From Pseudovibrio exalbescens DSM 16456 (lineage in GTDB: Bacteria; Pseudomonadota; Alphaproteobacteria; Rhizobiales; Stappiaceae), in assembly GCF_000422785.1 (NCBI RefSeq), contig NZ_AUGS01000001.1:1-64000 (forward strand): 64,000 nt of DNA, written 5' to 3'. Of the stretch, positions 1 through 64,000 are shown in pieces. Numbering within the stretch: position 1 is the first letter of the stretch; each line of letters opens with the position of its first letter. A program made the position numbers and the translations under genes. A model generated the notes under the pieces. The model saw only the letters and a list, made by a program, of their open reading frames with translations. It was not told the DNA's origin and made no database searches.

Positions 1-86
1 AGACCGATCGCAAACGAGATCGGCACACCGAACGTCACCAGCACGGCGAAAACGCCAAACAGGATAAGTGCGCTTTGCAGTTCCAT
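1..86 (-). CDS. dctM: TRAP transporter large permease DctM (partial)
   Basis: Only the first 28 residues lie in the window; the gene runs off the left edge. The reverse-strand peptide begins MELQSALILFGVFAVLVTF, followed by GVPISFAIGL, a typical first membrane segment of the DctM/SiaM large TRAP subunit. DctM is the 12-13 helix channel subunit that, with the small DctQ subunit and a periplasmic binding protein, imports organic acids using a sodium gradient. It starts about 24 bases after the dctQ stop on the same strand, so the two are surely co-transcribed. Next to uidA/uxuA the substrate is probably a hexuronate or glucuronide (inference). Confidence 0.85.
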   Translation of the reverse strand, partial: MELQSALILFGVFAVLVTFGVPISFAIG

Positions 87-110
87 GGGGGACTCTCTTC
101 AATTCTCGGC

Positions 111-626
111 TTACTCGGCCGCATCCTCAACTGGCTTGTCGTTCGGACCGGTGCCGGTGCCGTTGATCAGGCCGATGGCAAATTCAACGCAGTAAAACAG
201 GATCACCGCCCCGGAGAACGGAATGGCTGCGTAGACATAGCCCATGGGAATGCGCAGGGCCGGAGAAACCTGGCCCGTGGACAAAGTCTTGGCCACAAGG
301 TTGTAGCCGCCGTACAGCATGATCGTGATCGCAAACACCGCGATCGCAAGCGTGATGAACAGGTCCGAAAGCTGCTTCGTGCGCCCAACAAGCGAACCGG
401 TCAAAAGATCAATCGCAAGGTGACGGCGCTGGCCAAGCGTATACGCCGCGCCAATCAAACCAATCCACATGAACATGAACCGCGCCATCTCGTCCGTAAC
501 CGTGCTCGGCTGACCCAAGATAAACCGCGATACAACCTGCCAAACAACACACACTACCAGAACAGCAAATACCAGAACGGTAACTGTGCTGAGCATCTTA
601 TTAACTATATTGGTCAGCGCCTTCAT
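111..626 (-). CDS. dctQ: TRAP transporter small permease DctQ
   Basis: A 171-residue membrane protein with four hydrophobic segments (about residues 12-33, 47-66, 88-108 and 128-150), the layout of the DctQ/YiaM small TRAP subunit. The WQVVSRF and DEMARFMFMWIGLIGAA stretches are family hallmarks. It complexes with DctM in the inner membrane. The order is dctQ then dctM, and no binding-protein gene (dctP) precedes it: the 554 bases upstream are non-coding. DctP must lie beyond dctM or elsewhere. Divergent from the uidA-uxuR-uxuA operon with UxuR-like palindromes between them, which suggests joint induction by hexuronates. Confidence 0.9.
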   Translation of the reverse strand: MKALTNIVNKMLSTVTVLVFAVLVVCVVWQVVSRFILGQPSTVTDEMARFMFMWIGLIGAAYTLGQRRHLAIDLLTGSLVGRTKQLSDLFITLAIAVFAITIMLYGGYNLVAKTLSTGQVSPALRIPMGYVYAAIPFSGAVILFYCVEFAIGLINGTGTGPNDKPVEDAAE

Positions 627-821
627 TTTTCTTCCCTAGTGATGGACTTGCGCCGAGCCGCCTGCCGCATTCCTCCTGCGGTGGGCGACCAATTTGATGA
701 ACGGTGCCTGGATGCGCCGTTCGCTGGGCTAATCCGGGTTATCCTGCAGGCTACGCAATAACCCATAGTCCGCAAGAATCTGCCGAAATAACTGTGCCCG
801 TCTTTCATCGCGCATTTTTCG

Positions 822-839
822 ATATTGGTCAACCAATAT
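822..839. promoter_or_regulatory. Probable UxuR operator 1
   Basis: ATATTGGTCAACCAATAT: 8-base perfect arms around a two-base centre. This matches the TTGGT-N2-ACCAA core known for FadR-subfamily GntR regulators such as E. coli ExuR/UxuR. Lies nearer the TRAP genes, and a GntR/FCD regulator is encoded 2 kb away. Binding is inferred. Confidence 0.65.
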
Positions 840-1032
840 AATAAAATGGTTTGACAATGAGGGCGAATTATAGAAATGTACAGGTGTCGGGGCAGCAGAT
901 TCTGTTCGCCTCCGGCATACCAAAGTGAGAACGATCACTGTGCGCTCAGTCCCATCTTGAGCTTTGATAAAAAAGGGTTTCAGCCCGTGCGTCGTCCTCC
1001 TGGCGTACGGGTTGGTCCCGAAGCCTCGGAAA

Positions 1033-1044
1033 TCGGTCAACCAA
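1033..1044. promoter_or_regulatory. Probable UxuR operator 2 (imperfect)
   Basis: TCGGTCAACCAA, sharing the GGTCAACC core of the palindrome at 822-839 but with weaker arms. It lies about 140 bases before uidA, so each divergent unit may have its own site. Confidence 0.45.
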
Positions 1045-1180
1045 GGTTTTTATGGGTTGGCCCGGGTTCTGGCGAACAGGTGCGCAGCCTGCCTCCCGGC
1101 AGCGCAATTTGGTCATTTGTGATTTAAGACGCAGCTCCGACACCCGCGACGGACTGCCAGACTGAGGTATTTGGAAGACG

Positions 1181-2980
1181 ATGCTTGAGCGCATGGAAGG
1201 TGCCGACAACGCGTTGGCCTGTCTACACGACGAAGACTACGATGTTCCCTTCAACAAACAGAACCTGAATTATGAAGGCCTGATTTTCGTTGGAGGCCGG
1301 GAAGCCGAGTCGCTGAATGGCGAATGGAACTTCTGTGTCGATCTTCTGGACACCGGTTTGCGTCAGAAGTGGTTCGCCATGACCCCGATGCCGGCGGAAG
1401 AGCGGCCAGAACCATATGATTACGATCCGTATGTTGGTGAAACGGTACCGGTGCCATCTTGCTGGTCCATGCTAAAAGAGAAGTGGTACTTCTTTGAAGG
1501 TAGCGCGTGGTATACCCGTGCCGTGGATATTGCAGAGATGCCTGCCGACGAGCGCTTGTTCTTGCGTATCGGCGCGGCACAGTACGACTGCAAAGTTTTC
1601 CTGAACGGCGAGTTTCTGGGTAACCATTATGGCGGTTCCACACCATTCAATGTTGAGTTGACCGACAAGGCGAAAGTTGGCCAGAACTGGCTGATGCTGT
1701 GTGTCAACAACGCACGTACGCTGGATCGTGTGCCGATGCGTAACACGGACTGGTTCAATTATGGCGGTGTCTATCGCGCCGTCGAATTGTATCGCGTTCC
1801 GAAAACCTTCGTGAAGGATTTGTTTGTTCGGATGTTGCCGGACGACACATATTCGAAGATTGCCATCGACGTGGAAGTTGATGGGGATTCCAGCCAATCC
1901 GCCAAGGTTTCAATTGCCGAGCTGGGCATTGATGAAGAGATTGCTCTGGACGCCAATGGCAAGGGCAAGGTGATTGTCGAAGCGAAACCAGAGTTGTGGT
2001 CTCCGGAAACGCCGCGTCTATACGATGTGGTCGCTACCGCAGGCTCGGATCGCGTGACTGATCGTGTTGGCTTCCGCCAGATCAAACAGATCGGCGAAGA
2101 GCTGTTCCTAAACGGAAAGTCTGTATTCCTTCGCGGGATCTCGGTTCACGAGGATGATGAGTTTCAGGGCAAGGTCTTACTGGATGACGACCTGAAGCAA
2201 CGGTTCCAGCATGCGAAAGAACTGAACTGTAACTTCCTGCGTCTCGCCCACTACCCGCATGACGAGCGTGCTTCGAAGCTTGCAGATGAGCTTGGCTTCA
2301 TGCTGTGGGAAGAAATTCCGGTGTACTGGGCAATTGATTTCAAGAACCCGGCCACATTCAAGGATGCGGATAACCAATTGCGTGAACTGGTCAAGCGTGA
2401 CCGCAATCGCGCCTCTGTCATCATCTGGTCCGTTGGTAACGAGAACCCGGATACGGATGAGCGTCTGGCCTTCATGAAGGGCTTGGTGGATACGGCCAAT
2501 GAGATGGATGGAACACGCCTGACATCTGCGGCCTGTCTGGTCAACCACACCAAGAACCGCATTGAAGACCGACTGGCTCAGTACATCAACGTGATTGGTA
2601 TCAACGAGTACTACGGTTGGTACGAAGAGAACTTTGATGATCTGATCGAGTTCCTGGACAACTCTGACCCTGGCAAACCGGTCGTGATTTCCGAGACTGG
2701 CGCTGATGGTTACATCGGCGAAGGGAAGCTGGAAAAGGGGTTCTTCAGTGAAGCCTACATGGCCGAGGTGTATCGCAAACAGATTGCAACACTGAAAGAG
2801 CGGGCCTTTGTGAAAGGTATTTCGCCGTGGATTCTCTACGACTTCCGCGTTGAACGCCGCCAGAACATGTACCAGCGCGGTTGGAACCGAAAAGGCCTGA
2901 TCGCGTCTGACAAGAAAACCAAAAAGGAAGCGTTCAAGTTGCTCTCTGACTTCTACGCCACCTTGAAAGAAGAACGCTGA
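1181..2980 (+). CDS. uidA: Beta-glucuronidase (GH2)
   Basis: A 599-residue glycoside hydrolase family 2 enzyme: sugar-binding jelly roll (about 1-190), Ig-like domain (about 200-290) and TIM barrel (about 295-590). The acid/base glutamate is E421 in WSVGNENP and the nucleophile is E505 in VISETGADG. The N-x-K motif (N569, K571 in GWNRKG) that recognises the uronic-acid carboxylate in true glucuronidases is present, as is NEYYGWY. It hydrolyses beta-glucuronides to glucuronate and an aglycone. There is no signal peptide, so it is cytoplasmic and acts after uptake. GGAAG precedes the ATG. First gene of an operon, 13 bases before the GntR gene. Confidence 0.93.
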   Translation: MLERMEGADNALACLHDEDYDVPFNKQNLNYEGLIFVGGREAESLNGEWNFCVDLLDTGLRQKWFAMTPMPAEERPEPYDYDPYVGETVPVPSCWSMLKEKWYFFEGSAWYTRAVDIAEMPADERLFLRIGAAQYDCKVFLNGEFLGNHYGGSTPFNVELTDKAKVGQNWLMLCVNNARTLDRVPMRNTDWFNYGGVYRAVELYRVPKTFVKDLFVRMLPDDTYSKIAIDVEVDGDSSQSAKVSIAELGIDEEIALDANGKGKVIVEAKPELWSPETPRLYDVVATAGSDRVTDRVGFRQIKQIGEELFLNGKSVFLRGISVHEDDEFQGKVLLDDDLKQRFQHAKELNCNFLRLAHYPHDERASKLADELGFMLWEEIPVYWAIDFKNPATFKDADNQLRELVKRDRNRASVIIWSVGNENPDTDERLAFMKGLVDTANEMDGTRLTSAACLVNHTKNRIEDRLAQYINVIGINEYYGWYEENFDDLIEFLDNSDPGKPVVISETGADGYIGEGKLEKGFFSEAYMAEVYRKQIATLKERAFVKGISPWILYDFRVERRQNMYQRGWNRKGLIASDKKTKKEAFKLLSDFYATLKEER

Positions 2981-2993
2981 TAGGGCTTTAGGA

Positions 2994-3749
2994 ATGAAAC
3001 TGGACGTCAACAAGCGTCGGTATCAGGATGTTGCGGCTTCTCTGCGCGATGAACTCGCGCAGGGTACCTACGCAATCGGAGATCGGCTCAGAACCGAGCG
3101 CCAGATCTCGGAGGAACTGGGTGTAAGCCGTTCGCTCGTACGCGACGCAATGATCATGCTGGAAGTCGAGGGGCTTGTTGATGTTCGCAAGGGGTCTGGC
3201 ATTTATGTCAGACGCCTGCCCGAAAGCGCTGATGATGAAGGCAAGGGCAACGACATCGGTCCATTTGAGTTGCTGCAGGCGCGTCAATTGCTTGAAAGCA
3301 ATATTGCCGGGTTTGCAGCGACTGTTGTCACCAAGGCAGATATTGTGCGTATGCGAGAACTGCTCGATCAGGAACGTGCAGAACTCGATGCGGGTGGTGA
3401 TGCCTATATGGCCGATGAGCTGTTTCATCGACAAATCGCCATAGCGACGCAAAATGCGGTGCTTGTGAGCGCTGTCGACAACCTTTGGGGCATGCGAAAC
3501 CGGTCGCGCATGTGGGAGAGACTTCATGACCGGGTTTTTGACTGTGGCTATCGCGTGAAATGGCTGGAGGATCACCAGTCCATTTTGACGGCCCTTCAAT
3601 GTCGAGATCCGCAGATGGCTCGTCAGGCGATGTGGCAGCATTTGGAAAATGTGCGTCTGACACTGCTTGAGCTGTCGGATGTCGACGATCCTGCATTTGA
3701 TGCGTACCTGTTTGATGCCGACCCCTTGGCGGCAGTGCGCGAAGCTTAA
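2994..3749 (+). CDS. uxuR: GntR-family (FadR/FCD) regulator, UxuR-like
   Basis: 251 residues: an N-terminal winged helix-turn-helix (about 8-72, with the RLRTERQISEELGVSRSLVRDAM signature and GSGIYV wing) followed by an all-helical FCD ligand domain (about 85-235). FCD regulators sense small carboxylates; those beside uxuA usually respond to fructuronate or glucuronate and repress hexuronate genes. It sits between uidA and uxuA in one operon, and GGT-N2-ACC palindromes at 822-839 and 1033-1044 are its likely targets. The symbol is given by context; it could equally be called ExuR-like. Confidence 0.82.
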   Translation: MKLDVNKRRYQDVAASLRDELAQGTYAIGDRLRTERQISEELGVSRSLVRDAMIMLEVEGLVDVRKGSGIYVRRLPESADDEGKGNDIGPFELLQARQLLESNIAGFAATVVTKADIVRMRELLDQERAELDAGGDAYMADELFHRQIAIATQNAVLVSAVDNLWGMRNRSRMWERLHDRVFDCGYRVKWLEDHQSILTALQCRDPQMARQAMWQHLENVRLTLLELSDVDDPAFDAYLFDADPLAAVREA

Positions 3750-3787
3750 CCAGGGCGTACGCCCTTTGAACCATAAAGAGAAAGCAC

Positions 3788-4966
3788 ATGGAACAGACTT
3801 GGCGCTGGTATGGCCCAAACGACCCGGTAACGCTCTCCGACATTCGTCAAGCCGGAGCCACCGGAATCGTGTCCGCTTTGCATCACATTCCGAACGGTAT
3901 TGTTTGGCCGGTAGAAGAAATTCAAAAACGCAAGGACGAAATTGAGGCAGCCGGTCTGGTTTGGTCCGTTGTGGAAAGCATCCCGGTTCATGAAGACATC
4001 AAGACACGGACCGGTGACTTCCAGAAGTACATCGATGCGTACAAGCAGTCGATCCGCAATCTGGTTGCCTGTGGCATAACAAAGATCTGCTACAACTTCA
4101 TGCCGGTTCTGGACTGGACGCGCACCGATCTGACTTTTGAGTTGCCGACGGGCGCAACCTGCCTGCGGTTCGATGCTGACATCTTCGCTGCGTTTGATCT
4201 GTACATTCTGGAGCGCAAAGGTGCTGAAGCTGAGTACACAGCAGAAGAGATCGAGCGTGCAAAGGCGGCATTTGCAGCCATGACCGACGCAGACAAGGAC
4301 AAACTGGTAAAGACAATCATTGCTGGTCTGCCAGGCTCCGAAGAAAGCTACACGGTTGAGCAATTGCGTGAGCATCTTTCCACTTATGATGGCATTGATG
4401 CTGACAAGCTGAGAGAGCACCTGGCGTTGTTCCTGCAGGAAGTTATCCCAGTGTGTGTGGAAGAGGGCGCCCTGATGGCAATCCATCCGGATGATCCGCC
4501 CCGGCCACTGCTTGGTTTGCCTCGTGTTTGCTCTACTGAGAGCGACTATGAGTACATTGCCAAGGCGGTCGATAATCCTGCAAACGGATTTACCTTCTGT
4601 ACCGGTTCTCTGGGCGTGCGCCCGGACAATGACCTGGTCGGCATGGCCAAGCGTTGGGCGGATCGTATCCACTTTGTGCACTTGCGGGCAACCAAGCGCG
4701 AGGACAATCCGCTTTCCTTCCATGAAGCCGATCACCTTGATGGTGACGTGGACATGGTCGGTGTCATCAGTGCGCTGGTGGATGAAGAAGATCGCCGCCA
4801 CAAGGATGGATGGCAGGGTCGCATTCCGTTCCGTCCTGACCATGGCCACGCGATGTTGACGGACCTCAAGATGAAGTCAGCTCCGGGATATCCGGCAGTT
4901 GGTCGTCTTCGTGGTCTGGCTGAACTGCGCGGTGTCGAGCTGGCTGTTCGTCAACTGCGCGGCTGA
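3788..4966 (+). CDS. uxuA: Mannonate dehydratase
   Basis: 392 residues matching UxuA along the whole length, starting [28 protein letters not shown] and containing the conserved [33 protein letters not shown] and FRPDHGHAM metal/substrate segments. It dehydrates D-mannonate to 2-keto-3-deoxygluconate in the hexuronate pathway. A 38-base gap follows the regulator gene. The isomerase (uxaC) and fructuronate reductase (uxuB) that would supply mannonate are not in this window. A hairpin terminator follows at 4991. Confidence 0.95.
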
Positions 4967-4990
4967 TCCATCGGCATTCTAGCTATTTGA

Positions 4991-5023
4991 AAAGGCCGGG
5001 GGCTTATGCCTCCGGCCTTTTTT
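4991..5023 (+). terminator. Rho-independent terminator after uxuA
   Basis: Inverted repeat AAAGGCCGG(G)GGC / GCCTCCGGCCTTT around a TTAT loop, followed by a run of T. It ends the uxuA operon; the flanking A and T runs mean it may also serve the convergent luxR-type gene. Confidence 0.85.
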
Positions 5024-5053
5024 GTTGCCATCGTCTTTTTGGGAGGAAACGAC

Positions 5054-5851
5054 TCAGGCGTGCGCAGCTGCCAAGTGCTTTTCTGGCGCGGATGCGGTGG
5101 GGGAGACCATCGATCCAGGGCTGCGGTAGTCTTGCAGCCGGCGCAAGTTGGAGCGTGCGCGGCTGCGGGGTCTGTAGTCCACGTTGATGCCAAGCTCGTT
5201 GATCATGGCAACCAGTTGGCTTCTGGAATAGAAACCCAGCGCACTGAGCAGGGCGGAAACGTGGTGTTTTACGGTTGCTTCAGAGATGCCGAGATCGTGC
5301 GCGATTTGCTTGTTCAGCTTGCCTTGCTTGAGGTAGTTGAGGATGGTCGCCTGACGTCGTGTCAAATTTGCCAGTCCTTCATAAAAATCCTGCGAGAAAG
5401 CTACATGATTGTCGTTGGTCCGGTTTTCTGACGGATCATGGCGGATGCCGCGTAGCAACGTATCCTGAAGCTGAGAAAACTCTGCGGATTTGGAGATCGT
5501 GGTTTGAGCGCCCCGGGCGATGAAGTAGCCGCTCAGTCCTTCATCTTCGTGGTCCGTGATGATCACGAGCCTCACCATCTCGGTTGTCTCCTGCAGTATG
5601 GTGGCGGTGCTGAGGCCTGGTGCTTTGTCCATCTTCGGGTTAACGAGAAGGGTCGAACCCGGATGGGCCGTGGCGTGGCGCTGCAACTCGTCAAAACATG
5701 TGGTTGTGAACACTTTGACGCCGGGATACGCGGAGGTGTAGATGCCTGCCAGCGCAGCCGCGAAGGCTGGATGAGGATCGCCGATAACCACAGTTGCGCC
5801 GGTTTGTTTGATGCCGGCGGTATTCAGTATCGATTGGTTATCCCTGTACAT
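5054..5851 (-). CDS. LuxR-family regulator with degenerate receiver
   Basis: 265 residues from the ATG with a strong GGAGGAG seven bases upstream; a TTG five codons earlier is less likely. Residues about 17-130 resemble a response-regulator receiver: GDPHPAF at the first acidic pocket and SKS at the conserved lysine. The usual phospho-acceptor aspartate is replaced by Asn in LLVNPKM, so phosphorylation control is doubtful. A LuxR/NarL helix-turn-helix follows (about 162-207, LTRRQATILNYLKQGKLNKQIAHDLGIS...). The tail of about 50 residues is Arg/Ser-rich and unusual. Divergent from a TetR gene. Target genes unknown. Confidence 0.8.
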   Translation of the reverse strand: MYRDNQSILNTAGIKQTGATVVIGDPHPAFAAALAGIYTSAYPGVKVFTTTCFDELQRHATAHPGSTLLVNPKMDKAPGLSTATILQETTEMVRLVIITDHEDEGLSGYFIARGAQTTISKSAEFSQLQDTLLRGIRHDPSENRTNDNHVAFSQDFYEGLANLTRRQATILNYLKQGKLNKQIAHDLGISEATVKHHVSALLSALGFYSRSQLVAMINELGINVDYRPRSRARSNLRRLQDYRSPGSMVSPTASAPEKHLAAAHA

Positions 5852-5949
5852 AGTTTCTCCTCCCAAAGAACGCTGCCTAAGTGATTTAACCTAGCTCTTG
5901 AAAAAAATACATACATATGGTTTTTTTACAAGACACTTTGAGGGGAAAA

Positions 5950-6603
5950 ATGGAAAAAATCGGAATCATGGCCTCGGAGCCCGGCTCGAAAACACATCAG
6001 GCGCAAAAAAGCGATCGGATGAAGAGGGATATCGTTCTTGCGGCAATAAAATGTCTGCACGAGAAGGGCTATCACAGTGCATCCATTAAGAAAATCGCGG
6101 AGGCGAGTTCGTTCTCTCAAGGTGCACTGCAGCATCACTTCAAGACAAAAGAAGATCTGATGGTGTTCGTCACGGAACGCGTGTTGGACAAGTCTCTTCG
6201 TTTGACCCAGCAGTGGATAAGTGAAAATACGGGAACGGCTCTCAAGATCTCGGAATTGATGAAGGACTGGTGGGAGAATCAAATGCATTCCCCAGAGTTC
6301 ATCGCCATGATGGAAATACTGGTGGCTGCTCGTACCGAGGAGAGCTTGCGCAAACGCATTGCCCCCTCAATTGATGCCTATGCTGACAAGACTGAGGCTG
6401 TAATCACCGAGTATCTGCAGCTTTGCAATACCAACATCGTCAGCATTGATCTGATCCTTACCGCTTCCCGCAGCATGATGTCCGGTTTTGTAATGCTGGA
6501 TGCCATGTTCCGTACGGATGAGGAAATACAGACCTATATCCATCAATGGGCTGCCATGCTGGATCTGATCGCGGACAGTCGTCCCGACCAGTTGGCTCAT
6601 TGA
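5950..6603 (+). CDS. TetR-family transcriptional regulator
   Basis: 217 residues from the ATG preceded by GAGGGG; an upstream ATG at 5917 lacks a Shine-Dalgarno sequence. Residues about 20-70 form a TetR helix-turn-helix (IVLAAIKCLHEKGYHSASIKKIAEASSFSQGALQHHFKTKEDLM). The rest is a helical ligand/dimer domain with no recognised subfamily. It is divergent from the LuxR-type gene across about 100 bases, so the two may share a control region. No effector can be named. Confidence 0.85.
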   Translation: MEKIGIMASEPGSKTHQAQKSDRMKRDIVLAAIKCLHEKGYHSASIKKIAEASSFSQGALQHHFKTKEDLMVFVTERVLDKSLRLTQQWISENTGTALKISELMKDWWENQMHSPEFIAMMEILVAARTEESLRKRIAPSIDAYADKTEAVITEYLQLCNTNIVSIDLILTASRSMMSGFVMLDAMFRTDEEIQTYIHQWAAMLDLIADSRPDQLAH

Positions 6604-6625
6604 ATAGGTGGTTTGAAAGACAAGG

Positions 6626-7066
6626 TTAGCTCTCGACTTGGTCTTTCAAACAGCGCTTGGCCTCGCCGTTGATTGTTTTCAACTCACGAAGGGTTTGGTC
6701 GATCATTGCGCGCCGGTGTTCAAGATCGCGGATTGTCTCATCGGTTCGGTCGACGAGATACTCGAGTTGTTCCCGTTGTCCGGTGCCGGAGTGTTTGTAG
6801 AGGTCCAGGTAGTGCGAGATCTCTGTCAGCGAGTAGCCGATGGATCTGGCTCTGAGGATCAGCGCCAAACGGGCCCGATCCCGCTTTGTAAAGACCCGAT
6901 GCCCATTGACCCGTTGAGGGGAGAGCAGGCCTTTGTTCTCATAGAAGCGAATAGCGCGAGTGGACACACTGAATTCTTCCGCCAACTCCGAGATGCCGAA
7001 CAATTCCTGATCGGTCTCTGCGGCGATTTTCATGTAGTCTTTAGGTTTGCTCGCGCTATCTGCCAT
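6626..7066 (-). CDS. MerR-family transcriptional regulator
   Basis: 146 residues. The MerR winged helix is at about residues 22-90 (FGISELAEEFSVSTRAIRFYENKGLLSPQRV), followed by a coiled-coil dimer helix (about 95-140) with no cysteine metal site. This is the type often linked to fatty-acid or branched-chain amino acid degradation (LiuR-like) in proteobacteria. It starts 3 bases after the SCP2 gene stop, so the two are one operon. Ligand unknown. Confidence 0.85.
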   Translation of the reverse strand: MADSASKPKDYMKIAAETDQELFGISELAEEFSVSTRAIRFYENKGLLSPQRVNGHRVFTKRDRARLALILRARSIGYSLTEISHYLDLYKHSGTGQREQLEYLVDRTDETIRDLEHRRAMIDQTLRELKTINGEAKRCLKDQVES

Positions 7067-7069
7067 GAT

Positions 7070-7351
7070 TTAGATGATTTCGCCAAGTTTCATGGCAACG
7101 CTCATGTCGCCGTCTACCTTGACTTTTCCCTGCATGAAGGCCGCTGTTGGGTTCAGATCGCCATCAATGATTGCCTGGAGGTCTTCCAGGGCCACGCTGA
7201 TGGTGCAATCCGCCTCCTTGTCAGTGGTGGAGACTTCGGTGCCGTCGATCACCAGAATGCCATCGTCGCCGCAGTCGAACTTGATTGAGCTATCGAAGCC
7301 GCTGGATGCAACCTTGTCTTTAATTCCCGCAGCAATCGCGTCTACGCTCAT
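7070..7351 (-). CDS. Small SCP2 sterol-carrier-domain protein
   Basis: 93 residues starting MSVDAIAAGIKDKVASSG, chosen because GGAGGA sits just upstream of this ATG; the open frame extends further but without a start signal. It is a stand-alone SCP-2 fold (about residues 5-92, with DLQAIIDGDLNPTAAFMQGKVKVDGDMSVAMKL). Such proteins bind acyl chains or other lipids in the cytoplasm. Directly followed by the MerR regulator, which may control it and other lipid genes. Confidence 0.85.
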   Translation of the reverse strand: MSVDAIAAGIKDKVASSGFDSSIKFDCGDDGILVIDGTEVSTTDKEADCTISVALEDLQAIIDGDLNPTAAFMQGKVKVDGDMSVAMKLGEII

Positions 7352-7560
7352 TGCTTTTCCTCCGTTACGTGTAGAAGAGTGGTCGTGCCTCGTTGACGTA
7401 TAGTGGAAGCTAGTGCAGTGTGCGGGATCAGTAAAGCGACGATGCCTTGAAGGCGCTGATTTTCCCACCAAAGTTCTAATTGTGCCAGCGGCAGAGTGAT
7501 CGGAGGGCGAGGCTCGCATTGGGCATTGATCTTCCGGCGAGCGCAGCTATAACCGTCGAA

Positions 7561-8229
7561 ATGGCAAATCCCAATCCCCCCTTCGTGTACGATCCACCAA
7601 TGGTGCCGCAGTTGGATATTCTCCATGCGGATGACCAGATTTTGGTTCTGAACAAGCCCTGCGGTCTGTTGTCAGTGCCGGGTAAGGCTGAAGCTCACAA
7701 GGATTGCCTCGAAGCTAGAGCGCAAACCGCGTTTCCTGATGCACGGATCGTGCACCGTCTGGACATGGATACCTCTGGCGTGCTGGTCATGGCAATGAAC
7801 CCTCAGGCGCATCGACATCTGGGTTTGCAATTCGAACGCAGAAAAACGAATAAAACCTACATTGCACGCGTTTGGGGGCATGTAACGAACGACACCGGAT
7901 TGGTGGACTTGCCCTTGCGGTGCGACTGGCCAAATCGGCCCCGGCAAATGGTCTGCTATGAGCAGGGGCGTCCGGCTCAAACCCACTGGAAGGTGCTTGC
8001 ACGAGAGCGGGAAACGACAGTTGTCGAACTCTCACCAATTACCGGCCGCTCGCATCAGTTACGCGTGCACATGCTCAGTCTTGGGCATCCTATCATCGGT
8101 GATCGGTTTTATGCGCAAGGCAGCGCTTTGACAGCCGGTGACAGATTGCATCTTCACGCGCGCTCTTTGGGATTACATCATCCCGCTGATGGCGAGTTCA
8201 TCTGGTTCCATAGTGACGTGCCCTTTTGA
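7561..8229 (+). CDS. rluA: RluA-family pseudouridine synthase
   Basis: 222 residues from the ATG (MANPNPPFVYD). It lacks an S4 domain and carries the family catalytic motif HRLDMDTSGVL (catalytic Asp in HRLD), DDQILVLNKPCGLLSVPG at the N terminus and GRSHQLRVHM near the C terminus. Length and lack of S4 fit RluA, which converts U746 of 23S rRNA and U32 of some tRNAs to pseudouridine. The Shine-Dalgarno sequence is weak. Divergent from the SCP2-MerR pair. Confidence 0.85.
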   Translation: MANPNPPFVYDPPMVPQLDILHADDQILVLNKPCGLLSVPGKAEAHKDCLEARAQTAFPDARIVHRLDMDTSGVLVMAMNPQAHRHLGLQFERRKTNKTYIARVWGHVTNDTGLVDLPLRCDWPNRPRQMVCYEQGRPAQTHWKVLARERETTVVELSPITGRSHQLRVHMLSLGHPIIGDRFYAQGSALTAGDRLHLHARSLGLHHPADGEFIWFHSDVPF

Positions 8230-8349
8230 GATCCGGAGAGAATCACCTAAGGAGCCAATTCCGGATTTGTCATGAAATTGTATACGCTGATGAACGTTTG
8301 ACAGGCTTCTTACTGAGCGATATTTTTGGTTGGTATCGTATTTGAACGT

Positions 8350-8377
8350 ATAAAATACGTGTAATACCGTATTTTAT
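8350..8377. repeat. Perfect inverted repeat upstream of adhE
   Basis: ATAAAATACG - eight-base spacer - CGTATTTTAT. Perfect 10-base arms in an AT-rich stretch with no T run after it, so an operator for a dimeric repressor is more likely than a terminator. Regulator unknown; it does not match the Rex consensus. Confidence 0.5.
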
Positions 8378-8492
8378 CGCCTTTTGATTTGTGACCAATT
8401 TGTTTTTATTGTGTTTCAGGTTTTCGGTTTTGAGCAATTATTTACAAAACTGAATTGGAATATCAGCGTTACATCTCATATATCTGCCAAAA

Positions 8493-8506
8493 TTGATTTA
8501 TATCAT
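8493..8506 (+). promoter_or_regulatory. FNR/FixK-type box upstream of adhE
   Basis: TTGATTTATATCAT, one mismatch from TTGAT-N4-ATCAA. A TACACT -10-like hexamer lies at 8527-8532, within about 2 bases of class II activator spacing. Activation of adhE at low oxygen is inferred. Confidence 0.6.
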
Positions 8507-8648
8507 CTTGAGTGGACGTTTTTTGTTACACTACTGTTCTAGTCACTACGGGGTTAACGCCGGGCTTGGCGATCGATTGCGGGATTATGTGACAAGCATG
8601 TCCTGTAATCGGCCCTGTGACTTCTCACTGGGCTATTGGAGGATCAAC

Positions 8649-11324
8649 ATGCCGGTCAGTAATCGCGAAGAACTCGACGCTCTCGTCGCGCGCGTTAAAA
8701 AAGCACAGAAAATCTACGCTGAGTACTCTCAGGAACAGGTAGATGCGATCTTCCGTGCGGCCGCTCTCGCAGCAGCTGACAATCGTATTCCGCTTTCACG
8801 CATGGCTGCAGAGGAAAGCGGCATGGGTGTCATGGAGGACAAGGTTATCAAGAACCAGTTCGCCTCCGAGTACATTTACAACAAGTACAAGGATGAGAAG
8901 ACCTGCGGCATCCTTGAAGAAGACGAAACCTTCGGTACCATCACAATCGCAGAACCTACCGGCCTGATCTGCGGCATCGTTCCAACAACAAACCCAACCT
9001 CAACCGCAATCTTCAAGGCCTTGATCAGCCTCAAGACCCGCAACGGCATTATCTTCAGCCCACACCCACGCGCCAAGAATGCAACAAATGAGGCAGCGCG
9101 TATCGTTCTGGAAGCAGCCATTGAAGCTGGCGCTCCGAAGGATATCATCGGCTGGATCGATACACCGTCCGTTGAACTGTCCAATGCTCTGATGACCCAC
9201 GACGACATCAACCTTATCCTGGCCACCGGCGGCCCGGGCATGGTGAAGGCAGCTTACTCTTCCGGTAAGCCGGCGATCGGTGTGGGCGCTGGTAACACTC
9301 CGGTTGTTGTCGACGAATTTGCCGACATCAAGCGTATGGTTGCATCCGTCCTGATGTCAAAGACCTTCGACAACGGCGTGATCTGTGCCTCCGAGCAGTC
9401 CGTGATTGTCGTTGATGCTGTTTATGAACAGGTCAAGGAACGCTTCTCCACCCACAAGGGCTACATCCTGAAGGGCAAAGAGGTGAAGGCTGTAAAGGAC
9501 GTTCTGATGAAGAACGGCACCTTGAACGCAGCAATCGTTGGCCAGCCCGCCTACAAGATTGCCGATATGGCTGGTGTGAAGGTTCCCGTAGATACCAAGA
9601 TCCTGATCTGCGAAGTTACCGACACCTCCGATGCGGAGCCGTTCGCACACGAAAAACTGTCTCCGACGCTGGCCATGTACCGGGCCAAGGACTATGACGA
9701 TGCCTTCAAGAAGGCCGAGGATCTGGTCGCTTTGGGTGGCATTGGTCACACTTCGGTTTACTATACCGATCAGGACCGCTGTAAGGATCGTGTGAAGGAA
9801 TTCGGTAACCGCATGAAGACGGCCCGTATTCTGATCAACTCTCCAGCTTCCCATGGCGGCATCGGTGATCTTTACAACTTCTCTCTTGCTCCGTCCCTGA
9901 CGCTGGGCTGTGGCTCCTGGGGTGGGAACTCCATCTCTGAAAACGTTGGTCCAAAGCACTTGATCAACAAGAAGACTGTTGCAAAGAGAGCCGAAAACAT
10001 GCTGTGGCACAAACTTCCAGAATCCATTTACTTCCGTCGTGGCTGTCTGCCAGTTGCACTGGAAGATCTGAAGGGTGCAAAGCGTGCGCTGATCGTTACC
10101 GACGGCTTCCTGTTCAAGAACGGTTACACCGACGAAACCGTAAAGACCTTGAAGAAGCTGGGCATGGAAACGGACGTCTTCTACGACGTTGAAGCCGACC
10201 CAACACTGTCCATCGTGCGCAAGGGTGCTGCGCTCTGCAACTCCTTCAAGCCGGACGTGATTGTGGCGATCGGTGGTGGCTCTCCAATGGATGCGGCCAA
10301 GATCATGTGGGTGATGTATGAACATCCAGATGTAGACTTCGCCGACCTGGCTTTGCGCTTCATGGACATTCGGAAGCGTATCTACAAGTTCCCGAAGATG
10401 GGCGTGAAAGCCAAGATGGTTGCGATCCCGACCACTTCCGGTACTGGGTCTGAAGTAACACCGTTCGCGGTTGTTACGGACGATGAAACCGGCATCAAAT
10501 ACCCGATTGCTGACTATGAGTTGACGCCGAACATGGCGATCGTGGACGCAAATCTGGTCATGAACATGCCGAAATCCTTGACCGCGTTCGGTGGTATCGA
10601 TGCGATCACCCACGCGACTGAGGCATACGTCTCCATTCTGGCTAACGAGTACTCCGACGGTCAGGCGCTTCAGGCCCTCAAGCTTCTCAAGGAAAACCTC
10701 GTTGAAGCTTATGAGAAGGGTGCAGAGGCTCCGGTGGCTCGTGAGAAGGTTCACAACGGCGCGACCATCGCTGGCGTTGCTTTTGCAAACTCCTTCCTCG
10801 GTGTGTGTCACTCCATCGCGCACAAGATCGGGTCTGCGTTCCACGTACCGCACGGTCTGGCAAACGCGATGCTGATCTCCAACGTGATCCGTTACAACGC
10901 AACCGACAACCCGGCCAAGCAGACGGCGTTCTCTCAGTATGACCGTCCGACCGCCAAATGCCGGTATGCGGAAATCGCTGATCACCTGAAACTGACTGCT
11001 GTTGGCGACAACAACGATCAGAAAGTTGAAAAGCTGATTGCCTGGATTGAGAGCGTGAAGAAGTCCCTCGATATTCCGGCAGGTCTGAAGGACCTCGGTA
11101 TCACTGAAGAGCAATTCAAAGCCAAGTTCGACGAAGTTGCTGTTGAAGCATTCGATGACCAGTGCACCGGCGCAAACCCGCGCTTCCCACTGATTGCCGA
11201 AATCAAGCAGCTGCTTCTGGACGCCTACTACGGTCGCGTCTACGTGGAAGGTCGGGCTGAAGATGTAGCCGATTTTGCTGCTGAAAAGGCGAAGAAAGAA
11301 AAGGCCGCTACTGCAGCTGAATAA
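8649..11324 (+). CDS. adhE: Bifunctional aldehyde-alcohol dehydrogenase AdhE
   Basis: 891 residues from the ATG with GGAGG upstream, the normal AdhE length. Residues about 1-440 are a CoA-acylating aldehyde dehydrogenase, with the catalytic Cys in DNGVICASEQS and GGPGMVKAAYSSGKPAIGVGAGNTP. Residues about 455-865 are an iron-dependent alcohol dehydrogenase, with GGGSPMDAAK and metal ligands in GGIDAITHATEAY and CHSIAHKIGSAFHVPHG. It reduces acetyl-CoA to ethanol via acetaldehyde using two NADH, and forms spirosomes in known cases. AdhE is a fermentation enzyme, so an FNR-like box upstream makes sense. Single-gene unit closed by a terminator at 11349. Confidence 0.95.
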   Translation: MPVSNREELDALVARVKKAQKIYAEYSQEQVDAIFRAAALAAADNRIPLSRMAAEESGMGVMEDKVIKNQFASEYIYNKYKDEKTCGILEEDETFGTITIAEPTGLICGIVPTTNPTSTAIFKALISLKTRNGIIFSPHPRAKNATNEAARIVLEAAIEAGAPKDIIGWIDTPSVELSNALMTHDDINLILATGGPGMVKAAYSSGKPAIGVGAGNTPVVVDEFADIKRMVASVLMSKTFDNGVICASEQSVIVVDAVYEQVKERFSTHKGYILKGKEVKAVKDVLMKNGTLNAAIVGQPAYKIADMAGVKVPVDTKILICEVTDTSDAEPFAHEKLSPTLAMYRAKDYDDAFKKAEDLVALGGIGHTSVYYTDQDRCKDRVKEFGNRMKTARILINSPASHGGIGDLYNFSLAPSLTLGCGSWGGNSISENVGPKHLINKKTVAKRAENMLWHKLPESIYFRRGCLPVALEDLKGAKRALIVTDGFLFKNGYTDETVKTLKKLGMETDVFYDVEADPTLSIVRKGAALCNSFKPDVIVAIGGGSPMDAAKIMWVMYEHPDVDFADLALRFMDIRKRIYKFPKMGVKAKMVAIPTTSGTGSEVTPFAVVTDDETGIKYPIADYELTPNMAIVDANLVMNMPKSLTAFGGIDAITHATEAYVSILANEYSDGQALQALKLLKENLVEAYEKGAEAPVAREKVHNGATIAGVAFANSFLGVCHSIAHKIGSAFHVPHGLANAMLISNVIRYNATDNPAKQTAFSQYDRPTAKCRYAEIADHLKLTAVGDNNDQKVEKLIAWIESVKKSLDIPAGLKDLGITEEQFKAKFDEVAVEAFDDQCTGANPRFPLIAEIKQLLLDAYYGRVYVEGRAEDVADFAAEKAKKEKAATAAE

Positions 11325-11348
11325 GCGGTCAGCTCCTCAAAACTCATT

Positions 11349-11381
11349 GGCCCGGCAGCTTTCGCTCCCGGGCCTTTTTTT
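11349..11381 (+). terminator. Rho-independent terminator after adhE
   Basis: GGCCCGG ... CCGGGCC stem with a 12-base loop followed by seven T. Confidence 0.9.
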
Positions 11382-11446
11382 GTTGGTGTTGCTGTACCTT
11401 TGTTGGCCGTTGCGGTGAGGGCGCGATAGGGATTTCAAGAAGAGGG

Positions 11447-11476
11447 TGATCCTTGATCAGGTAGGATACGTAGTTT
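11447..11476 (+). promoter_or_regulatory. Candidate ECF (RpoE/ChrR-type) promoter
   Basis: TGATCC (11447-11452), 18-base spacer, TAGTTT (11471-11476). Same form as the promoters around rpoE-chrR. It lies 30 bases before the DUF6134 gene start. Confidence 0.6.
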
Positions 11477-11505
11477 TAAGGTGCACAGATGAAAGGATCG
11501 CCCGC

Positions 11506-12144
11506 ATGCGCAGCCTCAAATCTCTCGCCCTCGCAGCCATGATGACGAGCGCTATGAGTGTCAGTGCTCCAGCCGCACCCGCCAATATAAGCTTCATAGT
11601 GGAACGCAATGGTTCGCCTATCGGAACCTATTCAACGCGTTTTTCCGGCTCCAGCAACAATTTGAGTGTTGATGTAGACATGCGATTGCGTGCCCGGTTT
11701 CTTGGCATTCCGGTCTATCGTTTCAACTATTCGGCCAATGAGCGCTGGCGGAATGGTCAGCTGCAAGCGCTTGATGTATCGCTGGACAACAATGGCGAAA
11801 AACGCAATCTGGAGGGCGAGCGCGCTGGCAACAGGTTTGTCTGGACGGCAAACGGAGAACAGCGCAGCGTCAACGGAAACATTTTCCCGTCCAACCACTG
11901 GAATCCTCAGGTCCTGCGTCAAAATCGGGTTTTGAATACCCTGACTGGAAAGGTCAGTCGCGTGAGTATTCGGAACCGCGGAACTGAACAACTGCAATGC
12001 GAGAACCGGACGATCAATGCAACTCGCTATCAGTACACCGGGCAGATCGATACAGAGGCGTGGTATGATCAGCAAGGCCGGTGGGTGGGACTTCGGTTCA
12101 AGGCACAGGATGGATCGACAATTTTCTTCAGATGCAAAGGCTAG
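11506..12144 (+). CDS. Exported DUF6134-family protein
   Basis: 212 residues from the ATG after AAGGA (MRSLKSLALAAMMTSAMSVSAPAAPANISF). A signal peptide ends near residue 24, so the product is periplasmic. The mature part looks all-beta (NISFIVERNGSPIGTYSTRF..., with repeated polar strands, ending RWVGLRFKAQDGSTIFFRCKG) and resembles the DUF6134 family, whose function is not established. It leads an operon with an SDR (2-base gap) and a SnoaL-like protein behind an ECF-type promoter, which ties it to the photooxidative-stress regulon. A role in envelope lipid handling is only a guess. Confidence 0.72.
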   Translation: MRSLKSLALAAMMTSAMSVSAPAAPANISFIVERNGSPIGTYSTRFSGSSNNLSVDVDMRLRARFLGIPVYRFNYSANERWRNGQLQALDVSLDNNGEKRNLEGERAGNRFVWTANGEQRSVNGNIFPSNHWNPQVLRQNRVLNTLTGKVSRVSIRNRGTEQLQCENRTINATRYQYTGQIDTEAWYDQQGRWVGLRFKAQDGSTIFFRCKG

Positions 12145-12146
12145 GG

Positions 12147-12908
12147 ATGTCCCAAGACCGTTTACCGTGGAAGACAGCATGGGTCATTGGCGCAAGTTCC
12201 GGTATTGGAGCTGCCACTGCCAAACGATTGAGTTCGGCAGGCGTCAAGGTCGTTGTGAGTGCGCGAACGGAAGGGGCTTTGGAGGAGTTGGCGGCGACCT
12301 CCGCGAACCTGTGTGTTCAGACTGTAGATGTAACAGATGATGCCAGTGTTGGAGCTGCGTTCAACGCCGTGATGGACAAGATTGGCGTGCCCGATTTGGT
12401 CTTGTACAGTGCTGCCGTTTATACGCCGGGCGGTCTATCTGTCCTCACTGGCGACGAAGCGATGCATCATATGGATGTGAACTACGGCGGCGCGGTGCGG
12501 ACACTTCAGGCAGTCTTGCCGTCCATGATGGAGGTGGGGCGAGGAGGGGTTGGTATTGTTTCCTCCTTGACGGGATACGCGGGGCTGCCGAACGCGGCGG
12601 TCTACGGGCCGACAAAAGCGGCCTTGATCAGTTTGTGCGAAACGATCAAGCCGGAGCTTGATGCCTCCGGGGTTGCGCTTTCTGTCATCAATCCCGGATT
12701 TGTGCGAACGCCGTTGACGGAAAAAAATACCTTCGAGATGCCATTCATCATCGAGCCTGATCAGGCCGCTTCCCATATTGTCGCCGGGCTGCGGCGCGGC
12801 AAGTTCGATATCGCATTTCCATGGCAGATGGCTGTGATGTTGAAGTTCATTCGTCTTCTGCCATATCCCATCTATTTCCGTTTCATGAAAAGATTGCTGC
12901 GCTCATGA
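12147..12908 (+). CDS. Short-chain dehydrogenase/reductase
   Basis: 253 residues starting MSQDRLPWKTAWVIGASSGIG, chosen from AAAGG six bases upstream and the two-base gap after the preceding stop. Classical SDR features: the NAD(P)-binding GASSGIGAA near residue 15, a serine in VSSLTGYAG and Y-x-x-x-K in VYGPTKAAL. NADP is plausible from SARTE after the second strand. The C terminus has a hydrophobic patch (MAVMLKFIRLLPYPIYFRF) suggesting membrane contact. Middle gene of the DUF6134-SDR-SnoaL operon; substrate unknown, perhaps a lipid-derived alcohol or ketone. Confidence 0.85.
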   Translation: MSQDRLPWKTAWVIGASSGIGAATAKRLSSAGVKVVVSARTEGALEELAATSANLCVQTVDVTDDASVGAAFNAVMDKIGVPDLVLYSAAVYTPGGLSVLTGDEAMHHMDVNYGGAVRTLQAVLPSMMEVGRGGVGIVSSLTGYAGLPNAAVYGPTKAALISLCETIKPELDASGVALSVINPGFVRTPLTEKNTFEMPFIIEPDQAASHIVAGLRRGKFDIAFPWQMAVMLKFIRLLPYPIYFRFMKRLLRS

Positions 12909-13351
12909 GCCAATTGACTGACACTGCCTTGTCTGAACAAACCGCAGAAGCCTACGCTCGGTTTTTTGAAGAGCTTCAACCCGAGACCGTTCGCCAAGTG
13001 CACGATCTGGTGTCCGATGATGTTCATTTTATTGATCCATTCAACAATGTGCATGGCCGCGAGATGGTGGAGAAAATCCTTCACCGCATGTTTCACGACG
13101 TGCAGTCGCCTAAGTTCAAGATCCTCAATCTGATGTGGTCCGACGGGCTTTGCTTCATGAGATGGGACTTCAGTTGTCATCAGAAGCTGTTGGGCGACTG
13201 GAGCGTTCGAGGCATGACGGAGCTTCATTTTGATGCGGAGGGGCGTGTGTCAGCGCACTACGACTATTGGGATGCCAGCACTCATTTCTATCGGCATATT
13301 CCGGTTGTTGGCAGTTTGATCCGCATGATCAAGAAACGTGCGTCCGTCTAG
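12905..13351 (+). CDS. SnoaL/NTF2-like protein
   Basis: 148 residues from an ATG overlapping the SDR stop (ATGA), so translation is coupled. It is a single NTF2-like cone fold (about 12-135: HFIDPFNNVHGREMVEKILHRMF, WDFSC, GMTELHFDAEGRVSAHYDYWDAST). Such proteins are isomerases, cyclases or hydrolases, or just binding folds. The last residues are basic with a hydrophobic segment. Its 3' end overlaps the convergent MFS gene by four bases. The SDR-SnoaL pair is commonly found with chrR-type regulons (family knowledge); activity unknown. Confidence 0.8.
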   Translation: MSQLTDTALSEQTAEAYARFFEELQPETVRQVHDLVSDDVHFIDPFNNVHGREMVEKILHRMFHDVQSPKFKILNLMWSDGLCFMRWDFSCHQKLLGDWSVRGMTELHFDAEGRVSAHYDYWDASTHFYRHIPVVGSLIRMIKKRASV

Positions 13352-14703
13352 GCTCGTTCCCGCATTTCGAGGCGTCTGCGGATTGATCTTTGAGCCCGTG
13401 TCGTGATCGGGAAATTCCACATGAGTGCGATAACGCCCATTTTAAGTGCTACTGGAAGCAGCGCGTAAACCACCGCAAGAACATCCAGAGAAAACTGAGA
13501 GTTTGGTTCACCAGCCCGGAAACCAAAGAACTCCACCAATGGCAAGCAAACCCCCGCAGCCACCGCAAGAGACAACTTGGCGGTCAGGGTCCATGATGAA
13601 TAGAGAATCCCGCGACGCTTTCGCCGGGAGCGAAATTCGTCCCAATCTGTCACATCAGCAAACAGAGACGCCGGCAAAGCCAGATCTGCCCCAAGGCAGA
13701 GGCCGGTTATGACGCATACGATGCCGAATTCAAGCACGGCGCCTTCTGGCAGGAATGGCACAACAGTAAAAGTGATTGAAACAATGATGATCGAGACCAG
13801 CCAGAGTTTGGCTTTGTCTCGATTTCTGCTGAGATAGAGCCATAGCGGCAAACCAAGAATGGCACAGAAGAAATACAGAAAAATCAGCAAGTTCTTTTGT
13901 TGTTCTGTGGTCTTGAGAACATCCGTCAAAAAAAACGGAAACAGAACGGTGCCCGTACCATTGGCCAGTCCGTTGACAAGCCAGGCCGAGACGATAACCA
14001 CAAAGGGTTTGTTTTTGCCAAGACTGTTAAGGAACGAGCGCCAATCGTCGCGCTGATGGTGCGTTTCCGCCTCTCTCATGCGGGGAGCTTCGCGGACCAG
14101 TGCGAGCAGAAAGCTGATTGTCGCCGCTCCGGTGACGATGGTTATGAGGGCGATGGCGAAGAACTGCTCATTGGTTGGGACGCCTGATGCCTTGAGAATT
14201 GCAGGAAGGGCGCTTGCCAGAACGATACCGGCCAAGGTTGCCCCTTCCCTGGCGGAGGCAAAGCGGGTGCGATCATAGGCACCAACGGCCAGCTCGGCGC
14301 CCAAAGCGTTGTATGGAATTGAGAAAAACGTCCATCCCACATAAAGCCCGCAGAGGAACACGACCATCTCCAGCAGGCTGGTTGACGGGTCGGGTATGGA
14401 CAACAGCACCAGCGCCGGGGCAGCTAACAATCCGCCCAAGAGCATCCATGGTTTGCGCTTGCCCCATCGCGTGGGGAACCGGTCCATAAGCCAACCGACA
14501 ATTGGATCTGTCGCCATGTCCAGCAAGCGAGCGATCAGAAGGCCAAGCCCAATCGCAGCCAAGCTTAACGAGGTTGCGGTGGCATAGTACTGCGGCAACA
14601 GTACCAGAACGGGCAGGGTGGGCAGGGCTGTCGCCAGCCCTGGCAAGGCGTAGAGGGTGAGATCGCGATTAGAACGCACGTACCACCTTGAAGAAGCCGA
14701 CAT
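13348..14703 (-). CDS. GPH-family MFS transporter
   Basis: 451 residues from the ATG at 14703; a GTG at 14679, with AAGGTGG three bases before it, is an alternative. About 12 membrane helices and the MelB-like signature DPIVGWLMDRFPTRWGKRKPWMLLG after helix 2, plus LPASLFADVTDWDEFRSRRKRRG in the second half, place it in the glycoside-pentoside-hexuronide:cation symporter family. It is the last gene of the flavin oxidoreductase-DUF1365-CFA operon and overlaps the CFA gene. In that context it may move a lipid-related molecule rather than a sugar (inference). Confidence 0.82.
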   Translation of the reverse strand: MSASSRWYVRSNRDLTLYALPGLATALPTLPVLVLLPQYYATATSLSLAAIGLGLLIARLLDMATDPIVGWLMDRFPTRWGKRKPWMLLGGLLAAPALVLLSIPDPSTSLLEMVVFLCGLYVGWTFFSIPYNALGAELAVGAYDRTRFASAREGATLAGIVLASALPAILKASGVPTNEQFFAIALITIVTGAATISFLLALVREAPRMREAETHHQRDDWRSFLNSLGKNKPFVVIVSAWLVNGLANGTGTVLFPFFLTDVLKTTEQQKNLLIFLYFFCAILGLPLWLYLSRNRDKAKLWLVSIIIVSITFTVVPFLPEGAVLEFGIVCVITGLCLGADLALPASLFADVTDWDEFRSRRKRRGILYSSWTLTAKLSLAVAAGVCLPLVEFFGFRAGEPNSQFSLDVLAVVYALLPVALKMGVIALMWNFPITTRAQRSIRRRLEMRERA

Positions 14704-15916
14704 CAATCGACTTCGCCTTGAAACCGGCTTCACAGTAGGCCAGATAGTAGTGCCACATCCGCTTGAAGCGCTCATCAAAGTTCATTGATGAAATGCGGGG
14801 CCATGCTTCTGTGAAGCGTTCGTTCCATGCCGCAAGGGTTCGGGCATAATCGTGGCCGAAATACTCTTCATGCACCAGCTTCAAGCCGCACCGTTCGATG
14901 ATTTTCTTCAGAACGGACGGGCTCGGCAGCATTCCACCGGGGAAGATGTATTTTTGAATGAAATCAACGCTTTTGCTGTACTGGTCATAGCGTCCATCTT
15001 CGATGACAATGGCTTGAATGACCGCAGAGCCGTTGTCCTTGAGACGATCGTGGATGATCGAGAAATAATGATCCCAGTTGTCTTTGCCGACCGCCTCGAT
15101 CATCTCGATGGAGACAATGTGATCGTAACTACCGTCGGTGTCACGATAGTCGCGCAGTTCGAACTGTGCGTTCTCCGAGAAGTTCTTGGCCAGACTGCGC
15201 TGGCGCGCATAGGTCAGTTGTTCGTTTGACAAGGTGACGCCGTGAACAAACGCGTCGCGCTCTGCGGCTTTCTCGGCAAAGCCACCCCAACCACACCCGA
15301 TTTCCAGAATGCGGTCGCCGGCCTTCGCCTCGGCGAGGTCCAGAACACGATCGTATTTTTGCTGTTGTGCGGTCTCCAACGCTTGGCCTTCGTTGTATCG
15401 GTAGGCCGAGGAATACGTCATGCTCGGGTCAAGCCACTGCTCGTAAAAGGCATTGCCGAGATCATAATGAAAGGCAATGTTTCGCTTGCTGCCGCGCTTT
15501 GTATTGGCGTTCATCCAGTGCATGAGGCGATTGAGCCAACGCGTGGCTGTACCCTTCAAATGGATGCCGCGGAAACTGCGGGTATTGATCAAGAAAAGCT
15601 CGAATAGGTCTGTCAGATCCGAACAGCTCCAATCGCCTTCCATGTAGCATTCTGCCAAGGACAGGTGCCCGCCAAGGGCAAGACGGCGGAATGTGCGCTC
15701 CCGATGGATCCGAACCTCGACGGCCGGTGCCTCCGATGTCCGATGTCCAAACTCTGCACGGTCTCCCTCTGGGAAAACCAGTGTCAAATGGCCCTTTTCC
15801 AAGTGGTGCAACACGGCAACGATGGCGCGTCGCCACAGGTTCATTTTCGGGAGACGGGTCTGCTTTCGGGATGTATCAAGCGCGCTCGCTGCGACGCGGT
15901 TTTCTTCAACGCTCAT
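14669..15916 (-). CDS. CFA-synthase-family fatty-acyl methyltransferase
   Basis: 415 residues, start MSVEENRVAAS with GGAAG before the ATG, which overlaps the DUF1365 stop. Residues about 110-400 are a SAM-dependent methyltransferase of the cyclopropane synthase family: HYDLGNAFYEQWLDPSMTYSSAY, the SAM loop VLDLAEAKAGDRILEIGCGWGG, YDHIVSIEMIEAVG and FIQKYIFPGGMLPS. Members transfer methylene or methyl to unsaturated phospholipid acyl chains at the membrane. In photooxidative regulons such enzymes can make methylated fatty acids (UfaM of the furan fatty acid pathway) rather than cyclopropanes. Which of these applies cannot be told from sequence alone. Confidence 0.85.
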   Translation of the reverse strand: MSVEENRVAASALDTSRKQTRLPKMNLWRRAIVAVLHHLEKGHLTLVFPEGDRAEFGHRTSEAPAVEVRIHRERTFRRLALGGHLSLAECYMEGDWSCSDLTDLFELFLINTRSFRGIHLKGTATRWLNRLMHWMNANTKRGSKRNIAFHYDLGNAFYEQWLDPSMTYSSAYRYNEGQALETAQQQKYDRVLDLAEAKAGDRILEIGCGWGGFAEKAAERDAFVHGVTLSNEQLTYARQRSLAKNFSENAQFELRDYRDTDGSYDHIVSIEMIEAVGKDNWDHYFSIIHDRLKDNGSAVIQAIVIEDGRYDQYSKSVDFIQKYIFPGGMLPSPSVLKKIIERCGLKLVHEEYFGHDYARTLAAWNERFTEAWPRISSMNFDERFKRMWHYYLAYCEAGFKAKSIDVGFFKVVRAF

Positions 15917-16743
15917 TGAACTTCCTTGCCGTAAGTAATTGTATCTGCCGACATTCGTGTAACCAATTGCGCCGGAGGTTCGGGGCGGGGCTGAAGTTTG
16001 GCACCTTTGCGCCACATCTTGAGCGCCTCCCAATGGATCCCAGCAAGTATTTTGAATCCGCCCTGAAAATAGCGCAGAGCGAACCACAACAGACTTCGTG
16101 TTGTCAGTGCTTTTTCATGCCCCTTGAACGCAGCGGTGAGCACTGGCCCGTTACGATCAAACTGCCGAATGAGGATAGAGGCTGTCTCTCCCGGTTGCCT
16201 CACTCGGAAATGATAGGTGCAATCCATATGGATGAACGGTGAGACATAAAACTTCTTGTCACAGGCGTGAGCCAGTGCGTCCGATGAGGGATCAACTTCC
16301 GTGAGATAATGATGCCATTGCCCAAAGGTATTGCGTACCTGATAAAGAACAGCTCGCAGCGTGCCTTGCTGGTCGTGACAGAAGAAGATGGACAATGGAT
16401 TGAATGCATGGCCGAGAAATCTCGGATAGGCCAGGAGCGTGATTTGTCCGACATCAAACGAAATGTCGTTATCTGTCAGCGCGGCCAAAACGAACTGGCG
16501 CAAGGACGTGTAACCCTCCGGCATGTGATCTTGCTCGAAAAAGCCAAAAATGTTCCAGCGGTTGACTGATAGCACCGGACTAAGGCGGTCAATTTCGGGC
16601 AGGCGATCAATGTCCAGAAACATTGAGAACACGGTGTAACGCAGCTTGTGGCTGAGGTCCTGATGTCGGGTATGCACCACCTCGCCAAGGTAGAAACGAG
16701 CCGGGCTGGTGTGGTTCGGCGATGGTGCGGGGGTGGTGCTCAT
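15913..16743 (-). CDS. DUF1365-family protein
   Basis: 276 residues: RFYLGEVVHTRHQDLSHKLRYTVFSMFLDID at the start, YPRFLGHAFNPLSIFFCHD in the middle and KKFYVSPFIHMDCTYHFRV after, all standard for DUF1365. Function not established, but it is nearly always between a flavin amine-oxidase-like protein and a CFA-type methyltransferase, as here, and is thought to act with them on membrane fatty acids. Starts 5 bases after the oxidoreductase stop and overlaps the next gene. Confidence 0.9.
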   Translation of the reverse strand: MSTTPAPSPNHTSPARFYLGEVVHTRHQDLSHKLRYTVFSMFLDIDRLPEIDRLSPVLSVNRWNIFGFFEQDHMPEGYTSLRQFVLAALTDNDISFDVGQITLLAYPRFLGHAFNPLSIFFCHDQQGTLRAVLYQVRNTFGQWHHYLTEVDPSSDALAHACDKKFYVSPFIHMDCTYHFRVRQPGETASILIRQFDRNGPVLTAAFKGHEKALTTRSLLWFALRYFQGGFKILAGIHWEALKMWRKGAKLQPRPEPPAQLVTRMSADTITYGKEVQ

Positions 16744-16748
16744 GCCAG

Positions 16749-18101
16749 TTACTCCGCTGCAACCTGTTGCTGAAGCTGCGAAACAGTGGTGGACGGCAGA
16801 GAAATCCGGCCTGACTCGTTTTCAACGGTCCAGGGGCGGCGCACCCCGCCCAAGGCTTCCGCAACGGCCAGACCTGCTTGCAGTCCATCCTCGTGAAAAC
16901 CGTGTCCAAAATAGGCGCCACAAAACCATGTGCGGTTGTGGCCCTGCAATTCCCAAAGGCTAGATTGCGCATTCATTGCGGCAGTGTCAAACAGTGGGTG
17001 ACTGTAGACGAAGCTGCGCAGTACCGAGCCTTCCGCCGGTTGATGCGTTGGGTTCAAAGTCACGAATAGATCCTGATCGCAGCTCAAATTTTGCAGCCGG
17101 TTCATCCAGTAGGTCACGCAGAGATCGCCGGGGCATTGAGCCGTGTCGGTGCGTTTGATGTAGTTCCAGCTTGACCATGCGCGCCGCGCTCGCGGCATCA
17201 ACGATGGATCCGTGTGCAGGAGCGCAACGTTCTTCTGGTACTGTATGGCTCCCAGCAACGCTCTTTCGCGATCACTCACGCCCAGCTTTCCGCTTTCCAG
17301 AAGGCGCAAGGCCTGATCCGAGTGGGTTGCCACGACAAGGTGATCGAACCGCTCGCTCTCGCCATCCCGATCCACCAGCTCAATGAAACCTGGCATCCTG
17401 TTTACGTGCTCTATCGTTGCGTTCAGTCTGACGCCTCCGGATATGCCTGCGGCCAAACGGTCAACGTAGTTTTTGCTGCCGCCGGAAACCGTGCGCCATT
17501 GCGGGCGATCCTTGAATTGAATAAGGCCATGGTTCTGGCAGAACCCAATGAAACTCTTGAATGGAAAGGCCAGCATGCGTTCAGCCGGCATGGACCAGAT
17601 TGCAGCTCCCATGGGAATGAGATGGTCATGAATGAAACCGGATGAGTATCTCTGGTCTTCCAGATACTGAGAAAGGGTATAGGTGGTCGGTTTGCGCTGT
17701 GCGTCCTGCGCAGCTTCAGTGTAAAACCGACGGATGTCACTCAAGATGCTCCAAAACCGTGGCCGTACTAGATTGCGGCGTTGAGCGAACAATCCATTCA
17801 GACCTGTGCCTGAGTATTCAAATCGCCCTTCGTCCGATGACACAGCGAAAGACATATCCGAGTTCTCGGTTCGGACCGATATGTGTTGGAACAGTGCTGT
17901 CAAATTTGGGTAGGTTTGTTCGTTGTAGACAATGAACCCCGTATCGACGGGCACCACTTTGCCCCCAACCTCCACAAGCTGGGTGTTGGAGTGGCCGCCA
18001 AGACGGTCATCCTTCTCGAAGAGCGTTACGTCATGTTGCTTGGATAAAAGCCATGCGGCTGACAAACCCGAAATACCTGACCCGATAACAGCAATCTTCA
18101 T
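16749..18101 (-). CDS. FAD-dependent oxidoreductase (amine-oxidase/desaturase fold)
   Basis: 450 residues from the ATG (MKIAVIGSGISGLSAAWLL); a GTG two codons upstream is possible. It has an N-terminal FAD dinucleotide fold with GSGISGLSAA and DRLGGHSNT, VPVDTGFIVYNEQTYPNL, and a C-terminal FAD segment (FCGAYFGHGFHEDGLQAGLAVAEALGG). It belongs to the flavin-containing amine oxidase/phytoene-desaturase-like group found with DUF1365 and CFA synthases. It leads a four-gene operon from an ECF-type promoter divergent from rpoE. Possible roles are fatty-acid desaturation or furan formation (UfaD-like), or cyclopropene formation; unresolved. Confidence 0.85.
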   Translation of the reverse strand: MKIAVIGSGISGLSAAWLLSKQHDVTLFEKDDRLGGHSNTQLVEVGGKVVPVDTGFIVYNEQTYPNLTALFQHISVRTENSDMSFAVSSDEGRFEYSGTGLNGLFAQRRNLVRPRFWSILSDIRRFYTEAAQDAQRKPTTYTLSQYLEDQRYSSGFIHDHLIPMGAAIWSMPAERMLAFPFKSFIGFCQNHGLIQFKDRPQWRTVSGGSKNYVDRLAAGISGGVRLNATIEHVNRMPGFIELVDRDGESERFDHLVVATHSDQALRLLESGKLGVSDRERALLGAIQYQKNVALLHTDPSLMPRARRAWSSWNYIKRTDTAQCPGDLCVTYWMNRLQNLSCDQDLFVTLNPTHQPAEGSVLRSFVYSHPLFDTAAMNAQSSLWELQGHNRTWFCGAYFGHGFHEDGLQAGLAVAEALGGVRRPWTVENESGRISLPSTTVSQLQQQVAAE

Positions 18102-18131
18102 TGACACTTGTTCCCTAATTTCAATCTGTTA

Positions 18132-18161
18132 TTCCTATGGGGGTTTGTGCTTATTGGATCA
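18132..18161 (-). promoter_or_regulatory. Candidate ECF promoter of the oxidoreductase-DUF1365-CFA operon
   Basis: Reverse strand TGATCC (18161-18156), 18-base spacer, TAGGAA (18137-18132); the ATG is 31 bases further on. Divergent from the rpoE promoter. Confidence 0.65.
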
Positions 18162-18185
18162 CTTCGAACCTATTTCGTTTTGATT

Positions 18186-18215
18186 TGATCCATGGAGCGC
18201 TGTCACGCGTAACAA
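18186..18215 (+). promoter_or_regulatory. Candidate autoregulated ECF promoter of rpoE-chrR
   Basis: TGATCC (18186-18191), 18-base spacer, TAACAA (18210-18215). It closely follows the TGATCC-N18-TA form known for Rhodobacter RpoE (ECF11). The start codon is about 30 bases downstream. Confidence 0.7.
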
Positions 18216-18245
18216 CAAAGTGTTCGAGCATCATAGGATGAAAAC

Positions 18246-18851
18246 GTGCCCTATCACCAACGAGAAATTGAGGATTCGGGCGGCAGGGGGGCAGTGGTGA
18301 ACCCCAACCGTTTAAGTCAGGTTCTCTCGTCGTTTAGTGAAACGCAGGATCGTGGGGCTTTTCGCGAGCTATACGATTATTATGGCCCGCGATTGAAACA
18401 ATTCTATATGAAGTCGGGCACAGACGAGGCAACTGCAGAAGAGATGGTGCAGGAAACCTTCGTGTTGGTTTGGCGCAAAGCGCACCTATACGACGTAACG
18501 AAGGCGGCTGCATCCACATGGATCTTCACAATTGCCCGAAATCACCGGATTGATCGGATCCGTCGCGAAAAAAGGTTTGTATCTAAAGATGAACATTATT
18601 TTGAGACGGAGCTCGTTGCGGAAGGGGATCAGGATGAAAATGTTGATCAGCCCAAGATGTCTTCGATCATCCAAAAGGCGTTGGCAGAATTGCCAGCTAA
18701 TCAAGCTGAGCTAGTAAAGCTGTCGTTTTACGAAGAAGTGACACATGCGGAGATTGCGAGCCGTTTGCAATTGCCGCTGGGCACAGTGAAATCGAGACTT
18801 AGACTGGCATTTGGGCGGCTGAGGAAGAAACTGGCAGAGTTTGAGACATGA
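18246..18851 (+). CDS. rpoE: ECF sigma factor, RpoE/SigK type partnered with ChrR
   Basis: 201 residues from a GTG after AGGA; a GTG at 18297, behind a GGGGGG run, is an alternative. Region 2 spans about 30-100 (FRELYDYYGPRLKQFYM, EEMVQETFVLVWRKAHLYD, STWIFTIARNHRIDRIRRE) and region 4 about 135-195 (LPANQAELVKLSFYEEVTHAEIASRLQLPLGTVKSRLRLAFGRLRKKL). It directs RNA polymerase to TGATCC-N18-TA promoters when freed from the anti-sigma encoded next, whose start overlaps its stop. The self-promoter at 18186 implies autoregulation. By analogy with Rhodobacter sphaeroides, the trigger is singlet oxygen. Confidence 0.9.
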   Translation: MPYHQREIEDSGGRGAVVNPNRLSQVLSSFSETQDRGAFRELYDYYGPRLKQFYMKSGTDEATAEEMVQETFVLVWRKAHLYDVTKAAASTWIFTIARNHRIDRIRREKRFVSKDEHYFETELVAEGDQDENVDQPKMSSIIQKALAELPANQAELVKLSFYEEVTHAEIASRLQLPLGTVKSRLRLAFGRLRKKLAEFET

Positions 18852-19507
18852 TCAATCACCATATCAGTGATGAAATGCTCATGAGTTATGCGGCTGGTGC
18901 CTTGTCTGAGGGGGCAAGCCTGTTTGTAGCCAGCCACATTCACATGTGCAAGAAATGTGCGCAGCGCGTCTTCACGGCGGAAGCTGTGGGCGGGGCACTG
19001 GTCGACGATCTGGATGGGGTGCCAATGACATCCTGCGGGTTTGACGACCTAATGGCGCGTATCGAGTCGGAAGAGCAGGTCTCGGCAAGCCAGAATGATA
19101 TTCTGGTAGAGCCAGAGTTGAACCATATTCCAGAGCCTTTGCAGTTGCTACTGGGTAAGGATTACAAGGATCTGCCCTGGAAGAGCGTGGCACCGGGTGT
19201 GAAGCAGTTCATCCTGCCGGTTGGCGGGAATCGTGGCGAGAAAACACGACTATTGAAGTTGTCGCCCGGGTTTGTCACCCCTGAACATAGCCACAAGGGG
19301 TACGAGCTCACCATGGTACTTCAGGGGTCATTCTCTGATGAGAGCGGACGGTACAAACTCGGTGATGTACAGGAAGCAGATGGTGAAATTGATCACCAGC
19401 CTATTGCTGATACAGACGAGGACTGCATTTGTCTGGTTTACACAGACGCGCCTCTGGAGTTCAAAGGCGTATTAAATCGGATGCTTCAGCCCTTCTTTGG
19501 GATCTGA
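18848..19507 (+). CDS. chrR: ChrR-type zinc anti-sigma factor with cupin domain
   Basis: 219 residues. The N-terminal zinc anti-sigma domain has ligands H5, H30, C34 and C37 (H-x3-C-x2-C), the ChrR spacing. The C-terminal cupin (about 100-205) holds metal-ligand candidates in TPEHSHKGYELT and the His of EIDHQP. In Rhodobacter, ChrR holds RpoE inactive and the cupin is needed for the response to singlet oxygen. The start overlaps the sigma stop by four bases (ATGA). A terminator follows at 19526. Confidence 0.93.
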   Translation: MINHHISDEMLMSYAAGALSEGASLFVASHIHMCKKCAQRVFTAEAVGGALVDDLDGVPMTSCGFDDLMARIESEEQVSASQNDILVEPELNHIPEPLQLLLGKDYKDLPWKSVAPGVKQFILPVGGNRGEKTRLLKLSPGFVTPEHSHKGYELTMVLQGSFSDESGRYKLGDVQEADGEIDHQPIADTDEDCICLVYTDAPLEFKGVLNRMLQPFFGI

Positions 19508-19525
19508 CGGTATTGATGACACAGG

Positions 19526-19560
19526 AAAAAGCCCGGCTGCACAACCAGCCGGGCTTTTTT
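19526..19560. terminator. Bidirectional terminator between chrR and BCCT gene
   Basis: AAAAA-GCCCGGCTG, six-base loop, CAGCCGGGC-TTTTTT. A runs on one side and T runs on the other allow it to work for both convergent genes. Confidence 0.9.
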
Positions 19561-19568
19561 GTTGAGCC

Positions 19569-21221
19569 TCAGGACTTCTTTGCCGGAAGACGCGGTTCAC
19601 TGCTCAGCCCCGAAATCAGGGAGAAACATGCAAGCAGCAATACAATAGCGAAGGGGAAGCCGGTAGAGACCGACATGGCCTGCAGCGCGGTCAGGCCGCC
19701 ACCAACCAACAGCGCAATTGCAACCAACCCAACGAAGATCACCCAGAAGACCCGCTGTGTCAGCGGTGCGTTGACCTTGCCGCCGGCTGTGATCGTATCG
19801 ATCACCAGGGAACCGGAGTCAGACGATGTGACAAAGAAGACAATCACGAGCGTAATGCCGATGAGTGAAGTCAACTGAGCCCATGGCAGAATGTTGAGCA
19901 TTTCGAACAGGCGCAGCTCCACGGAGGCGTCAAAGATCGCTTGTTCACCCCCCAGAACTGCTAGGTCGATGGCCGAATTGCCGAAAATGGTCATCCAGAG
20001 GATGGAAACGACAGAGGGAACCAGCAATACACTGACGATAAACTCGCGCACTGTTCGGCCGCGGCTGACGCGAGCGATGAACATGCCCACAAACGGTGAC
20101 CAGGAAATCCACCAGGCCCAGTAGAACGAAGTCCAGCCTTGGCGGAATTGATCGTCCTCACGGCCAAACGGCGCGGCAAGAGCCGGCAGATGCTCCAGAT
20201 AAGCCGTCATGTTGTCAAAGAAGCTGGTAATCAGGTGCCACGTCGGTCCGACCAAGATCATGAAAAGGGCTAGCATGGCAGCGAGCAACATGTTGATTTC
20301 GGAAAGACGCTTCACGCCTGCATCAAGCCCGGCCACGACAGAGGCCATGGCGATGGCACTGATGCCGATGACCAGCATGATCTTTACGAGGCTTGTCGGC
20401 TCAATGCCAAACAGATACTGCAGCCCGGCAGTTGCTTGTTCAGCGCCCAGCCCCAGCGAGGTGGCCAGCCCTGAGAGGGTTGCGAATACGGCCAGAATAT
20501 CAATGATGTGGCCAGGCCAGCCCCAAATCTTTTCGCGGAAGATCGGATAGAAGATAGAACGAAACGTGAGAGGCAGGCCCTTGTTGTAAGCGAAAAGCGC
20601 CAGAGACAGCCCGACAATGGCGTATACCCCCCACGGGTGTAGCGCCCAATGGAAAATCGTTGCCGCCATGCTGAGGCGCGTCGCTTCTGCAACATTGCCA
20701 GCTGCGCCACCTAAAGGTGCCCAGTCCGTCCGGCCCGCTTCACCGTAAACAACCCCGTCAATTGCGCTGGAGTAATGAGAAATGGGTTCGGATACACCAT
20801 AGAAAATCAACCCGATACCCATGCCGGCGGCAAAGAGCATTGAAAACCAGCCGATGTAGCCAAAGTCGGGCACCGCCTTGCGTCCGCCAATGCGGATGCG
20901 ACCCAACGGCGAGATGGCAATGCCCAAGGCAAGCACGACGAAAACATTGCCAGCGAGCAGGAAGAACCAGTCGAAATTCGAGGTCAACCAAACGCGCACG
21001 CCTGAGAATACGGGGCCGACACTGTCATGAAACAGCAGAACTGCCGCTACAAAACTGATCACCACCAAGCCAGAAATAGGGAAAACCGGCTGGTGAATGT
21101 CCAGGCCGAAGGGGCCGATTCTGGTTCTGACGTTGTCCTGTCCGACCTCGTAGTCTGTATCAATGATCGAAACTGCTCCGTCCGGAGCTGGAATTGCGTC
21201 TGTACCGGTAATATCGGTCAT
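19569..21221 (-). CDS. BCCT-family betaine/choline-type transporter
   Basis: 550 residues from the ATG (MTDITGTDAIPAPDG). Twelve membrane helices, with family signatures AAGMGIGLIFYGVSEP (glycine-rich helix), HWALHPWGVYAIVGLSLALFAYNKGLP and WAWWISWSPFVGMFIARVSRGRTVREF. Members bring in glycine betaine, choline, carnitine or DMSP by sodium or proton symport. The N-terminal tail is about 50 residues; the C-terminal tail is short, so a long osmosensing tail as in BetP is absent. Substrate not decidable. Convergent with chrR; nothing shows that it belongs to the ECF regulon. Confidence 0.9.
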   Translation of the reverse strand: MTDITGTDAIPAPDGAVSIIDTDYEVGQDNVRTRIGPFGLDIHQPVFPISGLVVISFVAAVLLFHDSVGPVFSGVRVWLTSNFDWFFLLAGNVFVVLALGIAISPLGRIRIGGRKAVPDFGYIGWFSMLFAAGMGIGLIFYGVSEPISHYSSAIDGVVYGEAGRTDWAPLGGAAGNVAEATRLSMAATIFHWALHPWGVYAIVGLSLALFAYNKGLPLTFRSIFYPIFREKIWGWPGHIIDILAVFATLSGLATSLGLGAEQATAGLQYLFGIEPTSLVKIMLVIGISAIAMASVVAGLDAGVKRLSEINMLLAAMLALFMILVGPTWHLITSFFDNMTAYLEHLPALAAPFGREDDQFRQGWTSFYWAWWISWSPFVGMFIARVSRGRTVREFIVSVLLVPSVVSILWMTIFGNSAIDLAVLGGEQAIFDASVELRLFEMLNILPWAQLTSLIGITLVIVFFVTSSDSGSLVIDTITAGGKVNAPLTQRVFWVIFVGLVAIALLVGGGLTALQAMSVSTGFPFAIVLLLACFSLISGLSSEPRLPAKKS

Positions 21222-21628
21222 TATGCCTCTTTTTTGCGCAGCGGGGACACTCAATGGGAGAGGCGTCACACCAGTTTCGCTTGCCGAAATCTCGGGCGAA
21301 ACATCGCGCGTTCTGTTTGTTTCCAGCGGTGGTCAAAGCGCAGGCACAATACAACAATACCCAGCACGCATGGTGCCAGTTTCACCTCCACCGAGGAGAC
21401 TGGAAGTTGTATTGCAAAATCCGCAGCCCGACCTGAGGACCGCTTTTGTTTCTTGGGTGTTGTGGCTGGCGCTGCCCCACCCGACTGAAAGCGTTTTATG
21501 CGCCTGAATCAAAGACTTGCAGCATAAGAGAAGCCTTTGAGAAATCTGTTGTATGGTGCTTTCGAGGATATTGGGTACTCCTCGCGAAAGCGTCGGTCAA
21601 TAGTGCTAATACGTAGAACGGACGCCGA

Positions 21629-21650
21629 AAATAAGTAGTATAACTTATTT
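21629..21650. repeat. Inverted repeat in intergenic region
   Basis: AAATAAGT - six-base spacer - ACTTATTT, perfect arms. Could be an operator for the BCCT gene; no regulator identified. Confidence 0.4.
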
Positions 21651-21786
21651 GATGCCACAAGGTCGCAGGGCCTTGACGATGCTTCTGGGCCACGAAATGT
21701 GGTGGTTTCGTGTCAACGACGTGTAAAATTCTACGTGAACTAATTTACTGATCATAATTAGGTTTTTTAATCATGTCGGATTTGAT

Positions 21787-21809
21787 CTCAACCTGGCGAG
21801 CAGGTTGAG
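21787..21809. repeat. Strong hairpin in intergenic region
   Basis: CTCAACCTG - GCGAG - CAGGTTGAG, nine perfect pairs, no T run directly after. May be part of an unannotated small RNA or a long leader. Confidence 0.4.
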
Positions 21810-22032
21810 GTTGAGTAATTTTTGACGGCACCTTGATAGGTGGCATCGGGCCGAAAATTGATATGATTTTTTTTAGGAAATCGTGATGTTGCACTCATGT
21901 TGATGACCAAATTCAGCCAAAATTGAGAGAATCTTTGACTATGCGTTTAAGGAGGTGGGGCCGTCCCTCATTCGCAGTAAACGAACAGATCCTGTAGGTT
22001 TTCTGCTAGGTTTTGTATTTATACCGATGAGT

Positions 22033-22062
22033 TGATCCTGTTTACTGTGCTCTGCGTACCGC
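22033..22062 (+). promoter_or_regulatory. Candidate ECF promoter of the photolyase gene
   Basis: TGATCC (22033-22038), 18-base spacer, TACCGC (22057-22062). The -10 is the weakest of the set. A start of transcription near 22069 supports the GTG start at 22091 over an earlier GTG at 22064. Confidence 0.5.
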
Positions 22063-22090
22063 TGTGAAGAAAACAACGAGAAGTGTTGGC

Positions 22091-23647
22091 GTGCAGATTG
22101 TTTGGTTCAAGAAAGATCTCAGGATCACTGACCATCGCCCTTTGATCGAGGCGATGCAGCATGGCACCGTCTTGCCGCTGTATGTGGCGGAACCGGAGTT
22201 GTGGCAACAGCCTGATGCCTCGGAGCGCCAATGGTGTTTTGTTAAGGAGTGCTTGAAGGAACTTGACGGGGACCTGCGCAAATTGGGGCAGGGGCTCATT
22301 CTGCGTATTGGGTCGGTGACCGATGTTCTGGATGAACTCAAAATGTCTTGTGGTGTTGCCGGAGTTTGGGCCCATGAAGAAACCGGCAATGGTTGGAGTT
22401 TTGCCCGGGATCGCACGGTATCCGCATGGTGTCGGTTGAATGGGGTGCGATTTCATGAGTTCCCGCAGACCGGTGTGATCCGGGGGCTATCCAGCCGGGA
22501 TGGGTGGGCGCGCAAGTGGGACCGCTTCATGAGGGCGGACATTTTACCAGCACCCAAGACCCTCGAGCCTGTGCTTGATGAGCCGTTTCACCTCCCGACT
22601 GCTGCGGATTTGGGGTTGGAAGAAGATTTTTGCCCAGGCCGACAGCGCGGCGGCCGTCGAGAGGGACAGCGAATACTGTCATCTTTTTTGGCGGAGCGGG
22701 CGGGGCCATATCGCCGTTCGATGTCCAGCCCCTTGAGCGCTGAAAGACATTGTTCGCGCTTGTCGCCTTATCTGGCCTATGGGTGTGTTTCCATGCGTGA
22801 GGTTGCGCAAGCGACCTGGGGACGTCAAAGGGAATTAAAAGAACAGGCGAACCCACCTCAAGGGTGGAGAGGGTCTCTGTCTTCCTTCGCGGGGCGGCTG
22901 CATTGGCATTGTCACTTCATGCAGAAACTTGAGGATGCCCCTTCCATCGAGTTTAAAAATCTCCATCCGGCATATGATGGGCTGCGTGATGTGAGCAACG
23001 AATCTGTATTGGCGGCATGGTCTGCTGGGCAGACAGGATTTCCGTTCGTGGATGCCTGTATGCGTTATCTGCGCCATGGCGGCTGGGTGAACTTCCGGAT
23101 GCGGGCCATGTTGATGGCGTTCGCGAGCTATCACTTGTGGCTTAACTGGCGGGAGCCGGGCCTTCATCTGGCACGACAGTTCGTGGATTATGAACCGGGT
23201 ATTCACTGGCCGCAGGTGCAAATGCAATCGGGCACCACGGGCATCAATACTGTCCGTGTCTACAATCCCGTCAAACAGGGCTATGATCAGGATGGCGGTG
23301 GCGAGTTTGTTCGCCGGTGGGTTCCCGAACTGGCTGCGGTTCCCACATCGTTCATTCATGAGCCCTGGAAGTGGGAGGAGGCGTCGTCAATTCTGGACAA
23401 GAGCTATCCAGTTCCGATCGTTGACCACATGTCGGCTGCGAAGGCAGCTCGGCAGAAAATATGGGCGCTGCGCAAGAGTGAAGAATTCAAGCTGCGTTCG
23501 GCTGCCATTCAGACCAAACATGGCAGCCGAAAAAGCGGGTTAGCGCAGGTGCAGCAGAAACCCAAGGCCAGTAGGCGCAAAGCCGAGACACGGGGCGGGG
23601 ATGGTGGTCAGATGTCGTTCTTGTTTGACGGCCCCAATCAATCTTGA
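22091..23647 (+). CDS. phr: Deoxyribodipyrimidine photolyase (cryptochrome/photolyase family)
   Basis: 518 residues from a GTG (VQIVWFKKDLRITDHRP), the usual family start. Antenna-binding alpha/beta domain about 1-130; FAD-binding helical domain about 195-450, with SPYLAYGCVSMREV, FAGRLHWHCHF, TGFPFVDACMRYLRHGGWVNFRMR and YNPVKQGYDQDGGGEFVRRWVPEL. It uses blue light to split cyclobutane pyrimidine dimers; a cryptochrome role cannot be excluded. The last 60 residues are basic and probably disordered. An ECF promoter candidate lies just upstream. The 3' end overlaps the convergent Fe-S photolyase by ten bases. Confidence 0.88.
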   Translation: MQIVWFKKDLRITDHRPLIEAMQHGTVLPLYVAEPELWQQPDASERQWCFVKECLKELDGDLRKLGQGLILRIGSVTDVLDELKMSCGVAGVWAHEETGNGWSFARDRTVSAWCRLNGVRFHEFPQTGVIRGLSSRDGWARKWDRFMRADILPAPKTLEPVLDEPFHLPTAADLGLEEDFCPGRQRGGRREGQRILSSFLAERAGPYRRSMSSPLSAERHCSRLSPYLAYGCVSMREVAQATWGRQRELKEQANPPQGWRGSLSSFAGRLHWHCHFMQKLEDAPSIEFKNLHPAYDGLRDVSNESVLAAWSAGQTGFPFVDACMRYLRHGGWVNFRMRAMLMAFASYHLWLNWREPGLHLARQFVDYEPGIHWPQVQMQSGTTGINTVRVYNPVKQGYDQDGGGEFVRRWVPELAAVPTSFIHEPWKWEEASSILDKSYPVPIVDHMSAAKAARQKIWALRKSEEFKLRSAAIQTKHGSRKSGLAQVQQKPKASRRKAETRGGDGGQMSFLFDGPNQS

Positions 23648-25170
23648 AGGGTAGCCAAAAAAGCCTCTGCCGTTTGCAAGTAGTCCTTTTGCTTTTCCGG
23701 AGCCATGCGGGCCCATGTTCGGTATACCTGCGCAAGCCGTGGATTTTGTTGGAGCTTGGCGGCGTTTCGTTGCAGGAAGTGCCAGTACAGTGAATTGAAA
23801 GGGCATGCGTTCGGCCCCGTTTTCTTGTTTACGGAGTACCGGCAGCTGTCGCAGTAGTTCGACATCTTCTTTATGTAATTGCCGCTGGCTGCATACGGTT
23901 TGGAAGCCAGCAGACCGCCATCGGCAAACTGGCTCATGCCCAAGGTATTGGGTAGCTCTACCCATTCATAGGCATCCGCATAAACCGCCAGATACCATTC
24001 ATGGATTTGTTTGGGTTCCACACCAACAAGCATGGCGAAGTTTCCCGTGATCATCAGGCGCTGGATGTGGTGGGCATAGGCATGGTGCTTTGTTTGCCCG
24101 ATTGCTTGACTGAGGCAATGCAGGTCCGTTTCCGCTGTCCAGTAGAACCATGGCAGGTTTCGGTTTGCGTCCAGGGCGTTTTCGTCTACGTAGCCAGGCA
24201 TTTTGAGCCAATAGATGCCGCGAATGTATTCCCGCCAACCGATGATTTGTCGGATGAACCCTTCCACGCAGTTCAGGGGCGCGTGCCCTTCATGGTAGGC
24301 GTGTTCCGCTTTGCGGCATATCTCCAGCGGTGACAGCAAGCCGCTGTTCAAGTACTGCGCGAGCAGGGAATGGTACAAGAACGGCTCGTCAGTAAGCATG
24401 GCATCTTGATAGTCGCCAAATAGGGGCAGGGCTTCCTCGATAAAGTGATCCAGCGCTTTCAGGGCATCTTCGCGGGTGACCGCATACCAAAACGGTTGCA
24501 GATCACCGAAGTTGTCGGCAAATCGAGCTTCCACCAGGTCAAGCACCTCACGTGTTATCGTGTCAGGTGAGACCTTGAACGGTTGTGGCATGAACAGGCT
24601 GTCGGAAGCCGGTTTGCGGTTTTCCTGATCGAAGTTCCATTGGCCGCCTTCGGGCTCGCTGCCGGCCATCAGCAGACCCGTTTTGCGGCGCATTTCGCGA
24701 TAGAAATACTCCATGCGCAGTTGCTTGCGGCCTTTGGCCCAGCTACGGAACTCGGTGTGGCTGCAAACGAACCGGGTATCCGGTCTGATCTCCAAATCGC
24801 ACGAAAGATCCTCTGCCAGTTCCTTGAAGGCTTGCAGAAGTCGCCACTCGCCCGGTTCGGTAAGAACGATGTGCTCGGGCTGGTAGTCGGCTGCCAACCT
24901 CTTGACTTCGCCGACAAGGTCGCCGGTGTTGTGTGCATCGTCATAGCGGGTGTAAGCAATATGCCAGCCCATGTCCTCCAGCGCCTTGGCATGGTGACGC
25001 ATGGCGCTGAAGATGTACGCAATCTTCTTTTTGTGATGGCCAACATATGACGCTTCTGTGTGCACCTCCGCCATGACCACCAAGGAGGTCGCCTTGTCCA
25101 TACCTTCAAGGCTGGACATGTCAGGGCTTAGTTGATCACCGAGCATGACGATAAGGTGCGATATGGACAC
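23638..25170 (-). CDS. Fe-S bacterial (6-4) photolyase/cryptochrome (PhrB/CryB type)
   Basis: 510 residues from a GTG with AGGAGAG upstream. N-terminal DPRP domain (LIVMLGDQLSPDMSSLEG...) and C-terminal FAD domain. The four iron-sulfur ligands are C352, C440, C443 and C456. Their spacing of 88, 3 and 13 is exactly that of C350, C438, C441 and C454 in Agrobacterium PhrB. HAYAHHIQRLM carries the two histidines needed for (6-4) repair. It should repair (6-4) photoproducts with FAD and a lumazine antenna; relatives such as Rhodobacter CryB also regulate photosynthesis genes. Convergent with the other photolyase and divergent from an SDR gene. Confidence 0.92.
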   Translation of the reverse strand: MSISHLIVMLGDQLSPDMSSLEGMDKATSLVVMAEVHTEASYVGHHKKKIAYIFSAMRHHAKALEDMGWHIAYTRYDDAHNTGDLVGEVKRLAADYQPEHIVLTEPGEWRLLQAFKELAEDLSCDLEIRPDTRFVCSHTEFRSWAKGRKQLRMEYFYREMRRKTGLLMAGSEPEGGQWNFDQENRKPASDSLFMPQPFKVSPDTITREVLDLVEARFADNFGDLQPFWYAVTREDALKALDHFIEEALPLFGDYQDAMLTDEPFLYHSLLAQYLNSGLLSPLEICRKAEHAYHEGHAPLNCVEGFIRQIIGWREYIRGIYWLKMPGYVDENALDANRNLPWFYWTAETDLHCLSQAIGQTKHHAYAHHIQRLMITGNFAMLVGVEPKQIHEWYLAVYADAYEWVELPNTLGMSQFADGGLLASKPYAASGNYIKKMSNYCDSCRYSVNKKTGPNACPFNSLYWHFLQRNAAKLQQNPRLAQVYRTWARMAPEKQKDYLQTAEAFLATLQD

Positions 25171-25293
25171 GGGTTGGCTCTCCTGTTGGTCCGCTTGAGG
25201 GAGAGGATAGGGCGCTGTGGTTGGATTTCCGTTGACGTGTTACGCAATTCTTGTCGTACGGCAGGGATAGAGCTTTGCTATTCAAAGGTTTTT

Positions 25294-25323
25294 TGATCTT
25301 CTGCGCGAAAGTGGTCGTATCAA
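25294..25323 (+). promoter_or_regulatory. Candidate ECF promoter of SDR gene
   Basis: TGATCT (25294-25299), 18-base spacer, TATCAA (25318-25323). One -35 mismatch from the other four; the ATG is 31 bases downstream. Confidence 0.5.
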
Positions 25324-25353
25324 GTGGTGCTTGCACAGGGAAAGGATCGGACC

Positions 25354-26073
25354 ATGACACTCAATCGTATCGTGATTGTGGGCGCTTCCGGTGGCATTGG
25401 CCGTGCGTTGGTGGAGCAATCCATTCGCCGATATCCGGAAGCCCAGATTTTTGCATTCTCTCGCGGACAGGCTGTGTTTTCCGATGCTCGGATCGAACCG
25501 GGATACCTGGACCTCGAGAAACCAGAGAGCATCAAAGCAGCGGCTCAGACAATACCGGATGGCGGGCTTGATCGCGTCATTGTTGCCAGCGGCATGCTTC
25601 ATGATGATGCGTGCCAGCCCGAGAAGAGTTGGCGAGACCTTGAAGCTGACGCGATGTTGAAGCTCTACGCCGTCAATACCGTGGGGCCTGCTCTCGTTCT
25701 CAAGCATTTCGTGCCCCTGCTGCATCGGCGCAAACCGGCAACCTTTGCCGCCGTTTCTGCGCGGGTCGGCAGTATCTCTGACAACCGGTTAGGGGGATGG
25801 TACTCCTATCGTGCTTCCAAGGCGGCGCTGAACATGGTGCTCAAATCCGCGAGTATCGAGTATGCTCGCAAGAACAAGGAGGGTGTGATCGTCGGTCTGC
25901 ACCCAGGCACCGTAGACAGTTCCTTGTCTGCGCCGTTTCAGGCAAATGTGCCTGAAGGCAAACTGTTTTCACCGGCATACTCGGCGAATTGCCTGCTGGA
26001 TGTCCTCGATGAGCTGAGGCCGGAGCAAACGGGCCAGTGCTTTGCGTGGGATGGCCAACCGATTCCAGCCTGA
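25354..26073 (+). CDS. Short-chain dehydrogenase/reductase (CsgA-like)
   Basis: 239 residues from the ATG after AAAGGA (MTLNRIVIVGASGGIGRALVE). GASGGIG binds NAD(P); YSYRASKAALNM provides Y-x-x-x-K; HPGTVDSSLSAPFQANVPEGKLFSPAYSA is typical of the CsgA/carbonyl-reductase-like subgroup often found next to photolyase genes. Substrate unknown. Divergent from the Fe-S photolyase and behind an ECF-type promoter, so it is probably another member of the photooxidative regulon. Confidence 0.85.
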   Translation: MTLNRIVIVGASGGIGRALVEQSIRRYPEAQIFAFSRGQAVFSDARIEPGYLDLEKPESIKAAAQTIPDGGLDRVIVASGMLHDDACQPEKSWRDLEADAMLKLYAVNTVGPALVLKHFVPLLHRRKPATFAAVSARVGSISDNRLGGWYSYRASKAALNMVLKSASIEYARKNKEGVIVGLHPGTVDSSLSAPFQANVPEGKLFSPAYSANCLLDVLDELRPEQTGQCFAWDGQPIPA

Positions 26074-26160
26074 TTTCGCGGCTACCCTTAGCGTGAGCAC
26101 CTATGGAAAATCCCTGCGAATGGATTTAAAACGTCCTCTGACACAAGAGGAATGGCAAAT

Positions 26161-26994
26161 ATGGCTTACACCAACGGGGCTGATCAGCCGCCGATTGAAA
26201 TCGTCTTTATTGACCTTGATGGAACACTCGCCAACTCCTCCGGTGAATTTACTGCCCGCACGAGAACTGCGCTTAAACAGGCACAGGCGGCGGGCCTGAA
26301 GGTGGTTTTGGCAACCGGACGACCGGCGCATGTGGTGCAGCGTGTGTGCCGCGATCTGGATTTGGGCGGTCCCTACATTGCTTTGAATGGAGGGGCTTGT
26401 GGCGATATGGGAACCGGCGAGGTTGAGCTTGCAGGAGAGTTCCACCAAGAAGCAGCGCAAACGTTGTGCCGTTTTGTGCAGGGTTTTGATGCTCTGCTCG
26501 CAATCCATGATGCGACTGGTTGGTTCGCGGATCAGGAGGATGAGCGTACGCGCCGCCGTATCGCTTTCTTGCAACAAGAACCGCGTCAGATTGGCTATGA
26601 GCCCGGGCAGCTTGAAAAAGCAATCAAGATCATGGCGATTGGCGAGGATGAAGCCTTGCGTGCTATCGCGGCCGACTTGCCGGTTAGTGTCCAGCCACAT
26701 ATCGACTGCTTCCGGACGACCGAGTCCTATCTGGAGTTTGTGCCAAAGGGCCTGAACAAGGCGCAGGCTGCGCAGAAGTTGCTGGACGCCCATGGACTGA
26801 CATGGGGACAGGCAGCGGCTTTCGGAGATGGCGATAATGACCGGGCCTTGCTTGAAAGCGTTGGCCACTCATTTGCCATGGCCAACGCACGTCCCGAGGT
26901 CAAAGGCAGTGCCCGCTTCCACGCCCCATCCAATGATGAGGACGGGGTCGCGGTGATGCTGGAAAAAATGGTTGCGGGCGAAGTCGCCTTTTAA
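26161..26994 (+). CDS. HAD-superfamily hydrolase (Cof type)
   Basis: 277 residues if started at the second ATG (MAYTNGADQPPIEIVFIDLDGTLANSSG), about ten bases after AGAGG; the ATG three codons earlier sits directly on that AGAGG. HAD motif I is DLDGT, motif II VLATGRP, and motif IV GDGDNDRALLE near the C terminus, with a C2 cap between: the Cof/YidA layout. A cytoplasmic sugar-phosphate or nucleotide phosphatase with broad substrates is expected. It lies 87 bases after the SDR gene and may be co-transcribed. Overlaps the convergent TDT gene by four bases. Confidence 0.85.
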   Translation: MAYTNGADQPPIEIVFIDLDGTLANSSGEFTARTRTALKQAQAAGLKVVLATGRPAHVVQRVCRDLDLGGPYIALNGGACGDMGTGEVELAGEFHQEAAQTLCRFVQGFDALLAIHDATGWFADQEDERTRRRIAFLQQEPRQIGYEPGQLEKAIKIMAIGEDEALRAIAADLPVSVQPHIDCFRTTESYLEFVPKGLNKAQAAQKLLDAHGLTWGQAAAFGDGDNDRALLESVGHSFAMANARPEVKGSARFHAPSNDEDGVAVMLEKMVAGEVAF

Positions 26995-27974
26995 TTGTGA
27001 TGTGGCGCATAAGGTGGCGCGATACGATGAAGGGGCGAATAATGCCACAGGTATCGCGCTGCCACATAGGCAACCACCACGGTTGCCACATAAAGCTCCA
27101 AGTGGGCGACGAGGCGAACCTGTGCCACGTATTCCGGTGACATGCCATAACCCTGCATCACATTGGCTGTCTTGAACATTGCGGTGGCTCCAATCACCAA
27201 TGGAAAGGTATAGGCAGCGAAGGCAGGTGTGAACGACAGTTTGAGCAGTCGTCCCGAAGCCATGTAGATGAGCATCGTCATCAGGATCGCGATGCCGGCC
27301 AATACCGCGATGATCACCGGGGATGGGATTTGAACCATGGTCAGGTAGCCGGCGAGCGACAGGCTGGCCGGTGCTGCAAGAATGGCCAGGGTCGGTTTGG
27401 CAGCATCAGGAACTTTCGTGTGGAAGATCAACCGGTGCATCATGATCGGCAGCATGATTGCATAACACACAATCCCGAAAACAAGCAGACCGTTGGCCAA
27501 TGGGCGCAGGGCCTCAACGCCGGGAAAGGCAACGTTCGCCACGATAATACCCACCGGAGGCACGAACCAGCTTGGTACCATGTGCGCCATGCGAAATACC
27601 TTTGCGCGATGAAAGACGAAGGCTGTCAGAAAGCCAAGGTGCAACACAACAGCGATGAGCCACAGGCTTGCACCCAAGGTTACTGACCAACTGGCCACGG
27701 ACTTTGAGACCACCATTGTGGCCATTGCAAAGGTGGGGACCACACTGCCGACGACAGGGTGGCGTAGATCGTCCATCAGGCGACTGGGGTGAATGGTAAA
27801 TTTGATCGCGATCATCAGAAGAAGGGCGGCGCCAATTGCGGCTCCTGCCATTTGCATCTGTCCGTGGAACTGGCCTGCGTTTTCCCAGCTCCAGCCCAGG
27901 CTTGCAATGCCAAGTGCGAGCCCGGCCATGGGGGTCGGCACGAAAGCAAGCCGTTCTTTCAGCTTCGTTGTCAT
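26991..27974 (-). CDS. TDT-family (TehA/SLAC1-like) transporter
   Basis: 327 residues with ten hydrophobic helices. The PTPMAGLALGIASLGW opening, HMVPSWFVPPVGIIVA in helix 5, and the FTPAFAAYTFPLVIGATAM and SLSLAGY segments mark the tellurite-resistance/dicarboxylate transporter family. Bacterial members are anion channels or exporters (TehA) and yeast Mae1 moves malate. Substrate here unknown. Divergent from a LysR gene across 138 bases, the usual layout of a regulator with its target. Confidence 0.88.
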   Translation of the reverse strand: MTTKLKERLAFVPTPMAGLALGIASLGWSWENAGQFHGQMQMAGAAIGAALLLMIAIKFTIHPSRLMDDLRHPVVGSVVPTFAMATMVVSKSVASWSVTLGASLWLIAVVLHLGFLTAFVFHRAKVFRMAHMVPSWFVPPVGIIVANVAFPGVEALRPLANGLLVFGIVCYAIMLPIMMHRLIFHTKVPDAAKPTLAILAAPASLSLAGYLTMVQIPSPVIIAVLAGIAILMTMLIYMASGRLLKLSFTPAFAAYTFPLVIGATAMFKTANVMQGYGMSPEYVAQVRLVAHLELYVATVVVAYVAARYLWHYSPLHRIAPPYAPHHN

Positions 27975-28112
27975 TCAAAAGTCCCTCTTCAGGCAGAGGT
28001 TGCTCTGCGTCATATTCTTGATCCCTTCAATACAGGTTTCATTTTGTTTTGAATATTTGAAACTATTGAAATAGACATTCGTAATTAGTGAACGTTTGGG
28101 GTTGGAAATTCC

Positions 28113-29018
28113 ATGTCCATCACGCTCAAGCAAATGAGAGTGTTTACCGCTGTGGCGCAAGAGCAAACTGTTACCGCAGCGGCTGAGCGTCTTCATCTGT
28201 CCAAGCCTGCGGTCAGCACCGCGCTTTCCGAGTTGGAACGCCTGCTGGATCATCGGTTGTTTGATCGAGTCAACAACCGTCTGCATCTGAATGCGCAAGG
28301 CCACAAGCTCTTGCCCCTTGCCAGTGAACTGCTGGAACGCAGTGAAGAAATCGAGGGAGTGCTCAGCGATGCAGATCCGCTGAGTGGTCAACTGAATATC
28401 GGTGGAAGCTACACAATTGGAAATCACGTTCTGCCGTTTGTGCTTGGGCATTTTCGCGATGAAACAGGCCACCGAAAGCAATCTCTGGTCATCGCCAACA
28501 CAGCGCGGATCGCAACGATGCTGCTGGGTTTTGAACTCGATATTGCGTTTGTGGAAGGTCGGGTCGACGAGCCGGATTTGGTGTGTGAGCCGTGGCACGA
28601 GGATGAGATGGTGGTGCTATGCTCTCCACAAAACCCTCTCGGTGAGGGCGGGATGCTTTCTTATGCTGACCTAGCCGGGACCGACTGGGTGTTGCGGGAA
28701 CCGGGATCCGGTACACGCGAGTTTTTCATTCAGCATGTGGCTCCGCAACTGCGTGAATGGCATTGTGCATTCGAACTCAGCAGTCATGAGGCGATCGTGA
28801 ACGCAGTTAGCGCCAATCTGGGGTTGGCCTGTTTGTCCCGGATGTCGGCACGGCAGGCATTGGCTGAAGGTGGTGTTGTTGAGGTTCGTGTCCCTGAGCC
28901 GCTGAAACGCCAGCATTGGATGCTGTACCACCGGCAAAAGTATATGGGATCGCTGCAGAGCCTGTTTCTGGACTTTGCCCGGAATTGGTCACTGGACCAC
29001 AACCAGCCTCTTCGCTAG
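28113..29018 (+). CDS. LysR-family transcriptional regulator
   Basis: 301 residues. The N-terminal helix-turn-helix (about 3-62, LKQMRVFTAVAQEQTVTAAAERLHLSKPAVSTALSELERLLDHRLFDR) is followed by a periplasmic-binding-like effector domain (about 90-295). Transcribed away from the TDT transporter gene and probably controls it together with itself. In family terms it resembles CysB/CbbR-like regulators with anion effectors, but the effector cannot be read from the sequence. Confidence 0.9.
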   Translation: MSITLKQMRVFTAVAQEQTVTAAAERLHLSKPAVSTALSELERLLDHRLFDRVNNRLHLNAQGHKLLPLASELLERSEEIEGVLSDADPLSGQLNIGGSYTIGNHVLPFVLGHFRDETGHRKQSLVIANTARIATMLLGFELDIAFVEGRVDEPDLVCEPWHEDEMVVLCSPQNPLGEGGMLSYADLAGTDWVLREPGSGTREFFIQHVAPQLREWHCAFELSSHEAIVNAVSANLGLACLSRMSARQALAEGGVVEVRVPEPLKRQHWMLYHRQKYMGSLQSLFLDFARNWSLDHNQPLR

Positions 29019-29098
29019 GCGCGTTCCCTCCCCAGATTGAAAGGATGGTCGCGTTGTTGCGCTACCGGTAGCCTGCCATGTTGGGAGGATGCCGGGAG

Positions 29099-30184
29099 AT
29101 GAGCAAAATTGCAGTAGTTGGTGCTGGCGTGTGGGCCTATCGACGGGAGATCGCCCACATAACCGGGTGTGAGCCGGTATATGTCAAGCATACGGCAATG
29201 CCTCCTGCGGGCGTGAAGGCTGTTGCGGGGTGGGGGTACAAGCCAGTGCTGAAGGATCCTCGTGCCTATGCTCAGCGCCATGGGCTCCAGTATCTGGCGT
29301 TTGAAGATGGGTTTCTCAGGTCGGTGTATCCGGGGCCGACATCGCCCGCGCTGTCGCTGTTCTTTGATGACACGGGCATGTATTATGATCGGTACCGCAC
29401 CTCTCGGCTTGATCGACTGATCGAGCAGCGTAAAGGGCTCGACAACCGCAGTGTCGCCAGCCAGATCATTGCGCAGTTGAAGACGTTGCGCCTGTCAAAA
29501 TACAACGCGTTTGATCCTGACCATGTGCCGTCCAGCCTTGCGGGTATTTCGCCGGGAACGGCCATTCTGGTCGTGGACCAGACGCAAGGGGACGTTTCCA
29601 TTTCTGGCGCGGGCGCTGATCCCGACACCTTTCACGCGATGATGTCTGGAGTTTTAAGCGAGGCGGGCGAAAGGCCGATCCTCGTCAAGGTTCATCCGGA
29701 GGTCGTGAGTGGACGCAAGTCGGGGTGCGTGCCACACTCGGTTTTATCGGATGCCAGAGTGCGGGTTTTGAGCGAGCCAGTCTGCCCGTGGTTTCTACTG
29801 GATCTTGCGGAAGAAGTGCATTGTGTTTCGAGCCAGTTGGGGCTTGAGGCGTTGATGGCCGGATGTGCCGTGCATTGTTGGGGGCGTCCGTTCTTCTCTC
29901 AGCGTGGGCTTACCATGGATCGTGGAGCCAGTGATGCTCCGCAACCTGCGCTGGCTGCGCTGGATGATCTGATTGCCGCTGTTTATCTGGATTATGCTTT
30001 CTATTTTGATGCATGGACGCGCCAGCCCATCAGCTTTTTCAGGGCCTGCGAGCAACTGGCCTACTTGCGTCAAAAACTTCCGCAACAGGCTCCCTCCTGG
30101 CAGAACATGTTGCCGCGCGAACTTCATTTTCTGATGCATCGCCTGTTCGTATTACCTGAGCGTCCAGTTGTATCGCGCGTCTAA
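29099..30184 (+). CDS. KpsC-like capsule polysaccharide protein, single module
   Basis: 361 residues from the ATG (MSKIAVVGAGVWAYRREIAHI), with GGGAGGA about nine bases upstream. The motifs AGWGYKP, AFEDGFLRSVYPG, SLFFDDTGMYYD, LVVDQTQGDVSISGAG, LVKVHPEVVSGRK and HCVSSQLGLEALMAGCAVHCWGRPFF are those of KpsC/capsule-synthesis glycosyltransferase modules, which build the beta-Kdo linker of group 2 capsules. Full KpsC has two such modules (about 670 residues); only one is here and no other capsule gene is near. It may be a dedicated single-linkage Kdo transferase or a relic. Convergent with the XRE gene, overlapping by four bases. Confidence 0.78.
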   Translation: MSKIAVVGAGVWAYRREIAHITGCEPVYVKHTAMPPAGVKAVAGWGYKPVLKDPRAYAQRHGLQYLAFEDGFLRSVYPGPTSPALSLFFDDTGMYYDRYRTSRLDRLIEQRKGLDNRSVASQIIAQLKTLRLSKYNAFDPDHVPSSLAGISPGTAILVVDQTQGDVSISGAGADPDTFHAMMSGVLSEAGERPILVKVHPEVVSGRKSGCVPHSVLSDARVRVLSEPVCPWFLLDLAEEVHCVSSQLGLEALMAGCAVHCWGRPFFSQRGLTMDRGASDAPQPALAALDDLIAAVYLDYAFYFDAWTRQPISFFRACEQLAYLRQKLPQQAPSWQNMLPRELHFLMHRLFVLPERPVVSRV

Positions 30185-31041
30185 AAGAACTGTCGGATAA
30201 GGGTGTTCAGGTACGCCGGGATGGCACGGGCATCCACCTCAGCTTCGCGGATAAGCGTGTCGAAGTGATGGGTCAGCAGCTTAACGCGGTCACTGTCCCT
30301 GAATACAATATAAGATTGCCCAATATAGACTGCCGAGAGCAAGGGGCCGAATACGGTGATGGGGGCACTAAAAATGCGTTTGGCGTCAAAAAGGAAAATA
30401 CGAAGGGAGGGGAACACCTCGTCGTAAACTTCCAAAAGCGTCTCCAGCTGCGCGCGGCGCACGTCGGCGGAAAGGCCGTGATAATACCCCGTGCCGGCGG
30501 CAAAGCTGTCGATCTCGTGTTTGGGAAGGGCAATCTCATAATCCGATCCGCGGCCCTTGAGCAGTTCAAGTCGCTCTTCGTAGGCCGCAATCACATCGTC
30601 GGGTGATCCTTCGAAGTGACTTGCATACTCCCAGCGCAGGACACCGCGTATCTTCAGCATATCCGGCAAGGTTGCAGGCACATGGCGGATCTTGTAGCCG
30701 GCAGCCTCCTGATGCCAGTTGAATATCTCTTCGTCTGCAGCTGCGCGTGCGGCTTTGGGCATTGCGAAAGATGTACGCAACAAGTCCCCGGCTTGTTGCG
30801 GCATGTCAGTCAGGCCCAACAGCCAGTCCGCGCTGACATTGAGCACGGCGGCACATTCTCCAACGACATGGGCATTCGGAAGACGGGCGTCCTGCCCATT
30901 GAGCAGTTGCGAGATCGTAGAGCGTTCAACGCCAATGGTCTTGGCCAGGGCGCTCTGGCTCATGCGGGAGTTCTCCAGCGCCTGTTGCAGACGATTGCGG
31001 AAACGGGCTGCGCGCTCACGTTTGTCCATTTTATAGGTCAT
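30181..31041 (-). CDS. XRE-family regulator with large C-terminal domain
   Basis: 286 residues. Helix-turn-helix at about 14-78 (LQQALENSRMSQSALAKTIGVERSTISQLLNG, then NAHVVGECAAVLNVSADWLLGLTD). The remaining 200 residues form a mixed domain seen with XRE proteins in alphaproteobacteria, whose function I do not know; it contains VFPSLRIFLFDAKRIFSAPITVFGP and may sense a small ligand. An ATG four codons in (30 bases from the AT-rich upstream) is a possible alternative start. The Shine-Dalgarno sequence is poor. Confidence 0.82.
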   Translation of the reverse strand: MTYKMDKRERAARFRNRLQQALENSRMSQSALAKTIGVERSTISQLLNGQDARLPNAHVVGECAAVLNVSADWLLGLTDMPQQAGDLLRTSFAMPKAARAAADEEIFNWHQEAAGYKIRHVPATLPDMLKIRGVLRWEYASHFEGSPDDVIAAYEERLELLKGRGSDYEIALPKHEIDSFAAGTGYYHGLSADVRRAQLETLLEVYDEVFPSLRIFLFDAKRIFSAPITVFGPLLSAVYIGQSYIVFRDSDRVKLLTHHFDTLIREAEVDARAIPAYLNTLIRQFF

Positions 31042-31151
31042 GGTTTAATTAAATAAACAAATGCAGGTATTTGTAAAGAAGGTAATGCCTTCTGAAACAG
31101 GGGCGTTTCCGCTAAACGCGGTATGTAACCCTATGGAATCAAGGAGTAATC

Positions 31152-31358
31152 ATGGATACGCAACTCAGAACGATCGTGAAGTCCTGTTTTTGGCAGCTCA
31201 CCGGGTTGGTCGTTATGATGGGTGTGGGTTTCCTGTTTACCGGCTCTTATCTGACGGGAGGGCTGATGGCTCTCGTCAATGCGGGAATTGGGTTCACAAC
31301 CTATTTCGTCTATGAACGGATCTGGGCGCGGATCAATTGGGGGCGGGTCAAGGCCTGA
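31152..31358 (+). CDS. DUF2061 small membrane protein
   Basis: 68 residues with AAGGAG seven bases upstream of ATG. Two hydrophobic segments (about 14-33 and 36-54) and the family pattern RTIVKSCFWQLTG...LTGGLMALVNAGIGFTTYFVYERIWARINWG. An inner membrane protein of unknown function; in some marine bacteria the domain is attached to sulfate-assimilation genes, but no such link is visible here. Monocistronic between the XRE gene and glsA. Confidence 0.88.
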   Translation: MDTQLRTIVKSCFWQLTGLVVMMGVGFLFTGSYLTGGLMALVNAGIGFTTYFVYERIWARINWGRVKA

Positions 31359-31421
31359 GCCCGTGTATTAAGCGTTTTGAAACCAGGTGATCCTGCTGTC
31401 CGCGGATCTGATGGTGGAGGC

Positions 31422-32363
31422 CTATCCTTGGAAGAGATTGAGCCGGAGCCGTTTGGCAACAGCGCGGACAGCAACCTGCCCACGAACGCTATTGCCATTA
31501 CCATCAAGTGGTGGCGCAAACCCAGCAATGGCCAGTTTGCCGGGTGCTATGGCCAGCAAGCCTCCGCCGACGCCGCTCTTTCCCGGCAAACCGACGGTGT
31601 AGGCGAAATCACCGGAGGCAGTGTACAGGCCTTCCATCATCATTTCAGCAAGGATGTGTGCGGTATTATCTGGATGCAACACCTGTTCCTGCGTTGCCGG
31701 GTTCACGCCATGGTTGGCGAGTGTGGCGCCCATGATGGCCAGATCAACGGCGGTGATAAGGGTGGAACATTGCCGCGTGTAGATGTCGAGCGCCTCCATG
31801 GGGTCGGAATAGCAAGTTCCGGCTGAGTAAAGCAGCCAAGCAATTGCACGATTATGGAAGTTGGTGGTCTGCTCAGACAGGTTGACTTCTTCAGATAAGG
31901 ACAATTGGCGCCCGGCAAATGCGGATTGTGTTTTCAATATCCTGTCCCAGCGTTCGTCAGCGGTATCTCCGGGCACAAGGCTGGCTGTTGCAATGGCACC
32001 GGCGTTTACCAGTGGCGACATGGGTTTGCCCTTGGCGAGTTCAACAGCTATCACCGAGTTGAAAGGCATTCCCGTTGGGTTCGCTCCAACCTTTTCGCGA
32101 AGAGCCTCGGAGCCGATTGAATCCATCACAGTTGCCAGCGTGAATACTTTGGATATGGACTCAATGGCGAATTCATATCGGCTGTCACCTGCTTCGAACA
32201 AACGTCCATCAGCGGTAGCGATCGCCACGCCGCACAGGTCTTCGTCTACTGAAGCCAGATAAGGGATGTAGCTGGCGTTTTCACCGCCAGTCTGATTTCG
32301 GGCCTTTTCGTGTGCCTGTTTCACCGTGTCTGTCAGAAGCTCAGTGGTGTAGGGGCTGGACAT
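31422..32363 (-). CDS. glsA: Glutaminase A
   Basis: 313 residues from the ATG (MSSPYTTELLTDTVKQAHEKA) with GAGGAG nine bases upstream. Serine-dependent beta-lactamase-like glutaminase: the S-x-x-K pair is in ESISKVFTLA, with NPTGMPFNS, NAGAI and GKSGVGGG following. It hydrolyses glutamine to glutamate and ammonia. It follows gadC by 13 bases in a gadB-gadC-glsA order, as in glutamine-dependent acid resistance: the ammonia neutralises protons and the glutamate feeds GadB. Confidence 0.95.
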   Translation of the reverse strand: MSSPYTTELLTDTVKQAHEKARNQTGGENASYIPYLASVDEDLCGVAIATADGRLFEAGDSRYEFAIESISKVFTLATVMDSIGSEALREKVGANPTGMPFNSVIAVELAKGKPMSPLVNAGAIATASLVPGDTADERWDRILKTQSAFAGRQLSLSEEVNLSEQTTNFHNRAIAWLLYSAGTCYSDPMEALDIYTRQCSTLITAVDLAIMGATLANHGVNPATQEQVLHPDNTAHILAEMMMEGLYTASGDFAYTVGLPGKSGVGGGLLAIAPGKLAIAGFAPPLDGNGNSVRGQVAVRAVAKRLRLNLFQG

Positions 32364-32376
32364 GGTGGGTGTCTCC

Positions 32377-33888
32377 TCAGGCTGTGTCCGCTGCCTTTGA
32401 CCCGGTGTGTTGCCAGGTGAATGGCTCCAGTGCGTCGTCGTCCGTTTCCATCTTCCAGTTTGGCTTGCGCATGGCATAGATAATAAACGGCATCGCAACG
32501 AACACCACGTTGCCGAGAACCAGCAAGCCTACCCACGCGGCCGGACTGCCAACAGCAATCTGGGCTGGAGGAAGAAAGCTGAGGCCATAAGCGAGCAGGG
32601 CGCCCGCCAAACCCACACCCCCGATAATGAACATGCCGATTGTCCCGCCGGGCACGTTGTAGGGGCGTTTGAGGTTCGGGCTTCTCAGACGTAGATAGAT
32701 AGCCGCTGCAAACATGAGCATGTACATGATCAGGTAAAGCATGATCGTGAGTTGGGAGAGGATTTGATAGGCCGCCTGAACAGAGGGCAGGATGACAAAC
32801 AACAGAACGAGGATGGTGACAATGGCTCCTTGAATGAGCAGGATGTTCACCTGAACACCATTTTTGTTCACTTTCTGCATGAATGGCGGCAGGTAGCCCG
32901 CATGGCCAACCGACAACAAGCCGCGGCTGGGGCCTCCAATCCAGGTTGATACGCCGGCAAGCACACCAATGGCCAGAGCAACTGCCATTATCGGGGCCAG
33001 AAACCCAAGTCCGAACGCATCAAAGTAGTCGAAGTAGGAAACCAGCAGGCTTTGGGTGAGATTGATCTCACTTTGCGGGATGATGAAGCCAATCGCCAAG
33101 GTGCCGAGGACAAACAGGGCTACCGTAATGATAGATGATAAGAAGATGGCCTTGGGGTAATTGCGTGAAGGATCGTCGATCTCCTTTACGTGGACGGCGT
33201 TCATTTCCATGCCTGCGTAAAACAGAAAGATGCTGGAAGCCAAAACAAGGTTATTGAGGTTGGTCAGGTCCGGGATCAGATCGGTTTCACGAACGGGCAT
33301 TTGAATGGGATTGCCCATGGCGAGCCATAACATGCCGAACAAGATGATGATGCCACCGGGGATGATGGTACCAATGAGCGCGCCGTATTTGCTGAGTTTG
33401 GCGCCCGCCGAGACGCCGCGCAGGTTGACCAGGGTCGCTCCCCAGTAGATGACAAGGCAGGTAACGAGAACATAAAGCTTGTTGGCGGACAGCGCCTTGT
33501 CCCAAGTCTGGTCGGGGCCGATAAAGGCCAGAGAGACCGCGGCGAACGTGAGAACAGTTGGAAACCAGATCGTGCTTTCAATCCACAAAAGCCAAATGGC
33601 AAGAAAGCCGATGCGTGTTCCGAATGCTTCGCCAACCCACCGAAATACGCCGCCTTTTTGCGGTAGCGCTGATGCCAGTTCCGCTGCCACCAGCGAAACA
33701 GGGATCAGGAAGAACACCGCAGCAAAAAGATAGTAGAATATGGATCCCAGACCATACTCGGCCTCGGCCGGCAGGCCGCGCAGGCTCACTACTGCGGCCA
33801 CGTTCATGATGGCAAGCGTGAATACTGAGATCTTGACGACCCCAGCCGCGCTGGGCTGCCCTGTCTTGGTTGAAACAGCTTCTGACAT
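32377..33888 (-). CDS. gadC: Glutamate/GABA antiporter GadC
   Basis: 503 residues from the ATG with GGAGGTGA directly upstream. Twelve helices of the APC fold; the VFTLAIMNVAAVVSLRGLPAEAEYGLGSIFYYLFAA opening and ALPQKGGVFRWVGEAFGTRIGFLAIWLLWIEST are diagnostic of the GadC subfamily. It exchanges outside glutamate for inside GABA, exporting the product of GadB and in effect a proton. It lies 32 bases after gadB. The C-terminal tail (after about residue 470) could act as the pH plug known in E. coli GadC, but conservation is not obvious. Confidence 0.93.
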   Translation of the reverse strand: MSEAVSTKTGQPSAAGVVKISVFTLAIMNVAAVVSLRGLPAEAEYGLGSIFYYLFAAVFFLIPVSLVAAELASALPQKGGVFRWVGEAFGTRIGFLAIWLLWIESTIWFPTVLTFAAVSLAFIGPDQTWDKALSANKLYVLVTCLVIYWGATLVNLRGVSAGAKLSKYGALIGTIIPGGIIILFGMLWLAMGNPIQMPVRETDLIPDLTNLNNLVLASSIFLFYAGMEMNAVHVKEIDDPSRNYPKAIFLSSIITVALFVLGTLAIGFIIPQSEINLTQSLLVSYFDYFDAFGLGFLAPIMAVALAIGVLAGVSTWIGGPSRGLLSVGHAGYLPPFMQKVNKNGVQVNILLIQGAIVTILVLLFVILPSVQAAYQILSQLTIMLYLIMYMLMFAAAIYLRLRSPNLKRPYNVPGGTIGMFIIGGVGLAGALLAYGLSFLPPAQIAVGSPAAWVGLLVLGNVVFVAMPFIIYAMRKPNWKMETDDDALEPFTWQHTGSKAADTA

Positions 33889-33920
33889 GATCACCTCCAA
33901 CTTGGCTGGGGACGTTTGGA

Positions 33921-35321
33921 TCAATTGTGCTTGTAAGAACCACGTTCTTTTTCGGTCATCGGCACAGACACCGGATGCTGCTCGAAATGGGCGATGGCGC
34001 GTTGCATGTCTTCCAGCAACAGAGCTGCCAAGTCGCGACTGACGCCTTGCCGAACCATGATGCGGATGATGTCAGTATCCTGAGTGTTGGCGGGGAGTTT
34101 GAAGGCCGGTACCTGCCAGCCGCGTTCAAGCAACTTGGCGCTGAGATCATACAGCGAGTAGGGCAGGCTGGCGCCATCGCGTACCTTGAAGCAGGCGGCT
34201 GGAATGCCTGCCTCCGGGTCGCCGTCATTGATGAACTCGAAGGGACCAAGTTTGGATATTTCCCGCGCCAGCCATTTGGTCGTGTCATAACAGGCCTTTT
34301 GAACCCTGCGATACCCCTCTCGGCCGAGTCTGTTCATAAGGTAGTATTGTGCGATGACCTGTCCGGCGGGACGTGAAAAGTTGATGGCCAGTGTCCCGAC
34401 TTCTCCGCCAAGATAAGGAACCGAGAAAACAAGGTCTTTGGAAAGCTCCTGCTCATCTCGCCAGACCACCCAGCCGACACCCAAGGGGGCAAGGCCGAAC
34501 TTGTGACCGGATGTCGAGATGGATTTGACTCGAGGTAGACGGAAGTCCCAAAGGATATCCGGTGCACAGAATGGGGCGAGAAAGCCGCCCGAGGCTGCGT
34601 CTACATGGATATCAACATTGATGCCGGTTCGTTTTTCATAGTCATCCAGCGCTCTGGACAATGGCTCAACGAACTCATATTGGCCTGTGTAGGTGACCCC
34701 AAATGTGGGTACAACACAGATGGTGTTCTCATCTACTGCGGATAACATGCTTTCCGGCGTCATGTGATATGCACCGGGCTCCATGGGCAGCTCGCGCAGT
34801 TCTATATCCCAATACCTGCAGAACTTGTGCCAGCAAACCTGCACCGGACCGCAGACAAGGTTGGGCTTGTCAGTCGGCTTTCCCTCCGCCTGACGGCGCT
34901 CTCGCCACCGCCACTTGGCTGCGAGTCCGCCCAGCATGCAGGCCTCAGACGAGCCGGTGGTTGATGTTCCTACCGTGACAGTCGCCTCTGGCGAGTTCCA
35001 GAGATCAGCCAGCATGTGCACACAGCGCATCTCCAGTTCGGCCGTTTGTGGGTATTCGCTTTTGTCGATCATGTTTCGGTCAATGGCCATGTCCATGATC
35101 TTGTGAACCTCTTCCTCCTCCCATGTCTGACAAAAGGTGGCGAGGTTCTGGCGCGGGTTGCCGTCAAGATACAACTCGTCCAGCACAACCTGCATGATTT
35201 CATGTGCGTTGTGCTCGTCCTCGGGAAAGTCGTATTTTGGCAACGGTTTGGCGACATCGCGCCCGGCAAAGATGCTATCCAGCACGCTGTAGCGAAGTTC
35301 ATCGCGTTTGTTGACAGTCAT
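33921..35321 (-). CDS. gadB: Glutamate decarboxylase
   Basis: 466 residues, exactly the E. coli GadB length, from the ATG beginning [21 protein letters not shown] enzyme: the internal aldimine lysine is K274 in [10 protein letters not shown], with [27 protein letters not shown] and VPAFKLP. It converts glutamate to GABA and CO2, consuming a cytoplasmic proton. The C-terminal ERGSYKHN keeps a histidine near the end, like the E. coli residue H465 that closes the active site at neutral pH. First gene of gadB-gadC-glsA, 170 bases after the DUF1269 gene. Confidence 0.97.
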
Positions 35322-35490
35322 GGAGGTGGTCCTTCCTGCATTGGGTTGCAGCGTCCCAAGCGCGCGGGATGAGGTCCAATTCGTGCGGCTTGCATGCGAA
35401 CCTGGCGCCTCCCGGCGTGATTGGGAAATAGTGTTTTGAGAAGTGGCTAGCTTGCGTTTGAGGCGCGGAGCCTTTGACGCAATGTTGTGG

Positions 35491-36009
35491 CTAGGCCGCG
35501 GAGCCTGACTGCTCGTTCTCTTTAATATGCTCGTGCAGTGCCTTGCGCAGCGCTTCTTCCTTGCTGTGGTCCAAGGATGTCTGCATGATTTCGCCGCCTG
35601 TTCCTTCCAGTCCCGCAAGGACCTTGTCCAGCGTCACCTTGTTGATCAACACGAACAAGGCGGCGTTTCCCGGCTGCAAGGTGCTGGCGACCTGTTTCAT
35701 GAACTTGTCGTTGATACCGAAATCGGAGAGAGCTCCGGCGAGTGCGCCCGAAGCTGCACCTACAGCCACCCCTGCCAACGGCACCATGAAAAGGACACCG
35801 ATCAATAAGCCCCAAAGGCTTCCTGTGGCGGCGCCAGCGCCTGTCGGGGAGAAAATCTGGTGGAGTTTTATGTGCCCATTCGGTTTCTTTTCCGCAATCA
35901 CCGCATCCCCCATCTGGATGAGGTATTCCTTTTGAAACGCGAACAGCTTTTCTCGTACTTCCTCGGCTTTTTCGAGGGTGGGATAGGCAATGACCACTAG
36001 ATTGGACAT
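35491..36009 (-). CDS. DUF1269 membrane-associated protein
   Basis: 172 residues. An N-terminal ferredoxin-like half ([51 protein letters not shown]), then a glycine/alanine-rich hydrophobic hairpin (about 58-95, [36 protein letters not shown]) and a C-terminal repeat of the first fold. Function not established; members are stress-linked and often sit near gadB or acid-stress genes, as here. Same strand as gadB and probably co-expressed. Confidence 0.85.
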
Positions 36010-36202
36010 GGAAGGATCTCACTGTTGTTTCAGTGCTTTTATTATTGACCGACGTTTCAGGCATTGGCAGGAACCTGACGAGGCCATCGGAGAGTATTTG
36101 TGAAATGACGCAGGGTCAACAAAGAGCTGCACGTGTAGTTAAACAGAGGTGAGTGTTGCTTTCGGGGCAAAGCTTTCCCGCTACCCGCAATCTGCTGCGG
36201 GG

Positions 36203-36240
36203 AAAAAAACCGCCGCCAACGAGGTTGGCGACGGTTCCGT
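36203..36240 (-). terminator. Rho-independent terminator of chemoreceptor gene
   Basis: On the reverse strand AACCG-T-CGCCAAC, CTC loop, GTTGGCG-G-CGGTT followed by a run of T. 32 bases after the mcp stop. Confidence 0.85.
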
Positions 36241-36271
36241 TATTAGTCAGAAAAGGGGGGGGTAGTCCGCC

Positions 36272-37972
36272 TCAGGCTGCAGTCCCTGAGCGTTCACGTA
36301 CGGCCCGCAGGAAGTTTGTGACCTGATCGCGCAATTGCGCGGCACGCTCTTGCATGGTCTGGCTGGAGCTGTTGACCACCATGACTTGATCCTGCGTTTC
36401 TTGAGCGCTTTGAGCAACGAAATTGATGCTTTCTGAGACCTCGTTGGTAACGCGGGAGGCTTCGGTCACATTGCTTGCAATTTCTTGTGTGGCAGCATGT
36501 TGTTGTTCTACTGCGGCCGCAATTTGCGCGGATGTGCCCGACAGATTCTCGATTGTTTGAGAGATCGTGGAAATGGCTGAAACCGCGTGGTTTGTCTCCT
36601 GCTGGATCTCCGAGACCTGTTTGTCGATCTCCTCGGTTGCCTTGGAGGTTTGGTTCGCCAGTTCCTTCACTTCGGCAGCAACCACCGCAAAGCCTTTACC
36701 TGCTTCACCTGCGCGGGCGGCTTCAATGGTTGCGTTCAAGGCCAGCAGGTTCGTCTGTTCTGCAATGGCCTGAATGAGCGTGACAACCTCACTGATATGC
36801 TTTGCTGATCGGGCGAGCCGTTCCACGCGTTCGTTCGTGCTGGCCGCTTCCGAACTGGCCTGTGATGTCATGTCGTTGGAACGCTGTACCTGGCGGCTTA
36901 CCTCGCTCACGGATGCTGCCAGTTCTTCGGCTGCTGAAGCTACGGCCTCCACATTGGAAGATGCTTGCATCGAGGCGGCTGAAGCGCGCTGGCTTTGGCT
37001 TGATGTGTGGTCTGCATTGCCTGCCAGGCGTTCGGACGCAGTTTCAAGTTCCTGAACTGCGGCACTGACTGTATCCAACAACTCAGAGATATCGCGGTCA
37101 AAGCCCGCGCAAAGTTCCTGGACTTCATTGCTGCGCTGTACAGAGGTCTGTTGATCTCGCTTCTGGGCTTCCTCAAGAGCTTTGCGGTTGCGCTCGTTTT
37201 CCTGAAACACCTTCATTGCAGAGGCGATCTGGCCAATTTCGTCAGTACGATCAATGTAATTTATGGTCGCCGAGTTGTCGCCTTCAGACATGCTGTGCAT
37301 GTTGCGGATGAGTTCGGCAATCGGCATGTTGATGGAGCGGATTGTAATGAACGCAATTGCCGCTGCTACCAGCATGGCTATCAAAGAAATGATGATGTTT
37401 GTCGTGGCCTGTTTCCAGAACGCATGGTCGATGTCGTCGGTGTAGACGCCGGTCCCGATCATCCACTGCCAAGGCGCGAAACCCTCAGCCCAACTTTCTT
37501 TCTGATAAAGCGTATCGCCTCCGCCAGCCTTGGTCCAAACATAGGACACCTTGCCGCCGCCGTTCTGGGCTTGCTTGATCAACTCGCGTACAAGATAGAC
37601 GCCATTTTGATCGCGGGTATTGATAAGGTTTTTACCGATGGCATCATCGTTTGGCATGACCAGCGTTGTGCCTTCGTAGTCATAGACGAAGATGTAGCCA
37701 TTTCCGCCATCGTAGCGAATGTCGCGCATGGCTTGTTTGGCAAGGTCCTTTGCCTCGGCCTCGGTGAATTCGCCGGTTTGAGCGCGTTGATGGAAATGCT
37801 CAGTTATGCGCAGCGCAGAGCTGGTGATGTGTTTGATGCTGTCGATGCGCTCATTCACCATGGATGTGCGTAGCGCTGAGAGATTAATGAGTGAGAGCGC
37901 GACGGCAAAGGCAAAGATAACCAGGGTTGGAAGGGCAATCTTCCATGCGAGGGGGAGTCTGGACAGTGACAT
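36272..37972 (-). CDS. Methyl-accepting chemotaxis protein, single-Cache type
   Basis: 566 residues. Membrane segment 1 (about 11-32), a periplasmic single Cache domain (about 35-190, with the pattern [32 protein letters not shown] and [15 protein letters not shown]), membrane segment 2 (about 192-212), HAMP (about 213-265), and a cytoplasmic signalling hairpin whose tip is [45 protein letters not shown]. No CheR-docking pentapeptide at the C terminus. Such Cache domains usually sense small organic acids; ligand unknown. Single gene with its own terminator. Confidence 0.93.
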
Positions 37973-38371
37973 GTCTTTTCCGTTGAGTTGCAGCAGAACT
38001 CCAAGATCATTAGTTAAATATACTCAATGAATATTTAATAGATGAACGACAATCATTCAGACGCCCTAAATTTGGGTGTTTTGGCGCTAAATTAGTGCGT
38101 TTAGATAAGGAGTGAGATCTCTCATAAATGAAATATGCTAAATAATAAATTTCATCGACAGTCTTAAGTTATTGTAATTAAAGAATATATTGTGGGATAT
38201 CAGTTTTCGAGGTGGAATGGTGGTGATGCGCCACATCGCCTCATATTTCTGTGGGCAGGAAGCGCATTTCCATTTTACCAAGGGACCAGCGGAAGGATGC
38301 TTTGGTGAAGACGGTGCCGAAAACGCTGTGCTAGCGAACTGAACAAAACATCATGCTTGACGTCTAAAAAA
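37973..38371. other. AT-rich interval between AIPR gene and chemoreceptor
   Basis: 399 bases without a supported gene; strongly AT-rich from 37990 to 38200. No terminator or repeat that I can defend. Confidence 0.5.
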
Positions 38372-40096
38372 TCAGCCCTCTACGGCTTGATCTAGCTGGC
38401 TTTGAAGGTACTGGTTAATATTCTGTTGGGATTGCGCTTTTTTGAAGTAATTGTTCAGATTGATGAGGTTCTCATTATTCTGGTTAACCACCTCGGATAG
38501 TATGCTATTCGCTCGATTATACGCATTCTCAAGCAAATCGTTTTCCTGTCGTGCGATTGCCATCGCAGTGGTATCATTTCTAGGATCAACAGATAGCTCA
38601 TTCACCAAAACCCACCACAAAATGCGACATATATGGAAGACACCATAGTTTAAAATGTTTCGTGAAGGATTGTCAGGTTCGAGCTCTCTGTAGGCTCTTC
38701 TGCCTCGAATTTCTGCGAACTTGTAAATTTCGTGTGAAACCGCAAGCTGCCAGGGCTGTGCTTTGCCATAAATGTCATTGTAAAATTCAGGTGAGTACAC
38801 CTTGTATTTCTGAGCTCGGCTAACAGTCGGTTGGTTCTTAAATATCGCCAGGTAGGCTTGACCTGCTTTTTCCAAGTCAATCACCTTGGATTTATGTACA
38901 CCTGCACTTTTTGCTTCCCCCCTTTTTCTTTCGTAAAATAGGCCAAAATCTTCACTAATCTTCCGCTGAATAAGCTGCTGTATCTCGTCATTGGCATGAA
39001 GATCACGGGAGCCGATAGTGTTTTGGTTATTTGTTGCTATGACCACGTTGCTTATAAAATTAAAATCGTTAGACTCATATATCTTGACTTGAACCTTTAC
39101 GTTATCTTGCAACTCTCCATCTTCAAATGCGGATCGCAAAGACGATGTAGTTTGGCAGCCATTGATAATCTGTACTTTTTCAACTCGAACTGAAGGAGCG
39201 TCTGGATCTCGCACCATCGACAAGCTTTCACAAACCATTGTCACTCCGTTGTTCATGTACCAGAAGCTGTCAGATTTTTGGTTGTTGGTCGCAGTTTCGT
39301 AAATCGATTTGTTTACTTGTCCACCAAGGCCGAGATTGCCTCTGACATTTGCGTCAAAGATTGCATCTCGAGGTTCGATTTGAGCGAGTTGTGCTAGGTC
39401 TCTGCCCTTCACCGTACAAAGAACGCTTCGGACTCCCCCGGTGTCAAATTCGACGATCGAAGGTCGATTTGCGTCATACACAATCGGTATGTCCGCAATT
39501 ATTTGGCGCGCCCTATTGCGCCTTTGATTATTTATTCGATCGAGTTCATTGACTCCAATGAAGTGAAAATCAAAGCTCGCGAAAACTCCACTATCCGAAA
39601 ATTCCCGCAGAATATTACCCTTGTTGGCTTGCGCTTCTTCGGCAATGTCTGCTTCGTCACCTAAAGTTACAAAGTAGCAGGAAACACTAACGCTGTTGTT
39701 TCCGTATTGCCTGATCAACTGTCTCGCGTTTTCAATTTTCTCTACCAATTTCGCATTTGGATTGGCTTGATATACGGACTGTTTGGACAGAAAAACAAAT
39801 TCCAATCCTGTCTTCATAAGGGATACAGTATTCGCCGAAAAACCTTGTGTGTTTTTGACTTGAATTAGACGAATGTGAACCGATTGATTGCTATCATCCA
39901 CTTCAATCTTAAAAATGTCGATCTGACGTTCGCCAGCCCCGTCGACCAGTTCATCATCCGGCAGTTCATCGAGGTCAGCATCGAACAATATGGAATAAAA
40001 CCAATACATGAACGCGTCATCTTCTTCAACATTCAGTTCACTCGCAGCGTTTGCTATGGCATCGGATATAAATCCGCGTTTGATGGCTGTACTCAA
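38372..40096 (-). CDS. AIPR-family (abortive infection) protein
   Basis: 574 residues. The AIPR core is at about 225-500, with FWYMNNGVTMVCESL and KVQIINGCQTTSSLRSAF being its clearest motifs. The N-terminal part (AFMYWFYSIL, GAGERQIDIFKIEVDD, RLIQVK) looks like a PD-(D/E)xK-type nuclease fold (D in QIDIF, Q-x-K in IQVK), so it may be a DNase. AIPR proteins are linked to phage abortive infection and to restriction-type systems, usually within defence islands. The gene is visibly AT-richer than its neighbours, stands alone and sits beside tRNA-Met, which suggests horizontal gain. No partner methylase is present. Confidence 0.85.
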   Translation of the reverse strand: MSTAIKRGFISDAIANAASELNVEEDDAFMYWFYSILFDADLDELPDDELVDGAGERQIDIFKIEVDDSNQSVHIRLIQVKNTQGFSANTVSLMKTGLEFVFLSKQSVYQANPNAKLVEKIENARQLIRQYGNNSVSVSCYFVTLGDEADIAEEAQANKGNILREFSDSGVFASFDFHFIGVNELDRINNQRRNRARQIIADIPIVYDANRPSIVEFDTGGVRSVLCTVKGRDLAQLAQIEPRDAIFDANVRGNLGLGGQVNKSIYETATNNQKSDSFWYMNNGVTMVCESLSMVRDPDAPSVRVEKVQIINGCQTTSSLRSAFEDGELQDNVKVQVKIYESNDFNFISNVVIATNNQNTIGSRDLHANDEIQQLIQRKISEDFGLFYERKRGEAKSAGVHKSKVIDLEKAGQAYLAIFKNQPTVSRAQKYKVYSPEFYNDIYGKAQPWQLAVSHEIYKFAEIRGRRAYRELEPDNPSRNILNYGVFHICRILWWVLVNELSVDPRNDTTAMAIARQENDLLENAYNRANSILSEVVNQNNENLINLNNYFKKAQSQQNINQYLQSQLDQAVEG

Positions 40097-40448
40097 TTGA
40101 TTAATTCCTTTGGTTTATTTAAATAGTATGCCTGCATTCTGATCCGCGCAATGCAACTTTAAGCTTTATCTCTCAAATAGTAAATTATATCCTTGAAGAC
40201 GGATACCAGCTTAGTATTGAGCTGAGGCGGTCAGTTGGATAGCGGCGAATGCTTTTTTGCCCATGGCAGTCATAGCGGTGGGGGGGGTACTATTGTGAGC
40301 GGGAGCATCGTTTAATTAGTTTTTGGGATGAAGCATTCTGTTTGATGCTGTTTCATAGGACATGGAACCCATACGGCACCCAGCGCCTAATATGCGCACA
40401 AACGCTCAGCGAAACTTGCATCTATCATTTTAAAAATATTGGGAGAAA
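40097..40448. other. Interval between AIPR gene and tRNA-Met
   Basis: 352 bases, AT-rich near the AIPR promoter (TTTATTTAAATAG at 40120-40135). It contains a possible fragment of a transposase end (40211-40273) and a run of nine G. No integrase and no clear copy of the tRNA 3' end. Confidence 0.45.
40211..40273 (-). pseudogene. Possible transposase C-terminal remnant
   Basis: The reverse strand encodes MTAMGKKAFAAIQLTASAQY then stop. One frame over, just upstream, it reads RYDCHG, the two being joined by a six-A slip. RYD...F-x-A-I-x-L-A is the usual end of IS5-group transposases, so this looks like a frameshifted remnant. The match is short and could be chance. Confidence 0.25.
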
Positions 40449-40525
40449 TGGTAGCGAGGGAGGGACTTGAACCCCCGACACGCGGATTATGATTCCGCTG
40501 CTCTAACCAACTGAGCTACCCCGCC
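40449..40525 (-). tRNA. tRNA-Met (anticodon CAT, elongator)
   Basis: A 77-base gene with encoded CCA. Reverse strand starts GGCGGGGTAGCTCAGTTGG. The anticodon stem GCGGA/TCCGC encloses a loop with CAT, and the T arm is GGGGG-TTCAAGT-CCCTC. The 5' GG with a near-paired acceptor end and A in the D loop fit elongator rather than initiator tRNA; a lysidine-modified Ile tRNA also reads CAT but has a different body. Marks one edge of the AIPR islet. Confidence 0.93.
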
Positions 40526-40737
40526 ACAGGGTTGTCACTGTTTGTCAGTGACTGACGATCTGTGTGACCGCCGCGTCGTGTGAGAGGGTGTATAAGGCGC
40601 TTGAGATGTTCCGTCAAGCCTTGTTCGTCAAGATTTGTGGAAACTCGAAATCTTGTGAAAAAACATTCAAAAACAAGGGGTTTGCTGGGTTCGGCGTCGT
40701 GGAAAAAGCGCCTTTTTGCACGGGCTGTAGCGGTTGT

Positions 40738-40766
40738 CAGGCCTACGTTCGTGCGACGTAGGCCTG
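40738..40766. repeat. Hairpin near the end of mnmA
   Basis: CAGGCCTACG, nine-base loop, CGTAGGCCTG: ten perfect pairs, 22 bases after the mnmA stop on its strand. No T run, so termination is uncertain. Confidence 0.45.
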
Positions 40767-40787
40767 TGCCTTTACTTCGGCTGCGGG

Positions 40788-41993
40788 TCAGGAACTGGCC
40801 GGGAGTCCGGCTGCTTCCCAAGACTTTCCAATGAGGTTGCGCAGTGCATCCTCTGATTTTCTGTCTTTTTCCGCACGTTGGATCCAGCCGCCTCCCAGAA
40901 CACGGGCATCCTGAGTGTCTTCGTCAAAAAATACGCAGGCCTGTCCTGGTGCTACGCCGAGTTCACCAGCGACGAGCTCCACAGTAATGTCATCGCCTTC
41001 CTTGCGCAGAATTGCTTCTGTCGGTGGGCGGGTTGAGCGAACCTTGGCGAATACTTTCAGGCCTTCCACAGGCAGGTCGTCGAAATGGCCGGCACCGATC
41101 CAGTTCACGTTGCGCAGGAGCAGCTTGTGCGTTGCCAGAAATTCTTTTGGCCCAACAATCACGCGGCGGTTGTCTGCATCCAGATGCACTACATACAGGG
41201 GCTCGCCAGTTGAAACGCCGATGCCACGGCGCTGGCCGATGGTGAAATGAATGATGCCTTCATGTTGGCCGAGTACACGCCCATCTACATGAACGATGTC
41301 TCCCGGATCAGCCGCGTGTGGGCGCAGCCGTGCAATCACGTCGGTGTAGCGGCCCTGAGGCACAAAGCAGATATCCTGACTGTCATGTTTATCAGCAACG
41401 ATCAGTCCGAATTCTTCTGCCAGTGCGCGCACCTCCGGCTTGGTCATGCCGCCAAGTGGGAAGCGCAGGAAGTCCAGTTGCTCTTGCGTGGTAGCGAACA
41501 GGAAGTAGCTCTGGTCGCGATCCAGATCAACGGGCCGATACAGTGCGTTGCGGTTGCCTTCAAGCTTGGTGCGAACATAATGACCGGTAACCAGCACATC
41601 GGCGCCCAGATCTTTCGCGGTCTCCAAAAGGTCCTGGAATTTGACGGTCTGATTGCAGGTAACGCAAGGAATTGGCGTTTCACCGTTGATGTAACTGTCG
41701 GCGAAACGTTCAATAACCTGTTCGCGAAAACGGGATTCATAATCCAGTACGTAGTGAGGGATGTCCAGACTCTCGGCTACGCGCCGGGCGTCGTGAATAT
41801 CCTGGCCGGCGCAGCAGGCTCCCTTTTTCTGAACAGCTTCACCATGGTCATAGAGCTGGAGGGTAACACCAATGACGTCGTAGCCCTCGCGCTTCATCAG
41901 ACCGGCAACGACTGATGAGTCGACACCGCCGGACATGGCGACAACAACCCGCGTGTCTTCCGGACGCCCAGGTAGGCCCAGACTGTTAAGCAT
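40788..41993 (-). CDS. mnmA: tRNA-specific 2-thiouridylase MnmA
   Basis: 401 residues. The PP-loop ATPase motif SGGVDSS is near residue 20, with the catalytic cysteine of PCVTCNQ (about 113) and the second cysteine in [13 protein letters not shown] (about 205), then the C-terminal beta barrel ([16 protein letters not shown]...). It adds sulfur to U34 of tRNA-Lys, -Glu and -Gln using ATP and a relay of sulfur carriers. Divergent from the fliK promoter region. Single gene. Confidence 0.95.
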
Positions 41994-42354
41994 TTCGCGA
42001 CTGACCTCTTAAATCTTTCATGCGCGTGCGCCACAGGGCGCGGTTTTCAGTGCTGCGCATATGGCATTTAATGGGGGTTTCACAAGCCCCGACACTTTTT
42101 TATCGACGCCGACCCCAAATTTGTACGGGACTATACTCAAAAAACTTTCAGCCGCCAATGACCCTCGCTCAGGAATGCGGAAAACTCTGCCTAGCTGCAG
42201 TCTGTGCAGGGCAAAAACTGCTGCCAGAGAGGGTTGGGCCGCGTTGTGCGGCATGGAAAGCCGCGGAAGCTCGCGGGTTCGGCTTCCTCTGACAAGTTGG
42301 CCTGAAGCTTGCTACCCTCACTGCGGAATTGTGTCTGCAGGCTCAGGGGAACGA
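41994..42354. other. Divergent region between mnmA and fliK
   Basis: 361 bases. An open frame runs through most of it into fliK but has no start signal or family likeness. The sigma54-type promoter at 42297 lies at its right end. Confidence 0.55.
42297..42313 (+). promoter_or_regulatory. Candidate sigma54 promoter of fliK-flgD
   Basis: TTGGCCTGAAGCTTGCT: GG and GC with the required -24/-12 spacing and a TTGC -12 element. The fliK ATG is 42 bases downstream. An FlbD-type sigma54 activator is encoded 8 kb away in the same cluster. Confidence 0.65.
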
Positions 42355-45084
42355 ATGGCCGGTACTCCATCCTTTGACCCGACCGGGGTCAATGTGCTGT
42401 CGAAAAATACCTCGCTCAAAGGAGCGTTGACGGGATCGGTCGGCATGGTCTCTGGGGTAAATGGAGCGTTTGCAGCACTGCTTAAAGGGCAGGCTAGCGC
42501 TGTCTCTCAGGGTCTATCCTCCAATGAAGCCGTTTCTGATCCTGGCGGCGAGGCCGACCTATTGCGCGCCGGCGGCGTTGCAACAACTGATGCCGCAGCA
42601 AGTACAGTCGTTGTTTCCCCTGGTGTACCGGGTGCGGTTACTGTCTCTGGCGGTCCTGCGAATTTGGCAGAGAACGAGGGAGGAGCCGACGATCCGACAG
42701 CAGCCCCGGCATCCTTTGCCAATGCCGTTTCTGGATCTGCTGACCAAAAGACATTGCAAAACGGTGCCTTGGTAGCAGCCAGCCCTTTGCGTGCGGCGGT
42801 TGGTTCGGAAAGCGCGGCGTTCGAGGTGCCTGCTCAGATCAAGGTCGGCGACGCGGCGGCCTCGGTCAGCAGATCGGGCGCCAGGGCTGGTGCAAGCAGT
42901 GTGTTGCCCGCTGGTATGACGGCGGAGACGAGTGCTGTGAAGGTTGCCCAACAAGCGCCATCTGAAGTAGGTACGCCTGCGCGCATCCAGATCTCTGCGA
43001 AGTCCATTGGCAGTCAATCGGTTTCCGCTGTACTTGATGCGGCCGATAGTGGTGTGCAGGGTGGAGCCAAAAGCGTTCCAGTTGCGTCAGGAGCAGTCGG
43101 CGCAGTTGATCCTGTGAAGGGCGGTTCGACGAGCCCGACTGAGGGCGGGTTTGATGCAGCGGAACAGCCGCCGCGGTTCTTCGATGTAAAGCAGCTCCAA
43201 GCAGCCGTTACAAAGAGTGGTGATGGGCCCCAACCCAATGTGAAAACGGCGTCTCTGGCCAGCCACACTCCTGTCCCACTGTCTGGAGCCAGCCCGGCTC
43301 TCAAGGCGTCCGGTGCCAGCTCACCAGCTGTCCCTGTCTCGGCCGCTCAAAATGGAGCAGCGGCGGTCGATAACCCGGCCATAGCTACCAGCAAAGCCGA
43401 TGTGAGCTTGAAATCAGATCTGGCGAGCGCGGCGTCTCCAACGACGAATGGCGCCGCTGCTGGCGTATCTGCTGCTCAGGCAAGCCGTGCTGCTTTGACA
43501 GGTGATAGTGTGGGGACGTCTGTCTCTGCTCAGGTTGGTTCAGCGAAAACAGCCCCGGCAGCATCTGAGGAGCTTCAAGCGCCCACTTCAGCAGTAAAGC
43601 CTGGATCTGCGGGTTCCGTCGATCATATGGCGGCGCCTACGAATAAGGTGTCGCTGCCTCAAGACAGTGCGATGCCGTCCAGTTCACCGGTGGCTGAGGG
43701 GCGTTCATCTGTTGCTGCAAAGGCTGAACTGCAACGACAAACCCTGGACGCAAGTTCTCAAAATGCCCGCGGTGCTGCTTCTGCTCCTGTACAAATTAAA
43801 GGTACGCAAGTGCAGGAACAAGCGACCGTACGCCCGGCAGTTGAAACGGTTCCGTCATTGGCGCAGATGGCGCCCGATCGTATTCGTGTTACCCAAGTCG
43901 CGCCTGATCGAGTGGTGGATGAGGCCGTGCTCCGGGCGCAGGTGCCGTTGGATGGCAGTGCAGAAGATCATTCAGTTTCCACCAGCGGCTTGAAAAATGA
44001 AGCGGCTCCCAAAGCCAACGCAGCCCTGCCAATGATGCCGAAAAGTGTCAGTGACATATTGCAGGATCAGGAACAGGCGCTCGCCAAAGCGGTGGAGCGG
44101 CAAGAAGCGGCTGGTAAGGCTTCAACAGGTGCTTCGGATGCCGGACAGTCCAAGAGCGCTCAGCAGCACCAGTCTCAGGCGACGGCTGCTCATCTGGTGG
44201 CGCCACTTGCGCAAAATTCCACGAAGCCACGCGTCGCTCCGATTGATCTTTTCGGCAGCCGAAATGGGTCGCGAGTCGGGTTGGATGGTACCAGCCGCAT
44301 GACAGCAGCTGCTGCTGAGGGGGCTGTGCAAGGGGTTGGTTCTGGCGATGGCGCCACGACAGGGAGCCTTTCTGGTGGAGCGGGTTCTCAGACTGGCGCA
44401 CCAGCTCCTGCTGGTGCGGCCAGAACAGGCGCAACAGTTGGCCAGCCTGCTGGTGGGAAAACATCGGGAAATGGCGAGTTGCCCTTGATGTTCAATCAGG
44501 CTCTGGCCATGGGCGATGATGGATTGATGCGTGGTGAAGATGGGGAAGGACTGGATGAATTTGCTGGCCTCAGCCAGACTGGTTCAACCTCAACCAGTTC
44601 GTCTGCCTCCGCCGCTGCTTCGACGGCACTCGCGCGCGATGGCGCTCGCCACATCGCGCAAACAGTCATTCCCACCCTTGTCAGGCAGGCACAACGCGGA
44701 AACCAGCGTTTTGAAATCCGCATGGATCCGCCGGAGTTAGGCAAGGTGGACGTATCGCTTGAGTTTTCAAAGGACGGTAAGGTGCGGGCCCATTTGACGG
44801 TGGATCGTCCGGAGACGCTGGACTTGTTCATGCGCGATCAGCGTGCCTTGGTAAAAGCTCTGGGCGATGCCGGACTTCAGGCCAGTGATGATGGCTCTCT
44901 CCAGTTCTCTCTGAGAGGAGAGCAAGGCGGTGGGCAGAGCCATGGAGAAAGCGCTGGTGAGCATGCCAACGGCGGAAACCGAGGTGGGTCGTCCAATGCT
45001 GTCGGGTCAGATGGCACCACCGTTTCAAATATTTCCAAAGCCTATAGCGCGGCCTCAACCGGGGCTCTCGACATCTCGATTTAA
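42355..45084 (+). CDS. fliK: Flagellar hook-length control protein FliK
   Basis: 909 residues from the ATG after AGGGGA. Residues 1 to about 750 are low-complexity, rich in Ala, Ser, Val, Gly and Gln, as expected of the exported ruler part. The conserved C-terminal Flg_hook domain is at about 770-870: RFEIRMDPPELGKVDVSLEF, VRAHLTVDRPETLDLFMRDQRALVKALGDAGL. FliK is exported through the flagellar type III system, measures the hook, and makes FlhB switch to filament substrates. Longer than the usual 400-600 residues. 29 bases before flgD, one operon under a sigma54-type promoter. Confidence 0.88.
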   Translation: MAGTPSFDPTGVNVLSKNTSLKGALTGSVGMVSGVNGAFAALLKGQASAVSQGLSSNEAVSDPGGEADLLRAGGVATTDAAASTVVVSPGVPGAVTVSGGPANLAENEGGADDPTAAPASFANAVSGSADQKTLQNGALVAASPLRAAVGSESAAFEVPAQIKVGDAAASVSRSGARAGASSVLPAGMTAETSAVKVAQQAPSEVGTPARIQISAKSIGSQSVSAVLDAADSGVQGGAKSVPVASGAVGAVDPVKGGSTSPTEGGFDAAEQPPRFFDVKQLQAAVTKSGDGPQPNVKTASLASHTPVPLSGASPALKASGASSPAVPVSAAQNGAAAVDNPAIATSKADVSLKSDLASAASPTTNGAAAGVSAAQASRAALTGDSVGTSVSAQVGSAKTAPAASEELQAPTSAVKPGSAGSVDHMAAPTNKVSLPQDSAMPSSSPVAEGRSSVAAKAELQRQTLDASSQNARGAASAPVQIKGTQVQEQATVRPAVETVPSLAQMAPDRIRVTQVAPDRVVDEAVLRAQVPLDGSAEDHSVSTSGLKNEAAPKANAALPMMPKSVSDILQDQEQALAKAVERQEAAGKASTGASDAGQSKSAQQHQSQATAAHLVAPLAQNSTKPRVAPIDLFGSRNGSRVGLDGTSRMTAAAAEGAVQGVGSGDGATTGSLSGGAGSQTGAPAPAGAARTGATVGQPAGGKTSGNGELPLMFNQALAMGDDGLMRGEDGEGLDEFAGLSQTGSTSTSSSASAAASTALARDGARHIAQTVIPTLVRQAQRGNQRFEIRMDPPELGKVDVSLEFSKDGKVRAHLTVDRPETLDLFMRDQRALVKALGDAGLQASDDGSLQFSLRGEQGGGQSHGESAGEHANGGNRGGSSNAVGSDGTTVSNISKAYSAASTGALDISI

Positions 45085-45113
45085 GCCCGAAGGCTTGTGA
45101 GGAGACCAATACA

Positions 45114-45773
45114 ATGACAACGATCGGAGATGTGAGCTCATCGGGCACCTCATCCTCGCAGAACAATGCTGCGACTCAGTCCATCGGTGCGAGCTACGAC
45201 CTTTTCATGTCCATGTTGACGACGCAGCTGCAGAATCAGGACCCGTTGGACCCTCTGGATGCCTCGCAATACACCGAGCAGCTGGTAAATTACACTCAGG
45301 TTGAGCAACAAATTCTGAGCAACCAGAATTTGGATAAACTGCTGGTGCAATTGAAAACGCAAAATGCGAGTCAGTTTGTTGGTTATATTGGCAATGAAGT
45401 GACAGCTCTGGGCGATACAGCGAATCTCAAGGATGGCGAAGCCTCGTGGGGCTATACGGCGCCACAAGATGGCGAAGCCAAGATTGAAATCCGCAACAGC
45501 GAAGGCGGCATTGTCTTTAAAGACACGGTAGATCTTAAGGAAGGAAAAGGCGCCTATACATGGCCGGGAACCACCACTTCTGGCAGTACGGCGCCCGATG
45601 GGCAGTACAGCATTTCCATCAAGATGGCGAACCCTCAGGGCAAGGAGTTTGAGGTGTCCACTGAAGTAACTGGAACTGTTACTGAAGTTGATTTTACCAA
45701 AGGTGAGGTTATGCTCAAACTCGGTGATCTCGAGGTGCCGGTGTCAGAAATCACGAAAGTAAAGCAAGGATAA
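45114..45773 (+). CDS. flgD: Flagellar hook-capping protein FlgD
   Basis: 219 residues with GAGGAG upstream. The conserved N-terminal segment is FMSMLTTQLQNQDPLDPLDASQYTEQLVNYTQVEQQ (about 30-65), followed by the Tudor-like/FnIII part (about 90-190, TAPQDGEAKIEIRNSEGGIV, APDGQYSISI). FlgD caps the growing hook and is discarded when the hook is complete. Second gene of the fliK-flgD unit. Confidence 0.95.
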   Translation: MTTIGDVSSSGTSSSQNNAATQSIGASYDLFMSMLTTQLQNQDPLDPLDASQYTEQLVNYTQVEQQILSNQNLDKLLVQLKTQNASQFVGYIGNEVTALGDTANLKDGEASWGYTAPQDGEAKIEIRNSEGGIVFKDTVDLKEGKGAYTWPGTTTSGSTAPDGQYSISIKMANPQGKEFEVSTEVTGTVTEVDFTKGEVMLKLGDLEVPVSEITKVKQG

Positions 45774-45901
45774 TCGTGGTTAATATCCACTATGAATCTT
45801 AGTAATGAATCTTACCAAAACCTGACCGCCGGTTTAGGTAATTTTTAAAGGCCTTCGTCTACTCTCCATTCAAGCTAGGTCATGGTTTGTGTGAGAGTAG
45901 A

Positions 45902-46177
45902 ATGACCGAACAAGTAAGTTCACGAGTAAAATACGTCATTGGTCCCGATGGGAGTCCTTTGACAATCGCCGATCTCCCTCCGCGTACAACAAAGCGGTGG
46001 GTGATCCGTCGGAAAGCCGAGGTTGTGGCCGCCGTACGCGGCGGACTACTTTCCCTCGATGAGGCTTGCCAGCGCTATACGCTGACAGTGGAAGAGTTTC
46101 TGTCTTGGCAGAGTTCCATTGAAAAGCATGGTCTGGCTGGTCTGAGGGCGACCCGGATACAGGACTACAGAAGTTGA
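45902..46177 (+). CDS. sciP: CtrA inhibitor SciP (DUF1153)
   Basis: 91 residues from the ATG (MTEQVSSRVKYVIGPDGSPLTIADLPP). The rest (TKRWVIRRKAEVVAAVRGG, LLSLDEACQRYTLTVEEFLSWQ, HGLAGLRATRIQDYR) matches Caulobacter SciP nearly throughout. SciP is a small helix-turn-helix protein that binds CtrA at promoters and blocks recruitment of RNA polymerase, shutting off CtrA-driven flagellar and cell-cycle genes in G1. Its place between flgD and the fliF operon, with a CtrA box 400 bases on, fits local control of flagellar timing. Closed by a terminator at 46228. Confidence 0.95.
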   Translation: MTEQVSSRVKYVIGPDGSPLTIADLPPRTTKRWVIRRKAEVVAAVRGGLLSLDEACQRYTLTVEEFLSWQSSIEKHGLAGLRATRIQDYRS

Positions 46178-46227
46178 TAAGAAACTGCTTGTCGGGCTGG
46201 GAGGTTCGATCAGGTAGGCGTTAATAG

Positions 46228-46261
46228 GAAAGCCCTTCGTGCGGAAGTACGGAGGGCTTTC
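46228..46261 (+). terminator. Hairpin terminator after sciP
   Basis: A 13-pair stem GAAAGCCCTTCGT / ACGGAGGGCTTTC with one G-T pair and an eight-base loop, followed by TTATT. About 50 bases after the sciP stop. Confidence 0.75.
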
Positions 46262-46529
46262 TTATTGAATGCATCAGACCACATTGAGCGGCCTATGCTT
46301 GCGGGTGCGTGAATGGTGGTTGACCGTCAGCCCTGCAGAACACGACCCCTCTGTTCTTGACGAAAATGCGGCGAGAAGGGGGTGGTTGACAGCCCCAGCG
46401 GGCAAATCAGGCAAATCACCCTCCTAACGTTTACCAGCCAATTTTAACCGTATATTCAATACCTATTGCAATTTGATAGGTAAATTTTGCATAAACTCTT
46501 GGAAAACTGGTGTTCGAAAATGGCTGAAT

Positions 46530-46546
46530 TTGGCCAAATCTGGGCA
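46530..46546 (+). promoter_or_regulatory. Weak sigma54-like element upstream of fliF
   Basis: TTGGCCAAATCTGGGCA: GG and GC correctly spaced, but the -12 element is GGGC instead of TTGC. May be a chance match. Confidence 0.25.
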
Positions 46547-46572
46547 TTTTGACGAAAAGCTGGCTTAGGGCG

Positions 46573-46589
46573 TTAAGGATTTGTTAACC
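46573..46589. promoter_or_regulatory. CtrA box upstream of fliF
   Basis: TTAAGGATTTGTTAACC, a perfect TTAA-N7-TTAA with the preferred C after it. CtrA drives early flagellar operons such as fliF in other alphaproteobacteria. The fliF start is about 100 bases downstream. Confidence 0.7.
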
Positions 46590-46691
46590 ACATTGGCGGC
46601 AATTTTTGCCCAGTAGATAACCACGGGGCACCTGTGATTTGGGTGGTTTTCTACTCTTTGTGGCGACGACTATTAATGTGGGGCGACATCC

Positions 46692-48341
46692 GTGAGCGGC
46701 ATCCTTGAGTTTTTGAAAACCCTCGGTCCTGCGCGTATTGGTGCTATGGGCGTCATGGCAGCCATTCTTATCGGCTTGTTTTCCTTTATTATTTTTCAGG
46801 CTACAGCGCCGCAACTCGTTCCTCTTTATACTGACCTGAGCATGGATGACGTTTCTGCCGTTGTTCAGGAACTGGAGGGGCAAGGCGTCACCTACGAAGT
46901 GCGTGACAACAGCTCGGCGGTTTTCGTGCCTGAAGAAGACGTCTACCGCCTTCGTATGGTGGTTGCGCAGGCCGGATTGCCTACTGGCGGCGGCGTCGGC
47001 TATGAGATTTTCGACAAGACGGATACATTGGGTGCAACCAGTTTCGTGCAAAACATTAATCATTTGCGCGCTCTGGAAGGAGAGTTGGCCCGTACCATCC
47101 GGTCTTTGGGCAAGATAAAAACCGCCCGTGTGCATTTGGTCATTCCGGAGCGCCAACTGTTTCAACGGGATCGCATTCCTCCGACGGCGTCTATCGTTCT
47201 GGCAGTACGCGGCGCTTTGGACGAGGGGCAGATACGGGCGATCCAGCATATGGTCGCGTCTGCCGTTGAAGGTTTGGAGCCCTCCTATGTGTCTATCGTA
47301 GATGAGCGTGGCGCATTGTTGGCCAGTGGTTCGGGGCGAGACGAGGGCAACTTCGGCGTGTCGGCTCTGGACGATCAGGCCATGGAGATCGAGAACCGGT
47401 TGCGCATTCAGATTGAGGAAATCCTGAATAACGTGGTCGGGTTCGGGCGAGCACGGGTAAAGGTCGCGGCTGATCTCAATTTCAATCGTCGGACTGAAAA
47501 GCAGGAGATTTATGATCCTGCCGGGCAAGTTGTGCGCTCCACACAAACACGGGAAGAAAACTCCACGTCGCGGTCTGGAGAGGATGCCGTTACTGTTGGG
47601 AACCAATTGCCAACCGCTGACCCACAAGCGGGCGGTGCGGGCGATCTGGATCAAGCCAACTCTTCCGAAGAGGTGGTGAACTACGAGATTTCCAAGAGCA
47701 CCGTTACGGAAGTGATCGAGGCTGGGGAGCTGGAGCGACTTTCCGTAGCGGTGCTGGTTGACGGTACCTATGATCAGAACGAAAACGGTGAGGTCGTCTA
47801 CACGCCCCGTTCTGAAGAAGAGATGGAACAGATCGCCAAGCTGGTGCGTACTGCTGTCGGATTTGATGAATCTCGCGGTGACACCGTAGAGGTCGTAAAC
47901 CTCCGGTTTACCGAAAACGCATTGCAAGACGTTGAGCCGGTTGCCGGTGGGTTGTTCGAGTTCACGCGCTACGACATCATGCGCCTGATCGAGATGGGTG
48001 TGTTGCTGGTCATCTCAGTTCTGCTGCTGATTTTCGCGGTGAACCCGCTGATGAAGAAGGTGCTGGCACCCGTTGAAAAGGGGAGTGATCTTGCACCTGC
48101 GGAAGCGGCGGCGGGTGGCGCGTTGGTTACAACAGGGCCTGATGGGCAGCAAGAATATCTTGCGCAGTTGGTCGATGATCGGGCTCAAAAGCCCGCAATT
48201 CCCAGCAATGAGTGGATTGAAGACGCCAAGAGCGAGGCTGCATTGCACGCCAATTCGATTAAGGAAATCAGCGATATGATTGAGGAGCTTCCGACCGAAG
48301 CTGTCAACATTGTTCGCGGTTGGTTGAACGAGGCGGCTTAA
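46692..48341 (+). CDS. fliF: Flagellar MS-ring protein FliF
   Basis: 549 residues from a GTG ([19 protein letters not shown]). Membrane segment near 20-40, ring-building motifs at about 45-225 ([51 protein letters not shown]), a third domain to about 420, the second membrane segment at about 435-455, and a C-terminal tail that binds FliG. It forms the MS ring, the base on which the flagellum is built. First gene of fliF-fliG-fliH-fliN-flbD-flhA; a CtrA box lies upstream. Confidence 0.96.
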
Positions 48342-48345
48342 GACT

Positions 48346-49404
48346 ATGAACCAGCAACTTCCGACAACTGCAGGGCGCCAGCTAGAGGTTTCCGATGGGG
48401 CCGACCAGCGCGATCTCAGCGGTACAGAGCGTGCTGCGGTGCTGCTTCTGGCGTTGGGTGAAGAGCATGGCCGGACCATCTGGCAGGGGCTGGATGAGAT
48501 AGAGGTACGCCAAGTCTCGCAGGCAATGGCGCGGCTTGGACCAGTTACCCCTGCAATGCTGGAGGAGTTGTTCGTTGATTTTGTTCGAAAGCTCTCAACG
48601 CGTGGTTCGTTGAACGGCAATGTGGATGTGACAGAGCGGCTGCTGTCTTCTTTCCTCAGCCCCGATCGCGTGGCCCATATCATGGAAGAAATTCGTGGGC
48701 CTGCAGGCAGGAACATGTGGGAGAAACTCTCCAATGTTCAGGAAAACGTGCTCGCGAACTATTTGAAGAACGAATACCCGCAAACCATTGCGGTTGTTCT
48801 TTCGAAAATACAGCCGGATCATGCTGCGCGCGTGCTGTCCTTGCTTCAGGACGAATTGTCCATGGAAGTGATCAATCGCATGCTGCGCATGGAATCCATT
48901 CAAAAGGACATTCTGGAAAAGGTTGAGCAGACTTTGCGGGTTGAGTTCATGTCCAACCTGTCTCAGACCAGCCGCCGGGACAGTCACGAGATGATGGCGG
49001 ACATCTTCAACAACTTCGATCGGCAAACGGAAGCTCGTTTCATGGCTTCGCTGGAAGAACAAAACCGGGAATCTGCCGAGCGCATCCGCAACCTGATGTT
49101 TACTTTCGAGGACCTGCTCAAGCTGGACAACGCAAGTTGTCAAACACTGTTGCGCCATATCGAGAAAGACCGTCTGGCTCTGGCTCTGAAAGGGGCCAGC
49201 GAACAGGCGATGGAGTTCTTCACGGCGAACATGTCTGCGCGCGCCTCGAAAATGCTGATGGAAGATATGGAAAACCTTGGACCTGTGCGCCTGAGAGATG
49301 TGGACGAGGCCCAATCCCATATGGTTGCCACCTGTAAGGACCTGGCGGCGAGTGGCGAGATCATGATCTCCAAGAAGAAGGGAGATGATGAGCTTGTTTA
49401 TTGA
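48346..49404 (+). CDS. fliG: Flagellar motor switch protein FliG
   Basis: 352 residues: N-terminal FliF-binding domain (about 28-110), middle domain with [25 protein letters not shown] (about 145-175; the EHPQ-type motif reads EYPQ), and C-terminal torque domain (about 260-350) with charged residues in [27 protein letters not shown]. FliG is the rotor protein that contacts the stator and couples ion flow to rotation. Starts 4 bases after fliF; no strong Shine-Dalgarno sequence, so coupling is likely. Confidence 0.95.
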
Positions 49405-49434
49405 TCCGGCACATGACGGGTTTGTGAGGCGCGC

Positions 49435-50148
49435 ATGGTCACGGTGATGCCGGAAGGCGCTGTGCGCAAGCGCTTCCTTTTCGATACGGCCAATGAGGAC
49501 CAGGCTGCGGCGGATGCCGCTGCAACACCGCCCGAACCCACGCTTACGCTCAGCGAACACCAGGAGCTTCTACGGCAGGCGGAAGCGCAGGCCTATGAAC
49601 GCGGGCGCACCGAAGCTGTAGCCAGTGCGCAAGCACAAGAAGCCGCTCGCCAGACAGAGATTACTCAGGATATCTCTCATGGACTTGTCGAGCTGAGTGA
49701 GCGTGTCGAGCAGGTTTTGAAGCAGCAGGAAAAGAGCGCCGTCGCTCTGTGCTTTCTGATTGCGCGTCGGCTCTGTGCGCATCTGATTGCTCGTGAACCG
49801 TTGACCGAAGTCGTTGCGCTGATTAACGAGTGTCTCAAGCCACTGAGGCGGGTGCCTTCACTAACCATAGAGGTGCCTGAGGCAGATGCGCAGCACCTGG
49901 AAAAGGTCATAGGCAAGATTGCAGAGGCGAATGGATACAACGGGCAGATTCATGTCTCTGGAAAACCCGGATTGATGCGCGGAGATTGTCGGATCGAGTG
50001 GCCGGAAGGTGGTATTATCCGCGACCGGCGCAAGACGAATGAACACATTGAGGGCGTTTTGCAGGCGTATTTCAAGGCAGCGGATCGCGAGAACGCTGCG
50101 GCCGGCAAGACGAGTAAGCCCGAACCGATGGAGACGGACGCCTCATGA
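49435..50148 (+). CDS. fliH: Flagellar assembly protein FliH
   Basis: 237 residues; GAGG before ATG. The N-terminal third is variable, followed by a helical part rich in Glu, Gln and Ala with a G-rich-spaced pattern (AQAYERGRTEAVASAQAQEAARQ) and the C-terminal domain (VIGKIAEANGYNGQIHVSGKPGLMRGDCRIEWPEGGIIRDR), where GDCRIEWPEGG is the FliH/SctL signature. FliH holds the export ATPase FliI at the base and delivers it to FlhA. Overlaps fliN start by four bases. Confidence 0.88.
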   Translation: MVTVMPEGAVRKRFLFDTANEDQAAADAAATPPEPTLTLSEHQELLRQAEAQAYERGRTEAVASAQAQEAARQTEITQDISHGLVELSERVEQVLKQQEKSAVALCFLIARRLCAHLIAREPLTEVVALINECLKPLRRVPSLTIEVPEADAQHLEKVIGKIAEANGYNGQIHVSGKPGLMRGDCRIEWPEGGIIRDRRKTNEHIEGVLQAYFKAADRENAAAGKTSKPEPMETDAS

Positions 50149-50498
50149 GTCAGAACAATGGCGACGACACTCAGGGAGTGGTGTTTGACGAGTTGGAAGG
50201 CAATGCAAAGCCAGCCAGTGCAAGCGGTGAGGATGCGCCCGTCAGCAACAAGTCCGCTGAGGATCTGGAGGCGGTTTTTGATGTGCCGGTACAGATTTCG
50301 GCGGTGCTGGGACATACCAAGATGCACATTTCCGACCTTTTGCAGCTTGACGCGGGTGTTGTAATGGAACTCGATCGTAAAATCGGCGAAGCCATTGACA
50401 TCTATGTGAATGACAGGCTCGTGGCGCGCGGTGAGGTTGTGCTCGTGGAAGAGAAGTTGGGCGTCACCATGACGGAAATAATCAAATCCGACAAGTAA
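50145..50498 (+). CDS. fliN: Flagellar switch protein FliN
   Basis: 117 residues. The first 40 are acidic and variable; the SpoA domain follows at about 42-115: VFDVPVQISAVLGHTKMHISDLLQLDAGVVMELDRKIGEAIDIYVNDRLVARGEVVLVEEKLGVTMTEI. FliN forms the bottom of the C ring, binds CheY-P and FliH, and is needed for export and direction switching. Its ATG overlaps the fliH stop. fliM is not in the window. Confidence 0.95.
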   Translation: MSQNNGDDTQGVVFDELEGNAKPASASGEDAPVSNKSAEDLEAVFDVPVQISAVLGHTKMHISDLLQLDAGVVMELDRKIGEAIDIYVNDRLVARGEVVLVEEKLGVTMTEIIKSDK

Positions 50499-50524
50499 TG
50501 GCGTCGGTACGTGAGGACAGGTAA

Positions 50525-51892
50525 ATGCGGCTTTTGATTGTGGGCACTTTGGGTGGGCAGCTGACCACGGCGACCAAGATCGCCATGGATCGTGGCGCCT
50601 CGGTGTCCCATGCCTCCAACATCGACGAAGCGATGAGTGTCCTGCGCTCTGGCCGCGGCGCAGATCTGTTGATGGTTGATGTGAACGAGAGCATCGCCAA
50701 CCTCTTGGAAAACATCGAGCGCGAGAGAATCCACGTTCCTGTAGTAGCCTGCGGGCTGGAAACAGATGCCAAAGCCGCTGTGTCAGCTATTCGGGCTGGC
50801 GCTAAGGAATACATTCCACTACCACCGGATCCTGAGCTTATTGCTGCCGTTCTTGCGGCTGTCACGGAAGACCGCCGGGATCTGATTTTCCGCGACCCGG
50901 CCATGGCCAGTGTCGTGAAACTGGCGGAACAGATTGCCCCTTCTGAAGCCTCAATTCTGGTTACCGGTGAGTCTGGAACGGGTAAGGAAGTTATCTCACG
51001 GTTTGTCCATCGCAAGTCCTCTCGGGCCTCCAAACCCTTCATCTCCATCAATTGCGCAGCGATACCCGAGCACCTTCTGGAAAGCGAGCTGTTCGGCCAT
51101 GAGAAAGGGGCCTTTACCGGCGCTCTCGCGCGGCGGATTGGCAAGTTTGAAGAGGCGCACGGCGGCACCTTGATGCTCGACGAAATCTCGGAGATGGACA
51201 TTCGCCTCCAGGCCAAGTTGTTGCGTGCCATTCAGGAGCGTGTGATTGACCGGGTGGGCGGCAGCAAGCCGGTACCGGTGGACATTCGCATTATCGCAAC
51301 GTCGAACCGGGATTTGGGCGAGGCCGTCAAGGCCGGTACATTTCGTGAGGATTTGCTGTACAGGCTGAACGTGGTGAACCTGAAATTGCCGCCACTGCGC
51401 GAGCGTCCGGGGGATATCATCGAGTTGGCGGAGCATTTCCTGAGTGTTTATGCCAAGGCCAATGGGGTGGCTGCAGCCGGTTTGGGTGAGGATGCGCGTG
51501 AAGTGCTGCTGGCCAACGATTGGCGCGGCAATGTGCGCGAGCTGGAAAACACCATGCACCGGGCGGTTCTGCTGGCTGGCGGCGAAGAGATTGGCGCCGA
51601 TGCGATCCGCATGCCGGATGGGTCGCCTATTCAGGCCGGCCCGGGGCACGAAACCGCAGCGCGGGCCGCAGCGCAGGCTGCGGAGGCTGTTTCCACAGTC
51701 ATGGTTGGGCGCACGGTAGCTGACGTGGAGCGGGATCTTATTCTTGATACTCTGGACCACTGTCTGGGCAACCGGACCCATGCGGCCAAGATACTCGGCA
51801 TTTCAATTCGGACTTTGCGCAACAAACTCAACCAGTATGCGGAGGAAGGGATCTACGTTCCGCAGCCGGGTGAGCTGCGTGCGCATACCTGA
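50525..51892 (+). CDS. flbD: FlbD-type sigma54 activator of flagellar genes
   Basis: 455 residues. A receiver-like domain at about 1-120 keeps an Asp in LLMVDVN. A sigma54 AAA+ domain lies at about 130-365, with Walker A GESGTGKE, GAFTGA loop in FGHEKGAFTGAL, Walker B GGTLMLDEI and the arginine finger region. A Fis-type helix-turn-helix ends the protein (about 410-445, HCLGNRTHAAKILGISIRTLRNKLNQY). FlbD activates sigma54 class III/IV flagellar genes in Caulobacter after class II assembly. Lies between fliN and flhA; the fliK promoter at 42297 is a candidate target. Confidence 0.92.
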   Translation: MRLLIVGTLGGQLTTATKIAMDRGASVSHASNIDEAMSVLRSGRGADLLMVDVNESIANLLENIERERIHVPVVACGLETDAKAAVSAIRAGAKEYIPLPPDPELIAAVLAAVTEDRRDLIFRDPAMASVVKLAEQIAPSEASILVTGESGTGKEVISRFVHRKSSRASKPFISINCAAIPEHLLESELFGHEKGAFTGALARRIGKFEEAHGGTLMLDEISEMDIRLQAKLLRAIQERVIDRVGGSKPVPVDIRIIATSNRDLGEAVKAGTFREDLLYRLNVVNLKLPPLRERPGDIIELAEHFLSVYAKANGVAAAGLGEDAREVLLANDWRGNVRELENTMHRAVLLAGGEEIGADAIRMPDGSPIQAGPGHETAARAAAQAAEAVSTVMVGRTVADVERDLILDTLDHCLGNRTHAAKILGISIRTLRNKLNQYAEEGIYVPQPGELRAHT

Positions 51893-51923
51893 CACGAGCG
51901 CGTAAAGGGGCATTTGGGCGTTC

Positions 51924-54098
51924 ATGGCGGACAATGAAGTAACCCAGCAACCGGCTGCAGAAAGCGGCAACGGGGCCTCCAAAGGGGCTGGCGGTTTCAT
52001 GACGTCTGCTTTCGGGTTGTCGATCCGCGACATTTACACAGCGGTACGCCACGGTGATCTGGGACTGGCGATTGGGGTGATGGTCATCCTTGTGATGCTC
52101 ATCCTGCCCATGCCCCCCATGATGCTGGATTTGTTCCTCGCCATATCCATCATCTTTTCGGTCATGATCCTCATGACCGGCCTTTTTATTCAAAAGCCGC
52201 TGGAGTTCTCCTCGTTTCCAACGGTCTTGTTGATTGCCACGATGCTTCGGTTGGCGTTGAACATGGCATCAACCCGACTGATCCTGGCCAATGGTCACGA
52301 AGGCGAAGGGGCCGCTGGTAATGTGATTTCCGCTTTTGGCAGCTTTGTCATGGGCGGCAATTATGTCATCGGGATCATCGTGTTTGCGATCCTCGTGATT
52401 GTGAACTTCATCGTCATTACCAAGGGCTCGGGGCGTATCGCCGAGGTTGCCGCGCGTTTCACTCTGGATGCCATGCCGGGCAAGCAGATGGCCATTGATG
52501 CGGACCTTTCTGCTGGCCTGATTGATGAGGACGAAGCCCGCCGCCGCCGCAAGGAACTGGAGTCGGAATCCACGTTCTTCGGGTCCATGGATGGTGCCTC
52601 CAAGTTTGTGCGCGGGGATGCCATCGCCGGCCTGCTGATCACCTTCATCAATATTGTAGGCGGCATTGTCATCGGGGTTCTGCAGAAGGAACTCAGCTTC
52701 TCCGAAGCCGCGCAGAACTACACCCTGTTGACCATCGGTGATGGTCTGGTCTCCCAGATCCCCGCGCTGATCGTGTCCACCGCCGCCGGTATTCTGGTAT
52801 CCAAGGCCGGGCTGCAAGGCTCCGCAGACCGGGAACTGGTCAAGCAATTCTCGGGCTATCCCAAGGCGCTCGGCATGTCTGCATTCGTCATGGTGATCTT
52901 GTCGCTGTTGCCGGGCATGCCGATGATACCGTTTCTCGCACTGGCGGGGCTGGCCGGGTACATGGCTCGGCGCGCATCGCGTCAAATCGAGGAGCAAAAG
53001 GCTACGGAAATCGCTGAACAGGTAACGGCTCAGGAAGAGGAAGCTGCGCCCAAGGAACCGCCGATCACTGACAGCTTGAAGCTGGATGAATTGAAGATTG
53101 AACTTGGTTATGCGCTGCTTCCGATCATCAATGGCCGCAACAAGGAAGAGACGGATCAGGTTACCGAACAAATTAAGGCATTGCGTCGCCAGATCGCTTC
53201 CGACATGGGTGTCATCATGCCGTCTGTACGTATTCTGGATAACATACAGCTGCAACCGAACGAGTATATCATCAAGGTTAAGGAAGTGGATGCTGGCTCC
53301 GGTGTGCTGTTCCCGAACCAGTTCATGGTGATGGATCCGCGCGGCGGCGAGGTTAAGTTGCCGGGGACCCAAACAACCGAGCCGACCTTCGGTTTGCCTG
53401 CAACCTGGGTAGAGGCGCAATACCGCGAAGAAGCGTCCCTGTTGGGATATACCGTTGTTGATCCTGCAACCGTGCTTTCAACTCACTTGACTGAAACCAT
53501 CAAGTCCAACATTTCCGAGTTGTTGACCTATGCGCATGTTCAACACCTGCTGAAACAGCTCCCGGACGATCAGGCCAAGTTGGTGGAGGATATTGTCCCG
53601 AGCACCATCTCCATTTCTGGCATTCAGCGCGTGTTGCAAGCCTTGCTGGAGGAGCGCATTTCGGTTCGCGACCTGGGCACCATATTGGAGGGGGTTGCTG
53701 AAGCTGTTGGTTCCACCCGCAATCCATCCATGATTGCCGAACACGTGCGAACCCGCCTTTCCCGCCAGATCTGCGCTGCCAATCAGTCGCCTGGCGGTTA
53801 TTTGCCGTTGATCAGCCTTAGCCCGCAATGGGAGTCGGCCTTCATGGAATCCATTATCGGCGATGGTGATGACCGTCAGCTTGCGATGGCGCCGTCCAAG
53901 CTTCAGGAGTTTGTTGGACTGGTACGGCAGGCATTTGAGGAAGCGGGTCAAGCCGGTGAAAACCCCGTTTTGCTGTGCTCAGCCCACACCCGCCCTTATG
54001 TCCGGTCTATCGTCGAGCGTTTTAGAGCCCACACCTTTGTTATGAGCCAGAACGAAGTGCATCCTCGTGCACGTCTGAAAACAGTGGGTTCCATCTGA
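51924..54098 (+). CDS. flhA: Flagellar export apparatus protein FlhA
   Basis: 724 residues. An N-terminal membrane half of eight helices (about 40-340) includes the conserved FHIPEP-like loop ([82 protein letters not shown]). A cytoplasmic half (about 380-690) docks late export substrates and chaperones. FlhA is the central export-gate ring of the flagellar type III system. It ends the operon; fliR and flhB, its usual neighbours, are absent here. Confidence 0.97.
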   Translation: [724 protein letters not shown]

Positions 54099-54190
54099 CC
54101 CTCTGTGTTCCGTGGGGGTTAGCGCTGGACCTCCGCTGATCGATGAGTATTGTTCCCCTTGCGATACTTCAAGAATAGGGGAGGGGATCA

Positions 54191-54598
54191 ATGACGTCAG
54201 ATGTATCGGGCTCGTGCCAATGTGGTCGTGTGACCTATCGTGTCTCTGGGCAGTTCGAGCACTTCTTTTTGTGCTACTGCAGTCGGTGCCAAAAGGATAC
54301 AGGCTCAGCGCATGCGGCAAATCTTTTTTCAACCACGGCTCAACTCGTCTGGCTCAGTGGTGATGCGCTCATCAAGACATATCGGGTACCCGAGACGCGC
54401 CATCAGAAAAGCTTTTGCTCTGAGTGCGGCGCTCCCGTGCCGATGATGCAGATGGACGGAGAGCTGCTGGTTGTGCCAGCGGGCAGTCTGGATCAGACGA
54501 TTACCAAAACACCGGATGCGCGGATCTTTCACGCCAGCCGGCCGGCATGGGCGGACCGTTTAGAGCAGATCCATTGTTTTGCTGAAGGCCCCGGTTGA
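54191..54598 (+). CDS. GFA-family zinc-binding protein
   Basis: 135 residues, GAGGGGA upstream. Zinc-binding cysteines in SCQCGRVTY, LCYCSRCQKDTGSAHA and SFCSECGAPVP, the pattern of the glutathione-dependent formaldehyde-activating (Gfa/CENP-V) family. Most members of this family are not true Gfa enzymes; a real substrate cannot be named. Downstream of flhA with a 92-base gap and not part of the flagellar set. Confidence 0.88.
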   Translation: MTSDVSGSCQCGRVTYRVSGQFEHFFLCYCSRCQKDTGSAHAANLFSTTAQLVWLSGDALIKTYRVPETRHQKSFCSECGAPVPMMQMDGELLVVPAGSLDQTITKTPDARIFHASRPAWADRLEQIHCFAEGPG

Positions 54599-54684
54599 GG
54601 ATGGTTTGATCAATCTGGTTGATTGACATTGACCCCATCCTGCGTCACCTCACTTTCCATATTGCTATAGTTCAGGGAGTTTTC

Positions 54685-55299
54685 ATGAGCACGATCCCAT
54701 TGCACCTTGATGGTTATACCGTTTTGCCACAGGACAAGATTGCTTTTGTCGTTACCTATCTAGAAATGACAGAAAAGCCGGATTTGACGCCTGTTTCGAG
54801 GTCGGATCTTGCCCTTGAACAGCAGGAAGCCATGAGCGCGCAGGCATTTCGGGATGTGTTCAGGCGGATTGGTGAGCCTTGGCTTTGGTTCGGGCGGTTG
54901 ACCTGCGCCGACGATGAACTTGAGGCTCTTCTTGCGCAAACCACGCGTGAAGTTTATCTGCCGATGAAAGATGGCAATCCAGTGGGCTTGTTAGAGCTTG
55001 ATTTTGCGGACCCGCAGAATGTGGAACTGACTTACTTTGGATTGACGCCGGAAGTAGTCGGGGGAGGTGCGGGGCGCTGGTTGATGAACCAAGCCCTTGA
55101 AATTGTATGGGGCCGTGAGCGCACGCGGCGATTCTGGCTTCATACCTGTACTGGTGACAGCCCGCAGGCGCTCGGGTTCTACCAGCGCAGTGGCTTTGTG
55201 CCCTTCAAGCGAGCCATCGAAGTTGCGGATGATCCGCGTGGTCTGGGCGTATTGCCCAAGGACGCCGGACCTCATCTGCCATTCCTGAATGGTAAATAG
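54685..55299 (+). CDS. GNAT-family N-acetyltransferase
   Basis: 204 residues from the ATG after CAGGGAG (MSTIPLHLDGYTVLPQDKIAFVVTYLEM). GNAT core at about 85-185: GNPVGLLELDF, VELTYFGLTPEVVGGGAGRWLMNQAL (the acetyl-CoA pyrophosphate loop is GGGAGRW) and FWLHTCTGDSPQALGFYQRSGFVPFKR. It transfers acetyl from acetyl-CoA to an amine; acceptor unknown. 86 bases after the GFA gene. Confidence 0.87.
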   Translation: MSTIPLHLDGYTVLPQDKIAFVVTYLEMTEKPDLTPVSRSDLALEQQEAMSAQAFRDVFRRIGEPWLWFGRLTCADDELEALLAQTTREVYLPMKDGNPVGLLELDFADPQNVELTYFGLTPEVVGGGAGRWLMNQALEIVWGRERTRRFWLHTCTGDSPQALGFYQRSGFVPFKRAIEVADDPRGLGVLPKDAGPHLPFLNGK

Positions 55300-55452
55300 T
55301 TTCAGTGTCTTGACCGCCGGATTTCGAACAGCCTTGCCGTTCTTTCGCTGTTTGTCTTCACCAAGCTGCGGAGTGGTGCCGGTCGTTCCTGAAAGCAGTT
55401 GCCCCAAGTTTGATCAAGGGTAACCCACCCGTGAGGAGTTGTGCCGTCAATA

Positions 55453-55467
55453 TTAAAATTGTATTAA
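55453..55467. promoter_or_regulatory. CtrA-like box
   Basis: TTAAAATTGTATTAA, a perfect TTAA-N7-TTAA, lacking the C after the second half. About 130 bases before the next gene start. In an AT-rich stretch, so chance is possible. Confidence 0.45.
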
Positions 55468-55475
55468 TTTGGGGG

Positions 55476-55495
55476 TTAACATTGGTTAACCATTG
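55476..55495. promoter_or_regulatory. Tandem TTAAC repeat (CtrA half-sites)
   Basis: TTAACATTGG followed directly by TTAACCATTGG. TTAACCAT matches a common CtrA half-site, but the TTAA spacing is 6, not 7. Nine bases after the box at 55453-55467. Confidence 0.4.
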
Positions 55496-55600
55496 GCACA
55501 TGATTGCCGGTGGATGACCGGGTCGACCAATAGGCGGGAAGTGCCGTTTTGGTTAGGTTTGCGCCACTATATGGTAGCGGTGAGTGGCTCTGGGGGCTCA

Positions 55601-56215
55601 ATGACAGAGGTGCGTGATAACGTTGTGCCACACGCGCGGGTTCGGTCTTTGCGTGAGGCCATTCGCAAAGTGCGGATGGCTGAAATTGAAAGAACGGATG
55701 TTGTGGTTGACCTGCAGGAAAGTGAGCGGGCTCGGCTTGAGATGCTCAGCGAAGAGCTGCAGGACGTTTTCCGCGAAGTGCCGGAAGACGACGATCAGTT
55801 CTCATTTCACATTGTTGGTGGATCGCAGCCCCGCTTGTGGATCGATATGACCAGTCACGTGCTGATGGCGCGAGACAAACAGACCTACCGTTTCGTGAAG
55901 GACACACGGATGGGGCGTGTGGTCCTTCTGGAATCCGCCAATCTGGATGATATGGCGGACTGCATCACCGAATACATCGCCGAACGGATCATTGAAAAGG
56001 ACCTGTTCCTTGAAGGTGACTGGTTGATGCGGCGGCTGCGCGGCAAGGATCCGGACAAGGCGCGCGCGATGGAGGCGTTGGCCCAACACAAAAAGGAACA
56101 AGGTGGCCCGGCCGCGAGTTTCTGGAAGGGCATGTTCCTGTTTGTTCTTGGGCTTCTTGTTGGTGCAGCCGCGTTGGTTGCCTATGCGTGGTTTATCGTG
56201 CCGGGCGGAGTTTAG
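55601..56215 (+). CDS. Uncharacterised C-tail-anchored protein
   Basis: 204 residues from the ATG with GGGGG upstream (MTEVRDNVVPHARVRSLREAI); an ATG ten codons earlier is possible. I do not recognise the family. Residues 15-75 are charged and helical, 80-150 mixed (QFSFHIVGGSQPRLWIDMTSHVLMARDKQTYRFVKDTRMGRVVLLES), and one membrane segment sits at the C terminus (about 178-200, GMFLFVLGLLVGAAALVAYAWFIV). The body would face the cytoplasm. CtrA-like boxes upstream suggest a cell-cycle or pole-related role (inference). Overlaps the convergent phosphoesterase gene by four bases. Confidence 0.75.
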   Translation: MTEVRDNVVPHARVRSLREAIRKVRMAEIERTDVVVDLQESERARLEMLSEELQDVFREVPEDDDQFSFHIVGGSQPRLWIDMTSHVLMARDKQTYRFVKDTRMGRVVLLESANLDDMADCITEYIAERIIEKDLFLEGDWLMRRLRGKDPDKARAMEALAQHKKEQGGPAASFWKGMFLFVLGLLVGAAALVAYAWFIVPGGV

Positions 56216-57144
56216 GGCTTGGCTCCTGACGGGATCTGAAGAGTGTGTGTCGCGATTTCGGTGACGCCGGTGTTGCCTTGTTGGAAGCCACGCTCCAACA
56301 TGCGGCACTGCCATGCGCCCGGATTGCCGGAGATCTCGAAGGTGTTGTAGCGGGCTGCTGGGCGATGCGATCCCAAACCATTTGAGGCTGAGGGAACGCA
56401 TACAACCGGCACGGGCCCATGAGCGCCGGCAATTTGCATTCGAGTGGCTTTATGAGTGTGGCCATGCAAGATCAGTTCAGCCCCGTGATCGGCAATGATT
56501 TTCCGGAACCTGCTGGATCCGACGAGGCGTTTGTGCCACTTGGTGGCTTCGCGCACGGGCGGATGGTGCATCACGACCACGCGAAACAAACCTTGCTTGC
56601 GCAAATGGTCCAGGGCAGTCCCCAGTTCGCGGAGTTGGGCTGAATCAATGTGACCTGTCGCCATGAAAGGGCCGGTGGCCCGTGCGGTGGAAAGGCCCAC
56701 AAGTCCCACGCAGCCGCGGACACGAACCCAAGGAAAGAGGGAGTTTTCTGGTCGTGGCATCGTGTGATGAGCGATGTCGTCTCCGCTCATGTAGGCTTGC
56801 CATTCGGTCGTTGCCGCCTTGAAGGCTCCGGGCACATAGGCGTCATGGTTGCCCGGCGTCAGTGAAACGTCAGCCGGGCTTCCAAGCTCGCTCAACCACG
56901 CCTTTGCGGCTTCGATTTCTTTCGGCAGAGCGATATTTACCAGATCGCCACAAACAGCGATGTGGTCTGGGGCCTTTGCGTGAATATCGTCGACCAACTG
57001 GTCCAGATAGGAGTTGGTCATGGCGTGCGCTCTGTTGCGTTGCCAGTTGATGTAGCCCAGCACCCGTTTGGAGGCGAGCTGCAATAATTCAACATCTGGC
57101 AATGGGCCAAGATGGGGGTCGGAAATCTGAACGAGCTTGAACAT
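56212..57144 (-). CDS. Metallophosphoesterase (calcineurin-like)
   Basis: 310 residues. All five blocks of the dimetal phosphoesterase fold are present: SDPHLG (D-x-H) near residue 8, CGDLVN, PGNHD, MHHPP and HGHTH. This is the CpdA/Icc-like class that cleaves cAMP, other phosphodiesters or lipid headgroups; the substrate cannot be told. No signal peptide. The ATG sits right after AGAGG, with an unusually short spacing. Convergent with the tail-anchored protein gene. Confidence 0.9.
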   Translation of the reverse strand: MFKLVQISDPHLGPLPDVELLQLASKRVLGYINWQRNRAHAMTNSYLDQLVDDIHAKAPDHIAVCGDLVNIALPKEIEAAKAWLSELGSPADVSLTPGNHDAYVPGAFKAATTEWQAYMSGDDIAHHTMPRPENSLFPWVRVRGCVGLVGLSTARATGPFMATGHIDSAQLRELGTALDHLRKQGLFRVVVMHHPPVREATKWHKRLVGSSRFRKIIADHGAELILHGHTHKATRMQIAGAHGPVPVVCVPSASNGLGSHRPAARYNTFEISGNPGAWQCRMLERGFQQGNTGVTEIATHTLQIPSGAKP

Positions 57145-57531
57145 CCTCTGGATATTTACTGGTGCCCGTTCAAGTTCAAGTGTTATTGTTATTTCCAGTT
57201 ATTTTTTGTGGTTCTGACCCCAAAAAAAGAGCGTCAAATTGGCCATTAGCCGTTATAAGCAGTGTGCAGACAAGAAACGTAGGGGGTTTGAGCGCTGTTC
57301 AGGGCCGGGCGCCATTGAAAACGCGTGGTTTTAGCTCTGGAACGGAGCCAACGGATAAGCATAGTGTGCCTCAAGCAGGTTTATTGGGAGCATTAGTTGG
57401 TGCACGGAGTGCAATACAAGCAAACATGTTGCTTTACTCTGCGTCTGTTTAGCTGAGGCAGCACGAATGAGTAGTGCTGTTTTTGCATTGGAGGCATGCA
57501 GAATTGTGATGTTTCACGGGGAGGTTGCCGA
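57145..57531. other. Interval between phosphoesterase and NUDIX genes
   Basis: 387 bases. The only candidate is the small frame at 57264-57452. No terminator or strong promoter seen. Confidence 0.45.
57264..57452 (+). CDS. Doubtful small ORF
   Basis: 62 residues from a GTG, or 54 from a TTG at 57288 that stands one base after GGGGG. The end, GLLGALVGARSAIQANMLLYSASV, would form an amphipathic helix and reads like natural protein, while the first half does not. Neither start has well-spaced translation signals. No family recognised. Confidence 0.25.
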   Translation: MQTRNVGGLSAVQGRAPLKTRGFSSGTEPTDKHSVPQAGLLGALVGARSAIQANMLLYSASV

Positions 57532-58023
57532 GTGGTGGAAGCCGACGACCATCAAATCAGCCTAACAACGCGGATCGTGCGAGTCCTTGTGCATACGGTG
57601 GCGATGTTTCGCCGGGCGATGACGCTGGGTGTGCGTATCGCCGTTTTTGATGAAGCCGGTAGTGTGCTGTTGGTCAAACACACCTATTTGAAGGGCTGGT
57701 ATCTGCCCGGAGGTGGCGTGGATCCGGGTGAAACACTGGAGCAGGCTGCCATTCGCGAGCTTCGCGAAGAGGCAGGCATCGTTCCCAGAACGCCCCCTGA
57801 ATTTCTGTCCATGCACTTCAATAGGAATGCCACGCAGCGGGATCATGTGGCGTTCTTCGTCGTACGCAACTGGACACGCGACCCGAACTGGGAGCGTCCG
57901 GGTCATGAGATTGCGGAGATCGGGTTCTTCCCGGTTGACGAGCTGCCGCAAGGCACCACACCGGCGACGCGCCGCCGTTTGATGGAGGTGCGAAATGCGC
58001 GAGAGGCTTGTGCCTTCTGGTGA
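57532..58023 (+). CDS. NUDIX hydrolase
   Basis: 163 residues from a GTG seven bases after GGGGAGG; a GTG one codon on and an ATG at 57604 are alternatives. The Nudix box is complete: GGGVDPGETLEQAAIRELREEAGI (G-x5-E-x7-REUxEE). Upstream TLGVRIAVFDEAGSVLLVKHTYLKGWYLPG is typical of small nudix proteins. It cleaves nucleoside diphosphate-linked compounds; substrate unknown. Monocistronic as far as can be seen. Confidence 0.88.
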   Translation: MVEADDHQISLTTRIVRVLVHTVAMFRRAMTLGVRIAVFDEAGSVLLVKHTYLKGWYLPGGGVDPGETLEQAAIRELREEAGIVPRTPPEFLSMHFNRNATQRDHVAFFVVRNWTRDPNWERPGHEIAEIGFFPVDELPQGTTPATRRRLMEVRNAREACAFW

Positions 58024-58280
58024 GCGTTTATCAGAAAGTTTATGCTTGCTCCGTCATTTATGATCTTTACGAAATTCGTGGCTCATGCTAACGGATTTCG
58101 CGTAAACCCATTGAAGGAAGTTTTCAGGTGGCACAGCTATCTCTCCGACGACGAATGACCTGTGGCGAGCGCCGAGTGCGTGACGCAGTTCGTCGTGGTT
58201 TTGCAGCTGTGTTCCATGGTCTCTGACAGGCCGTGACCACTGGGGAGCCGCGAACACCCGGTTCCAACAATGGTCATGTT

Positions 58281-58787
58281 ATGCTGAAACCCCAATGGTT
58301 CATCCGGCAAGAAATGCCGCAGGACTCCCACCAAATCGACTTGATACAAGATGAGGCGTTTGGACCCGGACGCCACACGCGGACTGCGTTTCGCATTCGT
58401 GAGGGCGTACCGCCCTGCATGGCGCACAGTTTCGTTGGTCTGATGGATGGTGTTCTGGCCGGCTCAGTCCGGTTAACGCCGATCCATATCGGCGATACCT
58501 CCGCCATGCTGCTTGGCCCCCTTACTGTCAGCCCTTCCTACAAAAACAAGGGGTTAGGCAAAGCCTTGATGAAAACCGCGCAAGATGCTGCCCGTTGTTC
58601 CGGGGTTCCTGCCATTCTCCTCATCGGAGATGCGCCGTATTACGGACCTCTGGGCTATCAGAAAGTGCCCGAACATACCATGGAATTGCCGGGGCCTTAT
58701 GACCCGGATCGCTTGCTCGTTCTCATGTTGCAGGATGGTCCGTTGCCGACCGGCTTGGTGCGGGCCGGGGCAGGGGCTACAGTGTGA
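58281..58787 (+). CDS. GNAT-family N-acetyltransferase (YhbS-like)
   Basis: 168 residues from the ATG (MLKPQWFIRQEMPQDSHQIDLIQDEAFGPGRHTRTAFRIRE). The core has SAMLLGPLTVSPSYKNKGLGKALMKTAQDAAR (acetyl-CoA loop KNKGLGKA) and ILLIGDAPYYGPLGYQKVPEHTMELPGPYDPDRLLVLML, the usual end of YhbS-type acetyltransferases. Acceptor unknown. No clear Shine-Dalgarno sequence; a GTG 16 codons upstream at 58233 is less likely. Convergent with the membrane protein gene. Confidence 0.86.
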   Translation: MLKPQWFIRQEMPQDSHQIDLIQDEAFGPGRHTRTAFRIREGVPPCMAHSFVGLMDGVLAGSVRLTPIHIGDTSAMLLGPLTVSPSYKNKGLGKALMKTAQDAARCSGVPAILLIGDAPYYGPLGYQKVPEHTMELPGPYDPDRLLVLMLQDGPLPTGLVRAGAGATV

Positions 58788-58791
58788 GGGG

Positions 58792-60870
58792 TCAGCGCCC
58801 CTCACGATACCACATGGCGGACAAGAGCAGCAGCAGGACCCCTAGACCCAGAAAGCCTGTCATGAGCGGATATTTCCGAATGCCGTTCAGCATGCTTGCA
58901 TCCGACCGTTTCAAGCCGATCCAGCCAGCACCGTGGTAGTTCGCGCCGCTGCTTGCGGCAATTACATCCGGAACTTCAAACTCCTCCGGGGTTTGGCGCA
59001 GGCGCACTATACCGCCGCCAGTAGGGTCGATTGTCTCCGCAAGACGATCTGGCGTGGAGATTACATCACGAAACTCTTTCGGGTTTGCCGGCCCAATGTT
59101 GATGAGCGTTCGGCGCACGCCGTCATCTGCTTCATACAGCCCGAGTTCGCCAACGCGCACAGTGGTGCTCCAGACGCCCGGCTCGTCCGGTGCCAGCTCA
59201 TGAATGCTGGTTTGGCCCGAAGGAGTGGTCAGCACGACAGGGTCAACCTGTTCATCCAGGGTTTGGCGCAGGATCGTCAAGTCCTGTCCGTTGGCTTCGA
59301 GACGCAGGGTCTCTTCGTCCAGGTCCGGCTCCTGCATAAGCCAGTGCGCCAGACGGCGCAACAGACTCACATGCGGTCCGCCGCCTTCATAGCCTCGGGC
59401 CCAAAGCCACACATGATCCGACAGCAGGGTAGCGACCCGCCCTTCGCCAACACGGTCCAGCACCAAAAGGGGGCGGTCCTCGGCTCCGGTCATCAATTCT
59501 TGCCCGCTTGTAATCACGGAATCAACCACCCGGAACCAGCGGCTCCAAGCTGGAGGTGTTTGCTCTGATCCCGGGAGTTGACGCGTTACCGGATGGCGCT
59601 CTCCAAGACTAGAGATTTGCGGCTGGAATGGAACGTCCAGCGTTTGACCTGTTGGGGCTGCGGGCAACACGCGGCTCAGCGGGGTTTGGTAGATGGAGGA
59701 CATGTCTGCATAATCTGGTCCGCCAGCTACAAGTACGGCGCCACCTTTCATGACGAACTGGGCAATATTGTCGAAGTATAACAACGGCAGCACGCCGCGG
59801 CGCTCGTAGCGGTCAAAAATGATGAGATCAAACTCATCAATCTTGACTGAAAACAGCTCGCGGGTTGGGAACGCAATCAAAGACAACTGGTTGATTGGGG
59901 TTCCATCCTGTTTTTCCGGAGGCCGCAAAATGGTGAAATGCACCAGATCTACGGCCGCGTCCGACTTCAGCAAATTGCGCCATGTGCGCTCCCCGGCGTG
60001 CGGCGACCCAGAAACAAGCAGAACCCGGAGGTTTTCGCGAATGCCGTCAACGGTCACCACCGCCCGGTTGTTGATTGGCGTGAGTTCGTTGTCGAGGCCG
60101 GAGACTTCAAACTCGAAGATGTTGTCACCTCCATGATCGATCTCCAGTGTGACCTCGAAGGGCTGGTTGACGCGGATTTGCCTCTGCTCTTCCGCGCTGC
60201 CATTGCGGCGCAGGGTGAGCGTGGCTGTTTGTGGCAACTCCCCAGTGCCAGCTTGCACGGCTTCCAGAACGACCGTCTGTTCAGATCCAACAAGACCAAA
60301 TTTGGGTGCGGAAACGATGTGCAGGCGCCGATCTACTTCTTCCGGATGGCCTGAAAGCACCGCGTGCAACGGCGCATCAAATCCCAGTTGATCAAGGGTC
60401 TCCGGCACATCGTGAACCTGGCCGTCGGTTAACAGAATTGCTCCGCCAATGCGTTCAGGCGGCACATCACCCAGACTGTCGGCCAGTGCACTGAACAACT
60501 GCGTGCCATCGTTGCGCAGACCAGATGCCGGGTCCACGGTTACTTCGCGCAGGTCGAAACCTTCCAGCGCTTCAATCTGTGCTGCAATGCTGGTGCGGGC
60601 AGTGTCGGTGTCGGTCTCGCGCCCATCCAGCGTTTGGCTTTGGCTGCGATCGGTAACCAGCGCCACTACCGTTGAGAGAGGGCTACGGTCCTCCTGATAG
60701 AGGGCTGGATTGGCAATGCCCAGCAGCAGCAAGGTGATGGCCAACACGCGCAACAAGGCGCCCTTGAGCCGCAGGTACAGCAAGGCGATGGCCACAATGA
60801 CAAAGAGTGCTGCCGCAGCATAGAGCCATGGCCACGGGATCAATGGATCAAACGAAAGGGACCAGATCAT
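58792..60870 (-). CDS. Large membrane protein of the DUF58/DUF4159 set (BatA/GATase-like)
   Basis: 692 residues with GGGAGAAG upstream. Two N-terminal membrane segments (about 13-33 and 38-58), a long periplasmic-type middle with a VWA-like start (VALVTDRSQSQTLDG, GGAILLTDGQVHDVPETL), a class I amidotransferase-like region (about 275-490, NLRVLLVSGSPHAGERTWRNLLKSD, KGGAVLVAGGPDYADMSS), and one C-terminal membrane segment (about 665-687). Starts 12 bases after the DUF4159 gene. Function unknown; in this set it is thought to work with a MoxR ATPase on envelope targets. Confidence 0.8.
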   Translation of the reverse strand: MIWSLSFDPLIPWPWLYAAAALFVIVAIALLYLRLKGALLRVLAITLLLLGIANPALYQEDRSPLSTVVALVTDRSQSQTLDGRETDTDTARTSIAAQIEALEGFDLREVTVDPASGLRNDGTQLFSALADSLGDVPPERIGGAILLTDGQVHDVPETLDQLGFDAPLHAVLSGHPEEVDRRLHIVSAPKFGLVGSEQTVVLEAVQAGTGELPQTATLTLRRNGSAEEQRQIRVNQPFEVTLEIDHGGDNIFEFEVSGLDNELTPINNRAVVTVDGIRENLRVLLVSGSPHAGERTWRNLLKSDAAVDLVHFTILRPPEKQDGTPINQLSLIAFPTRELFSVKIDEFDLIIFDRYERRGVLPLLYFDNIAQFVMKGGAVLVAGGPDYADMSSIYQTPLSRVLPAAPTGQTLDVPFQPQISSLGERHPVTRQLPGSEQTPPAWSRWFRVVDSVITSGQELMTGAEDRPLLVLDRVGEGRVATLLSDHVWLWARGYEGGGPHVSLLRRLAHWLMQEPDLDEETLRLEANGQDLTILRQTLDEQVDPVVLTTPSGQTSIHELAPDEPGVWSTTVRVGELGLYEADDGVRRTLINIGPANPKEFRDVISTPDRLAETIDPTGGGIVRLRQTPEEFEVPDVIAASSGANYHGAGWIGLKRSDASMLNGIRKYPLMTGFLGLGVLLLLLSAMWYREGR

Positions 60871-60882
60871 CTTCTTCTCCCT

Positions 60883-63696
60883 TTACTGACCGAGGCGCTC
60901 AAGCAGGGCGGGAATATGCACCTGATCGGATTTGTAGTTTCCAGTCATCACGTACATGAGGATGTTCACGCCAACACGAAAGGCCATTTCCCGCTGTGAG
61001 GGGTTGGGTGGGACTGTCGGATAAAGGTACGTGCCGTTGGAATCGATCGCCCAAGCCGCGGCCATGTCATTGGCGGTGATCAAGATGGGGGAGACGCCAT
61101 CACTTACGCGCACAGGGCGGCGTCCTTGTGCCGTTGCAGCTGGCAAGGCCTGCACCCACAGCGGGCTGCCTGCGTATCGACCGGGAAACTCGTTGAGGAT
61201 GTAAAAGGTTTTGGTAAGCACATGATCTGACGGCACCGGTTCCAATGGCGGTACATCAATGCTTTCCAGCATGGTCCGCAACTTGGTCCGTTCTGGCGTG
61301 CCGCTAAAGCCACCTGAGCCAGCGGTGAGTTGGTCTCGAGTATCGATCAACACAGTGCCTCCATTTCGCATGTATGCGTCGAGGCGGGCAATTGCTGCTT
61401 CACTTGGTTCCGGCATGTCAGCGGTGATCGGCCAGTACAGAAAGGGGAAGAACGCCAACTCGTCCGTTTCCAGGTCCACGCCCACGGGAGCCTCGGGTTC
61501 AAGCGCAGTGCGGGCTGTCAGGACGCGGGTTAAACCAAAGAGGCCCGCCCGGCTGATCTCATCAACCTCAGCATCTCCGGTGCGCACATAGGCGAGGCGA
61601 GTGTCCAGTGTGGCGTCAAGGGCGAATATGTCTGCGGCCGTCTCCTGTGCGTGGCTGGGCGTTGGCGCAAATGCCAGCGCCACGGAAACGCCAAGTGTGG
61701 CAACAAGAACGGGTTGGACCAACCGCCGCTGCAGCGCGCCTGAAAGGACGATGCGGATGACAGAGTCCAAAAGCGCAAGGCTCAGCACCAGTGCCCAAAG
61801 CGGCGCGCGCAGATCAACTGGTTCACTTTCCGGATAAGCGCGTGCAGCAGACTGAAGTTCCTGCGGCAGGTCGAGGCCCACCACTTCGTCTTCCGCCTTG
61901 AGCAAGTTGAAGGCTGTAAAAGCGCTCTCCGTGCCATAGAGGCCCGGTTGATGCTGCCAACTGGGCGAAAGGCTGGCCAACTCGGTTTCATTCAACGGCA
62001 AGGCTTCAGGCGGCGGGGTGGTGAGTTGCCCAGTGCCATCAAGAACACGATAGGGCGGCAGCATGGTCGAGCTTGTCTCGCTCGGCTCACTGTCCGTCTG
62101 AGCGTTGGTGCGAGCGGCCGCGTTGGTGGTAATGGCCTGAAGCATTTGGACAAAGGCACCGGAGAGCGGCAGGTTGGACCAGGTTGTATCTGCGGTCACA
62201 TGGAATAGCACGATCTGACCTTGTCCGCGCACATCTGCCGTGACGAGGGGTGTCCCATCCTGCAAAGAGGCCCAGGTCTTGTTTGGCAGCTCGGCTGAGG
62301 GTTGGGCCAGAACCTGTCGTTGGACGGTAACATCGGTAGGCACTGTCAAGGCGCGGAACGGACCTTCCGCAGCAAACTCGCCAATAGGCTGTGGTTGCTT
62401 CCATGAGAGGCTGCCGCCCAACGTCCGGTCACCGCCGCGCAGGCGCACTGGAATTAACGTATCGCTTTCTCCTGCCATGTTCGGGCCGGCAAAACGCACC
62501 AGTGTTCCGCCATTCTCGACCCACCTGTTCAACTGGTCTTCAGCCGAAGCGGGCAGCGTGCCGATATTTGCCAGAACCATCACGGTAACCCCCTTGTCGA
62601 TCAAGTCCGTGATCGCTTCCCTGAGGTCCGTCGAGCGTGTGGAGGGGAGGTCTGCAAAGGGGGCGAGGGCACGGTTGAGATAGTATCGTGCCGAAAGAAG
62701 GGGCTGGGTTTCTTGGGCCAGGCTATCGGTCAGAATGCCAACCTTGCGTCGCTTCCAACGTTCATCCGCCAAAAAAGTGGTGCCGCTGGCACGGTGGCCA
62801 GTGAGTGTGAGGCGCGCGATGTCATTACGTAGATCGGCTGGCAGGTCCAGCCTGGCAGTGCCGGTTTTTTCGCCGCTGGCGAGAGTTATGCGTTGTCGTG
62901 CAATGGTTCGGCCCTGTCCATCAACGGCCAGGACCTCTGGGCTCTCTGGCTCTTCGGCGTTCATCCGCGTTACATCAAGGCGCATCGATTGGGCATTGTT
63001 GCGCAGGTTTTTAAGTCCGTAGACCTGTGCATCAGGCGTGAAAATCTCGATGGTGGTTGTATCTTCATAAGTCGCCAGCGCCTGAAAAAAAATTTTATCC
63101 TCAGCAGTTTGCAGTGAGGAGGGAAGCCAGATCAGGGTTGTCGGCGGCGTATCGCTGGCAGCGGTTTGCATCAAAGGAGCCAATTGGGCGCGATCATTGG
63201 GCCAGCTGCGCGGTGCGAGGGCGCGCACGTGTTCTCGTGCTTCCGGGGCCCCTGTCAGGGCGGGTGTTTGGCGCGGACCGTCTGCGCTGGCAAGAACCAG
63301 AACGGGTCGGCCGTTTTCAACGGCTTCATCCAGCAGTTTCAGTGCGAGATCCTGCTGTTGGGACCATCCGGCTGCAGCATCCCAGCCATTGTCGATGACC
63401 AGCCATAGTGGGCCGGTGGTCGTGGTGGAGCGTGTGAGTGGATTCCACGTCGGGCCTGCCAGTGCAACGATGAGAGCAGCAATCAGAAGCAGCCGCAGCA
63501 AGGTCAGCCACCATGGGCTGTTGTTGGGGGTCTCTTCCTGTTTAGTGATCGACAGCAGCAGCCGCAACGGCGGAAACGTGGTTTGCTCCGGCCGCGGCGG
63601 GGTTAGTCTGAGCAGCCACCAAATCGCTGGCAGCAAGGCAAGTGCCGCCAGGACCCAAGGGGTTGCGAAAGCGAGTGACGCGAAAAGTCCACTCAT
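60883..63696 (-). CDS. DUF4159 protein with BatA N terminus
   Basis: 937 residues. An N-terminal BatA segment (about 1-80) has two membrane helices (FATPWVLAALALLPAIWWLLRLTPPRPEQTTFPPLRLLL, WWLTLLRLLLIAALIVALAGP). A VWA/GATase-like middle runs to about 640, followed by a membrane pair (about 640-690) and the C-terminal DUF4159 domain (about 700-915, FFPFLYWPITADMPEPSEAAIARLDAYMRNGGTVLIDTRD). It is encoded between the DUF58 gene (ATGA overlap) and the previous membrane protein, the normal alphaproteobacterial order after a MoxR ATPase gene. Biological role not established. Confidence 0.88.
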   Translation of the reverse strand: MSGLFASLAFATPWVLAALALLPAIWWLLRLTPPRPEQTTFPPLRLLLSITKQEETPNNSPWWLTLLRLLLIAALIVALAGPTWNPLTRSTTTTGPLWLVIDNGWDAAAGWSQQQDLALKLLDEAVENGRPVLVLASADGPRQTPALTGAPEAREHVRALAPRSWPNDRAQLAPLMQTAASDTPPTTLIWLPSSLQTAEDKIFFQALATYEDTTTIEIFTPDAQVYGLKNLRNNAQSMRLDVTRMNAEEPESPEVLAVDGQGRTIARQRITLASGEKTGTARLDLPADLRNDIARLTLTGHRASGTTFLADERWKRRKVGILTDSLAQETQPLLSARYYLNRALAPFADLPSTRSTDLREAITDLIDKGVTVMVLANIGTLPASAEDQLNRWVENGGTLVRFAGPNMAGESDTLIPVRLRGGDRTLGGSLSWKQPQPIGEFAAEGPFRALTVPTDVTVQRQVLAQPSAELPNKTWASLQDGTPLVTADVRGQGQIVLFHVTADTTWSNLPLSGAFVQMLQAITTNAAARTNAQTDSEPSETSSTMLPPYRVLDGTGQLTTPPPEALPLNETELASLSPSWQHQPGLYGTESAFTAFNLLKAEDEVVGLDLPQELQSAARAYPESEPVDLRAPLWALVLSLALLDSVIRIVLSGALQRRLVQPVLVATLGVSVALAFAPTPSHAQETAADIFALDATLDTRLAYVRTGDAEVDEISRAGLFGLTRVLTARTALEPEAPVGVDLETDELAFFPFLYWPITADMPEPSEAAIARLDAYMRNGGTVLIDTRDQLTAGSGGFSGTPERTKLRTMLESIDVPPLEPVPSDHVLTKTFYILNEFPGRYAGSPLWVQALPAATAQGRRPVRVSDGVSPILITANDMAAAWAIDSNGTYLYPTVPPNPSQREMAFRVGVNILMYVMTGNYKSDQVHIPALLERLGQ

Positions 63697-64000
63697 GCGC
63701 TACCTCCAAACGCCCGTGCATCATCGCCAAGGCGCGCATGCAAAAACAGCAAGGGTTCATTCGGGGAGTGGTCCGTATGATGTTCTATGTAGGACCAGCC
63801 AGCACTGCGCGCCGCGGAGCGAATGGTGTGTTTGTGTTCCGCCAGTATGTCCTGATAGGAGCGTCGCCACTCCTCGGCACGTCCCGCCAGAAGCTTGCTG
63901 CCAGTTTCGGGATCACGAAATTCCATACGGCCGTTGAACGGGAAGGTTTCTTCGATGGGGTCCAGAATATGGACGAGATGACCCTTGGCTCCTGTGGCGG
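63693..64000 (-). CDS. DUF58 domain protein (partial, C-terminal end)
   Basis: Only the last 102 residues are in the window; the gene runs off the right edge. The peptide GHLVHILDPIEETFPFNGR followed by MEFRDPETGSKLLAGRAEEWRRSYQ and HHTDHSPNEPLLFLHARL is the standard end of DUF58 (VWA-like) proteins encoded after moxR. Its stop overlaps the DUF4159 start by four bases. DUF58 proteins are thought to be partners of MoxR AAA+ chaperones. Confidence 0.88.
   Translation of the reverse strand, partial: ATGAKGHLVHILDPIEETFPFNGRMEFRDPETGSKLLAGRAEEWRRSYQDILAEHKHTIRSAARSAGWSYIEHHTDHSPNEPLLFLHARLGDDARAFGGSA

What the first reader, a model, noticed from the sequence alone, without database searches (positions are those of the whole stretch)
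11447..26073. A clustered photooxidative-stress regulon with five matching ECF promoters
TGATCC (or TGATCT) - exactly 18 bases - TA is found 30-60 bases upstream of the DUF6134 operon (11447), the flavin oxidoreductase operon (18161, reverse), rpoE-chrR (18186), the photolyase (22033) and an SDR next to the Fe-S photolyase (25294). In Rhodobacter sphaeroides the RpoE/ChrR targets are mostly scattered; here nearly all of them lie within 15 kb around the regulator. Seen: motifs and layout. Known: the ECF11 promoter form. Inferred: shared regulation by singlet oxygen.
Basis: partly seen in the sequence, partly recalled or inferred. Interest (0 to 1): 0.8.

Follow-up and report, generated by a model that had tools for sequence, protein, structure and literature searches.

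The report
Singlet-oxygen sigma factor regulon cluster
A Pseudovibrio-like bacterium keeps five predicted target operons of its RpoE-ChrR oxidative-damage switch (the switch itself, furan fatty acid genes, a photolyase relative, an envelope-type protein of unknown function and a dehydrogenase) in one 15 kb block with five matching switch sites; it is a tidy new example of a known system, with the unknown protein as its one fresh lead.

Summary
The five motifs are real and behave like ECF11 (RpoE/ChrR) promoters. The better form is TGATCY-N16-C(G/A)TA. The exact consensus TGATCC-N16-CGTA occurs three times in the 4.16 Mb genome, all three in this cluster. All five sites lie 32-34 bases before a plausible start codon and recur before the same genes in Pseudovibrio exalbescens. 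Unseeded motif counting outside the genus gives the same element, which equals a published ChIP-seq consensus.

The content is known: rpoE-chrR, furan fatty acid (ufa) genes and a photolyase-type gene are core RpoE-ChrR targets, and ufa genes beside rpoE-chrR are common, in Rhodobacter sphaeroides too, so 'mostly scattered' is overstated. 'Nearly all in 15 kb' needs correction: rpoHII, elsewhere, carries a site; the Fe-S photolyase beside the SDR does not.

Newer details: DUF6134 genes have such a site upstream in 14 of 29 other alphaproteobacterial loci (0.33 expected), with a predicted EipB-like barrel fold; the cluster photolyase-type protein lacks the WRE motif present in all 16 other photolyase copies examined in the genus. 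Induction by singlet oxygen is inferred from homology, not shown.

The parts
11447..11472 (+). Predicted ECF11 promoter, TGATCC-N16-CGTA, before the DUF6134-SDR-SnoaL genes
   Evidence: 33 bases from TA to ATG; site also before the orthologue in P. exalbescens and P. flavus
11506..12144 (+). DUF6134 protein with a signal-peptide-like N-terminus (by eye); predicted all-beta, EipB-like barrel
   Evidence: Pfam PF19630 194.9 bits; model pLDDT 91.8; Foldseek best 6NTR
12081..12908 (+). Short-chain dehydrogenase SDR1 (RSP_1087-like by family; start uncertain)
   Evidence: Pfam adh_short
12821..13351 (+). SnoaL/NTF2-like protein (start uncertain)
   Evidence: Pfam SnoaL_2
13348..14778 (-). GPH-type symporter, last gene of the ufa operon (ORF probably extends 5' of the true start)
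   Evidence: Pfam MFS_2; TIGR00792 below its cut-off
14669..16087 (-). UfaM-like fatty acid methylase, CMAS family (ORF probably extends 5' of the true start)
   Evidence: Pfam CMAS 284 bits; role from PMC7380195 passages; not compared directly with RSP2144
15913..16743 (-). UfaO-like DUF1365 protein
   Evidence: Pfam DUF1365; position as RSP1090; not compared directly
16749..18101 (-). UfaD-like FAD oxidoreductase, first gene of the ufa operon
   Evidence: Pfam Amino_oxidase and NAD_binding_8; start
18136..18161 (-). Predicted ECF11 promoter of the ufa operon, TGATCC-N16-CATA
18186..18211 (+). Predicted autoregulatory ECF11 promoter of rpoE-chrR, TGATCC-N16-CGTA
18246..18851 (+). RpoE, ECF11-type sigma factor
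   Evidence: best PDB match 2Q1Z chain A (RpoE, ECF SigE), E 2.7e-38
18848..19507 (+). ChrR, zinc anti-sigma factor with cupin domain
   Evidence: TIGR02451 205.9 bits, cut-off 124.5; 2Z2S chain B E 7.1e-47
19569..21269 (-). BCCT transporter between chrR and the photolyase-type gene; not found in the P. exalbescens stretch
   Evidence: Pfam BCCT
22033..22058 (+). Predicted ECF11 promoter of the photolyase-type gene, TGATCC-N16-CGTA
22091..23647 (+). Divergent photolyase/cryptochrome-family flavoprotein with WHC in place of the class I WRE/WRD motif
   Evidence: Pfam FAD_binding_7; start
23638..25170 (-). Fe-S bacterial cryptochrome/photolyase (PhrB/CryB family); no ECF11 site found
   Evidence: 4DJA E 1.4e-211, four Cys aligned
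25294..25319 (+). Predicted ECF11 promoter of SDR2, TGATCT-N16-CGTA
25354..26073 (+). Short-chain dehydrogenase SDR2
   Evidence: Pfam adh_short

Best explanation
This is a clustered ECF11 (RpoE-ChrR) regulon in a Pseudovibrio-like alphaproteobacterium. In the model carried over from R. sphaeroides, ChrR holds RpoE inactive until singlet oxygen or organic peroxides cause ChrR breakdown. Freed RpoE then transcribes from TGATCC-N16-CGTA promoters: its own operon (feedback), the ufaD-ufaO-ufaM operon for methylated furan fatty acids (in R. sphaeroides ufaD and ufaO also promote ChrR turnover), a photolyase-type flavoprotein, a DUF6134-SDR-SnoaL operon, a second SDR, and elsewhere in the genome rpoHII, which would widen the response. 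Shown here: the motifs, their spacing to starts, their rarity genome-wide, their conservation, and the sigma/anti-sigma pair. Inferred: binding, transcription starts, operon structure, the inducing signal, and the products' roles. Most speculative: DUF6134 as a periplasmic lipid- or envelope-handling protein.
For: RpoE and ChrR have the R. sphaeroides pair as best solved relatives. TGATCC-N16-CGTA occurs 3 times in the genome, all here; 5 of 21 TGATCY-N16-CRTA sites are here. Uniform 32-34 base gap to plausible starts. A site recurs before each of the five orthologues in P. exalbescens while 39 of 80 spacer bases agree, and before DUF6134, ufaD and rpoE in P. flavus. Outside the genus the top dyad is TGATC-N17-CGTA, in 34 of 53 rpoE and 19 of 42 ufaD upstream regions, against at most 4 for any dyad in three single-base shuffles of each set. 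The same consensus is printed for ChIP-seq of a homologue (PMC5507510 passages). rpoHII: site of 12 bits or more in 10 of 11 genus orthologues, the exception being a genome in which no ChrR was found; 0 of 16 RpoHI-type paralogues reach 8 bits.
Against: No expression data. The ufa site here has CATA, and in seven other genus loci both central promoters lack the CG (L142-L147, L149), so CGTA is not strictly needed and the scans miss some sites. In the matrix scan four sites with no known role score above the ufa site and five above the SDR2 site. The pattern TRAWCY-N16-CGTA is not enriched in the genome as a whole (23 matches, 37 for the reversed control). SDR2 has no site in 12 of 15 genus loci, and 15 of 29 DUF6134 loci have none of 12 bits or more.
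Confidence: 0.93

Rival explanations
1. The rpoE-chrR and ufa sites are true ECF11 promoters, but the DUF6134, photolyase-type or SDR2 matches are chance; clustering is ordinary gene neighbourhood without shared control.
For: The loose pattern is common (156 in the genome); the SDR2 site scores lowest of the five (12.95); SDR2 homologues elsewhere have no site (12 of 15).
Against: The DUF6134 and photolyase-type sites are exact consensus, of which the genome has three. A site recurs at each of the three in P. exalbescens. DUF6134 has a site in 14 of 29 other loci against 0.33 expected. SDR2 has a site in the two genomes with SDR2 in the cluster and a weak one (8.2 bits) in a third where it lies nearby.
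Confidence: 0.05
2. The motifs belong to another ECF sigma factor of this genome, not to the RpoE encoded here.
For: The genome's other ECF sigma factors were not examined here.
Against: The element sits before rpoE itself here and in 34 of 53 upstream regions outside the genus and equals the printed ChIP-seq consensus of a homologue. In the genus the rpoHII site is missing in the one rpoHII-bearing genome where no ChrR was found.
Confidence: 0.02
3. The regulon is real but the natural signal here is mainly organic peroxide or another oxidant, since the lineage is not known as a phototroph (recalled, not tested).
For: In R. sphaeroides organic peroxides also trigger ChrR loss (PMC3818230 passages); [quoted passage not shown]
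Against: Homologues of ufaD and ufaO, which R. sphaeroides needs for the singlet-oxygen but not the organic peroxide route, are present and under a predicted site.
Confidence: 0.25

Closest known systems
R. sphaeroides RpoE-ChrR regulon (RSP_1087-1093, RSP_2143 phrA, RSP_2144 ufaM, RSP_0601 rpoHII)
   Same: Cognate sigma/anti-sigma pair; ufaD, ufaO, GPH symporter, SDR and a small unknown-function gene beside rpoE; photolyase-type target; rpoHII site
   Different: Here an ufaM-type gene is inside the ufa operon, SDR and SnoaL genes form an opposite-strand set behind DUF6134 with its own site, the photolyase-type gene is next door and of a divergent type, and no FolE2 (PF02649) was found in the genome
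Pseudovibrio exalbescens rpoE locus (L031, L140)
   Same: Same gene order and all five sites
   Different: No BCCT match in the stretch held
Gammaproteobacterial rpoE2-chrR loci (Shewanella and Thalassotalea: L077, L078, L083-L087)
   Same: Same motif before rpoE in 7 of 7; ufaD, ufaO and ufaM types nearby in 7 of 7, SDR1 in 6, photolyase in 5; S. oneidensis has a photolyase-related gene plus SDR under RpoE2 (PMC4336711 passages)
   Different: The photolyase has the class I WRD/WRE motif; no DUF6134 match near rpoE in these loci
Azospirillum thermophilum plasmid block (L300)
   Same: DUF6134-SDR-NTF2 facing MFS, SAM methyltransferase, DUF1365 and FAD oxidoreductase, with sites before DUF6134 (21.8 bits) and before the oxidoreductase (19.9 bits)
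   Different: No rpoE-chrR or photolyase annotated in the 16.5 kb read; a DUF3833 gene is present

Membership tests
ECF11 RpoE-ChrR system | Sigma factor homologous to R. sphaeroides RpoE | tested here: met
   2Q1Z chain A E 2.7e-38, best PDB match
ECF11 RpoE-ChrR system | Adjacent ChrR with anti-sigma zinc site (HxxxCxxC) and cupin domain with His/Glu ligands | tested here: met
   2Z2S alignment shows matching H, C, C and the H-x-H, E and H positions; TIGR02451 over cut-off. Which residues are ligands is recalled
ECF11 RpoE-ChrR system | Autoregulatory promoter TGATCC-N16-CGTA before rpoE | tested here: met
   18186-18211; consensus as printed in PMC5507510
ECF11 RpoE-ChrR system | Core targets present with promoters (ufaD, ufaO, ufaM, photolyase, SDR) | tested here: met
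   assigned by family and order; the photolyase-type gene is a divergent type
ECF11 RpoE-ChrR system | Response to singlet oxygen, ChrR proteolysis | not testable with these tools
   needs cells
Class I CPD photolyase (22091-23647) | WRE/WRD motif holding the substrate-binding Glu (role recalled) | tested here: not met
   window and P. exalbescens have WHC there; 16 of 16 other genus copies have WRE, and L046, L077, L078, L084-L086, L159 have WRE or WRD
Fe-S bacterial cryptochrome/photolyase (23638-25170) | Four Cys of the Fe-S cluster (role recalled) | tested here: met
   four Cys align with PhrB 4DJA
EipB/DUF1849 or LolA superfamily (DUF6134) | Sequence-family match | tested here: not met
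   Pfam gives DUF6134 and one insignificant unrelated match
EipB/DUF1849 or LolA superfamily (DUF6134) | Similar fold | tested here: inconclusive
   6NTR chains E 2.1e-5 and 3.8e-5, TM 0.60-0.62 by query length, 7-8% identity; an unrelated sperm axoneme chain scores E 2.6e-5; LolA only at E 0.04 and weaker

The most novel reading that the evidence does not exclude
The RpoE-ChrR response of Alphaproteobacteria has an overlooked envelope arm: DUF6134, a periplasmic EipB/LolA-like barrel, with an SDR and an NTF2-like protein, is transcribed by RpoE together with furan fatty acid synthesis and binds or moves oxidised or furan-bearing lipids outside the inner membrane. The photolyase-type protein of the cluster would be a flavoprotein with a non-standard active site that stands in for the canonical enzyme in this regulon.
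Probability: 0.35. Interest if true: 0.6.

Novelty: new member of a known kind. Interest (0 to 1): 0.38.

Why it matters
As a regulon it is ordinary and repeats a known design in a lineage not thought of as phototrophic (recalled). It is useful in three ways: it gives a compact, testable target set for RpoE-ChrR; it shows the site on an SDR in or beside the cluster and not on its relatives elsewhere; and it ties DUF6134, which no paper in the held library names (that one search), to RpoE-ChrR promoters across Alphaproteobacteria, with a fold prediction that suggests an envelope role.

Tried and rejected
Rejected: that the five sites are simply the best five in the genome. In 450,804 bases scanned with a matrix from outside the genus they rank 1, 2, 4, 9 and 11. 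That sample is not random: at least 4 of its 20 stretches were chosen around rpoH genes and known pattern hits, so it is only a rough background.

Rejected: the Fe-S photolyase as a direct RpoE target. No site of 8 bits or more in the 400 bases upstream in the window or in 12 distinct relatives (13 rows, L140 repeats L031). Control by RpoHII, stated for R. sphaeroides cryB (PMC7074977 section 22), was not tested.

Rejected: canonical photolyase copies as targets in this genus: 0 of 16 loci have a site, highest score 1.4.

Led nowhere: papers on this divergent photolyase type (listings only); papers on Pseudovibrio and singlet oxygen (listing only); FolE2 (no match). The BCCT gene's own promoter was not looked for. 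Spacers of 17 and 19 were examined: 19 occurs before ufaD in several relatives, not at the five sites here.

Limits: the matrix was seeded with the known motif; the dyad count was not, and its shuffles keep single-base composition only. In some searches core positions agree partly by construction, because sites were found by pattern; recurrence in place and the diverged spacers are the evidence. ufa names rest on family and gene order; RSP sequences were not compared. RpoHII versus RpoHI was assigned by me from best-hit scores. Of the 56 loci counted, 53 have an rpoE match. DUF6134 loci are 30 of those from 117 matching genomes among 289 searched, mostly the best by score; the window's own was left out of the count, and it gave no site because its GTG-extended start hid the promoter.
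Full report
Observation. The loose form TGATCY-N18-TA is not rare: 156 in the 4,157,019-base genome; the window has 7 against 2.02 expected by shuffling. What sets the five apart is the tighter form and the position. TGATCY-N16-CRTA has 21 sites in the genome, 5 of them in this 14.6 kb; TGATCC-N16-CGTA has 3, all here. With the most plausible starts, the gap from the TA to the start codon is 33, 34, 34, 32 and 34 bases. A rough Poisson estimate for five loose matches in such upstream stretches is 4e-13 (stretches chosen after the fact).

Genes. Left to right: DUF6134, an SDR and a SnoaL/NTF2-like protein (forward); on the reverse strand a GPH-type symporter, a CMAS-family methylase, a DUF1365 protein and an FAD oxidoreductase; then rpoE and chrR (forward), a BCCT transporter (reverse), a photolyase-type gene (forward), an Fe-S photolyase (reverse) and a second SDR (forward). 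By family and order the reverse operon corresponds to ufaD (RSP1091), ufaO (RSP1090) and ufaM (RSP2144), which make methylated furan fatty acids in R. sphaeroides (PMC7380195, passages); the sequences were not compared directly. RpoE and ChrR have the R. sphaeroides pair as best solved relatives.

Conservation of the sites. P. exalbescens (L031, the same stretch as L140) has the same order and a site before each of the five orthologous operons, while 39 of 80 spacer bases agree. P. flavus (L032, L141) has sites before DUF6134, ufaD and rpoE; no photolyase-type gene of this kind was found there, and its SDR2, some 3 kb from chrR and in the other orientation, has a weak site of 8.2 bits. Eight other genus loci (L142-L149) have no DUF6134 match; there a site stands before SDR1 in 6 of 8. 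In 95 upstream regions from 56 loci outside the genus, an unseeded count of all 5-mer/gap/4-mer pairs puts TGATC-N17-CGTA first: 34 of 53 rpoE and 19 of 42 ufaD regions, at most 4 for any pair in three shuffles of each set. This is the consensus TGATCC-N16-CGTA printed for ChIP-seq of a homologue (PMC5507510, passages). A matrix from 75 of the 95 regions ranks the five 1, 2, 4, 9 and 11 in 450,804 bases.

Outside the cluster. The third-ranked site is before rpoHII on contig C6 (17.9 bits, TGAACC-N16-CGTA). In the genus 10 of 11 rpoHII orthologues (own included) have a site of 12 bits or more; the one without belongs to a genome (G026) where no ChrR was found. None of 16 RpoHI-type paralogues reaches 8 bits. 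ChrR and rpoHII occur together in 10 of 16 genus genomes, neither in 4, one alone in 2 (an exact test worked by hand gives about 0.013, ignoring relatedness). So the RpoE-to-RpoHII cascade of R. sphaeroides (PMC6852236 section 15) is predicted here, and its second sigma factor lies outside the cluster. FolE2, listed as an R. sphaeroides regulon member, has no match in this genome. A further candidate, C6:240162, has 15.4 bits and an ATG about 45 bases on; it was not followed.

Is the clustering special? Partly. Of 56 chrR loci outside the genus (53 with an rpoE match), 41 have ufaD and ufaO types within the stretch held, 29 have all three ufa types, 11 have a photolyase-type gene and 2 have DUF6134 (my thresholds). 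All 10 other genus loci with ChrR have all three ufa types. Published work describes ufaD and ufaO next to rpoE-chrR as frequent in Alphaproteobacteria (PMC3818230, passages; PMC7074977, section 22). What is unusual is the full set in one block: DUF6134 operon, ufa operon, regulator, photolyase-type gene and SDR2. Among the loci examined only this genome and P. exalbescens have it.

Details that differ. (1) The photolyase-type gene is not the canonical enzyme. In the genus it was found only here and in P. exalbescens; each of the 16 genus genomes also has a copy of the ordinary type, none with a site. All 16 ordinary copies carry WRE where this protein and its orthologue carry WHC. The 20 listed plasmid relatives, at 40-58% identity, are from Tritonibacter, Novosphingobium, Deinococcus, Duffyella, Pseudorhodobacter, Pseudoalteromonas and Vibrio; of four examined, the two from Rhodobacterales have a site of about 14 bits just upstream and two do not. 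(2) The Fe-S photolyase has no site here or in 12 relatives, although in S. oneidensis a photolyase-related gene listed with an SDR in its operon depends on RpoE2 (PMC4336711, passages). (3) SDR2 has a site here and in P. exalbescens, a weak one in P. flavus where it lies near the cluster, and none in 12 others. (4) DUF6134: of 289 genomes of the class searched, 117 have a match. Of 29 loci other than the window's, 14 have a site of 12 bits or more within 400 bases upstream and 15 do not, against 0.33 expected from the rest of the same loci; 12 of the 29 have an SDR1-like match in the 2.3-3.6 kb held. Its structure is predicted with pLDDT 91.8 as almost all beta. The best solved matches are DUF1849/EipB (6NTR, TM 0.60-0.62 by query length), an unrelated sperm axoneme chain at a similar E-value, then VioE and, weakly, LolA. 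EipB is described as a periplasmic envelope-integrity protein whose barrel resembles LolA and LolB (PMC10787603, passages). No paper in the held library names DUF6134.

Mechanism. Shown by sequence: candidate promoters, regulator pair, target set. Inferred from R. sphaeroides: ChrR loss under singlet oxygen, furan fatty acid synthesis, the feedback of ufaD and ufaO on ChrR turnover, and rpoHII activation. Speculative: DUF6134 as a lipid- or envelope-handling partner.

Verdict. It is a new, tidy member of a known system, with DUF6134 as the point most worth testing.

Noticed in passing
19569-21269: A BCCT transporter gene sits between chrR and the photolyase-type gene; in P. exalbescens these two are adjacent and no BCCT match was found in the stretch, so it was inserted here or lost there.
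   Followed up: partly
L142-L147, L149 (other genus loci): The ufaD and rpoE sites there keep TGATCC but end in CCTAAAAAGA or GGTAAAAAGA (or close variants) instead of CGTA, a shared shift on the -10 side in that clade.
   Followed up: no
G000:C6:231222-231247 (L191; L176:9222): rpoHII carries an ECF11-type site; present in 10 of 11 genus orthologues, missing where no ChrR was found.
   Followed up: yes
G000:C6:240162-240187 (L192; L176:18162): Further candidate site TAATCC-N16-CGTA, 15.4 bits, with an ATG about 45 bases downstream.
   Followed up: no
G000:C4:133888-133913 (L094): TGATCT-N16-CATA, not overlapped by an ORF of 100 aa, 91 bases before a 203 aa ORF.
   Followed up: no
22091-23647: Photolyase-type protein of a divergent kind, WHC in place of WRE/WRD, with relatives on plasmids of Rhodobacterales, Novosphingobium, Deinococcus and Pseudoalteromonas.
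   Followed up: partly
L300 (Azospirillum thermophilum plasmid), 7851 +, 15189 -, 10468 -: The DUF6134 and ufa modules with ECF11 sites occur on a plasmid stretch with no rpoE annotated in the 16.5 kb read; a third site (17.6 bits) lies upstream of a DUF3833 gene.
   Followed up: partly
L142-L147, L149, L152, L067, L069, L070: The Fe-S photolyase gene lies near rpoE-chrR repeatedly but in different positions and orientations.
   Followed up: no
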